Source: a virus
Direction: 5' to 3' (one strand)
Length of the DNA: 46,688 nucleotides
IMG/VR virus record: IMGVR_UViG_3300050821_006389
Location: 1 to 46,688 of that record
Positions 1 through 46,688 of the stretch are shown here, in pieces. The notes under the pieces were generated by a model. The model was not told where the DNA came from, did no database searches, and was given only the letters and a program-made list of their open reading frames with translations. Positions within the stretch are counted from its first letter, which is position 1. Each line of letters begins with the position of its first letter. The translations under genes were made by a program, and so were the position numbers.

Positions 1-410
1 TCGGCTACGGCCACACATCGGCGGCCGGCCTGCCGCATGTCTATCCGGGGATGAAGGTTACCAAGGAGCAGGCCGATCAAATCCTGGCATCTGACCTGGC
101 GGCCGTCGAGGCGGACGTGGCTCATCACGTCAAGCCGATACTCACTCAGCATCAGTTCGATGCTCTCGTATCCTTCGATTTCAACACCGGCGCGCTCGAC
201 CGCAGCAACGTCCTGCGGGCGATCAATAGCGGCCATCCAGCGCTCGTGCCCGGCGATCTCATGGCATGGGTTCATGCCGGCGGCCGTGTGCTCAGCGGGC
301 TCGTGCGGCGCCGTCACGCAGAGGGCAAGCTGTGGGCGACGCCTGATCCTCCAACACCAGCTCCCACGATGACGGAAGCCCTTGCAATCGCACGAGGTAT
401 GAAGCCGTGA
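1..410 (+). CDS. Endolysin, GH24 lysozyme (3' part only)
   Basis: This is the C-terminal part of a muramidase that cleaves the peptidoglycan glycan backbone at lysis. The reading frame is open from base 3, where it starts with the GYGHT part of the GH24 active-site region, so the start codon and catalytic Glu lie off the window. The same protein is present intact at 46033-46548. The two copies agree except for a handful of substitutions near the middle and a tail that is 6 residues longer here. The stop overlaps the GTG start of the next gene, so the two are translationally coupled. Confidence 0.85.
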   Translation, partial: GYGHTSAAGLPHVYPGMKVTKEQADQILASDLAAVEADVAHHVKPILTQHQFDALVSFDFNTGALDRSNVLRAINSGHPALVPGDLMAWVHAGGRVLSGLVRRRHAEGKLWATPDPPTPAPTMTEALAIARGMKP

Positions 411-550
411 CCCTAGCTCGCTACGCCTGCCACGGCCTCGGCGTCGTTCAGCCGATCGACCTTGTTGCCCTGGATCTCGATCGCCAGACGCCGGACCTGC
501 CGCCGTTCCAGATCGTCGGCGGCTTCAATCCGCCGGTGCATCAGGCAGAG
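1..550 (+). repeat. Terminal direct repeat, left copy (diverged)
   Basis: Aligns with 46157-46688. Differences are scattered substitutions (roughly nine of ten bases agree by eye), mostly synonymous, plus 18 extra bases near the endolysin 3' end. It covers the end of the endolysin and the start of the hydrolase. Confidence 0.85.
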
Positions 551-946
551 ATCGAGTCGCGCATGGCGGCCGATCATGCGGCCGGCAAATCGTTCGTGTG
601 GATCGGACACAGCATGGGTGCGGCGCTTGGCTACTACCTCGCGGAGAAATTCCGCGACTGGCATTTCTCGCTGATGATCACCGTCGACCCGATGGATTGG
701 GCGAGCAATATCGACTGTCAGCCATGGCAAAGAGAACCGCCACGGCCGGGCTGGTGGAAGGCTGAAGGCAACTTCGATCGCTGGATCAACATCCGCAGCA
801 AGTGCCCGCCCGGCGCCGGCATTCTTGTCAACTCGCGACAGCAGCGTTGTGAGGATCATCTATTCGCAGATGCGGATCATATCGGCATCATCGAACGCCC
901 GGACGTGCGGGCGATCATCGACCCAGCAGTGAAGGCAGTCAAGTGA
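407..946 (+). CDS. Alpha/beta hydrolase (serine esterase/lipase-like), lysis-linked
   Basis: A 179-residue protein with a nucleophile elbow GHSMG (Ser69), a following strand ending in an acidic pair (Asp94/Asp97) and a late His (His158, or His151). This fits a Ser-Asp-His triad. No signal peptide is visible. The GTG start overlaps the endolysin stop, and the same gene order is repeated at the other window end. By analogy with the LysA-LysB pairs of mycobacteriophages, it may attack an envelope lipid or ester during lysis, but the substrate is not known. The hydrolase fold is fairly secure; the lysis role is inferred from position. Confidence 0.7.
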   Translation: MTLARYACHGLGVVQPIDLVALDLDRQTPDLPPFQIVGGFNPPVHQAEIESRMAADHAAGKSFVWIGHSMGAALGYYLAEKFRDWHFSLMITVDPMDWASNIDCQPWQREPPRPGWWKAEGNFDRWINIRSKCPPGAGILVNSRQQRCEDHLFADADHIGIIERPDVRAIIDPAVKAVK

Positions 947-1122
947 CGATTGGGTATCTCACTTTTCCCTTGGGCGATTACCAAACAAAGGACGGGGACT
1001 TTGACAGCGACAAATACATAGCCGCCGTTAACAAAGCATTGGCTGGAACATGGGAGCCAATCGCAATTCAATATGTTCGCGAAGAAGGACAGTTTGTCTA
1101 CCATGTGAAGGCAGTCAAATGA
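943..1122 (+). CDS. Small hypothetical protein (59 aa)
   Basis: The GTG start overlaps the hydrolase stop (GTGA). The protein begins VTIGYLTFPLG and looks soluble, with mixed charge and no membrane segment. Its last codons repeat the end of the preceding gene: both finish with the same near-identical 18 bases encoding VKAVK-stop, a small local duplication. I do not recognise the family. Tight overlaps on both sides support it as a real gene. Confidence 0.55.
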   Translation: MTIGYLTFPLGDYQTKDGDFDSDKYIAAVNKALAGTWEPIAIQYVREEGQFVYHVKAVK

Positions 1123-1301
1123 CGTGGGTGTGGGCCGGCTGGCTGATCTTTTTCGTGGTGCTTGATACCTATGCCGTGACTGCTGGAAAACTGACGTTCT
1201 CACACTTTGTATGGGGCATCGAAAATGAGTTCCCGCGCACAAAGTTCGTGACACCGTTTGTGCTTGGTTTCGTTGTTTGTCATTTCTGGTGGGGCAAATG
1301 A
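1119..1301 (+). CDS. Small membrane protein (60 aa)
   Basis: The ATG overlaps the previous stop by ATGA. Residues about 3-22 form a Trp/Phe-rich hydrophobic segment, and residues about 43-58 form a second one, separated by a short polar loop. Two membrane segments, small size and the position between endolysin and other membrane proteins fit a holin or antiholin-like role. This is inference only; no family is recognised. Confidence 0.55.
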   Translation: MTWVWAGWLIFFVVLDTYAVTAGKLTFSHFVWGIENEFPRTKFVTPFVLGFVVCHFWWGK

Positions 1302-1310
1302 GGTAGGACA

Positions 1311-1517
1311 ATGCTCGATAAAATACTGATGAGCTGGAAAACGTCACTCGCTGGCATAGCTGCCATTGTGACGGCTCTTGGTGACATGCTGACGCAGATC
1401 GCCAGTGGCAATGTCGGCGCCGGCAACATCGAGAAAGACTTTCTCGCGATTGTCGTCGGCATCGGGTTCCTCGCTGCCAAGGACAATAACGTCACTGGCG
1501 GCACCAAACAGCAATAG
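1311..1517 (+). CDS. Putative holin-like membrane protein (68 aa)
   Basis: The protein has an N-terminal amphipathic stretch with SWKTSLAG, then a hydrophobic helix (about residues 13-28), a polar loop, a second hydrophobic helix (about 44-56), and ends AAKDNNVTGG. This layout and ending resemble a small protein family that sits next to endolysins in Rhizobiales phages and is often labelled holin. It is a good candidate for the membrane pore that releases or times the endolysin. Function is from memory of the family and from position. Confidence 0.6.
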   Translation: MLDKILMSWKTSLAGIAAIVTALGDMLTQIASGNVGAGNIEKDFLAIVVGIGFLAAKDNNVTGGTKQQ

Positions 1518-1526
1518 GAGAAAGAC

Positions 1527-1835
1527 ATGGGACTGAATCTATCGGGAGTGTTTGGCGACATCGGCAACCTGGCCGGCAGCGTGTCTGGCCAGGACGTGCT
1601 GAACAGCATTCTAGCCGGCGCGGCCGGTACGGTCGTGATCTCCGGCTTAAAGTCCGGCGAGGGGCAGGATGCTATCGATCCGCTGCACATCTTCCATAAG
1701 CCGGCTACGCCGACCTCGCCGGCAGCGAGCGGTGTCGTGCAGGGTCAGGTCATGACCATGACCAAGTTTCTCACCCTCACGCCAGATCAGCAAAAGATGA
1801 TCCAAGCGATGGGCTACACCATCGTTCCCGGCTGA
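1527..1835 (+). CDS. Hypothetical protein in lysis cluster (102 aa)
   Basis: The start is preceded by AGGAGAAAGAC, a good ribosome-binding site. The N-terminal half is Gly/Ala/Ser-rich and weakly hydrophobic (residues about 27-42), and the C-terminal half is Pro/Thr-rich then basic-polar. No domain is recognised. The stop overlaps the next ATG (TGATG), implying coupled translation. Confidence 0.55.
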   Translation: MGLNLSGVFGDIGNLAGSVSGQDVLNSILAGAAGTVVISGLKSGEGQDAIDPLHIFHKPATPTSPAASGVVQGQVMTMTKFLTLTPDQQKMIQAMGYTIVPG

Positions 1836-2128
1836 TGGGCGTTATCATTGGAGTTATCGCGGCTTTGGCGGCGGGGCACAGCCTCGCCGCTATTGTTGCT
1901 GCGTTCGGCATCAGCCAGTGGCTGGCTGTCGGCGAACTCGCGGCCACCGGCATCGGTGCCGAGGCCAAGCTGGCGCGTCTGATCCTCAAGCATCATCCAA
2001 CCAGCGGTCACGGTCTCCAACGCCACCGCAGAGCGGGTGAAAGTCCCGCTGCCATCATATATTACGGGGTATGCTTCCAAGGCGCTCCGTCGGGCCAGGC
2101 TGCCCGCATTTGCGAAGTGCGGCAATGA
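1835..2128 (+). CDS. Membrane-associated hypothetical protein (97 aa)
   Basis: Residues 1-45 are strongly hydrophobic (two short Ala/Ile/Val-rich helices around 2-13 and 18-32). The rest is basic and polar. The gene starts inside the previous stop. The C-terminal third is low-complexity in character, so the true end could reflect a frameshift, but the reading frame is intact. No family assignment. Confidence 0.45.
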   Translation: MGVIIGVIAALAAGHSLAAIVAAFGISQWLAVGELAATGIGAEAKLARLILKHHPTSGHGLQRHRRAGESPAAIIYYGVCFQGAPSGQAARICEVRQ

Positions 2129-2129
2129 A

Positions 2130-2450
2130 ATGGATGCTACCGCGTGGATACAACTCGGCGTTTTCGTCGTTGGACTGCTCGGGGTAACCCTGACGGTTAT
2201 CAAGCTGGTTGGCGGCAAGACAGACGCCGGGTTTGCCAAGACGGATTATCAATTCGGCAAGATTGATCTGAAATTTGATGAAGTGGGAAGGCACATTGAC
2301 GAGAAGGTCGGACAAGTAACGGCTCAACTCGATCGCCTCAGAGATCTGAGCACCGACCGGCACATCGCCAATATCGAGAGGCTGGCCAGGCTGGAGGGAC
2401 AAATAACCGCGCTCCCGCAGCGGGCCGATCCAAGCACCGATAAAACCTAG
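2130..2450 (+). CDS. Membrane-anchored coiled-coil protein, spanin-like
   Basis: 106 residues: one N-terminal membrane segment (about 6-27), then a long charged, helix-forming region with regular hydrophobic spacing (about 45-95). This start follows the previous stop by one base. One N-terminal anchor with a long periplasmic coiled coil at the end of a lysis operon is the shape of an inner-membrane spanin. No outer-membrane lipoprotein partner with a lipobox was found. Topology is seen; the spanin role is inference. Confidence 0.5.
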   Translation: MDATAWIQLGVFVVGLLGVTLTVIKLVGGKTDAGFAKTDYQFGKIDLKFDEVGRHIDEKVGQVTAQLDRLRDLSTDRHIANIERLARLEGQITALPQRADPSTDKT

Positions 2451-2458
2451 TCCTGCGG

Positions 2459-2492
2459 ATAACATTGCACATAACATTACACATAACATTGC
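2459..2492. repeat. Three tandem 12-bp AT-rich repeats
   Basis: The unit ATAACATT(G/A)CAC occurs two full times plus a third partial copy (2459-2470, 2471-2482, 2483-2494 with the last bases changed). It lies in the 214-bp gap where the plus-strand lysis operon and the minus-strand early operon converge. A related AACACATAACA stands at 2641-2651. The gap shows no gene and no clear hairpin-plus-T terminator. The repeats could be a protein-binding array or a replication-related iteron. Confidence 0.6.
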
Positions 2493-2664
2493 GGCAAATA
2501 CGGCTTTGTTAAACTACTGATATTGCATAGCTTTCATCGTCCGATCAACGCCGCCGTATAGACTATCGCTCAACGAACATTCACCGCAAAAGCTAGCATA
2601 TTCATTGATATTGCCTCGTCTACTTGGCTTTCCGAAGACGGAACACATAACAGACCGTACAACA

Positions 2665-2835
2665 TCACGCCGCCAGCACCTTCCGCGCATAGCCGAGCGG
2701 ATCGTCCTCACGCACGAGGCGGTCACGCTCAGCCTCAAGCCGCCGCAGCGTTGGCATCAATTGCGGTAGATCGTGCCGGACCATTGCGGCTGCTGTGATC
2801 TTGATGGCGCGCTCGATGCGCTCGATGCCGCTCAT
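2665..2835 (-). CDS. Small hypothetical protein, distal early operon (56 aa)
   Basis: Begins MSGIERIERAIKI and ends YARKVLAA. It is a highly charged, predicted helical protein. The compositional coherence and clean stop downstream of another small gene in the same direction support it. It would be the last gene of the minus-strand early transcript. No family recognised. Confidence 0.5.
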   Translation of the reverse strand: MSGIERIERAIKITAAAMVRHDLPQLMPTLRRLEAERDRLVREDDPLGYARKVLAA

Positions 2836-2865
2836 GCCGGATTTGCTGGTTTATCTGCCCGCGAC

Positions 2866-3018
2866 TTAGCGCTGAGCATTATCCTCGGCCCGGCGCCCGG
2901 ATACGAGAGCGTACAAGGTCCGCCACATCTTGGCGGTCTCCTCCAAACCATGCCGTTCCGCGATGCGCATGTTCTCAGCAATGATCGCAAGCTCGCGCGC
3001 TTTTTGTTCCTCGGTCAT
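2866..3018 (-). CDS. Small helical protein (50 aa)
   Basis: Begins MTEEQKARELAI and is rich in Glu, Arg and Ala, so probably an all-helical protein. It starts 13 bases after the stop of the SSB-like gene, with GGTGAG as a possible ribosome-binding site, so it is co-transcribed. Coupling to the SSB-like gene suggests an accessory DNA-metabolism role, but no function is recognised. Confidence 0.5.
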   Translation of the reverse strand: MTEEQKARELAIIAENMRIAERHGLEETAKMWRTLYALVSGRRAEDNAQR

Positions 3019-3031
3019 GGCTCACCATGAA

Positions 3032-3460
3032 TCAAAATGGAATGTCGTCCTCGAACGGCGGATCGACTTCGCTATGCTGTTGCGGTGCCGGTGCCGGTGC
3101 CAGTGCCGCAGCGGGCTTTGGCCTCGCTGCCGGTTTCGCTGTCTTGCGGGGCTCACGCAATCTAATAGCGTCTACCATCTTGCCGCCGAACGACACCCTG
3201 TCTTTGAAAAGAACGACTTTGTGTTCCAGCCATTCGTCGGTTTCAAAACCCAGGTAGTCCTCAAGGGCAACTCTGTTTGTAACGTTAAGAACCAAGCCCC
3301 GGTCATCTTCAGTAAAATACAGCACCCATTTATTTTCTGTTTTGCCTGTTTGCTGATTTTGAATCTGCTCCTCCCGCAGATCGGCGATGGTCCACATTTG
3401 TGCTTGCTCGAAATCGGAAGCCTTTAGAAATTTACCGGGGTGCATTGTTCGCGAATCCAT
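3032..3460 (-). CDS. SSB-like phage protein with DDIPF tail
   Basis: 142 residues. The first ~100 residues are beta-rich with motifs such as KFLKASD, VLYFTEDDRGLVLN and VDAIRLR. They match a common phage protein of replication regions that I recall without an assigned function. A Pro/Ala-rich linker (about 105-130) leads to an acidic tip ending DDIPF. That tip is the SSB C-terminal peptide through which bacterial SSB recruits repair and replication partners. The N-terminal half is not an obvious canonical SSB OB fold. The likely role is binding DNA or recruiting host SSB partners in early infection. Confidence 0.65.
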   Translation of the reverse strand: MDSRTMHPGKFLKASDFEQAQMWTIADLREEQIQNQQTGKTENKWVLYFTEDDRGLVLNVTNRVALEDYLGFETDEWLEHKVVLFKDRVSFGGKMVDAIRLREPRKTAKPAARPKPAAALAPAPAPQQHSEVDPPFEDDIPF

Positions 3461-3461
3461 A

Positions 3462-3659
3462 TTACTCTCCTATTGTTGACCAGCCCTGTTCTCGTTCCTC
3501 GTCCCAGTCTTTCTGGAACTCCCAACACTGTATCCACTCGTCCACTATGCACTCGGCCTCGGCGGCCGGATAACGCATTTCCATGAGCCGCACGATTGCA
3601 TCGGGGCGGCTGATCAGTTTGTCGCGCAAGTCCTCATAAACGCGCTGCTCGTGGCTCAC
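3462..3659 (-). CDS. Small acidic hypothetical protein (65 aa)
   Basis: Starts MSHEQRVYEDLRDKL and is rich in Glu, Asp and Trp near its C-terminus. It stops one base before the start of the SSB-like gene, so the two form one transcription unit. Predicted helical and soluble. No family recognised. Confidence 0.55.
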   Translation of the reverse strand: MSHEQRVYEDLRDKLISRPDAIVRLMEMRYPAAEAECIVDEWIQCWEFQKDWDEEREQGWSTIGE

Positions 3660-3728
3660 GAAAGCCTCCCCATGCCAAGAAGCTCATGTTAAATAGGAGC
3701 CAAATGCACAGGCCGTGCTGCCACCAGG

Positions 3729-3953
3729 TCATTCGACTACCTCAATCCAGACAAGCGGCTGCGGCTTGGCCCATATTTGATGGTCGAGTTTGACGGTGAC
3801 CGGCCCATCCTGACTGCGGCTGCCGCCGAGGATCGTGCCGCCGAAGGGTCCCGGCGCGCGCAGATGGCAAATAGCATAGCGTTTCGTTGTGCGGATGCGC
3901 TGGCCGATCTTGAGGCCGTCTGGCAGCGGGATTGTTTCAATGCACTTGTTCAT
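3729..3953 (-). CDS. Small hypothetical protein (74 aa)
   Basis: I start it at MNKCIETIPLP, because upstream codons run into the neighbouring gene. It contains LPDGLKIGQRIRTTKRYAICH and ends WIEVVE, a compact beta-rich sequence. No domain recognised. It belongs to the minus-strand early operon. Confidence 0.5.
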   Translation of the reverse strand: MNKCIETIPLPDGLKIGQRIRTTKRYAICHLRAPGPFGGTILGGSRSQDGPVTVKLDHQIWAKPQPLVWIEVVE

Positions 3954-3963
3954 GTGTGCTTGC

Positions 3964-4056
3964 TCATAGGTGCGTCGGCCTCGCACTGAGAATGACCCAA
4001 ATACAAAACACAATCGCCGCTGCAAACACGATCTCGCCGATGATGATGCTAGCCAT
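3964..4056 (-). CDS. Single-span membrane mini-protein (30 aa)
   Basis: Begins MASIIIGEIVFAAAIVF and consists almost wholly of one membrane helix with a short basic tail. Its start overlaps the end of the upstream gene by 8 bases. Such peptides in early phage operons can act on host membrane functions or superinfection; here nothing more can be said. Confidence 0.45.
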   Translation of the reverse strand: MASIIIGEIVFAAAIVFCIWVILSARPTHL

Positions 4057-4237
4057 GTTTGGCCTCGTGAAAGGCTTTGAAAGCCTTTTGCAGATTACCC
4101 ACCAGCTTCGTCCACGCCTTGACCTGCCCGATGTCGCCTTTGTTGCTGTACCGCTCCAAAACATAGAGCGAGTTTTCCGTGATTGCTTGCAGGTCGCTCA
4201 GCGGCAAGATCAGCACGACCATCGGGTTGTTGCTCAT
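4049..4237 (-). CDS. Small helical hypothetical protein (62 aa)
   Basis: Begins MSNNPMVVLILPLSDLQ and ends FKAFHEAKHG. The sequence has heptad-like hydrophobic spacing and a basic C-terminus. It lies 7 bases downstream of the DnaA-domain gene and overlaps the membrane mini-protein, so it is part of the early left operon. No family recognised. Confidence 0.5.
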   Translation of the reverse strand: MSNNPMVVLILPLSDLQAITENSLYVLERYSNKGDIGQVKAWTKLVGNLQKAFKAFHEAKHG

Positions 4238-4244
4238 GACTTCC

Positions 4245-4787
4245 TCACCGCTTCATGACAATTGGCGGCCATAGCTCAACAGCGAGCTCAGCCCATTCGG
4301 CGATATGGTTTTTGGTGGTCAGTCTGGCTTCAAGCTGTTCGCGCAGCCGTGAGAGCTTTTTCAGAGCACACAGGACTGTCGTGTGGTCGCGCCCACCATG
4401 CCAGTAGCCGATCTGTGGCATACTGCTCTTGAGCAAAATTCTGCACAGCAGCATCGAGACGGAGCGGGCCTGCACATGAGCGGCGGTGCGCCCAGAACGG
4501 CTCATTACGTCGACCGGGAGACCGTAGGCGTCCGCAACGGCCTGTCGAACGAGGCGGTGACACAGTGGCCATCTGATCGTTGGCTCGGGCTGTGCGGGAG
4601 GCGTTGGTGCCGGCAGTGCAGCAATTAGCTGTTCAGTGCGGGCAATGACCTTTGCTCGCCTCTCCGGCGGCAATTCTGCGATGACCTGGCCGAGGGTTCT
4701 TCCGCGCCGGCGGCGCGCTGCTGCTTCTCGGGCTACGCGCCAGACATCGGCGGCGGTGTGACACTCGGCAACTGGAACTAATGGCAC
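4245..4787 (-). CDS. DnaA domain IV DNA-binding protein (no AAA+ domain)
   Basis: 180 residues. Residues about 107-148 carry the DnaA domain IV signature (RSVSMLL..., PQIG, GGRDHTTV at 131-138, then ALKKL). This is the helix-turn-helix that reads DnaA boxes in bacterial DnaA. The ATPase domain of DnaA is absent; the N-terminal half is a basic Arg/Ala-rich region and a Pro-rich linker. The GTG start at 4787 has GGAGG 5 bases upstream, better than the TTG at 4799. As first gene of the early left operon under a repressor-controlled promoter, it may bind the phage origin, compete with host DnaA, or regulate transcription. Confidence 0.8.
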   Translation of the reverse strand: MPLVPVAECHTAADVWRVAREAAARRRRGRTLGQVIAELPPERRAKVIARTEQLIAALPAPTPPAQPEPTIRWPLCHRLVRQAVADAYGLPVDVMSRSGRTAAHVQARSVSMLLCRILLKSSMPQIGYWHGGRDHTTVLCALKKLSRLREQLEARLTTKNHIAEWAELAVELWPPIVMKR

Positions 4788-4813
4788 TGATCCCTCCAAC
4801 GCTGCGGAGAGGA

Positions 4814-4866
4814 TCAGTACGCCTGCGGTACTAGCCAGTCAAGTGGAATGTTACGTGCGGCGTACT
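4814..4866 (-). promoter_or_regulatory. Early left promoter with two repressor operators
   Basis: On the minus strand, TTGACT (4842-4837) and TACTGA (4819-4814) are separated by 17 bases, a good sigma70-type promoter for the DnaA-domain gene. A 17-bp operator AGTACGCCTGCGGTACT fills 4816-4832 between and over these boxes. A second (minus strand AGTACGCCGCACGTAAC) lies at 4850-4866, just upstream of the -35 box. Both match operators in the switch region at 5127-5176. Confidence 0.75.
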
Positions 4867-5092
4867 ATTTTTTGGGCGGGTCTCGATCGATCAAATCGGC
4901 GCGGGATACATTGTAAGCTCGGGAAATGAGATCAAGATTTGAAAGCTTGAGGTCGATTACACCGGTTTCCCATCTGCTGAGCGTCGGCTTGGGCACCCCA
5001 ACCAACTTTGCAGCCTCGATCGGCTTCAATCCCAAATGCACGCGCCATGCCCTTAAGCGATGGTAGCTGATCGGTTTTTTGCGTTTCGCCAT
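4865..5092 (-). CDS. CI-like repressor, short XRE/HTH protein (75 aa)
   Basis: Residues about 11-60 form a Cro/CI-type helix-turn-helix (RLRAWRVHLGLKPIEAAKLV, then PKPTLSRWETG). It lacks the C-terminal peptidase/dimerisation domain of lambda CI, so SOS-type self-cleavage is not expected. I start it at MAKRKK (5092): the upstream open frame to 5188 is filled with operators. A -10 box (CATAAT) ends 6 bases before this ATG, implying a leaderless mRNA as for lambda cI. It faces a Cro-like gene and probably represses both early promoters. Confidence 0.75.
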   Translation of the reverse strand: MAKRKKPISYHRLRAWRVHLGLKPIEAAKLVGVPKPTLSRWETGVIDLKLSNLDLISRAYNVSRADLIDRDPPKK

Positions 5093-5186
5093 GTACGTAT
5101 TATGCACACAATGCTTCACGGCGTCTAATACGCGCGGTGTACTGCGCTCTTGACTATTCAGTACGTGGCGCGTAACAGTCGCGTTC
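5092..5186. promoter_or_regulatory. Divergent switch region with operators and two promoters
   Basis: Rightward promoter: TTGACT (5150-5155), 17 bases, TAACAG (5173-5178). The Cro-like ATG follows 8 bases later. Leftward promoter: TTAGAC (5128-5123), 18 bases, CATAAT (5104-5099). The repressor ATG follows 6 bases later. Operators: AGTACGTGGCGCGTAAC at 5160-5176, inside the rightward promoter; AATACGCGCGGTGTACT at 5127-5143, over the leftward -35; and a weaker TGTACGTATTATGCACA at 5092-5108, over the leftward -10. Shared half-sites are AGTAC or AATAC, with GTACT or GTAAC. Confidence 0.75.
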
Positions 5187-5417
5187 ATGCAGCTATCAGC
5201 TTACATGGCCCGGAAGGGCCTGATCGACGCCGACGTTGCAAAAGCAATCGGCGTTTCCCGCGCAACAATCAGCCGTTACCGGCGCCATAAGCTTTCGCCA
5301 AGCTGGCGGCAGGCAAAGCGCCTTCACGATTGGACCAAGGGCGCCGTCACTCCGAACGACTGGATTCAGGAGACAAAGCGCAACGGCAAGTCCTTTAGCG
5401 GAAGGTCGAGGGCCTGA
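5187..5417 (+). CDS. Cro-like HTH regulator (76 aa)
   Basis: Begins MQLSAYMARKGLIDADVAKAI. A helix-turn-helix spans about residues 13-35 (DADVAKAIGVSRATISRYRRH), as in YdaS/Cro-type phage regulators. There is no ribosome-binding site, and the start lies about where transcription should begin, so the mRNA looks leaderless. Its role is probably to shut off the repressor and commit to lytic growth. The 3' end overlaps the convergent gene at 5366. Confidence 0.75.
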   Translation: MQLSAYMARKGLIDADVAKAIGVSRATISRYRRHKLSPSWRQAKRLHDWTKGAVTPNDWIQETKRNGKSFSGRSRA

Positions 5418-5647
5418 TGCACGAGTTTGTGCGCAGCAGTCAGAGCTTCCAGCGGCATGACCGCCCGCATCACAACGACGCGCTCCGCTTGGCCGACAAT
5501 GCCGGTCTGATTGACATACAGGTGCAGCCGCACACAGCCGCCACCGATGTGCTCGATAGCGGCCATGCCCGAACAGAACACGTCTGGCACCGGCATGGGT
5601 TCCGTCAGCGGTGCCGCAAGCTGGCCCGTCAAAGCTTCGATTTTCAT
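5366..5647 (-). CDS. Hypothetical protein with own regulated promoter (93 aa)
   Basis: Starts MKIEALTGQLAAPL, preceded by GAGGG at proper spacing. It has a beta-rich core (FCSGMAAIEHIGGGCVRLHLYV) then an alpha helix and a basic tail. I recall similar proteins in Bradyrhizobium phages but no function. It is a single gene converging on the Cro-like gene, with a good promoter at 5714-5742 whose -10 box lies in a perfect palindrome, so it is controlled apart from the early operons. Confidence 0.6.
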   Translation of the reverse strand: MKIEALTGQLAAPLTEPMPVPDVFCSGMAAIEHIGGGCVRLHLYVNQTGIVGQAERVVVMRAVMPLEALTAAHKLVHQALDLPLKDLPLRFVS

Positions 5648-5706
5648 GGATGCCCTCACGCGATGGGAACAGGGCAACACTACGACAATACCGTGACGAG
5701 ATCGCA

Positions 5707-5761
5707 CTGTGATTTATCACAGCAGCCGGTCCATTTTTGCAACGGGGTGCTCCATTTTGCA
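5707..5761 (-). promoter_or_regulatory. Promoter with perfect 7-bp palindrome and paired direct repeats
   Basis: Minus strand: TTGCAA (5742-5737), 17 bases, TGATAA (5719-5714), directing the gene at 5366-5647. The palindrome CTGTGAT-TT-ATCACAG (5707-5722) covers the -10 box. Two copies of CCATTTT(T)GCA at 5731-5741 and 5752-5761 are 21 bp apart, two helical turns, around the -35 box. The palindrome resembles CRP/FNR sites but its spacing fits neither exactly; the binding protein is unknown. Confidence 0.6.
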
Positions 5762-5850
5762 GTTCCAAGGGTGACGACGCTCCCGGCGGGGGTGTCGGGG
5801 GGGATGCCGGGAGCGCCGATGACGACGCCCCGGAATGTCGGGGGTGTGTC

Positions 5851-6072
5851 ATGCGTTCAGCAAACCAGCCGTTGCCGCGGCCGGCAAGCAATTCCGCGGA
5901 ACAATCCAGCCGTTTCGGAACAGTTGTTCGGGCGCTGTGGCCGACCAAGCCGGCGCTCAATCTGGCGCAGCGCGTCGGCTGTAGCGAGCGTGGTGCGCAA
6001 TACCTGATCGACGGCGAACGGCGGCCATCGGCGAAAGCTCTGGCTGTGATCGTCGCTGAGCTAGTCACGTAG
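5851..6072 (+). CDS. HTH transcription regulator, CII-like position (73 aa)
   Basis: Starts MRSANQPLPRP, after a GGGGGTG ribosome-binding site. Residues about 28-70 contain a helix-turn-helix (LNLAQRVGCSERGAQYLIDG, then PSAKALAVIVAEL) of a type seen in small regulators of alphaproteobacterial phages. It is the first gene of the plus-strand replication operon. It could be a CII-like activator or a second repressor. Confidence 0.6.
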   Translation: MRSANQPLPRPASNSAEQSSRFGTVVRALWPTKPALNLAQRVGCSERGAQYLIDGERRPSAKALAVIVAELVT

Positions 6073-6100
6073 GGGCCAGACGGCCCCGCAGAGGGGCCGA

Positions 6101-6472
6101 ATGATCGAGATAGTTGTCGATCTGCCGTTCCCGCCGAGCGTGAATCAGCTTTGGCGTTTCGGCCGCGGCAATATGTATCGCAGCAAGACGTATCTCGATT
6201 GGCTTGCGGCGGCAGACATCGGTGTCATGGCGCGCCGACAATATCCCAAGCGCAAGATCACCGGATGGTTCGAGGCCCACGTGGTCCTCAGTAAACGCCC
6301 AGGTCGTAACGATCTCGACAATCTCGCATCAAAAGCCGTGCTCGATTGGGCGCAGTCCCGCGATCTCATCCGCAACGATTCAGATTGCCAGCGCCTCATT
6401 GCCGAGTGGGGCGACGCTGAGCATGGCTGCCGGCTGACACTGAGAGGGCTAGATGCAGCACATCAAATATGA
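6101..6472 (+). CDS. rusA: RusA-family Holliday junction resolvase
   Basis: 123 residues. It has the N-terminal PFPPSVNQLWR and the acidic cluster RNDLDN. Asp71, Asp73, Lys78 and Asp93 correspond closely to E. coli RusA Asp70, Asp72, Lys76 and Asp91. The enzyme cuts four-way DNA junctions formed in recombination and replication, helping resolve concatemers before packaging. Length and all catalytic residues are normal. Confidence 0.9.
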   Translation: MIEIVVDLPFPPSVNQLWRFGRGNMYRSKTYLDWLAAADIGVMARRQYPKRKITGWFEAHVVLSKRPGRNDLDNLASKAVLDWAQSRDLIRNDSDCQRLIAEWGDAEHGCRLTLRGLDAAHQI

Positions 6473-6674
6473 ACGCGCCATCAAGTATATGCGCCGCGGT
6501 TCTGTGCTGGTTGAAACGCATATCCATCTGAAAACAATATGGTCCGTGTTTCCCGGCGGCGAAGTACCCGGCTTCGTTGCGCAACAACTTCAAAATCATG
6601 ATCGCGTACTGCCCAACGAGGATGGTGCTTGGCCTGGGCTGAGCCAGACATGGAGGATGGAAAATGGGCAATAA
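6453..6674 (+). CDS. Hypothetical protein between rusA and gcrA (73 aa)
   Basis: Begins MQHIKYERAIKYMRRG and overlaps rusA by 20 bases and gcrA by 11. It is basic at the N-terminus with a beta-rich middle and no recognised domain. The interlocked overlaps suggest a real, translationally coupled gene. Confidence 0.5.
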   Translation: MQHIKYERAIKYMRRGSVLVETHIHLKTIWSVFPGGEVPGFVAQQLQNHDRVLPNEDGAWPGLSQTWRMENGQ

Positions 6675-7149
6675 TCAAAACCACACCTGGACCGAGGAAC
6701 GCACTGCCAAGTTCCGCGCGCTATACGCGGAGGGGCTATCACACCGCAGGATTGCTGCCGAGCTCGGCGGCATCAGCCGCAATGCCTCGATAGGCAAGGC
6801 AGGCCGCATGGGGCTGGAGCCGCGCGGGCCCAAGGGAACGGGCGGCCGCCGGGCAAAGCACACGGCATTGCTGGCAGGGCGGCCGCCAAAGCCGCGAACG
6901 CACGGCTTCAACATCCGCGGCGTGTTCGAGCTGCCGGTAGAAATACCGACGGACCAGGCCGTGCTGTTCCTCGATGTGAAGGCGGATCAATGCCGCTGGC
7001 CGGTCGAGGGCGAGGGCGTGGCGATGGTGTGCTGCGGCAACGCCACGGTGCGCGGGCGCCCGTACTGCGCCGGCCACTGCCGCATGGCGTACGTGCAGCC
7101 GAAGCCGCGGCCGGTGCGGGCCTGGACCACGAACGGGAAGGCGGCATGA
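6664..7149 (+). CDS. gcrA: GcrA-family cell-cycle regulator
   Basis: 161 residues. The N-terminal domain (about 9-50, WTEERTAKFRALYAEGLSHR, then SRNASIGKAGRMGL) is the GcrA DNA-binding helix-turn-helix. The C-terminal part has Cys-rich QCRWP, CCGN and PYCAGHCRMAY elements typical of GcrA. In Caulobacter, GcrA binds sigma70-RNA polymerase and activates promoters carrying methylated GANTC. A phage copy may redirect host polymerase to phage promoters or interfere with cell-cycle control. The family is restricted to Alphaproteobacteria and their phages, the best host clue here. Confidence 0.85.
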   Translation: MGNNQNHTWTEERTAKFRALYAEGLSHRRIAAELGGISRNASIGKAGRMGLEPRGPKGTGGRRAKHTALLAGRPPKPRTHGFNIRGVFELPVEIPTDQAVLFLDVKADQCRWPVEGEGVAMVCCGNATVRGRPYCAGHCRMAYVQPKPRPVRAWTTNGKAA

Positions 7150-8093
7150 CGGCAGCCTACTACAACGAAATCGATCCCTATGCCGCGCAATGGCTCCGCA
7201 ATCTCATCGCTGCAGGACACATCGCTCCAGGCGATGTCGATGAGCGGAGCATCGTTGATGTCAAACCTGACGACTTGCGCGGATACCGACAGTGCCACTT
7301 CTTTGCCGGGATCGGCGGATGGTCTTATGCGCTTAGACTTGCAGGGTGGGGTGACGACCGATTTGTTTGGACCGGCTCCTGCCCCTGTCAGCCATTCTCC
7401 GCAGCCGGGAAGGGCAAGGCGGCCGATGACGAGCGCCATCTGTGGCCTGTCTGGATGGCTCTCATCCGCGAGTGCAAGCCTGCAACAATCTTTGGTGAGC
7501 AGGTTGAGGCGGCGATTGGATGGGGCTGGATCGACGCTGTTTTCGCTGATCTGGAAGCGGAAAGCTACGCCTGCGGGGCGTCCGTATTGCCAGCTTGCAG
7601 CGTCGGCGCGCCGCACATCAGACAGCGGCTGTGGTTCGTGGCCGACGACGCGCGATTGGAAGGGCCCGCAGGGGAGAGCATACAAGGGGGAAGCGACGGA
7701 TTTGCCCTTGGCCGCATCATGGGCCACGCCAGCGGCACGAGATTATCGCAGCGAGAGTGCGACCGACGATTTCAACGAGAAGAGATGGAGTCATACGAGG
7801 GGCAAGCCCTTATCGGCGGAAGCAACGTTAGCTCCGTGGGCTACCACGCGAGTGACAAACAACGGGAACCACGGTTCGCCGAAGCGGGCGAACGACGGTC
7901 GGGCGCGATTGGAAGATCAGGTCCATGGAGAGATATCATCTGGCTCCCCTGCACAGACGGCCGCGCGAGGCCAACTCAACCCGGCATTTTCCCTTTGGCT
8001 CATGGGGTATCCGCCCGAGTGGGAAAGCTGCGCGCCGCAGGTAACGCGATCGTCCCGCAAGTCGCGGCCGAGTTCATAAGAGCCGCCGGATGA
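7146..8093 (+). CDS. dcm: DNA (cytosine-5) methyltransferase
   Basis: 315 residues. SAM motif I FFAGIGG (52-58), catalytic PCQ with Cys81 (GSCPCQPF), a motif VI equivalent GEQVEAA (117-123, ENV reduced to EQV), motif VIII RQRLWFVAD (159-167), and motif X GNAIVP near 299-304. The stretch between motifs VIII and X (about 168-285) is the variable target-recognition region and shows few hydrophobics. The start overlaps gcrA by ATGA. It likely methylates phage DNA to escape host restriction or alter regulation; no partner nuclease is present. Almost the whole gene is overlapped by another long frame. Confidence 0.85.
   Translation: MTAAYYNEIDPYAAQWLRNLIAAGHIAPGDVDERSIVDVKPDDLRGYRQCHFFAGIGGWSYALRLAGWGDDRFVWTGSCPCQPFSAAGKGKAADDERHLWPVWMALIRECKPATIFGEQVEAAIGWGWIDAVFADLEAESYACGASVLPACSVGAPHIRQRLWFVADDARLEGPAGESIQGGSDGFALGRIMGHASGTRLSQRECDRRFQREEMESYEGQALIGGSNVSSVGYHASDKQREPRFAEAGERRSGAIGRSGPWRDIIWLPCTDGRARPTQPGIFPLAHGVSARVGKLRAAGNAIVPQVAAEFIRAAG
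7180..8079 (+). CDS. Overlapping alternate-frame ORF (299 aa) within dcm
   Basis: An uninterrupted +1-frame ORF inside the methyltransferase gene. It is not random-looking in its second half. It has GSTLFSLIWKRKATPAGR (117-134), three spaced W-(P/A)-T elements (153, 181, 220; two followed by RD), and an ending NPAFSLWLMGYPPEW (267-281) with Ser/Arg-rich tail. I recall phage hypothetical proteins with just these elements, which would make this an overprinted gene. An alternative is that the conserved segment mirrors methyltransferase motif IX (LMGYP) through an ancestral frameshift. No convincing ribosome-binding site precedes the ATG. Confidence 0.4.
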   Translation: MPRNGSAISSLQDTSLQAMSMSGASLMSNLTTCADTDSATSLPGSADGLMRLDLQGGVTTDLFGPAPAPVSHSPQPGRARRPMTSAICGLSGWLSSASASLQQSLVSRLRRRLDGAGSTLFSLIWKRKATPAGRPYCQLAASARRTSDSGCGSWPTTRDWKGPQGRAYKGEATDLPLAASWATPAARDYRSESATDDFNEKRWSHTRGKPLSAEATLAPWATTRVTNNGNHGSPKRANDGRARLEDQVHGEISSGSPAQTAARGQLNPAFSLWLMGYPPEWESCAPQVTRSSRKSRPSS

Positions 8094-8698
8094 GGGTCAG
8101 CCTCAAAAGCTTGCGGGCAATCGGTTTGCCGGCCGAAGAAATTCTGCGTCTTGTCGAAGAACAATCGGCACACGACGATGAAGCCAATAGGCAACGTCAA
8201 CGGCGATACCGGGAGAGATTGGCCAATAAAAACAAAGAGCGCGTTACGGAACTAACGTCACGTGACGTAACAAACGTAACGGAAACTTCTCCCCCTTCGC
8301 CTCCCCCTTCAATGGTTTCCCCTATAACCCCTTCCTTAACTACCCCCACCACATCCCCCTCATCGATTGGTGTTACGCGAGGCAAGAGGCTGCCCGAGGA
8401 GTGGAAGCCAAACGCTCGTCACTACGCCTCCGGCGCCGAGCTAGGCCTATCGCCCGCTCAGGTCGACGAGGCGGCGACCGACATGAGGCTTTGGGCGGAA
8501 GCAAATTGCAACCGGGCGATCGCCCGCAAGGCTTCATGGGACAAGACGTTCGCAGGATGGCTGCGGCGCAACACGCGGAGGCACGTCAATGGCAAACACG
8601 GTGGCTCAATTGCTGCCGCAGCAGACCGGCTTATCGCCGCAGCAGAGGCAGAGGAAGGCGGCACAAGTGCTCGCGACGAATACGACCTCGACCTCTGA
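8090..8698 (+). CDS. Replication organiser-like protein (202 aa)
   Basis: N-terminal helical segment, an Arg-rich stretch (about 36-55), a Ser/Pro/Thr-rich linker (66-95), then a conserved C-terminal domain RGKRLPEEWKPN ... W...FAGWLRRN (about 97-165). That C-terminal domain is found at the end of many phage replication initiator/DnaD-like proteins. The start overlaps the dcm stop. It likely binds the phage origin or helps load host helicase. Family recalled, specific partner unknown. Confidence 0.65.
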   Translation: MRVSLKSLRAIGLPAEEILRLVEEQSAHDDEANRQRQRRYRERLANKNKERVTELTSRDVTNVTETSPPSPPPSMVSPITPSLTTPTTSPSSIGVTRGKRLPEEWKPNARHYASGAELGLSPAQVDEAATDMRLWAEANCNRAIARKASWDKTFAGWLRRNTRRHVNGKHGGSIAAAADRLIAAAEAEEGGTSARDEYDLDL

Positions 8699-9062
8699 CG
8701 CTGCGAAGGCCGCCAAGAGGCTTTGCGGGCAGTGGCCGCACCTGAAGGCCGATGACCCGGCAATCTATTTGGCGGGCATTGCTGCGGTTTTGAGCGGCTA
8801 TCCGCCGGAGATTGTTGCCGAGTGCTGCGATCCGCGCATCGGCTTGGCGCGGTCCCGGGAGTTCCCGCCGACCGCGGCCGCAGTGGCCGATTGGTGCGGC
8901 CGGCGCGAGGCGTATTATCGCAAGTGGGCCGTATTCGTCCAGCCGAGGCCGCTGACGCCTGTATGGCATGAGGATGCTACCTCCCTACCCGAGGCAGTCA
9001 AAAACGCACGTGCGGGCTTCCTGACCCGATTGCAGGGCATTCTACGTTTGGGCAAGTCATGA
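8589..9062 (+). CDS. Replication accessory/loader-like protein (157 aa)
   Basis: Overlaps the previous gene by 110 bases in another frame, and the next by 4. The central part (LSGYPPEIVAECCDP ... REFPPTAAAVADWC) matches a conserved phage protein that habitually follows the replication organiser, which suggests a helicase-loader or organiser partner. No P-loop is present. Family by memory; function inferred from position. Confidence 0.6.
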   Translation: MANTVAQLLPQQTGLSPQQRQRKAAQVLATNTTSTSDAAKAAKRLCGQWPHLKADDPAIYLAGIAAVLSGYPPEIVAECCDPRIGLARSREFPPTAAAVADWCGRREAYYRKWAVFVQPRPLTPVWHEDATSLPEAVKNARAGFLTRLQGILRLGKS

Positions 9063-9526
9063 TTGCCCGGACCTACGCCGAGCTGTGCGACGCGTTCGTG
9101 GCGCGGCTGACCGGTCTTAACGTGCAGCACCTGGAGCTCGACCACGCCTGCGGCCTGGCGACGGGCTACACTGGCAAGCTGCTGGGGCCAAAGCCGACCA
9201 AGCACTATGGGCCCCGCAGTCTGGACCTGCATTTGCAGGCGCTCGGGCTCATGCTGATCGTGGCGCCGGACATAGAGCGGATGCCGATGGTAAGTGATTC
9301 GCGCGAATTCCGGCCCAAGGATGCTGCCGCCGCCACAGCATTGCGCAAGCGCAAGCGGGAAGGCCGTGAATTACTTGCGGAAATCCTGCGTGATAACAGA
9401 CAAAAGCATCGCAAAAAGATGCTCGCCGGTTACATGAAACTGCCGGCGAGCAAGCGGCGGCGGATTGCCCGCAATGCGGCGCTCAAACGCTGGCGCGCCG
9501 CGCTGAACGCAATTGCTGCGCAATGA
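9059..9526 (+). CDS. HTH-like phage protein (155 aa)
   Basis: N-terminal region (LDHACGLATGYTGKLLGPKP ... LGLMLIVAPD, about 26-75) resembles a conserved phage DNA-binding module that includes a helix-turn-helix. The C-terminal half is very basic and helical (KRRRIARNAALKRWR). ATGA overlap with the previous gene. Possibly a regulator of the replication operon or a DNA-binding factor. Confidence 0.55.
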   Translation: MIARTYAELCDAFVARLTGLNVQHLELDHACGLATGYTGKLLGPKPTKHYGPRSLDLHLQALGLMLIVAPDIERMPMVSDSREFRPKDAAAATALRKRKREGRELLAEILRDNRQKHRKKMLAGYMKLPASKRRRIARNAALKRWRAALNAIAAQ

Positions 9527-9536
9527 AGGGGGAGCC

Positions 9537-9668
9537 ATGAATGAGGCTGATAAATTACGTGCCGAAAATGAACAATTGCGGGCGCTAATTGAGGCAATTG
9601 AAGAAATCGACCCGTGCATTCTCGAACAAGCTAAGCGGAGGATCAAGAAACGCGATGCTCAAATGTGA
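9537..9668 (+). CDS. Small leucine-zipper-like protein (43 aa)
   Basis: Begins MNEADKLRAENEQLRALIE, with regular Leu/Ile heptads over about residues 7-30, so a short coiled coil. Preceded by a strong GGGGGAG ribosome-binding site. It overlaps the next gene by 14 bases. Probably a dimerising accessory protein; no family known. Confidence 0.55.
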   Translation: MNEADKLRAENEQLRALIEAIEEIDPCILEQAKRRIKKRDAQM

Positions 9669-9843
9669 CGATTGCGGCCGTTTCATTCCCTACGCCGATT
9701 TGGAAAACGGTGGCGCTACGCATGTGCTGATCTATCCTGATAGCCTCTACACGTGCGAGACATGGGAAACGGTATGCTCCCGGTGTAACAGCCGCAGCAG
9801 CCGCACAATAGCCAGCCGCGGCAATGGCCGGCCGGCGGCGTAG
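9655..9843 (+). CDS. Zinc-ribbon-like small protein (62 aa)
   Basis: Starts MLKCDDCGRF and later has CETWETVCSRC. CxxC near the N-terminus and CxxC about 35 residues on could bind one zinc ion. The C-terminus is Ser/Arg-rich. It is the last gene of the plus-strand operon, and its 3' half overlaps a convergent minus-strand HTH gene by 97 bases. Confidence 0.55.
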   Translation: MLKCDDCGRFIPYADLENGGATHVLIYPDSLYTCETWETVCSRCNSRSSRTIASRGNGRPAA

Positions 9844-9947
9844 TAGCGGGCCATGCGCGGGGAGACGCCAAGCACCCGAGCTGTAGCCTTGGAGTGTGGC
9901 GACAGCCCGAGCTGCTTTAGCGTGCGGAGGTATTCGGTGTGTGTCAT
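9747..9947 (-). CDS. Small HTH protein (66 aa)
   Basis: Starts MTHTEYLRTLKQLGLS and contains ATARVLGVSPRMARYYAAGR, a helix-turn-helix like those of phage YRR-type regulators. It is the distal gene of the minus-strand accessory operon. The first 11 codons and the upstream ~20 bases are duplicated as a remnant at 10343-10402. It may regulate the accessory operon. Confidence 0.6.
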   Translation of the reverse strand: MTHTEYLRTLKQLGLSPHSKATARVLGVSPRMARYYAAGRPLPRLAIVRLLRLLHREHTVSHVSHV

Positions 9948-10129
9948 TGCGGTGTGCGCCGCCGAAATCGGTATTCTATTTCGCTCCATTCAATTATTTC
10001 AATGTTAAGCTTAGCATATTCCTCCTGGGTTATTTTGCGGGACATGTATAGCGTATCGAGGTCATCTATCCTGCGCTCTACAATCCTTTCAATTTGTTCT
10101 TCGGTGAGGGACGGTTTGATCCTGCTCAT
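9944..10129 (-). CDS. Small charged hypothetical protein (61 aa)
   Basis: Starts MSRIKPSLTEEQIERIVERR and is almost entirely charged helix. The leader CACAGCGAGGA (10144-10134) carries its ribosome-binding site and is repeated before other genes of this operon. It overlaps the next gene by 4 bases. No family recognised. Confidence 0.55.
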   Translation of the reverse strand: MSRIKPSLTEEQIERIVERRIDDLDTLYMSRKITQEEYAKLNIEIIEWSEIEYRFRRRTPQ

Positions 10130-10130
10130 T

Positions 10131-10346
10131 TCATCCTCGCTGTGATACGGTTTGAGTTGATGGTGCCTCCGGCAGCGGCACCCAATGTGTAGGACGGATG
10201 GCGTAGGGCCAAAACCACCCGTCGATAGTTCCAGGCAATTCGCCGGCTGTGGCCCATTGCCCTACGCCAAAAAAATCACGGTTGCCGCGTGCAAAAAGCA
10301 AAATCTCGCGATCCTGCGGCGCGCATGTGATAGGTTTCCATGTCAT
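10131..10346 (-). CDS. DUF551-like protein (71 aa)
   Basis: Begins MTWKPITCAPQDREILLF and has PTHWVPLPEAP near the end. This W-x-PI-xxAPxDG/R ... HWxPLPE pattern is typical of DUF551, a small phage protein without known function. The leader contains AGGGGAGCCGCAGC, also found before 10631. The last codons coincide with a repeated DNA block that holds the next gene's ribosome-binding site. Confidence 0.7.
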   Translation of the reverse strand: MTWKPITCAPQDREILLFARGNRDFFGVGQWATAGELPGTIDGWFWPYAIRPTHWVPLPEAPSTQTVSQRG

Positions 10347-10402
10347 TGCTGCGGCTCCCCTGTGAGGCGCTTGAGCGTGCGGAGGTATTCAGCGTGGGTC
10401 AT
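10343..10402 (-). pseudogene. Truncated copy of the HTH gene (19 codons)
   Basis: Reads MTHAEYLRTLKRL then stops six codons later. It matches the first residues of the intact HTH protein at 9747-9947 (MTHTEYLRTLKQL). The DNA around the starts also matches over roughly 30 bases, so this is a duplicated 5' end that was cut short by recombination. It is coupled by ATGA to the DUF551 gene and may survive only as a translation-initiation cassette. Confidence 0.55.
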
Positions 10403-10589
10403 AAGCCGCCCACTGTATAAATTTGGCGATATTCGTAATTGTCGGACGATCGCAAAATTCGGCATCAGTTCGAATATCGAGGCCATCAGGAAGGCAAGTC
10501 TCAATATCCCATGTGTGCCACTGGCGGCCTGTTTTGATGTACCTATCGACAAATTTGCGCGCTGCCTCTCTGGCTTGCTGTCTGGTCAT
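10389..10589 (-). CDS. Hypothetical protein (66 aa)
   Basis: I start it at MTRQQAREAARKF because GGAGG sits 5 bases before that ATG. Upstream in-frame ATGs (10601, 10631) lie inside the repeated leader blocks. The protein is helical N-terminally and beta-rich later (WHTWDIETCLPDGLDI). No family recognised. Confidence 0.5.
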   Translation of the reverse strand: MTRQQAREAARKFVDRYIKTGRQWHTWDIETCLPDGLDIRTDAEFCDRPTITNIAKFIQWAAYDPR

Positions 10590-10682
10590 CTCGTCCTCCA
10601 TTCCTCGCTGTGATACGGGTTGAGTTGTCATCGCTGCGGCTCCCCTGTGGCCTCGCTGGCTGTGGTTGAGCCCGCGATGGCA

Positions 10683-10717
10683 GGGGCTAGGCCGGCAAGC
10701 CTAGCCCCACTGTTTTT
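10683..10717 (+). terminator. Intrinsic terminator reading plus strand
   Basis: Perfect 10-bp stem GGGGCTAGGC / GCCTAGCCCC with loop CGGCAA, followed on the plus strand by ACTGTTTTT. No plus-strand gene ends here, so it would stop antisense read-through from the replication operon. On the minus strand it immediately follows the stop of the gene at 10716-10880 but lacks a T run, and may only slow transcription there. Confidence 0.7.
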
Positions 10718-10880
10718 AATCTTCGGCGCCTAAATAGGCTTGGGCATTGTTCCAGGCTTCCGCATATCCAGGTGCAGTTTTGTCGAAACCTGTGGGATCA
10801 GGTGCCGTTTCAAAAAGTTGGCGCAACAGGTCTTTTGCGAGTGTTTCGCGGTATTTCAGATCGCTCATGTGACGTGCCAT
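10716..10880 (-). CDS. Small hypothetical protein (54 aa)
   Basis: Begins MARHMSDLKYRETLAKDLL with AGGAGGAA just upstream, a strong ribosome-binding site. Acidic and helical, ends YLGAED. It stops within the terminator's T tract. No family recognised, but the start signal and operon context support it. Confidence 0.55.
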   Translation of the reverse strand: MARHMSDLKYRETLAKDLLRQLFETAPDPTGFDKTAPGYAEAWNNAQAYLGAED

Positions 10881-10891
10881 TGTATTCCTCC

Positions 10892-11125
10892 TCAGAATGG
10901 AACTTCGGTTGCGTTAAGCTGGTCGATCGGCGGCAGATTGCGGACCCAAGACCGGAAGTCTGCGAACGTCATTTCGACGTGCAGCATGGCGCGGTCCCAG
11001 TCGCCAAGCTGGTCATATTGCGCTTGGTCATCCACGCGGTTGCGGATGACAGGGTGATTGGTGCCGCCCGACGCTGCCTTGAGCTCGCGCCGGGCGTTCA
11101 TGTACTCGATTGTGGGGCGGGGCAT
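10892..11125 (-). CDS. Hypothetical protein (77 aa)
   Basis: Begins MPRPTIEYMNARRELK and contains DWDRAMLHVEMTFADFRSWV, predicted helical with several Trp/Phe. It lies in the accessory minus-strand operon with short spacing on both sides. No domain recognised. Confidence 0.5.
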   Translation of the reverse strand: MPRPTIEYMNARRELKAASGGTNHPVIRNRVDDQAQYDQLGDWDRAMLHVEMTFADFRSWVRNLPPIDQLNATEVPF

Positions 11126-11126
11126 G

Positions 11127-11324
11127 TTAGCGCCCGCAGCCAGCGATTAGCTCATGCGCCTGCCGTAATAGATCGGCGCGCAACAAATCATCCTGCGCCG
11201 TGTCAGGAGCACCATTCTCTGCGGCATGATCGGCATCTGCCTGTGCCCACCGAATTAATTCTTCGATTTCGCTCAAGATGCGCTCAAGGCGCGTGTTCGT
11301 TGTTTCGTAAGGTCGGCAAGTCAT
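11127..11324 (-). CDS. Hypothetical acidic protein (65 aa)
   Basis: I start it at MTCRPYETTN, whose ATG is 7 bases from GAGGG, the same spacing as in sister leaders; an ATG at 11330 is too close. The protein is an acidic helix (LERILSEIEELIRWAQADAD) with a short Cys/Gly tail. No family recognised. Confidence 0.5.
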   Translation of the reverse strand: MTCRPYETTNTRLERILSEIEELIRWAQADADHAAENGAPDTAQDDLLRADLLRQAHELIAGCGR

Positions 11325-11412
11325 GATCATTCCCTCGCTGTTGTGCGCCACGGCAATGGCGCCGGCTGGATTGCCGATCATGTGCCCCGCAGTGGAGGCA
11401 CATGGGCTGCAA

Positions 11413-11601
11413 TCAACGGCCGCAGAGCATTTCAATTGCGTCGCCTTCGTACATGCCCTCCTCGAACGACTGGCGCCACACTGCGACCGATGCTGTGGCA
11501 AACCGCTTGTCGTATCCGATCCGCGTGTCGATATGGTTCAGCCAATCGCGGAAGCATTCATTCTCGAAAGCAGCTTGGTTGTTGATGTCCAGGATGCGCA
11601 T
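11413..11601 (-). CDS. Hypothetical protein (62 aa)
   Basis: Begins MRILDINNQAAFENECFRD and continues IGYDKRFATASVAVWRQSF. Leader CACAGCGAGGA (11619-11609) provides the ribosome-binding site. I recall no characterised homologue. About 80 bases separate it from the next gene, holding nothing recognisable. Confidence 0.55.
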   Translation of the reverse strand: MRILDINNQAAFENECFRDWLNHIDTRIGYDKRFATASVAVWRQSFEEGMYEGDAIEMLCGR

Positions 11602-11637
11602 TTGATGTTCCTCGCTGTGTTGGGGTGTGGGCTGTAA

Positions 11638-11808
11638 TCAATCGGTGGGAGGCAAGAGTTCGGCAATCTGATAATCTATGTTGGATTGTAATTTACCATC
11701 CTCTGTATATTCGCGACTAACAAGGAACTCTTGCGCTTCGGCAAATGTGGAGAATGGTCCGAAGGTCCAATCTTCGTCTGGAGTGTGAGCAATTACAATG
11801 AAGGTCAT
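11638..11808 (-). CDS. Hypothetical protein, first gene of accessory operon (56 aa)
   Basis: Starts MTFIVIAHTPDEDWTFGPF, preceded by CACAGCGAGGA. A compact beta-alpha sequence with FAEAQEFL resembles small host proteins that process time/sequence inputs only loosely; function unknown. It follows the operon promoter at 11861-11866. Confidence 0.55.
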   Translation of the reverse strand: MTFIVIAHTPDEDWTFGPFSTFAEAQEFLVSREYTEDGKLQSNIDYQIAELLPPTD

Positions 11809-11860
11809 TTGCTGATCCTCGCTGTGCTGGCGATGGCCGGCAAGCCATCGTGAAAAACAG

Positions 11861-11932
11861 AGTATAGGCAATCGTTGCCTATGTCCATCCAAAATCGTCG
11901 CTGCAATGCACAAAATCGTCGCTGCAATGCAC
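11861..11932 (-). promoter_or_regulatory. Accessory operon promoter: palindromic operator plus tandem 21-bp repeats
   Basis: Minus-strand -10 box TATACT lies at 11866-11861; the -35 is weak (TGGACA or TTGGAT nearby). The palindrome ATAGGCAA-TCG-TTGCCTAT (11864-11882, 8-bp arms) overlaps it. Just upstream, two exact 21-bp copies stand head to tail at 11891-11911 and 11912-11932. A weak -35 with tandem upstream sites suggests an activated promoter that is also repressible. Confidence 0.65.
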
Positions 11933-11992
11933 AACGTGTGCAAAATTGAACAGCGAGCGGGAATAAATCAGTGCAATTGCCAATCTCGTTCA

Positions 11993-12199
11993 ATGAACGA
12001 GATTGATCGTATGCGCATGGATTACGAGCTGTGCCGGGAGAACGCCGCGCAATGCCTCAAATGGGCAAGAGCAGCGCGTGACGAGGCCGTGCGCGAGGCA
12101 TTTGTGGCCATGGCTGCAACATGGTCCGCCGCTGCGATGCGTTTGCGGGCGCAACCGTACAACCTGTCAACCGACCAGTCATTGCAATCCACCGCATAA
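11993..12199 (+). CDS. Small hypothetical protein, Bradyrhizobium-type (68 aa)
   Basis: Begins MNEIDRMRMDYELCRENAAQC and continues as a charged helix with VAMAATWSAAAMRL. The pattern YxxCxxNAxxCxxxA ... MAATW resembles very common short proteins of unknown function in Bradyrhizobium and relatives, supporting the host guess. It diverges from the accessory operon. Its ribosome-binding site is weak. Confidence 0.55.
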   Translation: MNEIDRMRMDYELCRENAAQCLKWARAARDEAVREAFVAMAATWSAAAMRLRAQPYNLSTDQSLQSTA

Positions 12200-12218
12200 A
12201 CACAGCGCCGCGCATGCC

Positions 12219-12229
12219 GGTGCGTTGCG
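12219..12229 (+). promoter_or_regulatory. GGTRCGTTGMG element, copy A
   Basis: GGTGCGTTGCG, 20 bases after the stop of the gene at 11993. No gene follows for about 680 bases, so this copy would lead into the non-coding region. Confidence 0.5.
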
Positions 12230-12581
12230 CCGCATGTTTTTGTGTGCCCCCAATCCCTTCACCCCGCTTGCACAGCGCGGGGTAAGTTAAGTGCAGCTGT
12301 GCCTAGCTGCCCACAGAAGCAGGCAATGTGGTCGCTGTAGCTCAACTACAAAACGGAGCAGGGAACCAGCACCACAAGCCCACACTAAGGACAGGGCCAG
12401 GATAGGCCCATGAGGCCCATGAACATCTCATCCAATCCACATGCCCCATAACAGCCAATAACAGCCAATCCAGCTCAGCACATATCTATCAAACACGTGC
12501 CAGAGATACTTAACTCGTTGATATTGCACGCTTTGCTGCGGATTGTGCCTGCAGCGGACAACACCAGGGACAACAAGGTAG

Positions 12582-12616
12582 CCCCAAAAAGACCCCCCTG
12601 CCCCCCGCCGGCCCCC
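12582..12616 (-). other. Putative G-quadruplex (minus strand)
   Basis: The plus strand has runs of 4, 6, 6 and 5 C separated by 7, 2 and 5 bases, so the minus strand can form a four-run G-quadruplex. It lies in the main non-coding region upstream of the late operon. Confidence 0.5.
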
Positions 12617-12743
12617 TAAAACAGCCGCTCACCGGAAATTCGACATCCCCCATTTCAACGCGATCTGATCTGTGGCATGTGTTGCATTTGCGTCACATCG
12701 TTGCATTTATATTACTACTTTACATAACGGCGTTATGCACATG

Positions 12744-12754
12744 GGTACGTTGAG
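12744..12754 (+). promoter_or_regulatory. GGTRCGTTGMG element, copy B
   Basis: GGTACGTTGAG, 8 bases after the palindrome ATAACGGCGTTAT. It lies 151 bases before the first late gene (12906). A candidate start point for the late packaging-gene transcript. Confidence 0.5.
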
Positions 12755-12905
12755 TGTGGCTGTGGTGTGGCGTAGGGAGTGCCTGTGAAGCTCGTTGCTC
12801 ATACCCGGCGGGTGTCCTGGGCCGTCCTCGCTCGCGGCCATATCGACCATCTAGACACTCCGTAAGCCGCCGAGGCGGGCCGGGAACTGATTTTGGAGGT
12901 ATCGG

Positions 12906-13205
12906 ATGCTGGCTCCTCGGGATCGCGTTACGGGGGTGCTGCTGGGTGCTGCGGACTATATTGAGCTGCATGGGTGGTGCCAGGGCACGTCGCAGATAGG
13001 TGATCGTGTTTGTGCTGCATGGGCGCTTACTATTGCAGCGGGCAACGATGTTTCAACTTCGGAGCAGGCCGGGCGCAGGCTGATGTGCTCTATGGGCATC
13101 CCTGCCGGCCATATAGGCAGGGTTCCGGACTGGAATGACGCCAGCGGCCGCACTCAGAAGGAGGTTGTCGAGGCGTTGCGGTCGGCGGCGTTTGCGGCGG
13201 CTTGA
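12906..13205 (+). CDS. DUF6197-like protein (99 aa)
   Basis: Preceded by TTTTGGAGG, a strong ribosome-binding site. Contains YIELHGWCQG and RVCAAWALTIAAG, the hallmark of a small family (DUF6197, as I recall) found in phages and bacteria without known function. It is the first gene of the late transcript, just before the putative anti-CBASS gene. Confidence 0.6.
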   Translation: MLAPRDRVTGVLLGAADYIELHGWCQGTSQIGDRVCAAWALTIAAGNDVSTSEQAGRRLMCSMGIPAGHIGRVPDWNDASGRTQKEVVEALRSAAFAAA

Positions 13206-13230
13206 GCATTTCAGTGATGGAGAGACACTG

Positions 13231-13458
13231 ATGACCTTTGGCGAAGATAGGGTTCGGGTGAAGTTCAATCCATCGGACAATTCGGTGGTGTCACAGATCA
13301 AACAGAAGACGGCCGAGCTGATCGACCTTTGTGATCAGCATGGAGGCCAGCACGGCAATGGCGAAGACCGCCGGCTGTGGGCCCTTGCCATGACCCACTA
13401 CGAGGATGCGGCGATGTGGGCGGTCAAAGCGGCTACGCAGTCAGGGCGGCTAAAATAA
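13231..13458 (+). CDS. Acb2/Tad1-domain protein, candidate anti-CBASS sponge
   Basis: 75 residues. KFNPSDNSVVSQIKQKTAELIDL (residues 11-33) and a second helix, ALAMTHYEDAAMWAVKAAT (51-69), match the two-helix Acb2 hairpin. Acb2 oligomers soak up cyclic di- and trinucleotides made by CBASS (and Thoeris-type) defences. The linker QHGGQHGNGED between helices is short, and length is near the family minimum. Ribosome-binding site GGAGA lies upstream. Nearby genes are packaging genes, so it would be made late unless it has its own promoter. Recognition is by remembered motif; the pocket residues were not mapped. Confidence 0.75.
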   Translation: MTFGEDRVRVKFNPSDNSVVSQIKQKTAELIDLCDQHGGQHGNGEDRRLWALAMTHYEDAAMWAVKAATQSGRLK

Positions 13459-13464
13459 TTTCAC

Positions 13465-13992
13465 GTGAAACCATCTGACGACCTGGACGGCTACGGGCCG
13501 GCGATGCGGGTGCTGACGCCGCAGCAGCGGCAATTTGTGCGGGAGTATATCGATCATCCGACTATTTCGCACGGTGCGGCGGCCAGGCGGGCGGGGTATT
13601 CCAGCCATTTGGGGGCGGACAGGGTTGCGGGGCATGTCAACCTGCGCAACGAGAAGGTTGTGCGGGCGATCAATGAGGAGATGGACAGGGCATTCCGGGC
13701 CGATGCGGCGCTGGCGCGGGATGCGGTGGTGGAGATCGTGCTCGACAAGGCTCATCCGGGGCGGCTCAAGGCGGCGGAAATGCTATTGAACCGCGGCGGG
13801 TTCCACACGATGAGCGAGCAGCGCATCAAGGTGGAGCATTCGGACATGACCGGGGAGGCGATGGTGGAGCGCATCAGGCACTTGGCGGTGACGCTTGGGG
13901 TCGACCCGGCGAAGCTTCTTGGGACGAATGTACCGGGCGGCGGCAATGATCCGAAGCTGATCGAGGCGGCGGTGGTCAAGGAGGAGGAATAG
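13465..13992 (+). CDS. terS: Terminase small subunit
   Basis: 175 residues. Begins (after a short leader) LTPQQRQFVREYIDHPTISH, then AARRAGYSS: the helix-turn-helix of phage small terminases that recognises the packaging start. The middle is helical (oligomerisation), and the C-terminal tail is acidic. The GTG start lacks a clear ribosome-binding site; ATG at 13504 is an alternative. The large subunit follows after five small genes, an unusually wide separation. Confidence 0.85.
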   Translation: MKPSDDLDGYGPAMRVLTPQQRQFVREYIDHPTISHGAAARRAGYSSHLGADRVAGHVNLRNEKVVRAINEEMDRAFRADAALARDAVVEIVLDKAHPGRLKAAEMLLNRGGFHTMSEQRIKVEHSDMTGEAMVERIRHLAVTLGVDPAKLLGTNVPGGGNDPKLIEAAVVKEEE

Positions 13993-14298
13993 ATGACGGC
14001 TAAGCGCGGAGCGAAGAAGGTGGTGAGGACGAAGAAGCCGAAGCGGGAGGGAATGGAGTGGGTTAAAATGAGGCTGTTGTCTCTATCCTCCCGGATCGGG
14101 ATGCTTGACCAGCAGGTCGGTTATTTCACGGCATTAGTAAATTCGCGTGCCCCGCCTGAGAAAGACACTTGCAGTATCAACGATTTGGCTTTGGGGCTCA
14201 GCGAGGTTCGAGGGCGTCTGGAATCTCTTGAGACAGGCGGTGTTTCATACAAGATCGGGCTGTTGCAAGCCGAGATTGATCGGCTAAGGAAAGGCTGA
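13993..14298 (+). CDS. Coiled-coil hypothetical protein (101 aa)
   Basis: A very basic N-terminus (RGAKKVVRTKKPKRE) is followed by two helical segments with heptads (about 24-50 and 67-99). It starts directly after the terS stop. May be a DNA-binding packaging accessory. No family recognised. Confidence 0.5.
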   Translation: MTAKRGAKKVVRTKKPKREGMEWVKMRLLSLSSRIGMLDQQVGYFTALVNSRAPPEKDTCSINDLALGLSEVRGRLESLETGGVSYKIGLLQAEIDRLRKG

Positions 14299-14508
14299 AT
14301 GACCGGCATTGTTGATGATTGGGTGAGCAGGCTGGGGAAGCGGATACCCCATCCGGAGGAAGTGTTTGCGTTGATCATCAAGGTGCAGGCTGCCGAGATC
14401 GGGCAGCTGCGGGCGGACAAGGCGGCAATTTCGCAGACGGCGAGCGATTATTTGCATGAGATCGGGCGGCTGCGGGCCGAGAACCTGGTCCTGGCGGTGA
14501 CCAGATGA
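14299..14508 (+). CDS. Small coiled-coil protein, MTGIV paralogue 1 (69 aa)
   Basis: Starts MTGIVDDWVSRLG and is mostly heptad-patterned helix (LIIKVQAAEIGQLRADKAAI). The first 17 bases of the gene are identical to those of the next gene, so the pair share a duplicated start region. No function recognised. Confidence 0.5.
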   Translation: MTGIVDDWVSRLGKRIPHPEEVFALIIKVQAAEIGQLRADKAAISQTASDYLHEIGRLRAENLVLAVTR

Positions 14509-14756
14509 CCGGCATTGTTGAGCAACTAGAGGAAAGGGCTGCTCGTGCTCAAACGCCGAAGAGCAGAGATTTTTATCGTTCGGTCAAGGCCGAGATCGAG
14601 CGGCTGCGGGCGGCACTTAAGGAATGTGCCAATGACCTGGAAAGTGAATTGAACGGTCATTATCAAGGTACGCTGGACTATCCAAGCCAGCAGTGCAAAT
14701 TCGAGCGGGACATGGAGCCTGTTGTTGCGGCTCGCAAATTGTTGGCTGCCGGATGA
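14505..14756 (+). CDS. Small coiled-coil protein, MTGIV paralogue 2 (83 aa)
   Basis: Starts MTGIVEQLEERAARAQTPK, has a helix IERLRAALKECANDLESELN, and resembles phage proteins often placed near the terminase. Overlaps its paralogue by 4 bases and the methyltransferase by 4 bases. No function recognised. Confidence 0.5.
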   Translation: MTGIVEQLEERAARAQTPKSRDFYRSVKAEIERLRAALKECANDLESELNGHYQGTLDYPSQQCKFERDMEPVVAARKLLAAG

Positions 14757-15520
14757 CCCCCTTTGTCGTTGCCTCGGTCATGGGTTCGGCCATGATCGTC
14801 AACCGGCTGGACTATGATCCGCAGAAGCCGCACCAGGGCGTCGGCATCGAGCTCCTGGAGCAGGGGCGGCGCGATCCGGCGCTCACCCTGCTGGTGTACA
14901 AGCTCGCGCTGGCGCGCCGGGGAAGCCGCGGTGACGGGGTGGTGATCATCGACGGCGGCGCCAACATCGGCAGCTACACGGTCGAGTGGGCGCGGTTCAT
15001 GCGCGGGTGGGGCGAGGTCATAGCCTTTGAGCCGCAGCGCTGGCCGTTTGCAGCACTGTGCGGCAACCTGGCGATCAACAACTGCTTCAATGTGACGTTT
15101 CGCAATGCAGCAATCGGGGAGCGCGCGGCCGAAGCAGTGGTCCCTTATTGGCGGCCGGATGAGCCGCACAATTTCGGCGCCCTGGCATTTGGGACCGCTG
15201 CCGATAGCCATTTATTGTGCGAAATGGTGGCAATCGACGACCTGACCCTGCCGCGGCTGGACATCCTTAAGCTTGATGTCGAGGGCATGGAGCCGCAGGC
15301 GATCAAGGGCGCATTCCACACGATCCACCGGTTGAAACCGGTCATCATCGCCGAGGCGCATATCTGCACGCCGGAGGCGATCTGCGGCCTGTTGCCGGAC
15401 TACGCTATCATCGGCATCGGCGCTGATGTGCTGTGCGTCCACAAGGACGAGGGCAACCCGGAACTGCAGCGGGACATCGAGAAGCTGGCCGAGCAGATGG
15501 GGGCCCGGCAGGTGCGATGA
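14753..15520 (+). CDS. FkbM-family SAM-dependent methyltransferase
   Basis: 255 residues. Motif I IDGGANIGS (66-74), FEPQ (92-95), and LKLDVEGMEP (171-180) are the FkbM methyltransferase signatures. The family mostly O-methylates sugars on glycans, lipopolysaccharide or secondary metabolites. The start overlaps the previous stop. Its placement between terS and terL is not a usual packaging function. With the glycosyltransferase at 25157, it suggests the phage modifies a glycan on its capsid or on the host surface. Confidence 0.8.
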   Translation: MTPFVVASVMGSAMIVNRLDYDPQKPHQGVGIELLEQGRRDPALTLLVYKLALARRGSRGDGVVIIDGGANIGSYTVEWARFMRGWGEVIAFEPQRWPFAALCGNLAINNCFNVTFRNAAIGERAAEAVVPYWRPDEPHNFGALAFGTAADSHLLCEMVAIDDLTLPRLDILKLDVEGMEPQAIKGAFHTIHRLKPVIIAEAHICTPEAICGLLPDYAIIGIGADVLCVHKDEGNPELQRDIEKLAEQMGARQVR

Positions 15521-15711
15521 GCATGAACAAAGATGAAGCGGCAATAAACCTGTTGCAGCAATTTATTCACGAGATGTTGCATCGTAAGCCATATCGGCGG
15601 AGCAAGCTTTATCGATTGGCGGCCGAGGCCGATCATCTACTGAACCGGGAGGCTCGGGAGGCCGCGGCCTACGAACGAAGAATGAAACTCGGGACATCGC
15701 GAGGCAGGTGA
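15517..15711 (+). CDS. Small basic hypothetical protein (64 aa)
   Basis: Starts MSMNKDEAAINLLQQFIHEML, overlaps the FkbM stop, and ends two bases before terL. Helical and basic. No family recognised. Confidence 0.5.
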   Translation: MSMNKDEAAINLLQQFIHEMLHRKPYRRSKLYRLAAEADHLLNREAREAAAYERRMKLGTSRGR

Positions 15712-15712
15712 G

Positions 15713-17188
15713 GTGACCGATCCCGAGGAACTGCGCCGCACGCTGGAGGCGCTGGAGGCGCTGAACGCCCGGCGGATTTTCGCGCGGTTCTACTATTTCG
15801 ATCCGCATCCGAAGCAGCGCGAGCATCTGGCAAAAGGCCGGCTCAAACGCGAGCGGCTGCTGATGGCCGGTAACCGGCAGGGCAAGACGGAAACGGGTGC
15901 CTTCGAGGCGGCCTGTCACCTGACCGGCGAATACCCGGCATGGTGGGAGGGCTACAAGTCTCTCAAGCCTACGATCGGTTGGGTGGCCGGGGAGACGAGC
16001 CTCGCCGTGCGCGATGTCTTGCAGAAGAAGCTGTGCGGTGATCCTGGCGTCGAGCCGGCATTCGGCAGCGGCATGATCCCGCGCGACCGCCTGGTGGACA
16101 AAACCTTAGCCCGTCACGGTGTCGCCGATGCCTTCGACACCATTCAGGTCAAGCACGCTTCCGGCGGCGTCTCGATCGCCCGGTTCAAGTCTTACGAGCA
16201 GGGCCGGCAGAAGTTCCAGGCCGAGGGCTTGGATTGGATGTGGTTCGACGAGGAACCGAAACTCGACATCTACTCGGAAGGCCTGGCCCGTATCGGCGAG
16301 CGCGACGGCCGCCTGTGGATGACGTTCACCCCGCTGCAGGGCCGCTCTGCCGTGGTCATGCGCTATCTCGACGAGCCGAGCGAGGACCGCGCCGTTACGG
16401 TCATGACGATCGACGATGCGCTCCATATCCGGCCGGAAGTCCGCGAGCGCATGATCGCCGGCTACCTGCCGCATGAGCGCGAGGCGCGCACGCGGGGGGT
16501 GCCGACGCTCGGCTCCGGCCGCATTTTCATGACCCCCGAGGAGGGGATCACCGAAGCGAGGATTACCGATGTGCCAGCCTACTGGAAGAAAATATGGGGC
16601 ATCGACATCGGCATCGGGCACCCTTTTGCCGCAGTGCTCCTTCTGTGGGACGCCGACGGTGACATTCTTCATGTCCATCACACAATTCGGATGGCAGACG
16701 CTTTGCCCATTCTGCACGCTTCGGCAATGCGACCCGTCGGCCTCCAAGTCCCCGTCGCCTGGCCCAAGGATGCCGGAGACCGCGACCGCGGCACCGGAGA
16801 ACCGATCTCCAAGCTCTACAAGGCACAAGGCTTGAAGATGCTCGACCAGCACGCCCACTGGCCGGACGGCCATGGCGGACACTCCATGTCGACCGAGGCC
16901 GGCCTGCTGGAGTGGGACGAGCGTGAGCGCACCGGCCGCCTTAAGGTTGCCAGCCACCTGAGCGACTGGCTGGAGGAGCGCCGGTTCTACCACCGCAAGG
17001 ATGGGCAGATCGTAAAAATCAAGGACGATCTGCTTTCAGCCACCCGTATCGGCATCATGATGAAGCGTTTCGCGCGCGCCGTGCAGCTCGGCGGCATGGC
17101 GGATGCGCAGCGCACCGGCCCCACGAGGCACTTTGCCAGGGGGTCGGCGAACCATCCCGACGGCGCTTACGACGTGTTTTCCGTTTAG
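15713..17188 (+). CDS. terL: Terminase large subunit
   Basis: 491 residues. Walker A GNRQGKT (53-59), Walker B with catalytic acid WMWFDEE (175-181), coupling motif near WMTFTPL (202-208), and an RNase H-like nuclease: GIDIG (Asp298) and KDD (437-439). This is the ATP-driven packaging motor and headful or site-specific nuclease. GTG start. All key motifs are intact and length is typical. The type fits podoviruses with T7-like heads but not T7's own terminase branch specifically. Confidence 0.93.
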   Translation: MTDPEELRRTLEALEALNARRIFARFYYFDPHPKQREHLAKGRLKRERLLMAGNRQGKTETGAFEAACHLTGEYPAWWEGYKSLKPTIGWVAGETSLAVRDVLQKKLCGDPGVEPAFGSGMIPRDRLVDKTLARHGVADAFDTIQVKHASGGVSIARFKSYEQGRQKFQAEGLDWMWFDEEPKLDIYSEGLARIGERDGRLWMTFTPLQGRSAVVMRYLDEPSEDRAVTVMTIDDALHIRPEVRERMIAGYLPHEREARTRGVPTLGSGRIFMTPEEGITEARITDVPAYWKKIWGIDIGIGHPFAAVLLLWDADGDILHVHHTIRMADALPILHASAMRPVGLQVPVAWPKDAGDRDRGTGEPISKLYKAQGLKMLDQHAHWPDGHGGHSMSTEAGLLEWDERERTGRLKVASHLSDWLEERRFYHRKDGQIVKIKDDLLSATRIGIMMKRFARAVQLGGMADAQRTGPTRHFARGSANHPDGAYDVFSV

Positions 17189-17409
17189 GCGTGCTTTGCA
17201 GCCTTGGCCTCGGCCTTGTCGGCGGCCCTGTTTTCTGCCGGCGTCATCCAGCGCTCGCCCGGGCCTAGCTTGTCATCCCCATTGCCGGCCGCGGTAGCCC
17301 TGACCTCGGCCTTGTTCAGCGCCGGCTTGGGCGGTGCCGCAATCAGGTCCGGCTTCGTCTTGGGTGCCGTTGTCATCTGGTCGTGGTCGCGTGGCATCTG
17401 AGAATTCAT
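17185..17409 (-). CDS. Antisense small protein, moron-like (74 aa)
   Basis: On the minus strand in an otherwise all-plus late region, with AAGGAG upstream of its ATG. Begins MNSQMPRDHDQMTT and ends KAEAKAAKHA. It is Lys/Ala-rich, low-complexity and probably disordered, with GPGERWMTPAENRA in the middle. It converges on terL, sharing a few stop-codon bases. A gene inserted against the grain between late genes is typical of a moron. No function recognised and no strong promoter seen. Confidence 0.55.
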   Translation of the reverse strand: MNSQMPRDHDQMTTAPKTKPDLIAAPPKPALNKAEVRATAAGNGDDKLGPGERWMTPAENRAADKAEAKAAKHA

Positions 17410-17458
17410 GGCCCGATCTCCTTCGGCCCCTCGCTAGGTCAACGCGGAACTTGCCCTA

Positions 17459-17600
17459 GAGGTCCAAGGACCTCGCGGTGCGTTGCGAGGCAATTCCGAA
17501 ACGTGATCCTGGACCGTGCGTCCCTCCTTGGGCGTTTCCTCCCGACTTGGGGGCGGGGCCCACACCCCCGTTCGGTCCCGCCCCTCCTTTGGAGCTTTGC
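17459..17600 (+). promoter_or_regulatory. Late leader with 16-bp palindrome and GC hairpin
   Basis: Perfect palindrome GAGGTCC-AA-GGACCTC (17459-17474), two bases before copy C of the late element. Further on, an 8-bp all-GC stem GGGGCGGG / CCCGCCCC (17550-17584) precedes the ribosome-binding site GGAG and ATG at 17601. The region separates terL and the antisense gene from the portal block. Confidence 0.6.
17477..17487 (+). promoter_or_regulatory. GGTRCGTTGMG element, copy C
   Basis: GGTGCGTTGCG. It is flanked by CCTCGC and GCGAGG, which can pair to place GGTGCGTT in a loop. It leads the portal-scaffold gene block after a 113-base leader. Confidence 0.55.
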
Positions 17601-17909
17601 ATGGTCACCAAGACTCAACAGGAAATGGACGAGATGCGCGAATTGATCCAGCGCGGGGAACTGCCGCCGGACGCCATCAAGAAATACTACGACGACGAAG
17701 CCAGGAACGTGTTCGGCTTCGACGCCAAGAAAACCCGCAAAGGCTACATCGAGCAGGGCTACGGCTCGGCACAGAACCAGACCCGCAACTCAATTGAAGC
17801 CTACAAGAAATATCACTCGGACGAGCCGGATTTCGCCGAACATCTCAAGCGCATGGAAGCTGAGCTTGTGGAGTCGAACGAGCGGCGGCGGGAGGCGATG
17901 CAGCAATGA
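17601..17909 (+). CDS. Small virion-region protein (102 aa)
   Basis: Starts MVTKTQQEMDEMRELIQRGE. Highly charged and helical with a Tyr/Lys-rich middle (KKYYDDEA, YKKYHSDEP). First gene of the portal block. Overlaps the next gene by 4. Possibly a minor head protein; not recognised. Confidence 0.5.
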   Translation: MVTKTQQEMDEMRELIQRGELPPDAIKKYYDDEARNVFGFDAKKTRKGYIEQGYGSAQNQTRNSIEAYKKYHSDEPDFAEHLKRMEAELVESNERRREAMQQ

Positions 17910-18190
17910 GCAACCGCGACACCTTCAACGCCAGCGTCAAGACCGCCGCCGTTGCCGCGCAGGCGACGGGCGTCACCAACGCGATCACGCAGCAGACCAC
18001 GATCAGCGCCAAGTGCGCCGATGTCGGCTACAACCTGCAGACCGGCAACTACGCCAATCTGGCGGCGGCTGTTGCCAATGCCAACAAGGCCGCCGTCGCC
18101 GCCGGCCTTCTCGCGGAAATGACCAAGCAGATGGCGATCCACGCGGCCAAGGACACGCTGCGCTCGACCGGTGATCTGGGGCCGGTCTGA
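17906..18190 (+). CDS. Small Ala-rich protein of head block (94 aa)
   Basis: Starts MSNRDTFNASVKTAAVAAQ and is rich in Ala, Thr and Asn, mostly helical. Overlaps the previous gene by ATGA-type junction. Possibly a head or internal protein. No family recognised. Confidence 0.5.
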   Translation: MSNRDTFNASVKTAAVAAQATGVTNAITQQTTISAKCADVGYNLQTGNYANLAAAVANANKAAVAAGLLAEMTKQMAIHAAKDTLRSTGDLGPV

Positions 18191-18191
18191 C

Positions 18192-18386
18192 ATGGCGGTC
18201 AACATCGGCATGTCGGTTCCTGGCGCCTCCGACATCATGGGCGCGCAGAACGTTTCCTCGCAGGTCGCTGCGGAATCCGAGGAGGAGCGGCGCAAGAAGC
18301 TCGCGCTGATGCGCCAGGCACAGCAGCTTCCGGTCGGCGCCACGTCGCTCGGCGGTGGCTACGGGGCCGCGCTGAGCGGTTACTGA
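18192..18386 (+). CDS. Small hypothetical protein (64 aa)
   Basis: Starts MAVNIGMSVPGASDIMGAQN, has a charged helix EEERRKKLALMRQAQQL and ends GGGYGAALSGY. It begins one base after the previous stop. Perhaps a minor connector protein; not recognised. Confidence 0.5.
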   Translation: MAVNIGMSVPGASDIMGAQNVSSQVAAESEEERRKKLALMRQAQQLPVGATSLGGGYGAALSGY

Positions 18387-18387
18387 C

Positions 18388-18489
18388 ATGGAACACCGCG
18401 CATTTTTTGCTTTGGATGTGGCTGCCGCTGCACTCATGGGCTCAGCGGCGATTCTGCTTCTCGTTTGTGCGCTCAAGCTCCTTTTTTGA
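18388..18489 (+). CDS. Single-span membrane mini-protein (33 aa)
   Basis: MEHRAFFALDVAAAAL then AAILLLVCALKLLF: a short N-terminal polar segment and one membrane helix. It starts one base after the previous stop. Membrane peptides in a head-gene block are unusual; no function recognised. Confidence 0.45.
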   Translation: MEHRAFFALDVAAAALMGSAAILLLVCALKLLF

Positions 18490-18500
18490 GAAACCCATAA

Positions 18501-20237
18501 ATGGCGACGCAGCGCGGCGACCGGTATATCTCTGATCAGGAAAGCGAGACTGTCCGCCGCATTCTCAAGCTGTTTTCCGAGCTTACGACCTACCGCAATG
18601 TCTTTGCCGGCCAGTGGGAGGAGGCGGCAATTCTGCTGCTGCCCACCAGCCGCAACACATTCTATTACGGCTCGTACAATTTTCCCGGCCAGAAGAAAAC
18701 GCAGCAGCAGATCGACGCCTCCGGCAGTCTCGCGCTGCAGCAATTCTGTGCCATCGCCGACTCGCTGATTACTCCGAAGAACCGCAAGTGGCACGGTCTC
18801 GGAGGCGATCCATATCTCATGAAGCAGCGCGGGGTGAAGCTGTATTTCGAGACTGTGCGTGACATTGCGTTTCGCGAGCGCTATCGCGCGATCGCAAATT
18901 TCCATGGGCAGAACTATTCCAATTGGACATCGCTCGGTGCCTTCGGCAACAGCGTCATGTTCACCGACGAACTCGACAGCCGATTCTACAGCGGGTTCCG
19001 CGGGCTGCGCTATCGTGCCGTGCCGCTCGGCGAATGCTTCTTCAAGGAAAACCACCAAGGCATCGTGACGACGCTGGTGCGCTGGTTCCGGCTGACGGCC
19101 GATCAGGCGGTGCAGAAGTTCGGCGAGGAATGGCTGCCGGGCAGTCTGCGGCCAGCGCTTGAGCAGAACCTCGAAACGCCGTTTCAGTTTTTGCACTGCG
19201 TTACACCGCGCGACCGGGACGAATACGATCCCAAGCGGCTCGACCACAAAGGTAAGCCGTGGTCGTCGTGGTACGTCTCCATCGAGGGCAATTGCCTGAT
19301 GGCGGACGAAGGCGGCTATCAGGTGTTTCCCTATGCGGTCAGCCGTTACGACCAGACCCCCGGTGAGGTTTACGGCCGCGGCCCGGCGCAGCAGGCGCTC
19401 CCCGGCCTCAAGACGCTTAATGCTGAGAAAGCGATCTTCCTCAAGACCGGGCATCAGGCGAGTGATCCCGTTTATCTGACGCATGACGATGGCCTCATGG
19501 CCTTCGACAAGACACCGGGCGCGCTCAACAAAGGCGGCGTCAATCCCGACGGCAAGCCGCTCGTTCACGTTCTTCCGGTCGGTGATATCCACATCACCGA
19601 GAAAATGATGCAGGAGGAGCGCGGCCTTATCGAGAATTTCTTTCTGACGCCGCTGTTCAAAACGCTGATGCAGAATCCGAACATGACGGCGACGCAGGTG
19701 GTCGAATTGATCAACGAGCGCGCCATGCTGGTGGCGCCGACGCTCGGCCGTCAGCACAGCGAATACGTCGGCGGCCTAGTTGAGCGCGAACTCGACCTGC
19801 TAAGCCGGATGCGCAAGCTGCCGCCGATGCCAGGCGTGCTGCGCGAAGCCGGCGGGCGCTACGAGCCTACCGACACGTCGCCGCTTGCTCTGCAGGCGCG
19901 CGCCAGCCAGGCCGCCGGCGGGCTGCGCACGCTCGATGTAGCGCATCAGATCGCCATCAATAGCGGCGACAACTCGGTCTACGACCATTTCAATTTCGAC
20001 GTGATGCTGCCGGAGATCGGCGAGCTCAACGAAATGCCAACCCGCTGGACCGCAACGGCCGAGCAGCTTGCCGCCAAGCAAAAGAACCGCGCGAAGCAGA
20101 TGCAGCAGCAGGCGGCGATCCAGGCGCTACCGGCGCAGGCAGCCATGGTCAAGGCGCAGGCCGCCGCCGCGAAATCGCAACCCCTCGGCGGTACGCCCGT
20201 TGGCGGCCAGCCGCAACCGCAACCCGCCGCAGTATGA
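18501..20237 (+). CDS. Portal (head-tail connector) protein, T7-like
   Basis: 578 residues, a usual length for podovirus connectors. Begins with a helical segment, then LLPTSRNTFYYGSYN and KTQQQIDASGSLALQQFCAIADSL, typical of the head-to-tail connecting protein family. Forms the dodecameric gate through which DNA is packaged and ejected. The C-terminal 60 residues are Gln/Ala/Pro-rich. Overlaps the next gene by 4 bases. Confidence 0.9.
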   Translation: MATQRGDRYISDQESETVRRILKLFSELTTYRNVFAGQWEEAAILLLPTSRNTFYYGSYNFPGQKKTQQQIDASGSLALQQFCAIADSLITPKNRKWHGLGGDPYLMKQRGVKLYFETVRDIAFRERYRAIANFHGQNYSNWTSLGAFGNSVMFTDELDSRFYSGFRGLRYRAVPLGECFFKENHQGIVTTLVRWFRLTADQAVQKFGEEWLPGSLRPALEQNLETPFQFLHCVTPRDRDEYDPKRLDHKGKPWSSWYVSIEGNCLMADEGGYQVFPYAVSRYDQTPGEVYGRGPAQQALPGLKTLNAEKAIFLKTGHQASDPVYLTHDDGLMAFDKTPGALNKGGVNPDGKPLVHVLPVGDIHITEKMMQEERGLIENFFLTPLFKTLMQNPNMTATQVVELINERAMLVAPTLGRQHSEYVGGLVERELDLLSRMRKLPPMPGVLREAGGRYEPTDTSPLALQARASQAAGGLRTLDVAHQIAINSGDNSVYDHFNFDVMLPEIGELNEMPTRWTATAEQLAAKQKNRAKQMQQQAAIQALPAQAAMVKAQAAAAKSQPLGGTPVGGQPQPQPAAV

Positions 20238-20662
20238 ACCCGTTTGCCAAGAAGGTCGCCGGCCAGATCGAGCAGATGTGGCAGTGCCGCGTGCTGCGCG
20301 CGTCGCACGGCAAGCTGCGCCAGGTGGTGCTGGTCATGCTCGCCAAGGAATACGCGGGCGCAATGCCGGTCCTGTTGCGTGTCGCGTTCCCTGGGTTTCA
20401 AGACTTGTCGCGGCCGATGCTTACCGGTTATGCAACCATCGTGTGGTCGGGCCACATGGTCTGCGATCTGATGGACCGTGATGGCATCATCAAAAGAGAA
20501 ACGATCTACGGCAGCGTTGATGAGTTTATCGGCGAAGTGCGCCGGCTAGCCGACTTGCTGAAGCTCAACGACAAGGACCGCGAGGAAATGTTCGTGACCT
20601 TGCAAAAGTGGGTTGTTGCCGATCGCCGCATCAACCACGAAGGCCGGAGGCGCGCGTCGTGA
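20234..20662 (+). CDS. Hypothetical protein between portal and scaffold (142 aa)
   Basis: Starts MNPFAKKVAGQIEQMWQCR with a mixed alpha/beta body and a basic C-terminus (RRINHEGRRRAS). Overlapping start and stop junctions tie it to the head assembly genes. It may be an adaptor. No family recognised. Confidence 0.55.
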   Translation: MNPFAKKVAGQIEQMWQCRVLRASHGKLRQVVLVMLAKEYAGAMPVLLRVAFPGFQDLSRPMLTGYATIVWSGHMVCDLMDRDGIIKRETIYGSVDEFIGEVRRLADLLKLNDKDREEMFVTLQKWVVADRRINHEGRRRAS

Positions 20663-20940
20663 GGGCGGCGAGCGTGCAAAGCCTCATTGACCGCCTGCGC
20701 CTGCGCAAGCGCAATTACACGTCGCTCTTTTCGCCCGGCGCGCCCGGACATGACGCGCTTGCCGATCTCGCCCGCTTTTGCCGCGCCTATGGCGATGACG
20801 TGGTGATCGGCGACCACGATCGCACGCTCGTTCTCGCCGGCCGCCGTGAGGCGTTCTGGCGGATTGTCGACCACTTGAACCTGCAGCCCGAGGAGCTTGT
20901 CCACGTCTACCGGGCTGTGCGCTTAGGAGAAGCTGCATGA
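20659..20940 (+). CDS. Bbp19-like head protein (93 aa)
   Basis: GTG start overlapping the previous stop. ALADLARFCRAYGDDVV and REAFWRIVDHLNLQPEEL match the Bbp19-type phage domain as I recall it. Members sit between portal and scaffold in podoviruses of proteobacteria; their function is unclear, likely head assembly. Confidence 0.65.
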   Translation: MRAASVQSLIDRLRLRKRNYTSLFSPGAPGHDALADLARFCRAYGDDVVIGDHDRTLVLAGRREAFWRIVDHLNLQPEELVHVYRAVRLGEAA

Positions 20941-21851
20941 ATGAGACGGCATCCGCCCCTGCGCCTGCGCCCGCCCCGCCGCCGGCTCCCGCCCCGGCAC
21001 CGGGCCCTGCTCCGCCGGCGGCTTGGTATGAAGGCAAGGTTGACCCGGCGACCATCGGATTCTGGCAGAACAAAGGATTGAAGATCGACGATCCGGTTGC
21101 GGTCGCTGCCGGGCTCACCAAGCATTACCAGGAAGCCGAGCGCTTCATTGGTGCGCCGCCGGACGAGCTGATCCGCGTGCCAAAGCCGAACGCGGCCGAG
21201 GCGGACATGCGCTCCTATTGGGGCCGCATCGGCGTCCCGGCCGAGCCGAAGGACTACGATCTCAGCACCGTCAAGAGCGCCGAGGGGAAAGAGCTTGAGC
21301 CAAGCTATTCCGACTCGATCCGGGCGGCGCTGCACGCCGGCCGCGTGCCGAAGCAGTATGCGGCCGATGCCGCCAAGGGATTGGTCAAGATCAGGGATGA
21401 CGAACGCGCCGCTAAGCTTGCGGAGAAAACTGCGCATATCCAGCAGGAGACGGAAAAACTTGATCGTAATTGGGGCACCCGCAAGGACATCAATACGGTC
21501 ATTGCTCGGACTGCGCTGGAGAGGCTTGGCGAAGCGGCGGGGTTGACGCCGGAGCGGCGTGCGGCCGCGTGGGATGCACTGAGTACATTGGGCGGAATCG
21601 GTGGAGCTGATGCTTGGGAAATGCTGCGCATCATCGGCTCGCGCATGGGCGAGGCTCCCTACGTCGGCAGCGAGCAGTTAGGCATGGGTGGAACCATGTC
21701 GGCGGCTCAGGCCGCAGCGGAAATCGAAAGTCTTAAACGCGACGAAGCATTCCGGGCGCGCCTGCTCAAGGGCGATACGGAATCGAAACGCAAGTGGGAC
21801 AACCTGCACAAGGTTCGTGATGCCCACCTGATAATGAGCAGGGTGGCCTGA
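20937..21851 (+). CDS. Scaffolding (capsid assembly) protein
   Basis: 304 residues. A Pro/Ala-rich N-terminal low-complexity segment (6-28), then ELIRVPKPNAAEADMRSYWG and VPAEPKDYDLS, a signature of podovirus scaffold proteins. The rest is charged helix (about 125-295). It lies directly before the capsid gene, as expected. It guides procapsid assembly and then leaves the head. Confidence 0.8.
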   Translation: MNETASAPAPAPAPPPAPAPAPGPAPPAAWYEGKVDPATIGFWQNKGLKIDDPVAVAAGLTKHYQEAERFIGAPPDELIRVPKPNAAEADMRSYWGRIGVPAEPKDYDLSTVKSAEGKELEPSYSDSIRAALHAGRVPKQYAADAAKGLVKIRDDERAAKLAEKTAHIQQETEKLDRNWGTRKDINTVIARTALERLGEAAGLTPERRAAAWDALSTLGGIGGADAWEMLRIIGSRMGEAPYVGSEQLGMGGTMSAAQAAAEIESLKRDEAFRARLLKGDTESKRKWDNLHKVRDAHLIMSRVA

Positions 21852-22000
21852 TGAGCGACGAATCGCAACAGATCGAATGGAGGGCTCCCATGTATAAGGC
21901 GGTCGAGTGGTTTTGCTGGGGCCTGTGCATGGGCATGGGCTGGGCCATTGCAGCGAATGTGTTGAATTTCATTGCGACATTCATTCACGCTTCGCACTAG
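21851..22000 (+). CDS. Small membrane protein before capsid gene (49 aa)
   Basis: Starts MSDESQQIEWRAPMYKAVEW; residues about 19-46 form a hydrophobic helix with several Trp/Cys/Met. The ATG overlaps the scaffold stop. One of several one-span proteins scattered among virion genes here. Confidence 0.5.
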   Translation: MSDESQQIEWRAPMYKAVEWFCWGLCMGMGWAIAANVLNFIATFIHASH

Positions 22001-22004
22001 TCCC

Positions 22005-22015
22005 GGTACGTTGAG
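22005..22015 (+). promoter_or_regulatory. GGTRCGTTGMG element, copy D
   Basis: GGTACGTTGAG, located 5 bases after the stop of the small membrane gene, and 208 bases before the capsid start. A GAGTC (a GANTC site, the target of CcrM and of GcrA-regulated promoters) overlaps its end at 22013-22017. Confidence 0.5.
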
Positions 22016-22223
22016 TCGAAATTCGGGGGCGTGTAAATCGCCGCTCCATTGAGACCCGAGTGTTGCCGGCGCCCCCCATTCGCCTAACGGCGGCAAGGAC
22101 AAGCACCGGCCGGGAGTAACGGCCCCTTCGCCGGGCAAGCCGTAAGCTATCCGACTCATCGACCCCGCGTCGCTGCGGACAAGTCGTCAGTCACGTTGCA
22201 ACCCTTTTGCAATGGGGCAGTCC
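22016..22223 (+). promoter_or_regulatory. Long GC-rich capsid leader
   Basis: About 208 untranslated bases with several possible GC stems and TTGCAA repeated 11 bases apart just upstream of the start. A GACTC lies near 22155. Nothing codes here on either strand that I can support. High-copy capsid mRNA leaders often carry stabilising stems; that is inference. Confidence 0.4.
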
Positions 22224-23165
22224 ATGACGACGACTCCGTATCCGACCGCGAACCTGGGTTTGTACCCGGACTTTACTGCGCAGTATTCGAGCAATCTTGA
22301 ATTGCTGCTGCAGCAGATGCAGTCCGTGTTGCGCGGCCACGTCACCGAACAGGGCGGCTTGGTCGGCAAGATGGCGAGCCCGGTCACGCAGTATTCCAGC
22401 GTGACGATGAAGGCTCCGCGCGGCCGGTTCTCCCCGATCGACCACACCAACCCCTACAGCATTCGGCCGTGGATGTTTCCGCAGCCCGGCGAGATCGCTG
22501 AGCTCATCGACTCGTTCGACAAGCTGCAGACCATCGTGGACCCGACCAGCGGCTACGTGAAGGCTGCTGCCGCGGCTACCGGCCGATATTGGGATGACGG
22601 CATTATCGCTGCCGCCACCGGCACCCGGCAGATCGGCACCGACATCGGCAGTCTGACGCCGGACACGTACTCGACGACCCTGTTCCAGGTAGCGTCGACC
22701 TTCGGCTCATCGGCGGCGTCGGGCCTGACCGTCGCCAAGCTGATCGAGGCGCGGCGTATCCTGCGCCACTTCCACAACGATCTGGACTCGGACCCGCCGA
22801 CCATTGTTATCGGCTCGCAGCAAGAGGCGGACCTGCTCAACCAGACACAGGTTGTATCGACCGAGTTCAACGACCGGCCGGTGCTGGTCGACGGCCGGCT
22901 GCGCCGGTTCCTCGGCTACGACATCGCCGTGTCCGAGCGGCTTTCGCAGTCTGCCAGCGTCCGCACCGCCATCGTGTTCGTGCGGTCGGGTATCACACTC
23001 GGGCTGTGGAAAGACATGGAGAACTACATCGACATCCGCGCTGATCTCAGCGGCCGGCCTTGGCAGTTGACCACGCAGACGATGTTCGGCCCGGTGCGCA
23101 CGCAGAACGGCAAGGTCGTGTCGATCCTCTGCAGCGACTCAACCGGCAACGACATCACCCCGTAA
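22224..23165 (+). CDS. Major capsid protein, HK97-fold-like
   Basis: 313 residues from MTTTPYPTANLGLYPDF. GGGG lies 6 bases upstream, whereas the ATG at 22212 has no ribosome-binding site. Follows the scaffold. RPWMFPQPGEIAELIDSFDKL and DGRLRRFLGYDIAVSERL match podovirus capsid proteins. It has balanced composition and no signal peptide. The main shell protein, expressed after a long leader and copy D of the late element. Confidence 0.85.
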   Translation: MTTTPYPTANLGLYPDFTAQYSSNLELLLQQMQSVLRGHVTEQGGLVGKMASPVTQYSSVTMKAPRGRFSPIDHTNPYSIRPWMFPQPGEIAELIDSFDKLQTIVDPTSGYVKAAAAATGRYWDDGIIAAATGTRQIGTDIGSLTPDTYSTTLFQVASTFGSSAASGLTVAKLIEARRILRHFHNDLDSDPPTIVIGSQQEADLLNQTQVVSTEFNDRPVLVDGRLRRFLGYDIAVSERLSQSASVRTAIVFVRSGITLGLWKDMENYIDIRADLSGRPWQLTTQTMFGPVRTQNGKVVSILCSDSTGNDITP

Positions 23166-23177
23166 GGAGCGAAGGCA

Positions 23178-23810
23178 ATGGCAAACGATACCGTCAAATC
23201 GCAGTCGCTCACGTATCTCGACACCGTTCCGATCATCGAGAGCAATGCCGGTAATGGTGCGGCGGCCCGGCTCTGCGAGGTGGATGACTACTGTGCGGCC
23301 ACTGCGGCCGGCCTCGCGTCGAGCGGCAGCTATTACAAGCTGCTCCGCATCCCGAGCTTCGCCCTGGTCAAGTCGGTGATCCTGGCGACCGACAGCGGCC
23401 CGAACCTTAACGGCTCGCTCTGCCTTGATCTCAGCCTGATCTTCTCGGACTCGGCCGATGACGGCACGCCGTCGTTCCTGCAGGGTCTCATCCCGACCAA
23501 CGCCAACACCGGCGGCACGACCACGATCGCCAGCTACTCCAACCCGAACAAGATTTTCGGCCTGTGGAAGCCGAGCGCGAGCGCCAGTGCCATCAACTTC
23601 ACCGAGTTCATGCTCAACGGCCTCGGCACAAGCTACGCCTTCACGTCGAACTTCATCTACTACCCGCTGTTCCAGTTGTTCGGCTTTACCGACGCTCGCG
23701 GCATCGCATCTGACCCCGGCGGCTATTTCGACCTGATGGCGTATGTGTCGACCGGCGCAACAACCGGCGGCGCCTGCAACATCTACGCGAAGGTCCGGTA
23801 CGCGATCTAA
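23178..23810 (+). CDS. Putative head decoration/structural protein (210 aa)
   Basis: Starts MANDTVKSQSLTYLDTVPII with AGGAG upstream. Beta-rich, Gly/Ser/Thr-rich, with YYKLLRIPSFALVKSVIL and FIYYPLFQLFGFTDARG. Immediately after the capsid gene, where decoration proteins usually lie. Family not recognised. Confidence 0.6.
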   Translation: MANDTVKSQSLTYLDTVPIIESNAGNGAAARLCEVDDYCAATAAGLASSGSYYKLLRIPSFALVKSVILATDSGPNLNGSLCLDLSLIFSDSADDGTPSFLQGLIPTNANTGGTTTIASYSNPNKIFGLWKPSASASAINFTEFMLNGLGTSYAFTSNFIYYPLFQLFGFTDARGIASDPGGYFDLMAYVSTGATTGGACNIYAKVRYAI

Positions 23811-23825
23811 AAGGGAGCCTGACGA

Positions 23826-24068
23826 ATGACTGCAGTCTCCTTCTCCATCAGGCGCGGGGTGTCGGGCACGCAAATGTCCGACATCACCGTCGGCACGTCT
23901 GCGCCCGGCACGCTCGACATCGAGCTCCGGTTCAATGTGCTCGATGCGAACAGCAAAAACTTGAACGATCAGGACATCTTCCTGGCGCTGAAAGCATTCC
24001 AGCGCGCCATCATGCAGAACGGCACCACGGTCGATCTGACTACGCAGCCCTCCGGCCCGCCATCGTAA
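23826..24068 (+). CDS. Small virion-region protein (80 aa)
   Basis: Starts MTAVSFSIRRGVSGTQMSDI and is mostly beta with IELRFNVLDANSKNL. It precedes the first signal-peptide gene. Perhaps a minor head or connector protein; not recognised. Confidence 0.55.
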   Translation: MTAVSFSIRRGVSGTQMSDITVGTSAPGTLDIELRFNVLDANSKNLNDQDIFLALKAFQRAIMQNGTTVDLTTQPSGPPS

Positions 24069-24078
24069 GGGGAAAGCT

Positions 24079-24528
24079 ATGCGGAAATTCCTTGTTCTCT
24101 GTGCGGCGCTGCTTTGGGCCTCGGCCGCTTCCGCCCAGGTCGCAGTTCAGCAATCTCCGACTGCCATCAATGCGGCAACCATCTCATGTGGTTACTCTGC
24201 GGCTTTTGCTGTCGCGCAGCAGGAGACAACTACCTGCACGCCGCCGGCCGGGCAGTTCGTCTATATCACCGCCATCGCCTTCGATGTCTGTACCAACGGC
24301 ACCGGCAGTGCGACCACGCCAACAACATTCACCACGACCGGCATCACCGGGTCGCCGACTTTTGGCATGGCCATCGCCGCCACCGCTGAAATCTGCCAGC
24401 ATTGGCAAATCCCGTTCGCCACGCCGCTCAAGTCGAGCTCACCAGGGACCGCCGTGACTGTCGTGTCGCCGGCATCGGCTACGAACAACGCCTATCAGGC
24501 AACAGTGTTCGCCTACTTCGCGCCGTAA
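24079..24528 (+). CDS. Secreted beta-rich protein 1 (Sec signal peptide)
   Basis: Residues 1-20 are a textbook Sec signal: MRKFLVLCAALLWASAASAQ, cleaved probably after SASA or Ala19. The mature part (about 130 residues) is Thr/Ala/Gly-rich beta sequence with four Cys (about 37, 53, 70 and 107). The gene sits among virion genes, has ribosome-binding site GGGGAA, and is followed by a second secreted protein. The destination is presumably the periplasm, odd for a virion component. Confidence 0.65.
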   Translation: MRKFLVLCAALLWASAASAQVAVQQSPTAINAATISCGYSAAFAVAQQETTTCTPPAGQFVYITAIAFDVCTNGTGSATTPTTFTTTGITGSPTFGMAIAATAEICQHWQIPFATPLKSSSPGTAVTVVSPASATNNAYQATVFAYFAP

Positions 24529-24538
24529 TGGAGGCACC

Positions 24539-25129
24539 GTGAAGGCTTGGCTCCTCCTCGCTGCTCTGGCGGCGCTCATCGTAGCGCCCGCGCTTGGGCA
24601 GGCCCCGTTCTCCGGTGCGATCGAGCGGCCGCTCCAGTACCCTTGCCTCAATCAGCAGGGTAAGGCGGCGCCCTGCCAGTTCACCGACATTCCGGCACCG
24701 GACGTTGCAGGACCGTTTGTTGCACCGGGTGCCGACAAAAAGGCGCAGGTCGTTACGATCTCGCCGAACAGCGGCGCATCGAACCCCTATCCGACGAATG
24801 CCATTCCGACTGTGGCAATCGGAGCCGGCTCAACTGGCGCCGTTACTGCCACCATGCCGGCCGCTGCTGGCCGGACCACCTGGCTGTGCGGCGTTACAAT
24901 CTCGGCGCTCGGCGGTACGGCCACGGTTGGCCCGGTCACCATCAGCAACCTGATTGGCAATATCACCTTCACCCTTCAGCTTGCGGCAACAGCTTCGGGC
25001 AACTTCTTTTCTCAAGGGTTTTCGCCTTGCATCCCCGCCAAGGCGGTGAATACCTCGATCGCGATCGTCACCACGGCGGACGGCACTGCCACGGCTGTGG
25101 ATGTCAACGCCTGGGGCTACCAACAGTAG
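24539..25129 (+). CDS. Secreted beta-rich protein 2 (Sec signal peptide)
   Basis: GTG start after GGAGG. Signal peptide MKAWLLLAALAALIVAPALG then QAPFSGA. The mature part includes paired Cys (YPCLNQQGKAAPC), a Gly/Thr/Ser-rich beta domain with TTWLCGVTISALGG, and ends VNAWGYQQ. It resembles the preceding secreted gene in composition, perhaps a paralogue. No domain recognised. Confidence 0.65.
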   Translation: MKAWLLLAALAALIVAPALGQAPFSGAIERPLQYPCLNQQGKAAPCQFTDIPAPDVAGPFVAPGADKKAQVVTISPNSGASNPYPTNAIPTVAIGAGSTGAVTATMPAAAGRTTWLCGVTISALGGTATVGPVTISNLIGNITFTLQLAATASGNFFSQGFSPCIPAKAVNTSIAIVTTADGTATAVDVNAWGYQQ

Positions 25130-25156
25130 GCCAAATCGTCTATTTACTGATTCGCC

Positions 25157-26521
25157 GTGCAGCCAGCCAGATACCTTTTTGAGACGGCAATAACCGTGCT
25201 CCGCAATGGCAGGCGCGAGGAAGCCTGTGAAATTCTGACCGAAGTGCTGCGGCTCGATCCCCGCATTGCCGATGCCTGGGCAGTGCGCGGGCGCCTCGAA
25301 GCCGACTGCGGCCGCTCCTTCAATGCCATGCTGCACCACGGCTTTGCCATCCAGCTGGCGTCCGGGCGGCACGACCTGTGGTGCAACCGCGGCATCGATG
25401 CCATGGGCGCCCGCATGTACAAGGAAAGCGCCGAGAGTTTCGAGCGCTCGCTGGCGATCGAGCCGACCTTCGAGGCTCATTACAATTATGGCAACCTCCT
25501 CTCCGCGCTGATGAAGGTGCCGGAAGCCATCGAGCATTTCGAGGCGGCGGAGAAGATCGGCGGTGTGGACAACCCGCAGATTTATGCCAACCTCGGGGTT
25601 GTCCTGATCGCCGAGGGCCGCTGGAAAGACGGCTTCAACCGCTACCGGCATAGATTCAATGCGCCCGGTTTTCCGACGCGGCCAACCTTGAACTATCCGA
25701 TCTGGCGCGGCGAGCCGTTGGTCGGCAAGACGATCCTGCTCTATACCGAGCAGGGCTTCGGCGATGAGATCATGTCTTATCGGTTCGCGTGGCCGATGAA
25801 GCAGCAGCGCAGAGCCCGCGTGATCGTATCCGTTCGGCCGCCGATGTACCGGCTAGCCCGCGAAAGCCTCGGCTTCGCCGATGCGGTGATCCTGCAGTAC
25901 GATGAACCGCCGTGGAAGCCGGACTATATGGCTGCGCTCCTCGACGTGCCGGCCTTCGTCGACATCGATCCGGCGGAGATCCCGCTTGGCGACAATTACC
26001 TCATGGCCAAGCACACCGGCGTCAATCTCAAGTGGCCGGAGGGGCTCAAAGTCGGCCTCTGCTGGGCTTCCGGCAAGCGCGACCTGCAGCCGTCGGTCGC
26101 CGATGTGGCGAAGCAAAAGAGCCTGACCTTCAAGCACCTTGCCCCGCTGGCGCGGCCCGGCGTGACGCTTGTGTGCCTGCAGCAGACCCACAATGACAAG
26201 GAAGCTTTGGCCGAGCTCGGGGTCAAAGACCCGATGCCGGGAGTGACCGACTTCGCCGACACGGCCTGGTGGATCAGTCAGCTCGACCTGGTGATCACCG
26301 TCGATACGGCCGTTGCCCATCTGGCCGGCGCCATGGGCGTGCCGGTGTGGAACCTGGTGCGCTTCGATGCGCTGTGGCCATGGGGCAAGGCGACCTCTGA
26401 CACACCCTGGTACGACAGCATGACCATCTTCCGCCAGCCGAAGCCGTTCGACTGGGGCACGCCGCTCAAGGCGCTTTTCGCGGAGTTCGAGCACCTGGTC
26501 GAGAAGCGCAAGGCCGCCTAG
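25157..26521 (+). CDS. TPR-glycosyltransferase (GT9/GT41-like)
   Basis: 454 residues. Tetratricopeptide repeats cover about residues 1-165. A glycosyltransferase domain follows, with EQGFGDEI (198-205), VGLCWASGKRD and ITVDTAVAHLAGAMG near 380, similar to heptosyltransferase GT9 and TPR-linked enzymes. GTG start without a clear ribosome-binding site. It probably transfers sugar to protein or to lipopolysaccharide. In the middle of virion genes, glycosylation of a phage structural or secreted protein, or of the host surface, is plausible. Enzyme family likely; substrate unknown. Confidence 0.75.
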   Translation: MQPARYLFETAITVLRNGRREEACEILTEVLRLDPRIADAWAVRGRLEADCGRSFNAMLHHGFAIQLASGRHDLWCNRGIDAMGARMYKESAESFERSLAIEPTFEAHYNYGNLLSALMKVPEAIEHFEAAEKIGGVDNPQIYANLGVVLIAEGRWKDGFNRYRHRFNAPGFPTRPTLNYPIWRGEPLVGKTILLYTEQGFGDEIMSYRFAWPMKQQRRARVIVSVRPPMYRLARESLGFADAVILQYDEPPWKPDYMAALLDVPAFVDIDPAEIPLGDNYLMAKHTGVNLKWPEGLKVGLCWASGKRDLQPSVADVAKQKSLTFKHLAPLARPGVTLVCLQQTHNDKEALAELGVKDPMPGVTDFADTAWWISQLDLVITVDTAVAHLAGAMGVPVWNLVRFDALWPWGKATSDTPWYDSMTIFRQPKPFDWGTPLKALFAEFEHLVEKRKAA

Positions 26522-26525
26522 CCTT

Positions 26526-26536
26526 GGTGCGTTGCG
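26526..26536 (+). promoter_or_regulatory. GGTRCGTTGMG element, copy E
   Basis: GGTGCGTTGCG, 5 bases after the glycosyltransferase stop. Ten bases later a CCTCC/GGGGG-type hairpin with a CTAAT-containing loop runs up to the ATG of the next gene. This leader parallels that of copy F. Confidence 0.6.
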
Positions 26537-26565
26537 CGGCCCGTGACCTCCACTAATGGGGGGGC

Positions 26566-27297
26566 ATGAGGCGCCCAATGCTTGTCACCACCACTAGCGA
26601 CTACATCCCCGGCGGTCCTTTTTGGGCGCGGCAGGACATATTCGGCTCAGGTGGGGCCCAATCGATTACTTATGATCCGACAAATTTTCCGGCCAATACG
26701 AGGTTGCGTTGGAACTGGCCCGCGCCGAATGGCAGAGTTTACAGCTATCCGGGTTTGGCGTGGGGCAATCAATATTCCGGCGTGGAAGTCATCCCCGGCG
26801 TGCAACTCAATGCCTTCAAGACACTTTCTTGCAAGTTCGACTACTCCATTTCCGCCAATCCCGCGCAGTACGACGTGCTGAATGAAATGTGGCTCTATGC
26901 TCATCCCCTCCTGCATCAGGCGCCGCCGCCGTCGCCGGCTCAGTTGTTCGAGGTTGAATTGCTGTTGGAGCCGCTGGCCGACGGTTCGGTACCGAGTCAG
27001 AATCAATTTTATGTCTACAGCATCACGCAACCGTTCGCAGCCGACGTGCTGGTCAATCCCAAGGCCAATTTCACCCCGGCGGGAACGACCAGTCAATACA
27101 TCCCGTCAATCCTGATCTACCCGAAGAAGGCGTTGATCGGCAAAGTGACGGTCGATTGGCGGGCGCTTTATCAGCAGTTGATCGCCAAGGGCACGCTGAC
27201 CGGGAACGAATATGCATATGGCTTTGAATTTGGTGCGGAAGTGTGGGGCGGATCGGGTTCGATGAACATCAGATCGTGGCAAGTCGACTGGAGCTAG
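26566..27297 (+). CDS. GH12-like beta-jelly-roll protein (possible glucanase)
   Basis: 243 residues. YSYPGLAWGNQY (59-70), NEMWLYAH (106-113, Glu107) and GFEFGAEVWGGSG (219-231) resemble in order the substrate-cleft and the two catalytic Glu regions of GH12 endoglucanases. If active it would cut beta-1,4-glucan-type host polysaccharide. No signal peptide. Preceded by GGGGGG. An alternative is a non-catalytic lectin on the same fold. Confidence 0.5.
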   Translation: MRRPMLVTTTSDYIPGGPFWARQDIFGSGGAQSITYDPTNFPANTRLRWNWPAPNGRVYSYPGLAWGNQYSGVEVIPGVQLNAFKTLSCKFDYSISANPAQYDVLNEMWLYAHPLLHQAPPPSPAQLFEVELLLEPLADGSVPSQNQFYVYSITQPFAADVLVNPKANFTPAGTTSQYIPSILIYPKKALIGKVTVDWRALYQQLIAKGTLTGNEYAYGFEFGAEVWGGSGSMNIRSWQVDWS

Positions 27298-27300
27298 GCG

Positions 27301-27996
27301 GTGCTGAAAATTCTGCCTCCTGTTATACTCCTGTTTGCTCTAGCCGGGGCGGCCTTTGGCCAAAGCATCGAGGGCGGCGGCAGCCCGGTCGTGTCGCCGA
27401 ACATTTTCCATCCGGTCTCTTCAACAACAACTTTGGACCCCTCCCATTGCGGAACGGGTATCGCGCTCTCGGGGGGGAATCTCGTCGCCACGGAAGGAAC
27501 GCCCAGCGGCAGCAATGGTGACAACTGCCGCTCGGTCGCTTCTCATTCCAGCGGAAAATTCTACGCTGAAATGACGATTACCAACATATTCGATCTGACT
27601 ACGATTGCTTTTGGCATAATGAATGCCAGCGGTGGATTGAACAACAGCTTCGTCGGCATGGACACCAATGGCATTGGTGCTTTTACTCAAAGAGTATGGA
27701 CAGCCGGCTCTGCTGGCGCTCAGTGGGCATCAACCAACCTCGCCCAAGGCGACGTTATTTGCATGGCGGCCGACTTCGACAATGGAAAAATCTATTTCCG
27801 GTTGAATGGCGGCAATTGGAACAATAGCGGCAGCGCCAATCCGGCAACGAACACCGGCGGGTTCGCCTTATCTGTTCTCGCCGCCGGGCCATATTTCGCC
27901 ACCGTGAATATGGAGCTTGCAACTCAGGTCGTGACGCTAGACTTCGGCGCCAGCGCTTTCGCTTTCGCAGCGCCCTCTGGTTTTGGGAGTTGGTGA
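27301..27996 (+). CDS. Secreted SPRY-like domain protein (Sec signal peptide)
   Basis: GTG start. Signal MLKILPPVILLFALAGAAFGQ. The mature part holds a SPRY-like jelly roll: SGKFYAEMTI, AADFDNGKIYFRLNGGNWNN, NPATNTGG and a Gly/Phe end, seen in phage fibres and host-binding proteins. The same domain type appears without a signal peptide in the tailspike at 28762. Candidate glycan-binding protein. Confidence 0.65.
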   Translation: MLKILPPVILLFALAGAAFGQSIEGGGSPVVSPNIFHPVSSTTTLDPSHCGTGIALSGGNLVATEGTPSGSNGDNCRSVASHSSGKFYAEMTITNIFDLTTIAFGIMNASGGLNNSFVGMDTNGIGAFTQRVWTAGSAGAQWASTNLAQGDVICMAADFDNGKIYFRLNGGNWNNSGSANPATNTGGFALSVLAAGPYFATVNMELATQVVTLDFGASAFAFAAPSGFGSW

Positions 27997-28611
27997 ATGG
28001 CTTCCCTTCTCAAGAACGTTGCCAGTCAGAACATCACGTTCGCGCTGATCAATGCCTCGACCGGCGCGGCGCTGACGGGAGCCACTGTGGCGGTGAAGGT
28101 TGTGAAAGACAATGGTGCGCAGGCCAGCGGCAGCGGCACCGTGACCGAAGCCGGCAACGGTCAATACAACTACGCGCCTACGCAGAGCGAGACGAATGCC
28201 ACCGATGTCGGTTTCCTGTTTACGGCAACGAGCGCCGTCCCGGAAAACCTGGACTTCCACACCGACCAGGCGGACGCCAACGGCCTTCCCAAAGTCGATG
28301 TCGAGGACATCAACGGCAATGCGACCGCCGCGCAAGCTCTGGCAAAATCCACGCAGTCGATCTGCTGGGGCACATGCTCGGGCGGCTCGACATCGACAGC
28401 CGTCGTCGGCACGCTGAACAATCCCTCGTCGCTGACCGACAGCGGCCAGCTGATCGGCCGCACCATCATCTTCCTCGGCAACACCGGCACGGCCAACGTG
28501 CAGGCGCAGGCGTCGAATATCACCGGCAGCACCACCGGGCCGACGCCGACGATCAGCTTCACGGCCATGACGCACGCGCCGGCAAACGGCGACGTGTTCG
28601 TGATCGTCTAG
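27997..28611 (+). CDS. Structural protein of tail/fibre region (204 aa)
   Basis: Starts MASLLKNVASQNITFALINA directly at the previous stop. Has an Ig-like beta sandwich feel in the first half (ATVAVKVVKDNGAQASGSG, then GQYNYAPT). The C-terminal half is Thr/Ser/Gly-rich. No Cys except a Cys pair near the middle (CWGTC). A tail-associated or attachment protein is likely; unassigned. Confidence 0.55.
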   Translation: MASLLKNVASQNITFALINASTGAALTGATVAVKVVKDNGAQASGSGTVTEAGNGQYNYAPTQSETNATDVGFLFTATSAVPENLDFHTDQADANGLPKVDVEDINGNATAAQALAKSTQSICWGTCSGGSTSTAVVGTLNNPSSLTDSGQLIGRTIIFLGNTGTANVQAQASNITGSTTGPTPTISFTAMTHAPANGDVFVIV

Positions 28612-28623
28612 GGTGCGGCGGTA

Positions 28624-28761
28624 ATGCAGAATAAACCGCCGTGGATACTGCTTATGGGGGCCACGTCGGCGCCTCCAACGACAAACACTCTCGTCGCCGA
28701 AGACGGCGTGACTGTCCTTGTTGCCGAGGACGGCACGACTGTGCTTGTGCCCGAGACGTAA
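28624..28761 (+). CDS. Small protein with tandem VAEDG repeats (45 aa)
   Basis: MQNKPPWILLMGATSAPP followed by two tandem copies of LVAEDG(V/T)TV and a final LVPET. The second copy of the motif reads back to back with the first. This repeat type is common at the ends of phage structural proteins. The stop meets the ATG of the tailspike directly. Confidence 0.6.
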   Translation: MQNKPPWILLMGATSAPPTTNTLVAEDGVTVLVAEDGTTVLVPET

Positions 28762-31524
28762 ATGTCGAGCAAACTTTCTTCGTTTCCACTGGCCACCAGT
28801 ATCGGTCCCAATGCCGGGCTGGTCGGTTTTGACCCGGCAATTCCTTCTACGGATCAGCTCTTTCCGCCAGCGCTGTTGGCCGGCGTGAATGTTGTTGTAT
28901 CCACCTCGGCTCTGGCCAATCCGCAGGCCGGACAGCTCTGGTTCAATCCGACTACGCAGTTGTTGTCGGTTGCGCAGATACCATCCTATTCGTGGTCTGA
29001 AGATTTGGCGGCGGGGCCTGTTGTACTCTCCGGCTCTGATCGGATAGCAACGAGAAACGATTCCACCTATCCAAACATTGTTTCTCCTGGGGCACAGGCT
29101 GGCGTGGCGAGCGCGAGCATTTTGCCCGCAACACAGAAGTATGTGTTCGCCATCACGACGAGCATGGACCTCAGCGGAGACTCCGGCTTCGGCATCGGCA
29201 ACGATGCGCAGACCCTCGGTAACGGAATGTTCCTTGGTTCTCCTAATCCGTCCGCCGGTATCGCCTACTACGTCGAAAATCTAGCCTTCTATTACTTCGT
29301 GAACAATGCGGTTCCCCTTTCCGGCAGCAGCACGATCGGTAACGGGCTTAACTACGTCGCGATTGATCCCGTTGCGAAAAAGATGTGGGTCAAGCCAAAT
29401 GGCGGTAATTGGAATGGTAACCCCGCCAATAATCCTGCCGCCGGCACCGGCGGTGTGTCTTTCACCTTTGACGTGACTACCGCGAGGATCATTGCGCAGC
29501 TTTGGGTGAACGGCGATGCCGCGACGATCGACCCGGCGGCGGCGGGGTTGTCTGTTCCCGCTGGCTTCACTCCGCTGTCGCAGATCACATTGTGGCAACC
29601 GCTGACCTACAGCAATCCGAGTGCGATTAGCGCTGGCTGGGTTAACATCAATGACAGCTTTGGAGCAGTTGGGGATGGGGTGGCCGACGACGGCCCAGCT
29701 TTCCAAAGGTTTACCAAGGCGTACCAAGGAAAGGAAGTCTGCCTCTTTTTGCCGCCGGGTAAGCACTACCGTTCAGGGTCAAATTGGCTTGGGCTCTGGA
29801 TGGGGATCAAAAAACTGACGATTATCGGCTATGGCGCGACTCTCGACGCGATAAATTCATTTGGTGGCGTCAATGACAGCGCCTCTTATACAACGGCACT
29901 TTCCGGGTTCATCGCAACCGCGAATGCGGGCGATACTCAGCTAACGTTGTCTGACATTGGCGACGCCTCCAAATTTACTGGTGGCGATTGGATCATGGTG
30001 GGTGCCCTCAGCATGGAAGTAGGCGGAAACTCCATCCCGCCGACCTTTCAGTATTTCGAGTACGTGCAGATCACAACGATCAGCGGGACGACTGTTTTCC
30101 TGGACAGCCCCCTTAAAGGCGGCCCATATAAAAGCACTTATCCATATTACACGGCCACCAACACGTCCGGCCAGAACGAGGGCGGCCCCGCTAGAATCTA
30201 TCGAATGCCCCGCGGCACTTGGGATGCGGATTTTCTCATCTGCGGGGTAAAATTTCTAAACTTGGCGGATTTCACCAACATCCGCGATATTTATTATAAA
30301 GATTGCAGTTGGCCCGGGTTGCAGTCAACTAACCGGCCCAATCCCACAGTCTGCCGATATGTTACCTGGGATAATTGTCTGATAGAGGGCGGCAGCGAGA
30401 TCGAGCTTGATAAGAATTTTGAACGGCTGGTGTACCGCAACTGCAAAATTGGCGGATATTACAATACTTTGTTGTTCCAGAGCGGATCGATTAATCAACT
30501 TATCATCGAAGGTTGCGATATTGAAACTCTCGCGGGCACGCCTAAGAACACCTACATTCGGGATTCTTACATAGGCTCACTCATTCCAACACCACGCGTT
30601 TCCGGCGTCATGGAAAGTTTGTACGTCGAGAACAGCTATATAGGCGACATCAGCTTTACGGGCTGGAGTAATGCTTTTGGCGGGGCCGAGCTGCTTTCAG
30701 CATACACTTTCTCAAACGGCACCTTCAGCAAAGCAAACACTGGCGGCGTCAGTCAAGTGCCCTGGGCCTGTCCGGGAGCCAAATGCTTCTTTCAAGGCGG
30801 TGGCGGGTTTAATTTTTCGCCCCCATTCTTCACCGTGCTGGATGTACGGGGGGACAGCTCAACGGTGCCAAGTACAGGCAATGTTCACATCGACACGACG
30901 CTTGCATCGTTACCTACATGGACCCAGGGCACCGACCCCAGCTCCGCGTTTTTGCCCACAGTCATATCGCAGCACCCCTATGGAAAAATAACATTCAAGA
31001 ATTGCCGCGGCGCACAACTCGTGCAGAATTGGGAGAACAACAGTAATCCGTTCAAAGACGAAGGAGTCGGGTTCTCGTATTCACGCATCGTGCTGACCGG
31101 GAACAGACTTTCGCAGTCCGCTCCCAACAGCGAAACCTATGGCACTCTCGTGTCGATCAACATCAATGTGCTGCGCGCTTATACCGGGGCCAATGGTTCG
31201 GAGAACGTGAATTTTGCCGGGTTCAACACTTACCCCGGCGGAACTTTTGCCGGCGCGGCTTCACCCACTCTTGTTGTCAATGCCAAGACAGCCGGGGTGC
31301 GCTCGTGGGCGGCGGGCGCGTGGACTGGCGGGGTCGCCGGCGACACGCTGCCGGCAATTACCAGTGGGACGTGGTTGTACGGGTTGGTCGAATGGTTCTT
31401 CGATACCGATATGTCGGGCGATAATCTGAGTCAGACACCTATCGTCGTTATCGAAACCATCACCGACGCAGGCATCATCAAATACGATCTGCTGCAATAC
31501 GGCACCGCCATTGTGAAATCCTAA
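28762..31524 (+). CDS. Tailspike with SPRY-like domain and beta-helix (depolymerase-like)
   Basis: 920 residues. N-terminal attachment region, then a SPRY-like segment (about 90-280) sharing NGGNWNGN with the gene at 27301. At about 297-312 FGAVGDGVADDGPAF marks entry to a right-handed parallel beta-helix of pectate-lyase/tailspike type. The C-terminal part is compact beta. This is the receptor-binding or capsule/exopolysaccharide-degrading protein. Catalytic residues cannot be set from sequence alone. Confidence 0.8.
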   Translation: MSSKLSSFPLATSIGPNAGLVGFDPAIPSTDQLFPPALLAGVNVVVSTSALANPQAGQLWFNPTTQLLSVAQIPSYSWSEDLAAGPVVLSGSDRIATRNDSTYPNIVSPGAQAGVASASILPATQKYVFAITTSMDLSGDSGFGIGNDAQTLGNGMFLGSPNPSAGIAYYVENLAFYYFVNNAVPLSGSSTIGNGLNYVAIDPVAKKMWVKPNGGNWNGNPANNPAAGTGGVSFTFDVTTARIIAQLWVNGDAATIDPAAAGLSVPAGFTPLSQITLWQPLTYSNPSAISAGWVNINDSFGAVGDGVADDGPAFQRFTKAYQGKEVCLFLPPGKHYRSGSNWLGLWMGIKKLTIIGYGATLDAINSFGGVNDSASYTTALSGFIATANAGDTQLTLSDIGDASKFTGGDWIMVGALSMEVGGNSIPPTFQYFEYVQITTISGTTVFLDSPLKGGPYKSTYPYYTATNTSGQNEGGPARIYRMPRGTWDADFLICGVKFLNLADFTNIRDIYYKDCSWPGLQSTNRPNPTVCRYVTWDNCLIEGGSEIELDKNFERLVYRNCKIGGYYNTLLFQSGSINQLIIEGCDIETLAGTPKNTYIRDSYIGSLIPTPRVSGVMESLYVENSYIGDISFTGWSNAFGGAELLSAYTFSNGTFSKANTGGVSQVPWACPGAKCFFQGGGGFNFSPPFFTVLDVRGDSSTVPSTGNVHIDTTLASLPTWTQGTDPSSAFLPTVISQHPYGKITFKNCRGAQLVQNWENNSNPFKDEGVGFSYSRIVLTGNRLSQSAPNSETYGTLVSININVLRAYTGANGSENVNFAGFNTYPGGTFAGAASPTLVVNAKTAGVRSWAAGAWTGGVAGDTLPAITSGTWLYGLVEWFFDTDMSGDNLSQTPIVVIETITDAGIIKYDLLQYGTAIVKS

Positions 31525-31548
31525 AACGCCGATGAGGATGATCTAGCC

Positions 31549-33057
31549 ATGCCGGAGTTTCTAAACCCCGTCGACATCGGCAACCGTGCCCTCGATCATT
31601 GTGGCGCCGATGCCATGGATCAGACGGCTGGCTTCACCGAGCAGAGCCAGCGCGCCCGCCTGGTCGCCCGCACCTACGGCAAACTACGGCGTGCCGAGCT
31701 CCGCGAGAACGTCTGGACCTTTGCCACGCGCAGGTCGGCACTGCGTTCGATCGATTCCAATACCGCTTTGCTCGCACCGACGCTATGGAGCTCGGCCGTC
31801 ACCTATTTTGCCGGCTCGATCGTGGTCGACGCCTCCGGCACGATTTGGGAATCCGTGCTCCGGGACAACCTGAACAACCAGCCGCAGAACACGGCTGCAT
31901 GGACTCCCTACTTCGGCCCGATGACGGCGGCGCTCTTCGATTCCGGCGCCGTCTACTTCTCCGGTGAGATCGTCTACACCGCGGCCGGCGATGGCACGGT
32001 GCTCATTTACAAGGCCCTCGTCGACAACTCGATCCATCCGGCATTGCCGAACCTGTGGTCGGTGAATACGACCTACATGACCGATCAGGTTGCCGTGGTG
32101 TTCCCGGCTTATGCGTCCGGCACGGCCTATGCTGCTGGTCAGAGCGTCACCGGCACCGACGGCAATGTCTATTCGTCCCTGGCCGGCAGCAATATCGGCA
32201 ACACACCGCAATCCTCGCCGGCCAAGTGGCAACTGATGCCGACACTGACGCTGCCCTCGGTCATGTTGCCGGCCACTGCTTTCTCGCCGCCGATACTGCC
32301 GGGCACGACGCCGATCGACGAGTGGCACCGGACAGCCACCTATTCGTCCGGCTCCTTTGTCATGTTCAACGGCTCGATCTACCTCGCGATCGCGTCCGCC
32401 AACACCGGCAACGTGCCGAACGCGGCCGCCTCGGCCTTTTGGGTGCTATGCTCCGGCGCTACGGCTTATTTGAGTTTGGCCGATTTCAACACCGGCAATC
32501 CGCCGGCGACCTCGCCGGCGCAATGGACGAGCACTTTCGTTCAGGGCGCCGGCAATCCGCTGTTGGTCCAGATCGGCGGCGCCGGCTTTCCGAGCGGCGT
32601 CGGGCTTACAGCCTTGAACGTGTCCTATCCGCTTGGTGAAGGGTTCAACCTGCAAACGGGGAAGCAAAATCTGTTTCGCCTGCCGGCCAACTACCTGCGC
32701 CGCGCGCCGCAGATGCCGAAGGCCGGCAACTTCTCCTGGCTCGGCGCACCGGGCAACCTGCCGCTCACCGATTGGACCTATAGCGGGCAATACATCACGT
32801 CGATGGACGCCGGGCCGATCGTGTTCCGCTTCGTCGCCGACGTGCAGGATGTGACGCAGTTCGACGATATGTTCTGCGAGGGGCTGGCGGCCCGCATCGG
32901 CATGGAGATCGCGCCGGGACTCACGCAATCCGAGGGTAAGATCGGCACAATCGCCAAAGTCTACGATAATTTCATGACCCGCGCCCGGACGGCGAACGCC
33001 ATTGAACAAGGGCCGGAGCAACCGCCGCTCGACGATCTCATCGCCTGCCGGTACTGA
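31549..33057 (+). CDS. Tail tubular protein A (gp11-like), enlarged by CBM-like modules
   Basis: 502 residues versus about 200 in T7 gp11. The N-terminal 75 residues (IGNRALDHCGADAMD ... RENVWTFATRR) and the C-terminal ~130 (LFRLPANYLRRAPQM ... FCEGLAARIG) are recognisable gatekeeper. Between them lie about four repeats of the type W..TYxxGxxV..G.xYxSL....N.P......W, like carbohydrate-binding modules (CBM5/12-type). The repeats begin near residues 79, 129, 186 and 260. It forms the ring between portal and nozzle. Confidence 0.8.
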   Translation: MPEFLNPVDIGNRALDHCGADAMDQTAGFTEQSQRARLVARTYGKLRRAELRENVWTFATRRSALRSIDSNTALLAPTLWSSAVTYFAGSIVVDASGTIWESVLRDNLNNQPQNTAAWTPYFGPMTAALFDSGAVYFSGEIVYTAAGDGTVLIYKALVDNSIHPALPNLWSVNTTYMTDQVAVVFPAYASGTAYAAGQSVTGTDGNVYSSLAGSNIGNTPQSSPAKWQLMPTLTLPSVMLPATAFSPPILPGTTPIDEWHRTATYSSGSFVMFNGSIYLAIASANTGNVPNAAASAFWVLCSGATAYLSLADFNTGNPPATSPAQWTSTFVQGAGNPLLVQIGGAGFPSGVGLTALNVSYPLGEGFNLQTGKQNLFRLPANYLRRAPQMPKAGNFSWLGAPGNLPLTDWTYSGQYITSMDAGPIVFRFVADVQDVTQFDDMFCEGLAARIGMEIAPGLTQSEGKIGTIAKVYDNFMTRARTANAIEQGPEQPPLDDLIACRY

Positions 33058-33058
33058 C

Positions 33059-36000
33059 ATGGGCGAAACCGCTTACGTCCAACCTGGCTTTCACGGCGGG
33101 GAGTGGTCACAGACCTACCAGGGCCGGCACGACGATCCGCATTACCGGATCGCGATGAATGTCTGCCTCAATATGTTCCCGACCGAGCAGGGTGCAATCG
33201 CGCGCCGCAGCGGCTCGATGTTTCTGCAGACCACACGCGGCGGCGCGCCTGGCCGGATGCTTTCGTTTGCGGTGAACGAGAGCGAGCCGCTGATGCTCGA
33301 ATTTACCGACGGGTTCCTGCGGGCATATGCCTTCAATGGCGTCAACGTCGCGCTCTGTACCACGAACGACGCGCAGACGGTTTCCTCGATCTCGACGGCT
33401 AATCCGGCTGTCGTGCAGACTTCGATGGCGCATGGCTGGTCGACCGGCAATACGGTGATGTTCAGCGGTCTCGGCTTCAACAATCCGCTATTGCAGAACC
33501 GTCAGTTCCTGATCACCGTTACCGACTCGACGCACTTCTCCCTGCAGGACGCCATCACCGGCGCCAATATCAACGGTGCAACGCTCGGCGCTTTCGTATC
33601 CGGCACAGTGTCGCGCGTGCTTGAATATACGACGCCGTACAATCTCAAGTCCTGGCAGAGCATCATATCGGTCCAGGCGGAAACGCAGGCCGTCCTGCTC
33701 AACGGCGCGCAGCCTCAGGTGCTCGATCTCACGTCGGTTCCCGGCGTCATTCCGCCGGTGTTCACCATGCTGCCGTCCGAGTTTGCCGATGGGCCTTATC
33801 TCGATCCGTTCAACGGCTCGATCGTCACTTACAATGCGCAGCAGGGCAACGTCACGCTGACGTTTTCTTTCCAGGTGTATTCGGCGACGACTTCCTACAG
33901 CCTGAACGATTATGTCGTTTCTGCCGGCCAAGGCTATCAATCGCTGCAGGACGCCAACCTCGGCAACACGCCTGCAAGCTCGCCGGCATTCTGGACGCCG
34001 GTCAACGGTGGCGCCCCGGCCGGCCCGCACGGCTTTACCAATGCCGACATCGGCCGGCACATTCGGCTGTTCTCCGAGCCTTCACCATGGGCGCCGGGCT
34101 CGACCTACACCAAGGGCAATGTCGTCAAGAACAATGACGGCTATTGGCTGTGTGTCACCACCAGCGCCAGCATCAGCGGTATCATTCCCGGTTCTGATCC
34201 GGCCAGCTGGACGCCGGTCACCGGCATCAATTACGCGTTGTGGACCTGGGGCCGGATCATTTCGATTTCCGGCACCGGCCTGGCGAATGTCGGTGCGACG
34301 GTCGGTAATCTCGGCCAGCTATCGAGTGCATTCGACGGCACGGTCGGCAAGAGCTCGACCAATTGCGCCTTCGTCTCCGATGTGGTGGAAACTCATCCTC
34401 CATTCGTGAACGGGGTGCAGATCAATGCCGGCTACGAAGTAGTCTACGGCACTAATTTCTTCACTGCCTCCAAAACCATCATTCCTTGGACTCCCGCCAC
34501 TGCCTGGGGTGCCGGCAATGTTGCCGATTATCTCGGGTCTTATTGGCAGCCAAAAACTACTGGTCCACTTCCTGCCCCTCCGGGCGCTCAATGGACGCTG
34601 CTCGGCCCTAACAACCCGACAGTCGCATCGGTCTGGACATTTGTTGCAGCGGCACCGGGCGGTTCCGCCGATGGCTTCGGTGGCGCGAATTTTAGCGGAT
34701 CGCCGAAGGTCATTCAGTCCTGCACGGTCATTCCCTCGAATGATGTGGGATGGGGCAACGCCGGATATTACGGCATTTCTTTCGAGTTGCGGGCCAAGCA
34801 GACGGCGCCTTCATTTTCGGGCGACGGCACTCGTCTCGGTACGGCCTCTGTCAGCGATGCGTTCGATGGCTCGGTGTCCATCACATCGAGAGATCAGTCG
34901 ACTGCCTGGAATTATGTGTGGGTTCATGTGTCGGCGACTGGAGCACCCCCGTTCAATGACGACGGGACTCATTTATACAACTTCGGCCTGGACATCGCGC
35001 AGATCGAATTTTTCACGCCGAGCGTCAGCAATGGTTCGGTTGTTACCATCCAGCTTGCCGGTGATCCTCTACTCTATCCGCCTGGTACTGTAGTCAACAC
35101 CTGGCGCGCCGGCGTATTCGGCAACTCGATCGGCTGGCCGCGCTGCGGCTGCTATGATCAGGGCCGTCTCTGGCTCGGCGGTTCCATCCCGAACCGTTGG
35201 GATGCCAGTGTCGCCAACGACATCTTCAATTTTGCACCGACCGGCGAGGATGGCACGGTCGCCGACGACAACGCGATCTCGTTCATTGCCAGCGCGCAAG
35301 ATGTCAACTCGACCTTCTGGATGTCGCCGATCGCGCAAGGGATCGCTGTCGGCACCGAGGGCGGCGAATGGCTCATTCAGTCCGGCGTTGCCGGGGCGCC
35401 GCTCACGCCGGGCACCATGCAGGCAAACCGTGTCACGCGGGCGAAGTGTGCCAATGTGGAGCCGGTCCATACCGAGCACACCCTTGTCGTCGTGCAGCGG
35501 CGGCAGCGCAAGGTGCTGGAACTGTTCGCCGACATCTTCAGCGGCAAGTTCACGATCCCGAACCTGCTCAATCGGGCGCAGCATTTGGCTAAAGCGGGCA
35601 TTACGGAAATACGCTACCAGCAGGAAATAACGCCGACCGTGTGGGCGCGCTGCGGCGACGGTTCGCTGATCGGCTGCACCTACAAGCGCGACACGCTCAT
35701 GACCTCGCAGGGGCCGACGTTTTACGGCTGGCACCGGCATCAGCTCGGCTCGGGGCGGGTGGTCGAGAGCATCGCAACCGGCCCGTCGCAATTCGGTACG
35801 CTCGACTCGCTGTTCATGGTCACCAACGATATCACGACCGGCATCCGCCACGTTGAAATGCTCGCCGACTATTTCGAGGAAACCGACAACTATGCGAACG
35901 CCTGGCTGCTCGATGATGCGGTGACGCCGACGAACTACACCAACAGCCCGACATTGCAGCCGGCACTATCCGGTGCGGTCACCGTTCTCGGCCCTGGCGG

Positions 36001-36601
36001 CTATCCACGGCCGCCGTATACCAACTTCGGCGGCAAGCCGACCACGTCGCTGACGATCTACGGTCTGTGGCACTTGAACAACAAGACGGTCACGGTATTC
36101 GCCGGCGGCCTTGATTGCGGCGACTTTGTTGTTGCGAACGGATCGGTGACGGTTCCATTCGGTGATGGTATTGCCGCCGGCACTGCCAACGGCCTGTTCA
36201 CTCTGGCGTTTGTCAATTCCTTTCCGGCCGGCCAATTTCCGCTCGTCGTCGGCTTCACCTATACGTCGCAAGGGCAATTGCTGCGCCCGGTATCGCCGGC
36301 GGAAAGCGGCGCACGAGCAGGACCGGCGCTCGGCAAGAAGCGGCGCAACCACATCTACGCGCTGCAGGCGGTGCAGACGAACGGCCTTTCCGTCGGGACG
36401 CTATCGGCGAAACTCGACCCGGTGCTGTTCCGATCCGACACGCAAGCAAGCTATCCGCTTCCGCAACTGTTCTCCGGCGTGTATCAGGAGCGCATACGCG
36501 ACGATTATTCGTTCGACGGCGGGCTGTTCTTCCAGGTCACGCGGCCGGTTCCGGTGCTCATCCCGGCGATCGGCGGCATGATCGAGACGCAGGACGTTTA
36601 G
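33059..36601 (+). CDS. Tail tubular protein B (gp12-like nozzle), enlarged
   Basis: 1180 residues versus about 790 in T7 gp12. The N-terminus is a clear nozzle start: GFHGGEWSQTYQGRHD, then LNMFPTEQGAIARRSGSMFL. Additional W/Y/G-rich modules occur near residues 279-314, 342-385 and 477-515, resembling those in protein A (NYVV..GQGYQSL, NxNDGYWLC, GSYWQPK). ITTGIRHVEMLADYFEE in the later part is typical of the family. Forms the tail nozzle. Confidence 0.82.
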   Translation: MGETAYVQPGFHGGEWSQTYQGRHDDPHYRIAMNVCLNMFPTEQGAIARRSGSMFLQTTRGGAPGRMLSFAVNESEPLMLEFTDGFLRAYAFNGVNVALCTTNDAQTVSSISTANPAVVQTSMAHGWSTGNTVMFSGLGFNNPLLQNRQFLITVTDSTHFSLQDAITGANINGATLGAFVSGTVSRVLEYTTPYNLKSWQSIISVQAETQAVLLNGAQPQVLDLTSVPGVIPPVFTMLPSEFADGPYLDPFNGSIVTYNAQQGNVTLTFSFQVYSATTSYSLNDYVVSAGQGYQSLQDANLGNTPASSPAFWTPVNGGAPAGPHGFTNADIGRHIRLFSEPSPWAPGSTYTKGNVVKNNDGYWLCVTTSASISGIIPGSDPASWTPVTGINYALWTWGRIISISGTGLANVGATVGNLGQLSSAFDGTVGKSSTNCAFVSDVVETHPPFVNGVQINAGYEVVYGTNFFTASKTIIPWTPATAWGAGNVADYLGSYWQPKTTGPLPAPPGAQWTLLGPNNPTVASVWTFVAAAPGGSADGFGGANFSGSPKVIQSCTVIPSNDVGWGNAGYYGISFELRAKQTAPSFSGDGTRLGTASVSDAFDGSVSITSRDQSTAWNYVWVHVSATGAPPFNDDGTHLYNFGLDIAQIEFFTPSVSNGSVVTIQLAGDPLLYPPGTVVNTWRAGVFGNSIGWPRCGCYDQGRLWLGGSIPNRWDASVANDIFNFAPTGEDGTVADDNAISFIASAQDVNSTFWMSPIAQGIAVGTEGGEWLIQSGVAGAPLTPGTMQANRVTRAKCANVEPVHTEHTLVVVQRRQRKVLELFADIFSGKFTIPNLLNRAQHLAKAGITEIRYQQEITPTVWARCGDGSLIGCTYKRDTLMTSQGPTFYGWHRHQLGSGRVVESIATGPSQFGTLDSLFMVTNDITTGIRHVEMLADYFEETDNYANAWLLDDAVTPTNYTNSPTLQPALSGAVTVLGPGGYPRPPYTNFGGKPTTSLTIYGLWHLNNKTVTVFAGGLDCGDFVVANGSVTVPFGDGIAAGTANGLFTLAFVNSFPAGQFPLVVGFTYTSQGQLLRPVSPAESGARAGPALGKKRRNHIYALQAVQTNGLSVGTLSAKLDPVLFRSDTQASYPLPQLFSGVYQERIRDDYSFDGGLFFQVTRPVPVLIPAIGGMIETQDV

Positions 36602-36604
36602 GCC

Positions 36605-37225
36605 ATGGCACTCTCAAGCGGATTCAGCAGCATCGGCGCCGGCGTCAGTGATCTTTTTGCTGCCGAAGCGACGGGCTATCAGGCCGCGGCTTTTGAGGAG
36701 CAATCTGCTGCGGCGCTCACGACCGAGGAGGCCGATCTACTCCGCGCGCAGGGCGACATTGTCGAAGGCCGGATGTACGGCACGGCGGCGGACCTGGCCG
36801 ATCTCAACGCGCAGTTCACCGAACAGTCGACAAAAATCCAGGTCGCGCAGTCACAGCGCCAACAATTCCTGACGACAGGAACGCAGCGCGCGGGTGCTGC
36901 TGCGCTCGGGAGCTCCGGCGGCGGTTCGGCCGGCGACATCCTGCGTTCGTCGGTATCGCAAGCGCAGTTGAACCGCGGTGTACTGATGCAACAGGGTGTC
37001 ATCACCGAGGCGGGCTTCAAGGAACAGGCGCAGTCGTATCGCTCCATGCAGCAGGCCGCCGGCATTGCCGCTACGGCGGAGGAGGAGGCCAGCGTCGGTG
37101 AGATCGATGTGTCGAAGGCTTATCAACAAAGCGCCGAGGCTGCGAGGGTTCAGGGCGAGGGTGATGAGATAGCCGGTATCGCCAAGATTGCCGGCGGTGT
37201 GCTTGGACTGATACCGGGGCTATAG
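36605..37225 (+). CDS. Internal virion protein B-like (gp14-like)
   Basis: 206 residues, Ala/Gln-rich and mostly helical: EEADLLRAQGDIVEGRMYGT, QSQRQQFLTTGTQRAG and SSGGGSAGDILRSS. The C-terminus (GGVLGLIPGL) is hydrophobic. This matches the small ejection protein that follows tail tube genes in T7-like phages; it forms the outer-membrane part of the ejection channel there. Confidence 0.7.
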   Translation: MALSSGFSSIGAGVSDLFAAEATGYQAAAFEEQSAAALTTEEADLLRAQGDIVEGRMYGTAADLADLNAQFTEQSTKIQVAQSQRQQFLTTGTQRAGAAALGSSGGGSAGDILRSSVSQAQLNRGVLMQQGVITEAGFKEQAQSYRSMQQAAGIAATAEEEASVGEIDVSKAYQQSAEAARVQGEGDEIAGIAKIAGGVLGLIPGL

Positions 37226-37229
37226 ACAA

Positions 37230-38966
37230 ATGCCGCAGATCAAAGAATATACCGCCGAGGAAGACAAGCTGCGCCCGACCGAAACGGGCGTCGAGGCATT
37301 TGCGCAAGCCGGCCGGCGCATCGGCGCGTTCTACAATCAAGCCGCGGAGGCAATCACTCGCACCGCACAGGACAAGGCGCGTGCGGCAGAAACCCTCGCC
37401 GGGGCCGAGAAAGCGAAGTTCGGTGCCTTCGGCCGCAGTGCCGAGGCTTTGGGCGGTGCGCTCGATGCGGCTGTCGATCTGCGGGCACATCAGGAAATCT
37501 CGCAGGGCTCGGCGAACTTCGCCCAGGCGGCGAACGACATCACCGAGCAATGGAACGATACGGTCAAGAATGCGGACCCGAACGCCAATCAGGCTTTGCA
37601 ACCGGGGTTCTTCGAGCAGAAGTTCGAGCCGTGGGCGGAAAAGTATGTCCAGGGGTTTCAGACCAATAGCGGCCGGGACTACGCGCGCAAGCAGGTCGAT
37701 AATCTAAGACATCATCTATACGAGAAAACGACGGCCGACACTGCGACGCTCGCGGGCGATGCGGTGCAGGTCAACCTGACCAAGATGTCGTCCAATCTGA
37801 CCAATGCGGCGCGCAGCGACCCGACCGGCCACAATGTCGACTTCCTGCTCAAGAGTGCCGAAGATGGTATCAACGGTATTGTCGAGTCATCACCGGGCTT
37901 GAAGGGTGCCGCTGCAGCCAAGGCCAAGACGGAATATCTCTACAAGGTCAAGCGCGACATCGTTCAGGGCGCCGCCTTGGGTGCGATCGAGAATGCGGCC
38001 GATCCTAATGCTGCAGCAGCGGGGATTGTCGGCAAATATCCAGATTACATCAATGCGCACGAAATTGATCAGCTTCAAAAGTCGGCACAGTATTATAGGC
38101 ACTTGAATGATCAGCAGGAAAAGAGCGATCGTGCGGAAAGAGATCACAACAATCGCATTGACTTTAATACCAAGGTCGAGACGCTGATGGGAACCACAAT
38201 TCCGAACAAGCCGGGGGATGCTCCGAATATGCCGGCCGAGTTTTGGGACCAAGTTAGGGAGCTTACAAAACATCCCGGTGCGGGGCTTGAGCCTGGCCGC
38301 ATTCACACATTGATTTCTTATGGCGAAGCGGTCACAGCCCGGCGCGGCAAGACGGAGCCGTCCGAAGGGGTTTCGCACGAAACCTCGATGCAGCTCATGT
38401 CCGACATTCATGCCGGCAAGGTGACCGATGCTAACCCGCTGTATCAGGCATACGGCGCCGGCCAACTGCGCAACAGCGACTTTAATTTCCTGCGCAATGA
38501 ACTCGCACAACATAACACCCCGGATGGAAGGCAGTTGGATTATTTCAAGAAAGAACTCACTCAAAAAGTGCAAAAGATCCTGATGCGTTTCAATATGCCC
38601 GGCGATGCCGATCGCATGTATCGCTGGCAGTACGAGCTCAAGACGCGCATGGACAAACTGCAGCAGCAGGGCAAGGACCGGATGGCTGTGTTTGATCCGA
38701 ACTCGCCGGAATACATGGGCTCTGATGCTGCGCTGCAGTCGTTCAAGTCGCCGATCGCGCAGCGAATACAAGGCGCGGGCGGCATCGGTGCGCCATTGCC
38801 GGCGACGGTAAGTCCGGCGGTCTCGGCGCCCAAAGTGCCAACGTTGCCACCCAAGGACAAGCTGGTGGTCGGCCAGACCTACGAGACCTCCGGCGGCCCT
38901 GGCACTTGGACCGGAACCGGCTTCAAGCTTGTGAAGCCGGCGGCATTGAAGCCTGGGGAAATGTAA
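37230..38966 (+). CDS. Internal virion protein C-like (gp15-like)
   Basis: 578 residues, long helical Ala/Lys/Glu-rich protein; starts MPQIKEYTAEEDKLRPTETG, a usual opening for this family. The C-terminal ~60 residues are Pro-rich with GQTYETSGGPG. In T7, gp15 forms the periplasmic part of the DNA-ejection conduit. Placement between gp14- and gp16-like genes supports the call. Confidence 0.72.
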   Translation: MPQIKEYTAEEDKLRPTETGVEAFAQAGRRIGAFYNQAAEAITRTAQDKARAAETLAGAEKAKFGAFGRSAEALGGALDAAVDLRAHQEISQGSANFAQAANDITEQWNDTVKNADPNANQALQPGFFEQKFEPWAEKYVQGFQTNSGRDYARKQVDNLRHHLYEKTTADTATLAGDAVQVNLTKMSSNLTNAARSDPTGHNVDFLLKSAEDGINGIVESSPGLKGAAAAKAKTEYLYKVKRDIVQGAALGAIENAADPNAAAAGIVGKYPDYINAHEIDQLQKSAQYYRHLNDQQEKSDRAERDHNNRIDFNTKVETLMGTTIPNKPGDAPNMPAEFWDQVRELTKHPGAGLEPGRIHTLISYGEAVTARRGKTEPSEGVSHETSMQLMSDIHAGKVTDANPLYQAYGAGQLRNSDFNFLRNELAQHNTPDGRQLDYFKKELTQKVQKILMRFNMPGDADRMYRWQYELKTRMDKLQQQGKDRMAVFDPNSPEYMGSDAALQSFKSPIAQRIQGAGGIGAPLPATVSPAVSAPKVPTLPPKDKLVVGQTYETSGGPGTWTGTGFKLVKPAALKPGEM

Positions 38967-41900
38967 GTGGCCGACGATTTGAGCTATGAGGAGGCGGCGC
39001 CGCAGTCGGGCGAGTTGAGTTACGAGCAGGCCGCCCAACCCGGAGAGCTCAGCTACGAGCAGGCATCGCAGCCGCCAAAGCGTGTGGGCGGGCTGATCCA
39101 CGCGCCGGGTGAACTGGCAGAAACCGTTCCGCAATTCTTCAACCTCCTCGGCACCCCGGAAGGCCGTGCTGCACTCTGGCGCGGGACCAAGCAAGAATTG
39201 GAAAACCTGGTCGCGCCATTCAAAGTCTATGGCGAGGCCGCGGCTGGCAAGCCGATCACACCGGAGCAGGAGATCGAGGGCGGGATAGCTGGTGCGATGC
39301 TCACCATGGGCACCGGCACCAAGTTCCCGTTCGCCAAGAAAATCGTGCCGATCCTGCAGGAGTTTAACGATACGGTGATGTCGAGCGCAGCAGTGCGCCT
39401 CGATGCGTTTGCGCGCACCGGCAGTTCTGACGGTGTGAAGCTTGAGCCGCCGATCGCGGGCACGGTGCCGGAGCCGCCGATCAAGCCGCCGGCAGGCGCG
39501 CCGGAACCGGAAATCAAGGTTCCGTCCTACATTCCGCCGCATTTGAGGGAGGAGTGGATAAAGCATAAGCGCCAAGTTCTTGAGTATGCGAAGCCTCGCT
39601 CGGACAATATTGCGCCGTTGCGCCGCTCGGAGGCCGCGCAAACCGGCGATCCCCTCATCGACATGGTAATCAATCATCCGCTGACGCAGACGGTCATTGA
39701 TCGTCCAATTGTTGATCGCTCACATACCATTCCTTATATGGCTGGCGGCTCGGCCCCGCTGGCTAATCCTACGATCTATGTCGAAAAGAGCGTACCAAAA
39801 ACACAGACCGTCAACGGCATCACTTTCGATCCTGCCGACCCATGGATTGTTCATGAGAACGTCGAGCAGACGGTCATGGAGATACTGATCGAGAACGGCA
39901 TGGCGCCGGAGCAGGCCTACCGCACGGCACATTTCGGTTGGGCCGAGCCGGCAGAGCAGGCATGGTATCGCGCGCACGGCATTGACCAGGAAGCCGCTGA
40001 GGCCGAGCAAGCAAAGTGGCTGCCGCGCATTCAGCACGAAAATGCGACCGACATTCCGGCCGATCTCTACGACAAGCCGTATCCCGGCTCGCAGCCTGGC
40101 CGCGCACACGATGAGGCGATAGCCGAGGCGCAGCCAACGCCGGAGGAAATGGCGCGGGCGCGGGACATCATCCGCAATGCGCCGGAACTGCAGCCGCGTA
40201 GTGCCGAGCCGGTGCTGCAGCAGGCCAGGAGCCTCGGGGTGATCGGGCCGGAGAAGGATTTGCCGGTGGACGAGAAGCCGGCCACGGCTGCGCAGCGCGC
40301 CATCCCGGCATCGCGCCGGCCGGACGACAAGATCACCATGACACCGGCCGGCGAGCCGATCGGCGCATGGGAAGCGCGGTTCAAGGATTGGGTGTCGCGC
40401 GTCAAAGAGCCGGAGGATGTCAAGCCGTTCATTGAACGAGCAGCAGAGGAAAACAACAATTTCCCGGAGGCGCGCGCCGGCAGTGTTCCACCGGAGCATG
40501 TCGAGGTTGTTGCCAAGGCGGCCGGCATCAATGCTGCAAAGATCGACGTTGCGGAGTTGTCGGCAAAATTCAACACGCCTGACAAAATCAGGATGGTCAA
40601 GCAAGCGCTTGATGTGGCGTTGCAGGACTTCAAGGCGGCCAAGGGCCTGGTCGAGGATGACCCGTCGATTGAGAACATCGGTAAGATGCTCGAAGCGGAA
40701 GTGCGGCGCGATTACGTGCTGGAATATACGGTCGGGTTGCGTGCCGAGTGGGGCAGGACAGGACACGCGCTGCGCGACCTGCTGGAAGCCGGCAAAGGGC
40801 CTTCGTCTGGATTAGCAGAGGATTTCAAGACGCAGGCCCCGAAAGAAGTCACCGACGTTGTTCATGCGGCGCGTGAATTTGCCGACAAGGCGGCGCGCGC
40901 TGCCAAGCCGAAGGCGCCTGGCGAGAAAACACCGGCCACAGAGGAGGAAGGGCCGCTCGGATTGATGCAGCTGATCAAGACTGCCGAGGATTTGGTCGAA
41001 GCCCACAAATCAAAGACCCCCGGTGAAAAAACACCAGAAGTATCTCCCGAGGTTAAGGAGTTGATCAAGACCTCGGAGGCTGTCGTCAATCTGATGCGCC
41101 GCCCGCAAGCAGGCGAGCCTCCCGCCTTGAGTGTCCGGCCGCTCCGGCAACTTCATGAGGAAGGCAAGGAAGCTGCTCCACGAAGCCCGCTGGCAAGTTT
41201 CAATGCGCTTATTTCCGAGGCGGAGCGAAATGTCACCGCCGGCGTGAAGGCGGGCAAAGAGCCGAAGGCGGCAATGCCGCAAGAGCTCCGCGACATGGTT
41301 GGGGCTGCAGAAAATCTCACCAAGTTTTTGGACAAGGCAAGGCTTATCAATGAATTGCTGGCGAGCAAGGGCCGCACGCCGAAAGACATGGCGGATTTTG
41401 CTCGTGCTACGCGCGGGCTTGACGATGAGGGTATGGCGCGGGCGTTGACCAACATGCGCGGCAAGGGGCCGGGCTGGCTGCATTGGGCTGTGTCGCAAGC
41501 GCTGATCTCCGGCGTCATTACCCATACGTTCTACACCGGCACCAACCTGATGTTCATGGAATTGGAGCGTGTCGTCGCTCCAACCATAGCTGCTATGTTT
41601 GACAGGATTCGCGGCAATCCCGATCCGGTCCTTTTCGGAGAAATCGGCGCTGCTCAGCGCGCGATCATCAGCAGCATCCCGCAAGCGTTCCAGGCTTCCA
41701 AGCAGGCATTCAAGACTGGATTGCGTGTGCCGCTGCCGCGTGAGCTCGAACTATTGGCGAAAGAGGCTGCGGGGCCGAAGGCGGCAGAAAAGGCGATGGT
41801 GCCGTATACTACCGGACAGACGGTTGATTGGGGCATCATGCGCCGGATCGCGAGCGATGAGACGCTGGCGAAGGTCGAGCGCTATGGCGGGCTGCCTGGC

Positions 41901-43253
41901 CGGAGCGCGAACTTCCAGCACACGTTTTTCAAGAACTTGAGCTTTCACGCCAGCATGGATTCACAAGCTTACCGCATGGCGGCAAAGGAAGGTCTCGATC
42001 CGAAGTCACAAGAGTTCGCCACCCGGCAGGCTTTCTTGAAAGCCAATCCGACCGACGCGATGATCGAGAAGGGAGTACAGGACGGTTATTCCGGCACCTT
42101 CATGGAACAGCTCGGCGAGAAAACCGCGGCGTTCTCGCGGATGGTGAGAGATACGCCACTGCAGTGGGTGTTCTTTTTCACGCATATTCCGATGAACATT
42201 GCCCGCGCCGGTGTCCGCTATACGGCTCCTTATCTCGGCAAGGAAATGCGCGCGGATATGCTGGGCGAGAACGGCATGTCCAAGCAGAATCTTGCTTATG
42301 CCAAGTGGACGCTTGGCAGTAGCCTCATGGGTTATGCTGTTTACAAAGGGCTGATGGATGAGGCGAACGGCTCCTATCCGAGCGATCCCGATGAGAAGCG
42401 GCGCTGGCAAATGGAAGGCCGGCCAACCAACTCGATCAAGGCTTTCGATCAGTGGTGGTCGCTCGAACGGTTGGGCCCGCCTGGAATTGCATTCAAGCTT
42501 GGCGCCGATCTCGGCTACATCATCCGGTCCTGGGATCACCAGGACAAGAGCATGGGTGAGAACATCACCAATGCTGCGGGGCATCTAGCGATTGCGTTTG
42601 CAAACGCCTATTCGACAGAGGCGGGGTTCCAGGGTGTGGCGAACCTGATGGATTTGCTTCAAGGCAAGCGGACGCCCGCGGAATGGGGTGCCTATCAAGG
42701 GGCGTCGTTCGCGCAGCCCGTTTCGATGCTGAGCCAGGCTGCGAGCTTCACCGATCCGCACATGCGGGAAGCACGGACGCTGATTGAAGGCATCATGATG
42801 CGACTGCCGGGCCTGCGCCAGAAGTTGGAACCAAAGCTTGACCCGGTGTTCGGAACTCCGATGCCCAATCCCGGCTATCATTCGATCGAGCGGCACGCGC
42901 CGGTGACGGCCGATCCGATCAAGCTCGAAATGGAGCACGCCGGCTATTTCCCGGCCAAGCCATCCAACCATGTCGGCGGAGTGAAGTTGACGCCGGAGCT
43001 TTATCACCGCTATCAGGCGACCGCGGGACCGCTAGCCCATGAAATCCTAGGTGAAATGATCCAGCAGCCGGAGTGGGAAACTCTGCCGGCGGGATTGAAG
43101 AAGCAGCAGTTGCAAAAAGGACTTGAAATAGCCCGCAAGGCCGCTAGGGATGCACTACAGGCCGAGAACCCCGAGCTTGTTATGCAGGGTATGAAGAACA
43201 AGCTTGAGCGGGCCGGCCTCGAGGAGGAGCCGGTAGGCTTTACCGGGCGCTAA
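38967..43253 (+). CDS. Large internal virion protein (gp16-like)
   Basis: 1428 residues; GTG start two bases after the previous stop region. N-terminal triple repeat of (E)LSYEQA(A/S)QP (about 4-34). Long linkers rich in Pro, Glu and Ala; helical body; hydrophobic stretches around residues 830-870 that could insert in the inner membrane. No transglycosylase motif recognised, unlike T7 gp16. Likely ejected into the host cell to complete the DNA-delivery channel. Confidence 0.75.
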   Translation: MADDLSYEEAAPQSGELSYEQAAQPGELSYEQASQPPKRVGGLIHAPGELAETVPQFFNLLGTPEGRAALWRGTKQELENLVAPFKVYGEAAAGKPITPEQEIEGGIAGAMLTMGTGTKFPFAKKIVPILQEFNDTVMSSAAVRLDAFARTGSSDGVKLEPPIAGTVPEPPIKPPAGAPEPEIKVPSYIPPHLREEWIKHKRQVLEYAKPRSDNIAPLRRSEAAQTGDPLIDMVINHPLTQTVIDRPIVDRSHTIPYMAGGSAPLANPTIYVEKSVPKTQTVNGITFDPADPWIVHENVEQTVMEILIENGMAPEQAYRTAHFGWAEPAEQAWYRAHGIDQEAAEAEQAKWLPRIQHENATDIPADLYDKPYPGSQPGRAHDEAIAEAQPTPEEMARARDIIRNAPELQPRSAEPVLQQARSLGVIGPEKDLPVDEKPATAAQRAIPASRRPDDKITMTPAGEPIGAWEARFKDWVSRVKEPEDVKPFIERAAEENNNFPEARAGSVPPEHVEVVAKAAGINAAKIDVAELSAKFNTPDKIRMVKQALDVALQDFKAAKGLVEDDPSIENIGKMLEAEVRRDYVLEYTVGLRAEWGRTGHALRDLLEAGKGPSSGLAEDFKTQAPKEVTDVVHAAREFADKAARAAKPKAPGEKTPATEEEGPLGLMQLIKTAEDLVEAHKSKTPGEKTPEVSPEVKELIKTSEAVVNLMRRPQAGEPPALSVRPLRQLHEEGKEAAPRSPLASFNALISEAERNVTAGVKAGKEPKAAMPQELRDMVGAAENLTKFLDKARLINELLASKGRTPKDMADFARATRGLDDEGMARALTNMRGKGPGWLHWAVSQALISGVITHTFYTGTNLMFMELERVVAPTIAAMFDRIRGNPDPVLFGEIGAAQRAIISSIPQAFQASKQAFKTGLRVPLPRELELLAKEAAGPKAAEKAMVPYTTGQTVDWGIMRRIASDETLAKVERYGGLPGRSANFQHTFFKNLSFHASMDSQAYRMAAKEGLDPKSQEFATRQAFLKANPTDAMIEKGVQDGYSGTFMEQLGEKTAAFSRMVRDTPLQWVFFFTHIPMNIARAGVRYTAPYLGKEMRADMLGENGMSKQNLAYAKWTLGSSLMGYAVYKGLMDEANGSYPSDPDEKRRWQMEGRPTNSIKAFDQWWSLERLGPPGIAFKLGADLGYIIRSWDHQDKSMGENITNAAGHLAIAFANAYSTEAGFQGVANLMDLLQGKRTPAEWGAYQGASFAQPVSMLSQAASFTDPHMREARTLIEGIMMRLPGLRQKLEPKLDPVFGTPMPNPGYHSIERHAPVTADPIKLEMEHAGYFPAKPSNHVGGVKLTPELYHRYQATAGPLAHEILGEMIQQPEWETLPAGLKKQQLQKGLEIARKAARDALQAENPELVMQGMKNKLERAGLEEEPVGFTGR

Positions 43254-43254
43254 A

Positions 43255-43404
43255 ATGGCCATTATTTTCGCCGTCGGCTTCCATATAGTTACTGGCCTCG
43301 GCGTGGCTGGTCTCGTCTACGGCATCATCTCCCCAATAGCCGGCGAGTCCTGGGGATTGATTGCCGGGGCCGGCATATTTGCCGTTTGGCTCACGCAGAC
43401 GTAG
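43255..43404 (+). CDS. Two-span small membrane protein (49 aa)
   Basis: MAIIFAVGFHIVTGLGVAGL and GLIAGAGIFAVWL form two helices separated by a short polar turn. Starts one base after the ejection protein stop. A holin-like candidate separate from the one at 1311. Confidence 0.55.
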   Translation: MAIIFAVGFHIVTGLGVAGLVYGIISPIAGESWGLIAGAGIFAVWLTQT

Positions 43405-43412
43405 GCACTCCC

Positions 43413-43423
43413 GGTGCGTTGCG
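43413..43423 (+). promoter_or_regulatory. GGTRCGTTGMG element, copy F
   Basis: GGTGCGTTGCG, 9 bases after the small membrane gene stop. Nine bases later GCCGCC / GGCGGC (43433-43438, 43447-43452) make a hairpin, loop GCTATTAG, that ends exactly at the ATG of the secreted fibre gene. Confidence 0.6.
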
Positions 43424-43452
43424 ACCATAGGTGCCGCCGCTATTAGGGCGGC

Positions 43453-45546
43453 ATGTGGCGCTCACTCCTCGCCCTCCTTGCCCTTCTCGCCGCAGGCCCA
43501 AGTGCTGCGCAGAACACCCTGCCATTCCCGAACCTGCCGCCGAACAGCGTCGTCGGACGTATCGGTGGCGGCAGCGGCCCGGCCGAGGCCATTCCGTTTG
43601 CGACGCTCAGCGGGCAGATCACGGCATCCTGCGTCACGGCCACGACTTCGGTCCTCGGCTGCGTCAAGCCGGACGGATCCACGGTTACGATCACCGGCGG
43701 CGGGGTCATCACCGCTGTAGCCGGGGCGGCCACGGCCGTCACCGTCGGCTCGACCACGATCGGCAGCGGGACCAACGGCAGCCTCCTTTGGGATAACGCC
43801 GGCACGCTGGCCAACAGCACCCTCAGCGCGCTCACCGATACGGGTTTCGGCTCGGCGCAGGGGGACATAGCCTTTCGTGGTGCCTCAACGTGGGGAGTCC
43901 TGGCGCCCGGTACGAGCGGCTTCGTGCTGCAGACCCAAGGGGCTGCCGCAAACCCGGTTTGGGGGCAGCTTGCCGCCTCGAACCTCTCGAACGGCGTTGT
44001 CGGCTCCGGGGCAGTCGTTCTTTCCGCGGGCCCGACGCTCACCGGCACCATCAGCGGCAGCTTCACCCTTGCCACGGCCTTGCCGATCGGCAGCGGCGGC
44101 ACCAGCCAGCAGACCGCACCGCTGGCTAGGAGCTCGGCCGGCCTGAACATCGATCAGCTTACCTCCAAGGGCGACCAGAATTATACGATCGCCTCGACCG
44201 ATCGTTTCGTTGGCACGTCCGCCGCCTTCACGGCCAGCCGCACCTGGACCCTACCGGCGGCCAATACCTTCACCCCTGGGCAGGCGCTCCACGTCCTCGA
44301 CATTGCCGGCGGCATCACCGGCTCCAATACCCTCGTCATTGCCCGCGCCGGTGCCGATACGATCAACGGCGGCGCCAGCGTCACGATCAATACGGCCAAT
44401 GCCGGCTACCTGCTGGTGTCCGACGGCGTGTCGAAATGGAGTGCCCAGGCCCTTGGCGCTCAGGCGACAGCCGGCGTATCGAGCCTGAACGGCTTGACCG
44501 GCGCGCTTTCGGTCGCCGGCAATGGCAATGCGATCTCGGCCGCGAGCTCGACCGTCACCGTCAATCGCATCGTCGGCAGGCCCGAAGGGCGGCTGACGCT
44601 CGTGACCGGAACGCCGGTCATGACTTCCAGCCAGACCGCCAAGAGCCAGGTCTTTTACGACTGCTACAACGGCAACGGCGTGTCGGTCTACAACGGGACG
44701 ATCGATGTTACTCTGACGATCGGCGCGTGCGAAATCTCGACCACGATGCAGACATCGAGCACCGGCGTCACCAACAACGCCGGCGTGTTCGATGTGTGGG
44801 CGGTCAATGTCTCCGGCACACTGACGATCTGCGTCGCCACCAACGGCTCCGGCGGCGGTTGGGCGAGCGATACCGGCGGCAGCAATACCGCCCGCGGCAC
44901 CGGCTACTCGCAACTCGACATCGCGACCCGGCCCTATGTCACCAACAAAAACGCGATTGCACACTGCTACAACGGCGCGACCGATGAAGGCTCGGTCAGC
45001 GCCAATCAGGCGACCTACATCGGCACATTGACCACGACGGCCGCCGGCCAGACCGGCGTCACATTTGCAACCAGCGGCGCATCGGGCTCGGCCGGTACGA
45101 TCGGGCTTTACAACGCCTACAACAAGGTACTGATCCGCTCGACGGAACAAGACACGACGGCAAGCTGGACCCTCGGCACGGTGGCATGGCGTTCCTCCCA
45201 CGGCTCGACCGCCAATCGCATCAACTATGTCGATGGCTTGGCTGATGTTTCCGTGAGGGCCGTGTTCCAGGCACAGGGGCAAGGCGTTGCCAATACGACC
45301 GATATTTACGTCGGCACCAATCGCGACAGCACCAGCGCGACACCGGTCGTCGTCACCGAGGGCCGGGCCAACAATTCCAAACCATCGATGAACAATATCA
45401 ATGATTTTGTTCCGTCTATTGGTCTGCACTTTATTCAAGCAATGGAAAATGTGGACTCGACAACGACAGCTACTTTCTACGGGACCGACCCTGATTCTGG
45501 CAGTTCTTATCAGGTCCATCAGCTTTCAGTAGAAGTAATGATGTGA
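43453..45546 (+). CDS. Secreted fibre-like protein (Sec signal peptide)
   Basis: 697 residues. Signal MWRSLLALLALLAAGPSAAQ, then NTLPFPNLPPNSVVGRIGG. The mature part is Gly/Ser/Thr-rich, repetitive beta sequence as in phage tail fibres (GTSGFVLQTQGAAANPVWGQ, LPIGSGGTS). The C-terminal third has YDCYNGNGVSVYNG and WTLGTVAWRSS, globular-looking. Fibre proteins with signal peptides are known in Rhizobiales phages as far as I recall but unexplained. The hairpin before the ATG leaves no open ribosome-binding site. Confidence 0.7.
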   Translation: MWRSLLALLALLAAGPSAAQNTLPFPNLPPNSVVGRIGGGSGPAEAIPFATLSGQITASCVTATTSVLGCVKPDGSTVTITGGGVITAVAGAATAVTVGSTTIGSGTNGSLLWDNAGTLANSTLSALTDTGFGSAQGDIAFRGASTWGVLAPGTSGFVLQTQGAAANPVWGQLAASNLSNGVVGSGAVVLSAGPTLTGTISGSFTLATALPIGSGGTSQQTAPLARSSAGLNIDQLTSKGDQNYTIASTDRFVGTSAAFTASRTWTLPAANTFTPGQALHVLDIAGGITGSNTLVIARAGADTINGGASVTINTANAGYLLVSDGVSKWSAQALGAQATAGVSSLNGLTGALSVAGNGNAISAASSTVTVNRIVGRPEGRLTLVTGTPVMTSSQTAKSQVFYDCYNGNGVSVYNGTIDVTLTIGACEISTTMQTSSTGVTNNAGVFDVWAVNVSGTLTICVATNGSGGGWASDTGGSNTARGTGYSQLDIATRPYVTNKNAIAHCYNGATDEGSVSANQATYIGTLTTTAAGQTGVTFATSGASGSAGTIGLYNAYNKVLIRSTEQDTTASWTLGTVAWRSSHGSTANRINYVDGLADVSVRAVFQAQGQGVANTTDIYVGTNRDSTSATPVVVTEGRANNSKPSMNNINDFVPSIGLHFIQAMENVDSTTTATFYGTDPDSGSSYQVHQLSVEVMM

Positions 45547-45553
45547 GGGGACA

Positions 45554-45943
45554 ATGAGGGGCTGCAAAACTCTGCTCTACGCCGGCGTGCTGCTTCTGAT
45601 CTGTGCGGCCGCAGTGCTGCTCGCCATGTCGGTCAAGCAGGCGCGGGCGCACATACCCGATCATCCTGAATTAAACGACTGGATGATGTCCCTAAAGAGC
45701 CAGAGCGGCAATCCCTGCTGTTCTGAGATCGACGGCAGCACGGTCCCCGATGTTGATTGGGACACGGTGCGCATCGTCAATGATGAGCAGCGGTTCCGTG
45801 TCCATCTTGGCGGCGAGTGGATCGTTGTCGAACCTTTTCAGGTAGTCGAGAACCCCAACAGGTTCGGGCCGGCAATTGTGTGGATTTATTACGCTGACGG
45901 GAAGCCCAAGGTACGCTGTTTTCTGCCTGGTGCGGGAGCATAG
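45554..45943 (+). CDS. Exported small protein, Bradyrhizobium-type (129 aa)
   Basis: N-terminal signal/anchor (about 7-27), probable cleavage around ARAHIP. The mature part has HPELNDWMMSLKSQSGNPCCSE and DGSTVPDVDWDTVRI with RFRVHLGGEWIVVE. This matches a small secreted family common in Bradyrhizobium and its phages as I recall. No function known. It is placed after the secreted fibre gene. Confidence 0.6.
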   Translation: MRGCKTLLYAGVLLLICAAAVLLAMSVKQARAHIPDHPELNDWMMSLKSQSGNPCCSEIDGSTVPDVDWDTVRIVNDEQRFRVHLGGEWIVVEPFQVVENPNRFGPAIVWIYYADGKPKVRCFLPGAGA

Positions 45944-45946
45944 CCC

Positions 45947-46036
45947 ATGACCGATGAACAAATACTCGTGCTTTTCATCTTCTGGCTGGCGCTTTGTTAT
46001 CAGCCGAATGAACGTGTAGAGGCCAAAACAGCATGA
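45947..46036 (+). CDS. Membrane mini-protein before endolysin (29 aa)
   Basis: MTDEQILVLFIFWLALCYQP then a short polar tail; one membrane helix. It overlaps the endolysin start by 4 bases, so the two are coupled. A possible pinholin-like or lysis-timing peptide, by position only. Confidence 0.45.
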   Translation: MTDEQILVLFIFWLALCYQPNERVEAKTA

Positions 46037-46548
46037 AAACATCACCAGCCGGCCGCGCGCTGATCGAGGAGTTCGAGGGGCTGTTCCTCGAAGCCTACGA
46101 CGATTTCAATGATCATGTCGTCCATCCCGGTGAGCACATTCGCGGCACGCTCACAATCGGCTACGGCCACACATCGGCGGCCGGCCTGCCGCATGTCTAT
46201 CCGGGGATGAAGGTCACCAAAGAACAGGCCGATCAAATTCTGGCATCTGACCTGGCGGCCGTCGAGGCGGATGTGGCTCACCACGTCAAGATGCCGATTA
46301 GCCAGCATAACTTCGACGCGCTGGTCAGCTTTGATTTCAATACCGGCGCGCTCGATCGCAGCAACGTCCTGCGCGCGATCAATAGCGGCCATCCAGCGCT
46401 TGTGCCTGGCGACCTAATGGCGTGGGTTCATGCCGGCGGCCGTGTGCTCAGCGGGCTCGTGCGGCGCCGTCGCGCAGAGGGCAAGCTGTGGGCGACGCCT
46501 GATCTGCCGCCAGTCATCCTGCACCAGACCGCGCAGGCAAAGCCATGA
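46033..46548 (+). CDS. Endolysin, GH24 lysozyme (intact copy)
   Basis: 171 residues. Catalytic Glu15 in EEFEG, Asp23/24 in AYDD, and TIGYGHT (41-47) supply the Glu-Asp-Thr triad of T4/P22-type lysozymes. A 13-residue insertion between AYDD and LTIGYGHT resembles other phage GH24 endolysins. No signal peptide, so a holin is needed. The last 113 residues match the partial copy at 3-410, with a shorter C-terminus here. Confidence 0.9.
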   Translation: MKTSPAGRALIEEFEGLFLEAYDDFNDHVVHPGEHIRGTLTIGYGHTSAAGLPHVYPGMKVTKEQADQILASDLAAVEADVAHHVKMPISQHNFDALVSFDFNTGALDRSNVLRAINSGHPALVPGDLMAWVHAGGRVLSGLVRRRRAEGKLWATPDLPPVILHQTAQAKP

Positions 46549-46688
46549 CCCTAGCCCGCTACGCCTGCCATGGCCTCGGTGTCGTGCAGCCGATCGACCT
46601 TGTTGCGCTCGATCTCAACCGCGAAACGCCGGATCTGCCGCCGTTCCAGATCGTCGGCGGCTTCAATCCGCCGGTGCATCAGGCAGAG
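46157..46688 (+). repeat. Terminal direct repeat, right copy (diverged)
   Basis: Partner of 1-550. If it marks circular closure, the unit genome is about 46156 bp. Divergence argues against a simple exact assembly overlap. Confidence 0.85.
46545..46688 (+). CDS. Alpha/beta hydrolase (5' part only)
   Basis: First 48 codons of the gene also present intact at 407-946. ATG here where the other copy has GTG. It overlaps the endolysin stop, as in the other copy. Runs off the window end. Confidence 0.8.
   Translation, partial: MTLARYACHGLGVVQPIDLVALDLNRETPDLPPFQIVGGFNPPVHQAE

What the first reader, a model, noticed from the sequence alone, without database searches (positions are those of the whole stretch)
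12219..43423. An 11-bp element GGTRCGTTGMG occurs six times, only between genes and only on the plus strand
Copies at 12219, 12744, 17477, 22005, 26526 and 43413. Those at 12744, 17477, 22005, 26526 and 43413 stand before the packaging, portal, capsid, GH12-like and fibre genes. Two alleles alternate (GCGTTGCG and ACGTTGAG). Such placement suggests a phage-specific late promoter, activator site (GcrA is a candidate partner) or RNA processing site. By eye I found no copy inside genes.
Basis: seen in the sequence. Interest (0 to 1): 0.75.

Follow-up and report, generated by a model that had tools for sequence, protein, structure and literature searches.

The report
Late-gene promoter of uncultivated phages
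The repeated 11-letter element is the upstream half of a phage-specific promoter that switches on the virus's structural genes, shared by dozens of uncultivated relatives, probably read by a small phage DNA-binding protein found only in genomes that carry it, and often placed so that the messenger RNA starts directly at the gene's ATG.

Summary
In detail: six exact copies, all on the + strand, all intergenic, against 0.18 expected. The 8-bp core GTRCGTTG recurs in relatives: 136 + versus 9 - strand sites. About 20 nt downstream lies a second block, (C/T)ATNTT, giving a -35/-10 layout with 16-18 bp spacing. Relatives lacking the element often have TTGACA-N17-TATAAT-like promoters at the same place before the capsid gene. 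In 64 of 136 sites an ATG lies at +38..43 from the core (9 expected), almost never with a Shine-Dalgarno (3/58 versus 144/282): predicted leaderless late mRNAs. Element alleles are homogeneous within each genome over about 15 bp. An uncharacterised HTH protein (window 9059-9526) is in 11 of 12 long element-bearing genomes and none of 16 without it; all five contigs found by that protein alone carry the element. GcrA does not track it and GANTC is not enriched. Best reading: an activator-dependent sigma70-type late promoter. Transcript starts and protein binding are untested; the window's own -10s are weak.

The parts
12219..12229 (+). element copy 1 (GGTGCGTTGCG), first site after the candidate activator gene, followed by ~500 nt without a called gene
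12744..12754 (+). element copy 2 (GGTACGTTGAG); possible -10 TAGGGA at 12773-12778 (spacer 17, weak)
17477..17487 (+). element copy 3 (GGTGCGTTGCG); possible -10 GATCCT at 17505-17510
22005..22015 (+). element copy 4 (GGTACGTTGAG), ~200 nt before the major capsid gene; possible -10 TAAATC at 22034-22039 (spacer 17)
26526..26536 (+). element copy 5 (GGTGCGTTGCG); ATG at +39 from the core (26566): predicted leaderless start; possible -10 TAATGG at 26554-26559
43413..43423 (+). element copy 6 (GGTGCGTTGCG); ATG at +39 from the core (43453): predicted leaderless start of a 697-aa protein; possible -10 TATTAG at 43441-43446 (spacer 16), flanked by an inverted repeat GCCGCC/GGCGGC
9059..9526 (+). 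candidate activator gene (155 aa, predicted XRE-type HTH plus basic C-terminal helix), upstream of the late region
22212..23165 (+). major capsid gene, downstream of copy 4 with ~165 nt inferred leader
26566..27297 (+). gene with ATG at the inferred transcript start (copy 5)
43453..45546 (+). gene with ATG at the inferred transcript start (copy 6)
6664..7149 (+). GcrA homologue (PF07750, E 2e-25): considered as partner, not supported

Best explanation
The 11-mer is the -35-region recognition element of the phage's late promoters. A sigma70-type host RNA polymerase uses a degenerate -10 hexamer 16-18 bp downstream of a -35 hexamer that begins with the TTG of the core; a phage-encoded HTH protein (window 9059-9526), encoded upstream of the late region, binds the ~15-bp element overlapping the -35 and recruits polymerase, much as lambda CI or T4 MotA do. 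Transcription then starts ~40 nt downstream of the core; for about half of the sites that is the ATG itself, so those late mRNAs are leaderless, while the capsid and other operons get a leader of up to ~200 nt. Shown here by comparison: element, strand, spacing, second block, ATG position, lack of Shine-Dalgarno, co-occurrence with the HTH gene. Inferred: that transcription starts there, that the HTH protein binds the element, and that the timing is late.
For: Six copies versus 0.18 expected; in relatives 100 intergenic + versus 5 intergenic - strand copies and 136 versus 9 after adding whole contigs. Second block found independently in leadered (log-likelihood 106 versus 27-45 shuffled) and leaderless (141 versus 28-36) sites at the same offset; spacer mainly 16-18. 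ATG at +38..43 in 64/136 (9 expected), 58 with at least 60 open codons; Shine-Dalgarno 3/58 versus 144/282, p 4e-12. At the homologous place before the capsid gene, relatives without the element often carry TTGACA-N15..18-TATCTT-like promoters (exact TTGACA within 330 bp in 33 of 51 non-element capsid rows). Within-genome allele homogeneity confined to positions -3 to +11 (z up to 11). HTH gene in 16 of 44 records, every one element-bearing (G048 by the variant GGTGTGTTG); the only family clearly separating element from non-element genomes in an all-ORF comparison (12/13 versus 0/3); five new contigs found by that protein alone all carry the element. AlphaFold model pLDDT 89 with an HTH like HipB, ClgR and C-proteins (best E only 0.02).
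Against: No transcript, binding or expression data exist. In the window itself the -10 hexamers are weak: none of the six scores significantly above random with the family matrix. Element-bearing genomes lie on one side of a single branch in the portal tree, so the link with the HTH gene could rest on one ancestral event, though in the capsid tree they are interleaved with TTGACA-type lineages. One element-bearing 34.7-kb contig (G025) lacks the HTH gene, though it may be incomplete. The correlation between individual -10 position and ATG position is weak. The HTH assignment rests on fold matches with E above 0.001.
Confidence: 0.76

Rival explanations
1. The same late promoter, but the factor reading the element is not the 9059-9526 protein: another phage protein (for example a sigma appropriator or a small undetected ORF) or a host alternative sigma factor recognises GGTGCGTTG directly.
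For: No binding evidence for the HTH protein; the -35 core is unusually long (9-15 bp), as for a dedicated sigma or phage factor; G025 has seven copies but no detected HTH gene.
Against: The HTH family is the only one found to track the element and predicts it in new contigs; genome-specific alleles argue for a phage-encoded, co-evolving reader rather than a host sigma; TTG and 17-bp spacing point to sigma70.
Confidence: 0.17
2. GcrA-type regulation: the phage's own GcrA homologue (6664-7149) activates these sites on methylated DNA.
Against: GcrA is not found in long element-bearing contigs G001, G006, G010, G019, G023, G024, G025 and is present in element-free G031-G033; GANTC not enriched, in one of six window sites only.
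Confidence: 0.03
3. An RNA-level signal: a nut/put-like antitermination site, processing site or non-Shine-Dalgarno translation signal, working in the transcript.
For: Strand-specific, often ~40 nt before ATGs, and inverted repeats flank the second block in a subset (12/136 with at least 6 bp versus 2.75 expected).
Against: No fixed-register base-pair covariation; the same two blocks occur at sites 60-200+ nt from any start codon; TTGACA promoters occupy the equivalent position in relatives; no Rfam match in the window.
Confidence: 0.04

Closest known systems
T4 middle promoters (MotA box + sigma70 -10, AsiA/MotA sigma appropriation; PMC7403470)
   Same: Phage-encoded activator element takes the place of the -35; host sigma70 -10 kept
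   Different: Core GGTGCGTTG keeps the TTG of the -35 and is unrelated to the MotA box; candidate activator has no detected MotA relationship; no AsiA identified (not specifically searched)
lambda CI at PRM and restriction-modification C-proteins (XRE-type class II activators; own knowledge)
   Same: Predicted XRE-like HTH fold (HipB, ClgR, C.BclI, C.Esp1396I among matches); site at the -35 edge
   Different: Asymmetric ~15-bp site, not a palindromic operator; many dispersed sites driving structural genes; no sequence family match
lambda Q-type late regulators encoded just before the late promoter (own knowledge)
   Same: Candidate regulator gene usually lies just upstream of the first late promoter
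   Different: Q is an antiterminator acting at one promoter; here many dispersed promoters and no antitermination evidence
HTVC010P-type Pelagibacter podoviruses (PMC10504331)
   Same: Related capsid (~38% identity) and portal; PMC10504331 reports no phage RNA polymerase for Skadi-1
   Different: That paper reports sigma70 promoters; whether these phages have the element or its HTH protein was not tested here
Leaderless mRNAs of Caulobacter (PMC4117421)
   Same: Start codon at the transcript 5' end; 375 (9.6% of CDSs) in this alphaproteobacterium
   Different: Here it concerns phage late genes under one promoter class, and is predicted, not measured

Membership tests
sigma70-type promoter | two blocks with ~17 bp between -35 and -10 hexamers | tested here: met
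   spacers 16/17/18 in 39 of 43 well-scored leaderless sites
sigma70-type promoter | -35 TTGACA | tested here: not met
   only TTG conserved; ACA replaced, GGTGCG added upstream
sigma70-type promoter | -10 with A2 and T6 conserved | tested here: met
   A 0.97, T 0.74 family-wide; weak in the window's own six sites
Activator-dependent (class II) phage late promoter | dedicated activator binds at the -35 region | not testable with these tools
   only co-occurrence, gene position and fold
GcrA/CcrM promoter | GANTC near the promoter and GcrA present | tested here: not met
   10/136 versus 8.9% random; GcrA distribution unlinked
T4 MotA-type activator | membership of the MotA protein family | tested here: not met
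   no Pfam, NCBIfam or PHROG match naming MotA
Leaderless mRNA | start codon at the 5' end, no Shine-Dalgarno | tested here: inconclusive
   position and lack of SD met; 5' ends not measured
Single-subunit phage RNA polymerase promoter (T7-like) | phage-encoded RNA polymerase | tested here: inconclusive
   no RNA polymerase hit among the window ORFs scanned; not all ORFs were scanned and the record may be incomplete

The most novel reading that the evidence does not exclude
A previously undescribed family of phage late activators (XRE-like HTH with a basic C-terminal helix) that re-targets host RNA polymerase to a ~15-bp -35-overlapping element, co-evolves with it genome by genome, and systematically produces leaderless late mRNAs; the capsid-gene promoter type follows the genome's regulator rather than the capsid lineage.
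Probability: 0.6. Interest if true: 0.7.

Novelty: new variant of a known kind. Interest (0 to 1): 0.62.

Why it matters
It gives a regulatory code, readable from sequence, for a group of uncultivated phages with no close cultured relative: late operons, true start codons (many leaderless and easily mis-called) and the likely late regulator. The element varies from genome to genome together with its presumed reader, a ready natural experiment on activator-site co-evolution, and the system is small enough to test in a reporter strain.

Tried and rejected
Fixed-register RNA base pairing downstream of the core: no covariation. GcrA/GANTC: not linked. Rfam: nothing at gathering threshold, one sub-threshold hit taken as chance. 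Near DNA neighbours among sequenced phages: none. Candidate activator by Pfam, PHROGs, NCBIfam and PDB sequence: no informative match. Alphaproteobacterial genomes with the activator profile: matches almost all cover only the C-terminal basic motif. Host search by capsid: one distant Rhodospirillaceae locus (36%), so the host stays unproven. Activator search in viral contigs with the window protein or a loose alignment found nothing; other family members found more. Literature search for the string GGTGCGTTG showed no relevant paper in the ten listed.

Full report
Observation. An exact two-strand scan finds GGTRCGTTGMG six times, all on the + strand, at the stated coordinates; shuffles give 0.18 on average. 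Near matches are at chance level. All six are intergenic. The record is a 46.7-kb linear IMG/VR virus contig carrying a portal of phrog_332, a major head protein, a terminase and a GcrA homologue. It has no near DNA relative among sequenced phages; the closest annotated relatives by capsid and portal are an uncultured podovirus from a spring and, more distantly, the HTVC010P-type Pelagibacter podoviruses.

The element is a family trait. Portal, capsid and terminase searches brought in over 100 related contigs. The 8-mer core GTRCGTTG is in most portal relatives, nearly always on the coding strand; with whole contigs added there are 136 non-redundant + and 9 - sites. Flanking letters are genome-specific: all seven copies in G025 read GTACGTTGCTGT, G006 mostly GTGCGTTGTT, G010 GTGCGTTGAG, and G048 uses GGTGTGTTG. 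Within-genome agreement clearly exceeds shuffled labels at positions -3 to +11 of the core (z up to 11) and not in the neighbouring sequence, apart from one weak column in the -10. That defines a ~15-bp site read by something that differs between genomes, hence probably phage-encoded (inference).

It has promoter anatomy. EM over the whole downstream stretch finds a second block, AtntTC, with its A 28-30 nt after the first base of the core; it is recovered independently in sites with and without a nearby ATG, far above shuffles. Counting the core's TTG as the start of a -35 hexamer, the spacer is 16-18 bp, and the conserved A and T are the two most important -10 positions of sigma70 promoters (general knowledge). 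Homologous contigs without the element often carry TTGACA-N15..18-TATCTT-like promoters at the same place before the capsid gene. In the capsid tree, element-bearing and TTGACA-type lineages are interleaved, whereas in the portal tree of 16 genomes the element-bearing ones lie on one side of a single branch: promoter type follows the genome, not the capsid gene.

Leaderless genes. In 64 of 136 sites an ATG lies at +38..43 from the core (about 9 expected), 58 opening at least 60 codons. It is 12-13 nt after the first base of the -10 in 33 of 43 well-scored sites, where transcription would begin. These genes almost never have a Shine-Dalgarno sequence (3/58 versus 144/282 other long genes). Two window genes, 26566-27297 and 43453-45546, are of this class. 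Leaderless mRNAs are common in Caulobacter (375, PMC4117421).

Candidate activator. Clustering of proteins from 16 long contigs gives one family that tracks the element: window 9059-9526 and homologues. A profile finds it in 16 of 44 records. Of records of at least 34 kb it is in 11 of 12 with the element (exception G025) and in none of 16 without; Fisher p about 1e-6 (run with 15 instead of 16), not corrected for shared ancestry. As a prospective test, activator homologues were used to find contigs: five not seen before (L182-L186) all carry intergenic + copies, each with an ATG at +40/41 next to at least one copy. In several genomes the gene lies directly before the first element copy (in the window 2.7 kb before). 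No library names the family. An AlphaFold model has mean pLDDT 89; its N-terminal ~70 residues match HipB, ClgR and restriction C-proteins, target TM-scores up to 0.8, though the best E-value is 0.02.

GcrA. The proposed partner is not found in many element-bearing contigs and is present in several without the element; GANTC, the methylation site that directs much of GcrA binding (PMC3667746), is not enriched.

Limits. Nothing here measures transcription or binding. The window's own -10s are weak by the family matrix, which may mean stronger dependence on the activator or loose placement. Gene calls come from a simple script. Contigs are of unknown completeness and the host is unproven; GcrA homologues and one distant Rhodospirillaceae locus only hint at Alphaproteobacteria.

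Verdict. A real, family-wide late promoter element (my probability about 0.9), most likely activator-dependent and read by the 9059-9526 family (about 0.75), with widespread leaderless late genes (about 0.85). Known kind (phage activator replacing or extending the -35), new element and new candidate activator family.

Noticed in passing
window 43432-43452; relatives e.g. L105:5453, L111:2335, G024 23481: Inverted repeats of 6-9 bp with site-specific arm sequences flank the -10 hexamer, which sits in the loop (12 of 136 sites with at least 6 bp versus 2.75 when arms are swapped between sites, z 7). Function unknown; the right arm would reach the transcript start.
   Followed up: partly
window 12229-12744; L182:2141-2754, L183:1147-1765, L104:856-1448, L019:1251-1919: The first late site is followed in several genomes by ~500-1200 nt without a clear gene, with GC-rich inverted repeats about 40-60 nt downstream; L017, L182 and L183 (L019 in part) share CGACCGAGGACCACGACGAAGGCGAATAGCCGAGGACGTA. 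Possible noncoding RNA or packaging region before the small terminase; no Rfam match in the window.
   Followed up: partly
L182:2070-2077, L183:1076-1083, L104:785-792: A minus-strand copy ~70 bp left of the first + copy, with its own ATG at about +40, suggests a divergent promoter pair between the activator gene and the late region.
   Followed up: no
window 6664-8093: Phage GcrA homologue overlapping a C5-type DNA methyltransferase gene; GcrA occurs in about a fifth of the 44 relatives searched, independent of the late element.
   Followed up: partly
G048 (L160-L162): A relative whose element has shifted to GGTGTGTTG at its late sites, with a divergent activator homologue: a natural pair for testing altered specificity.
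   Followed up: partly
window 25710-25789: ARAGORN reports an odd tRNA-??? with a 4-base anticodon inside the 25157-26521 gene; probably a false positive.
   Followed up: no
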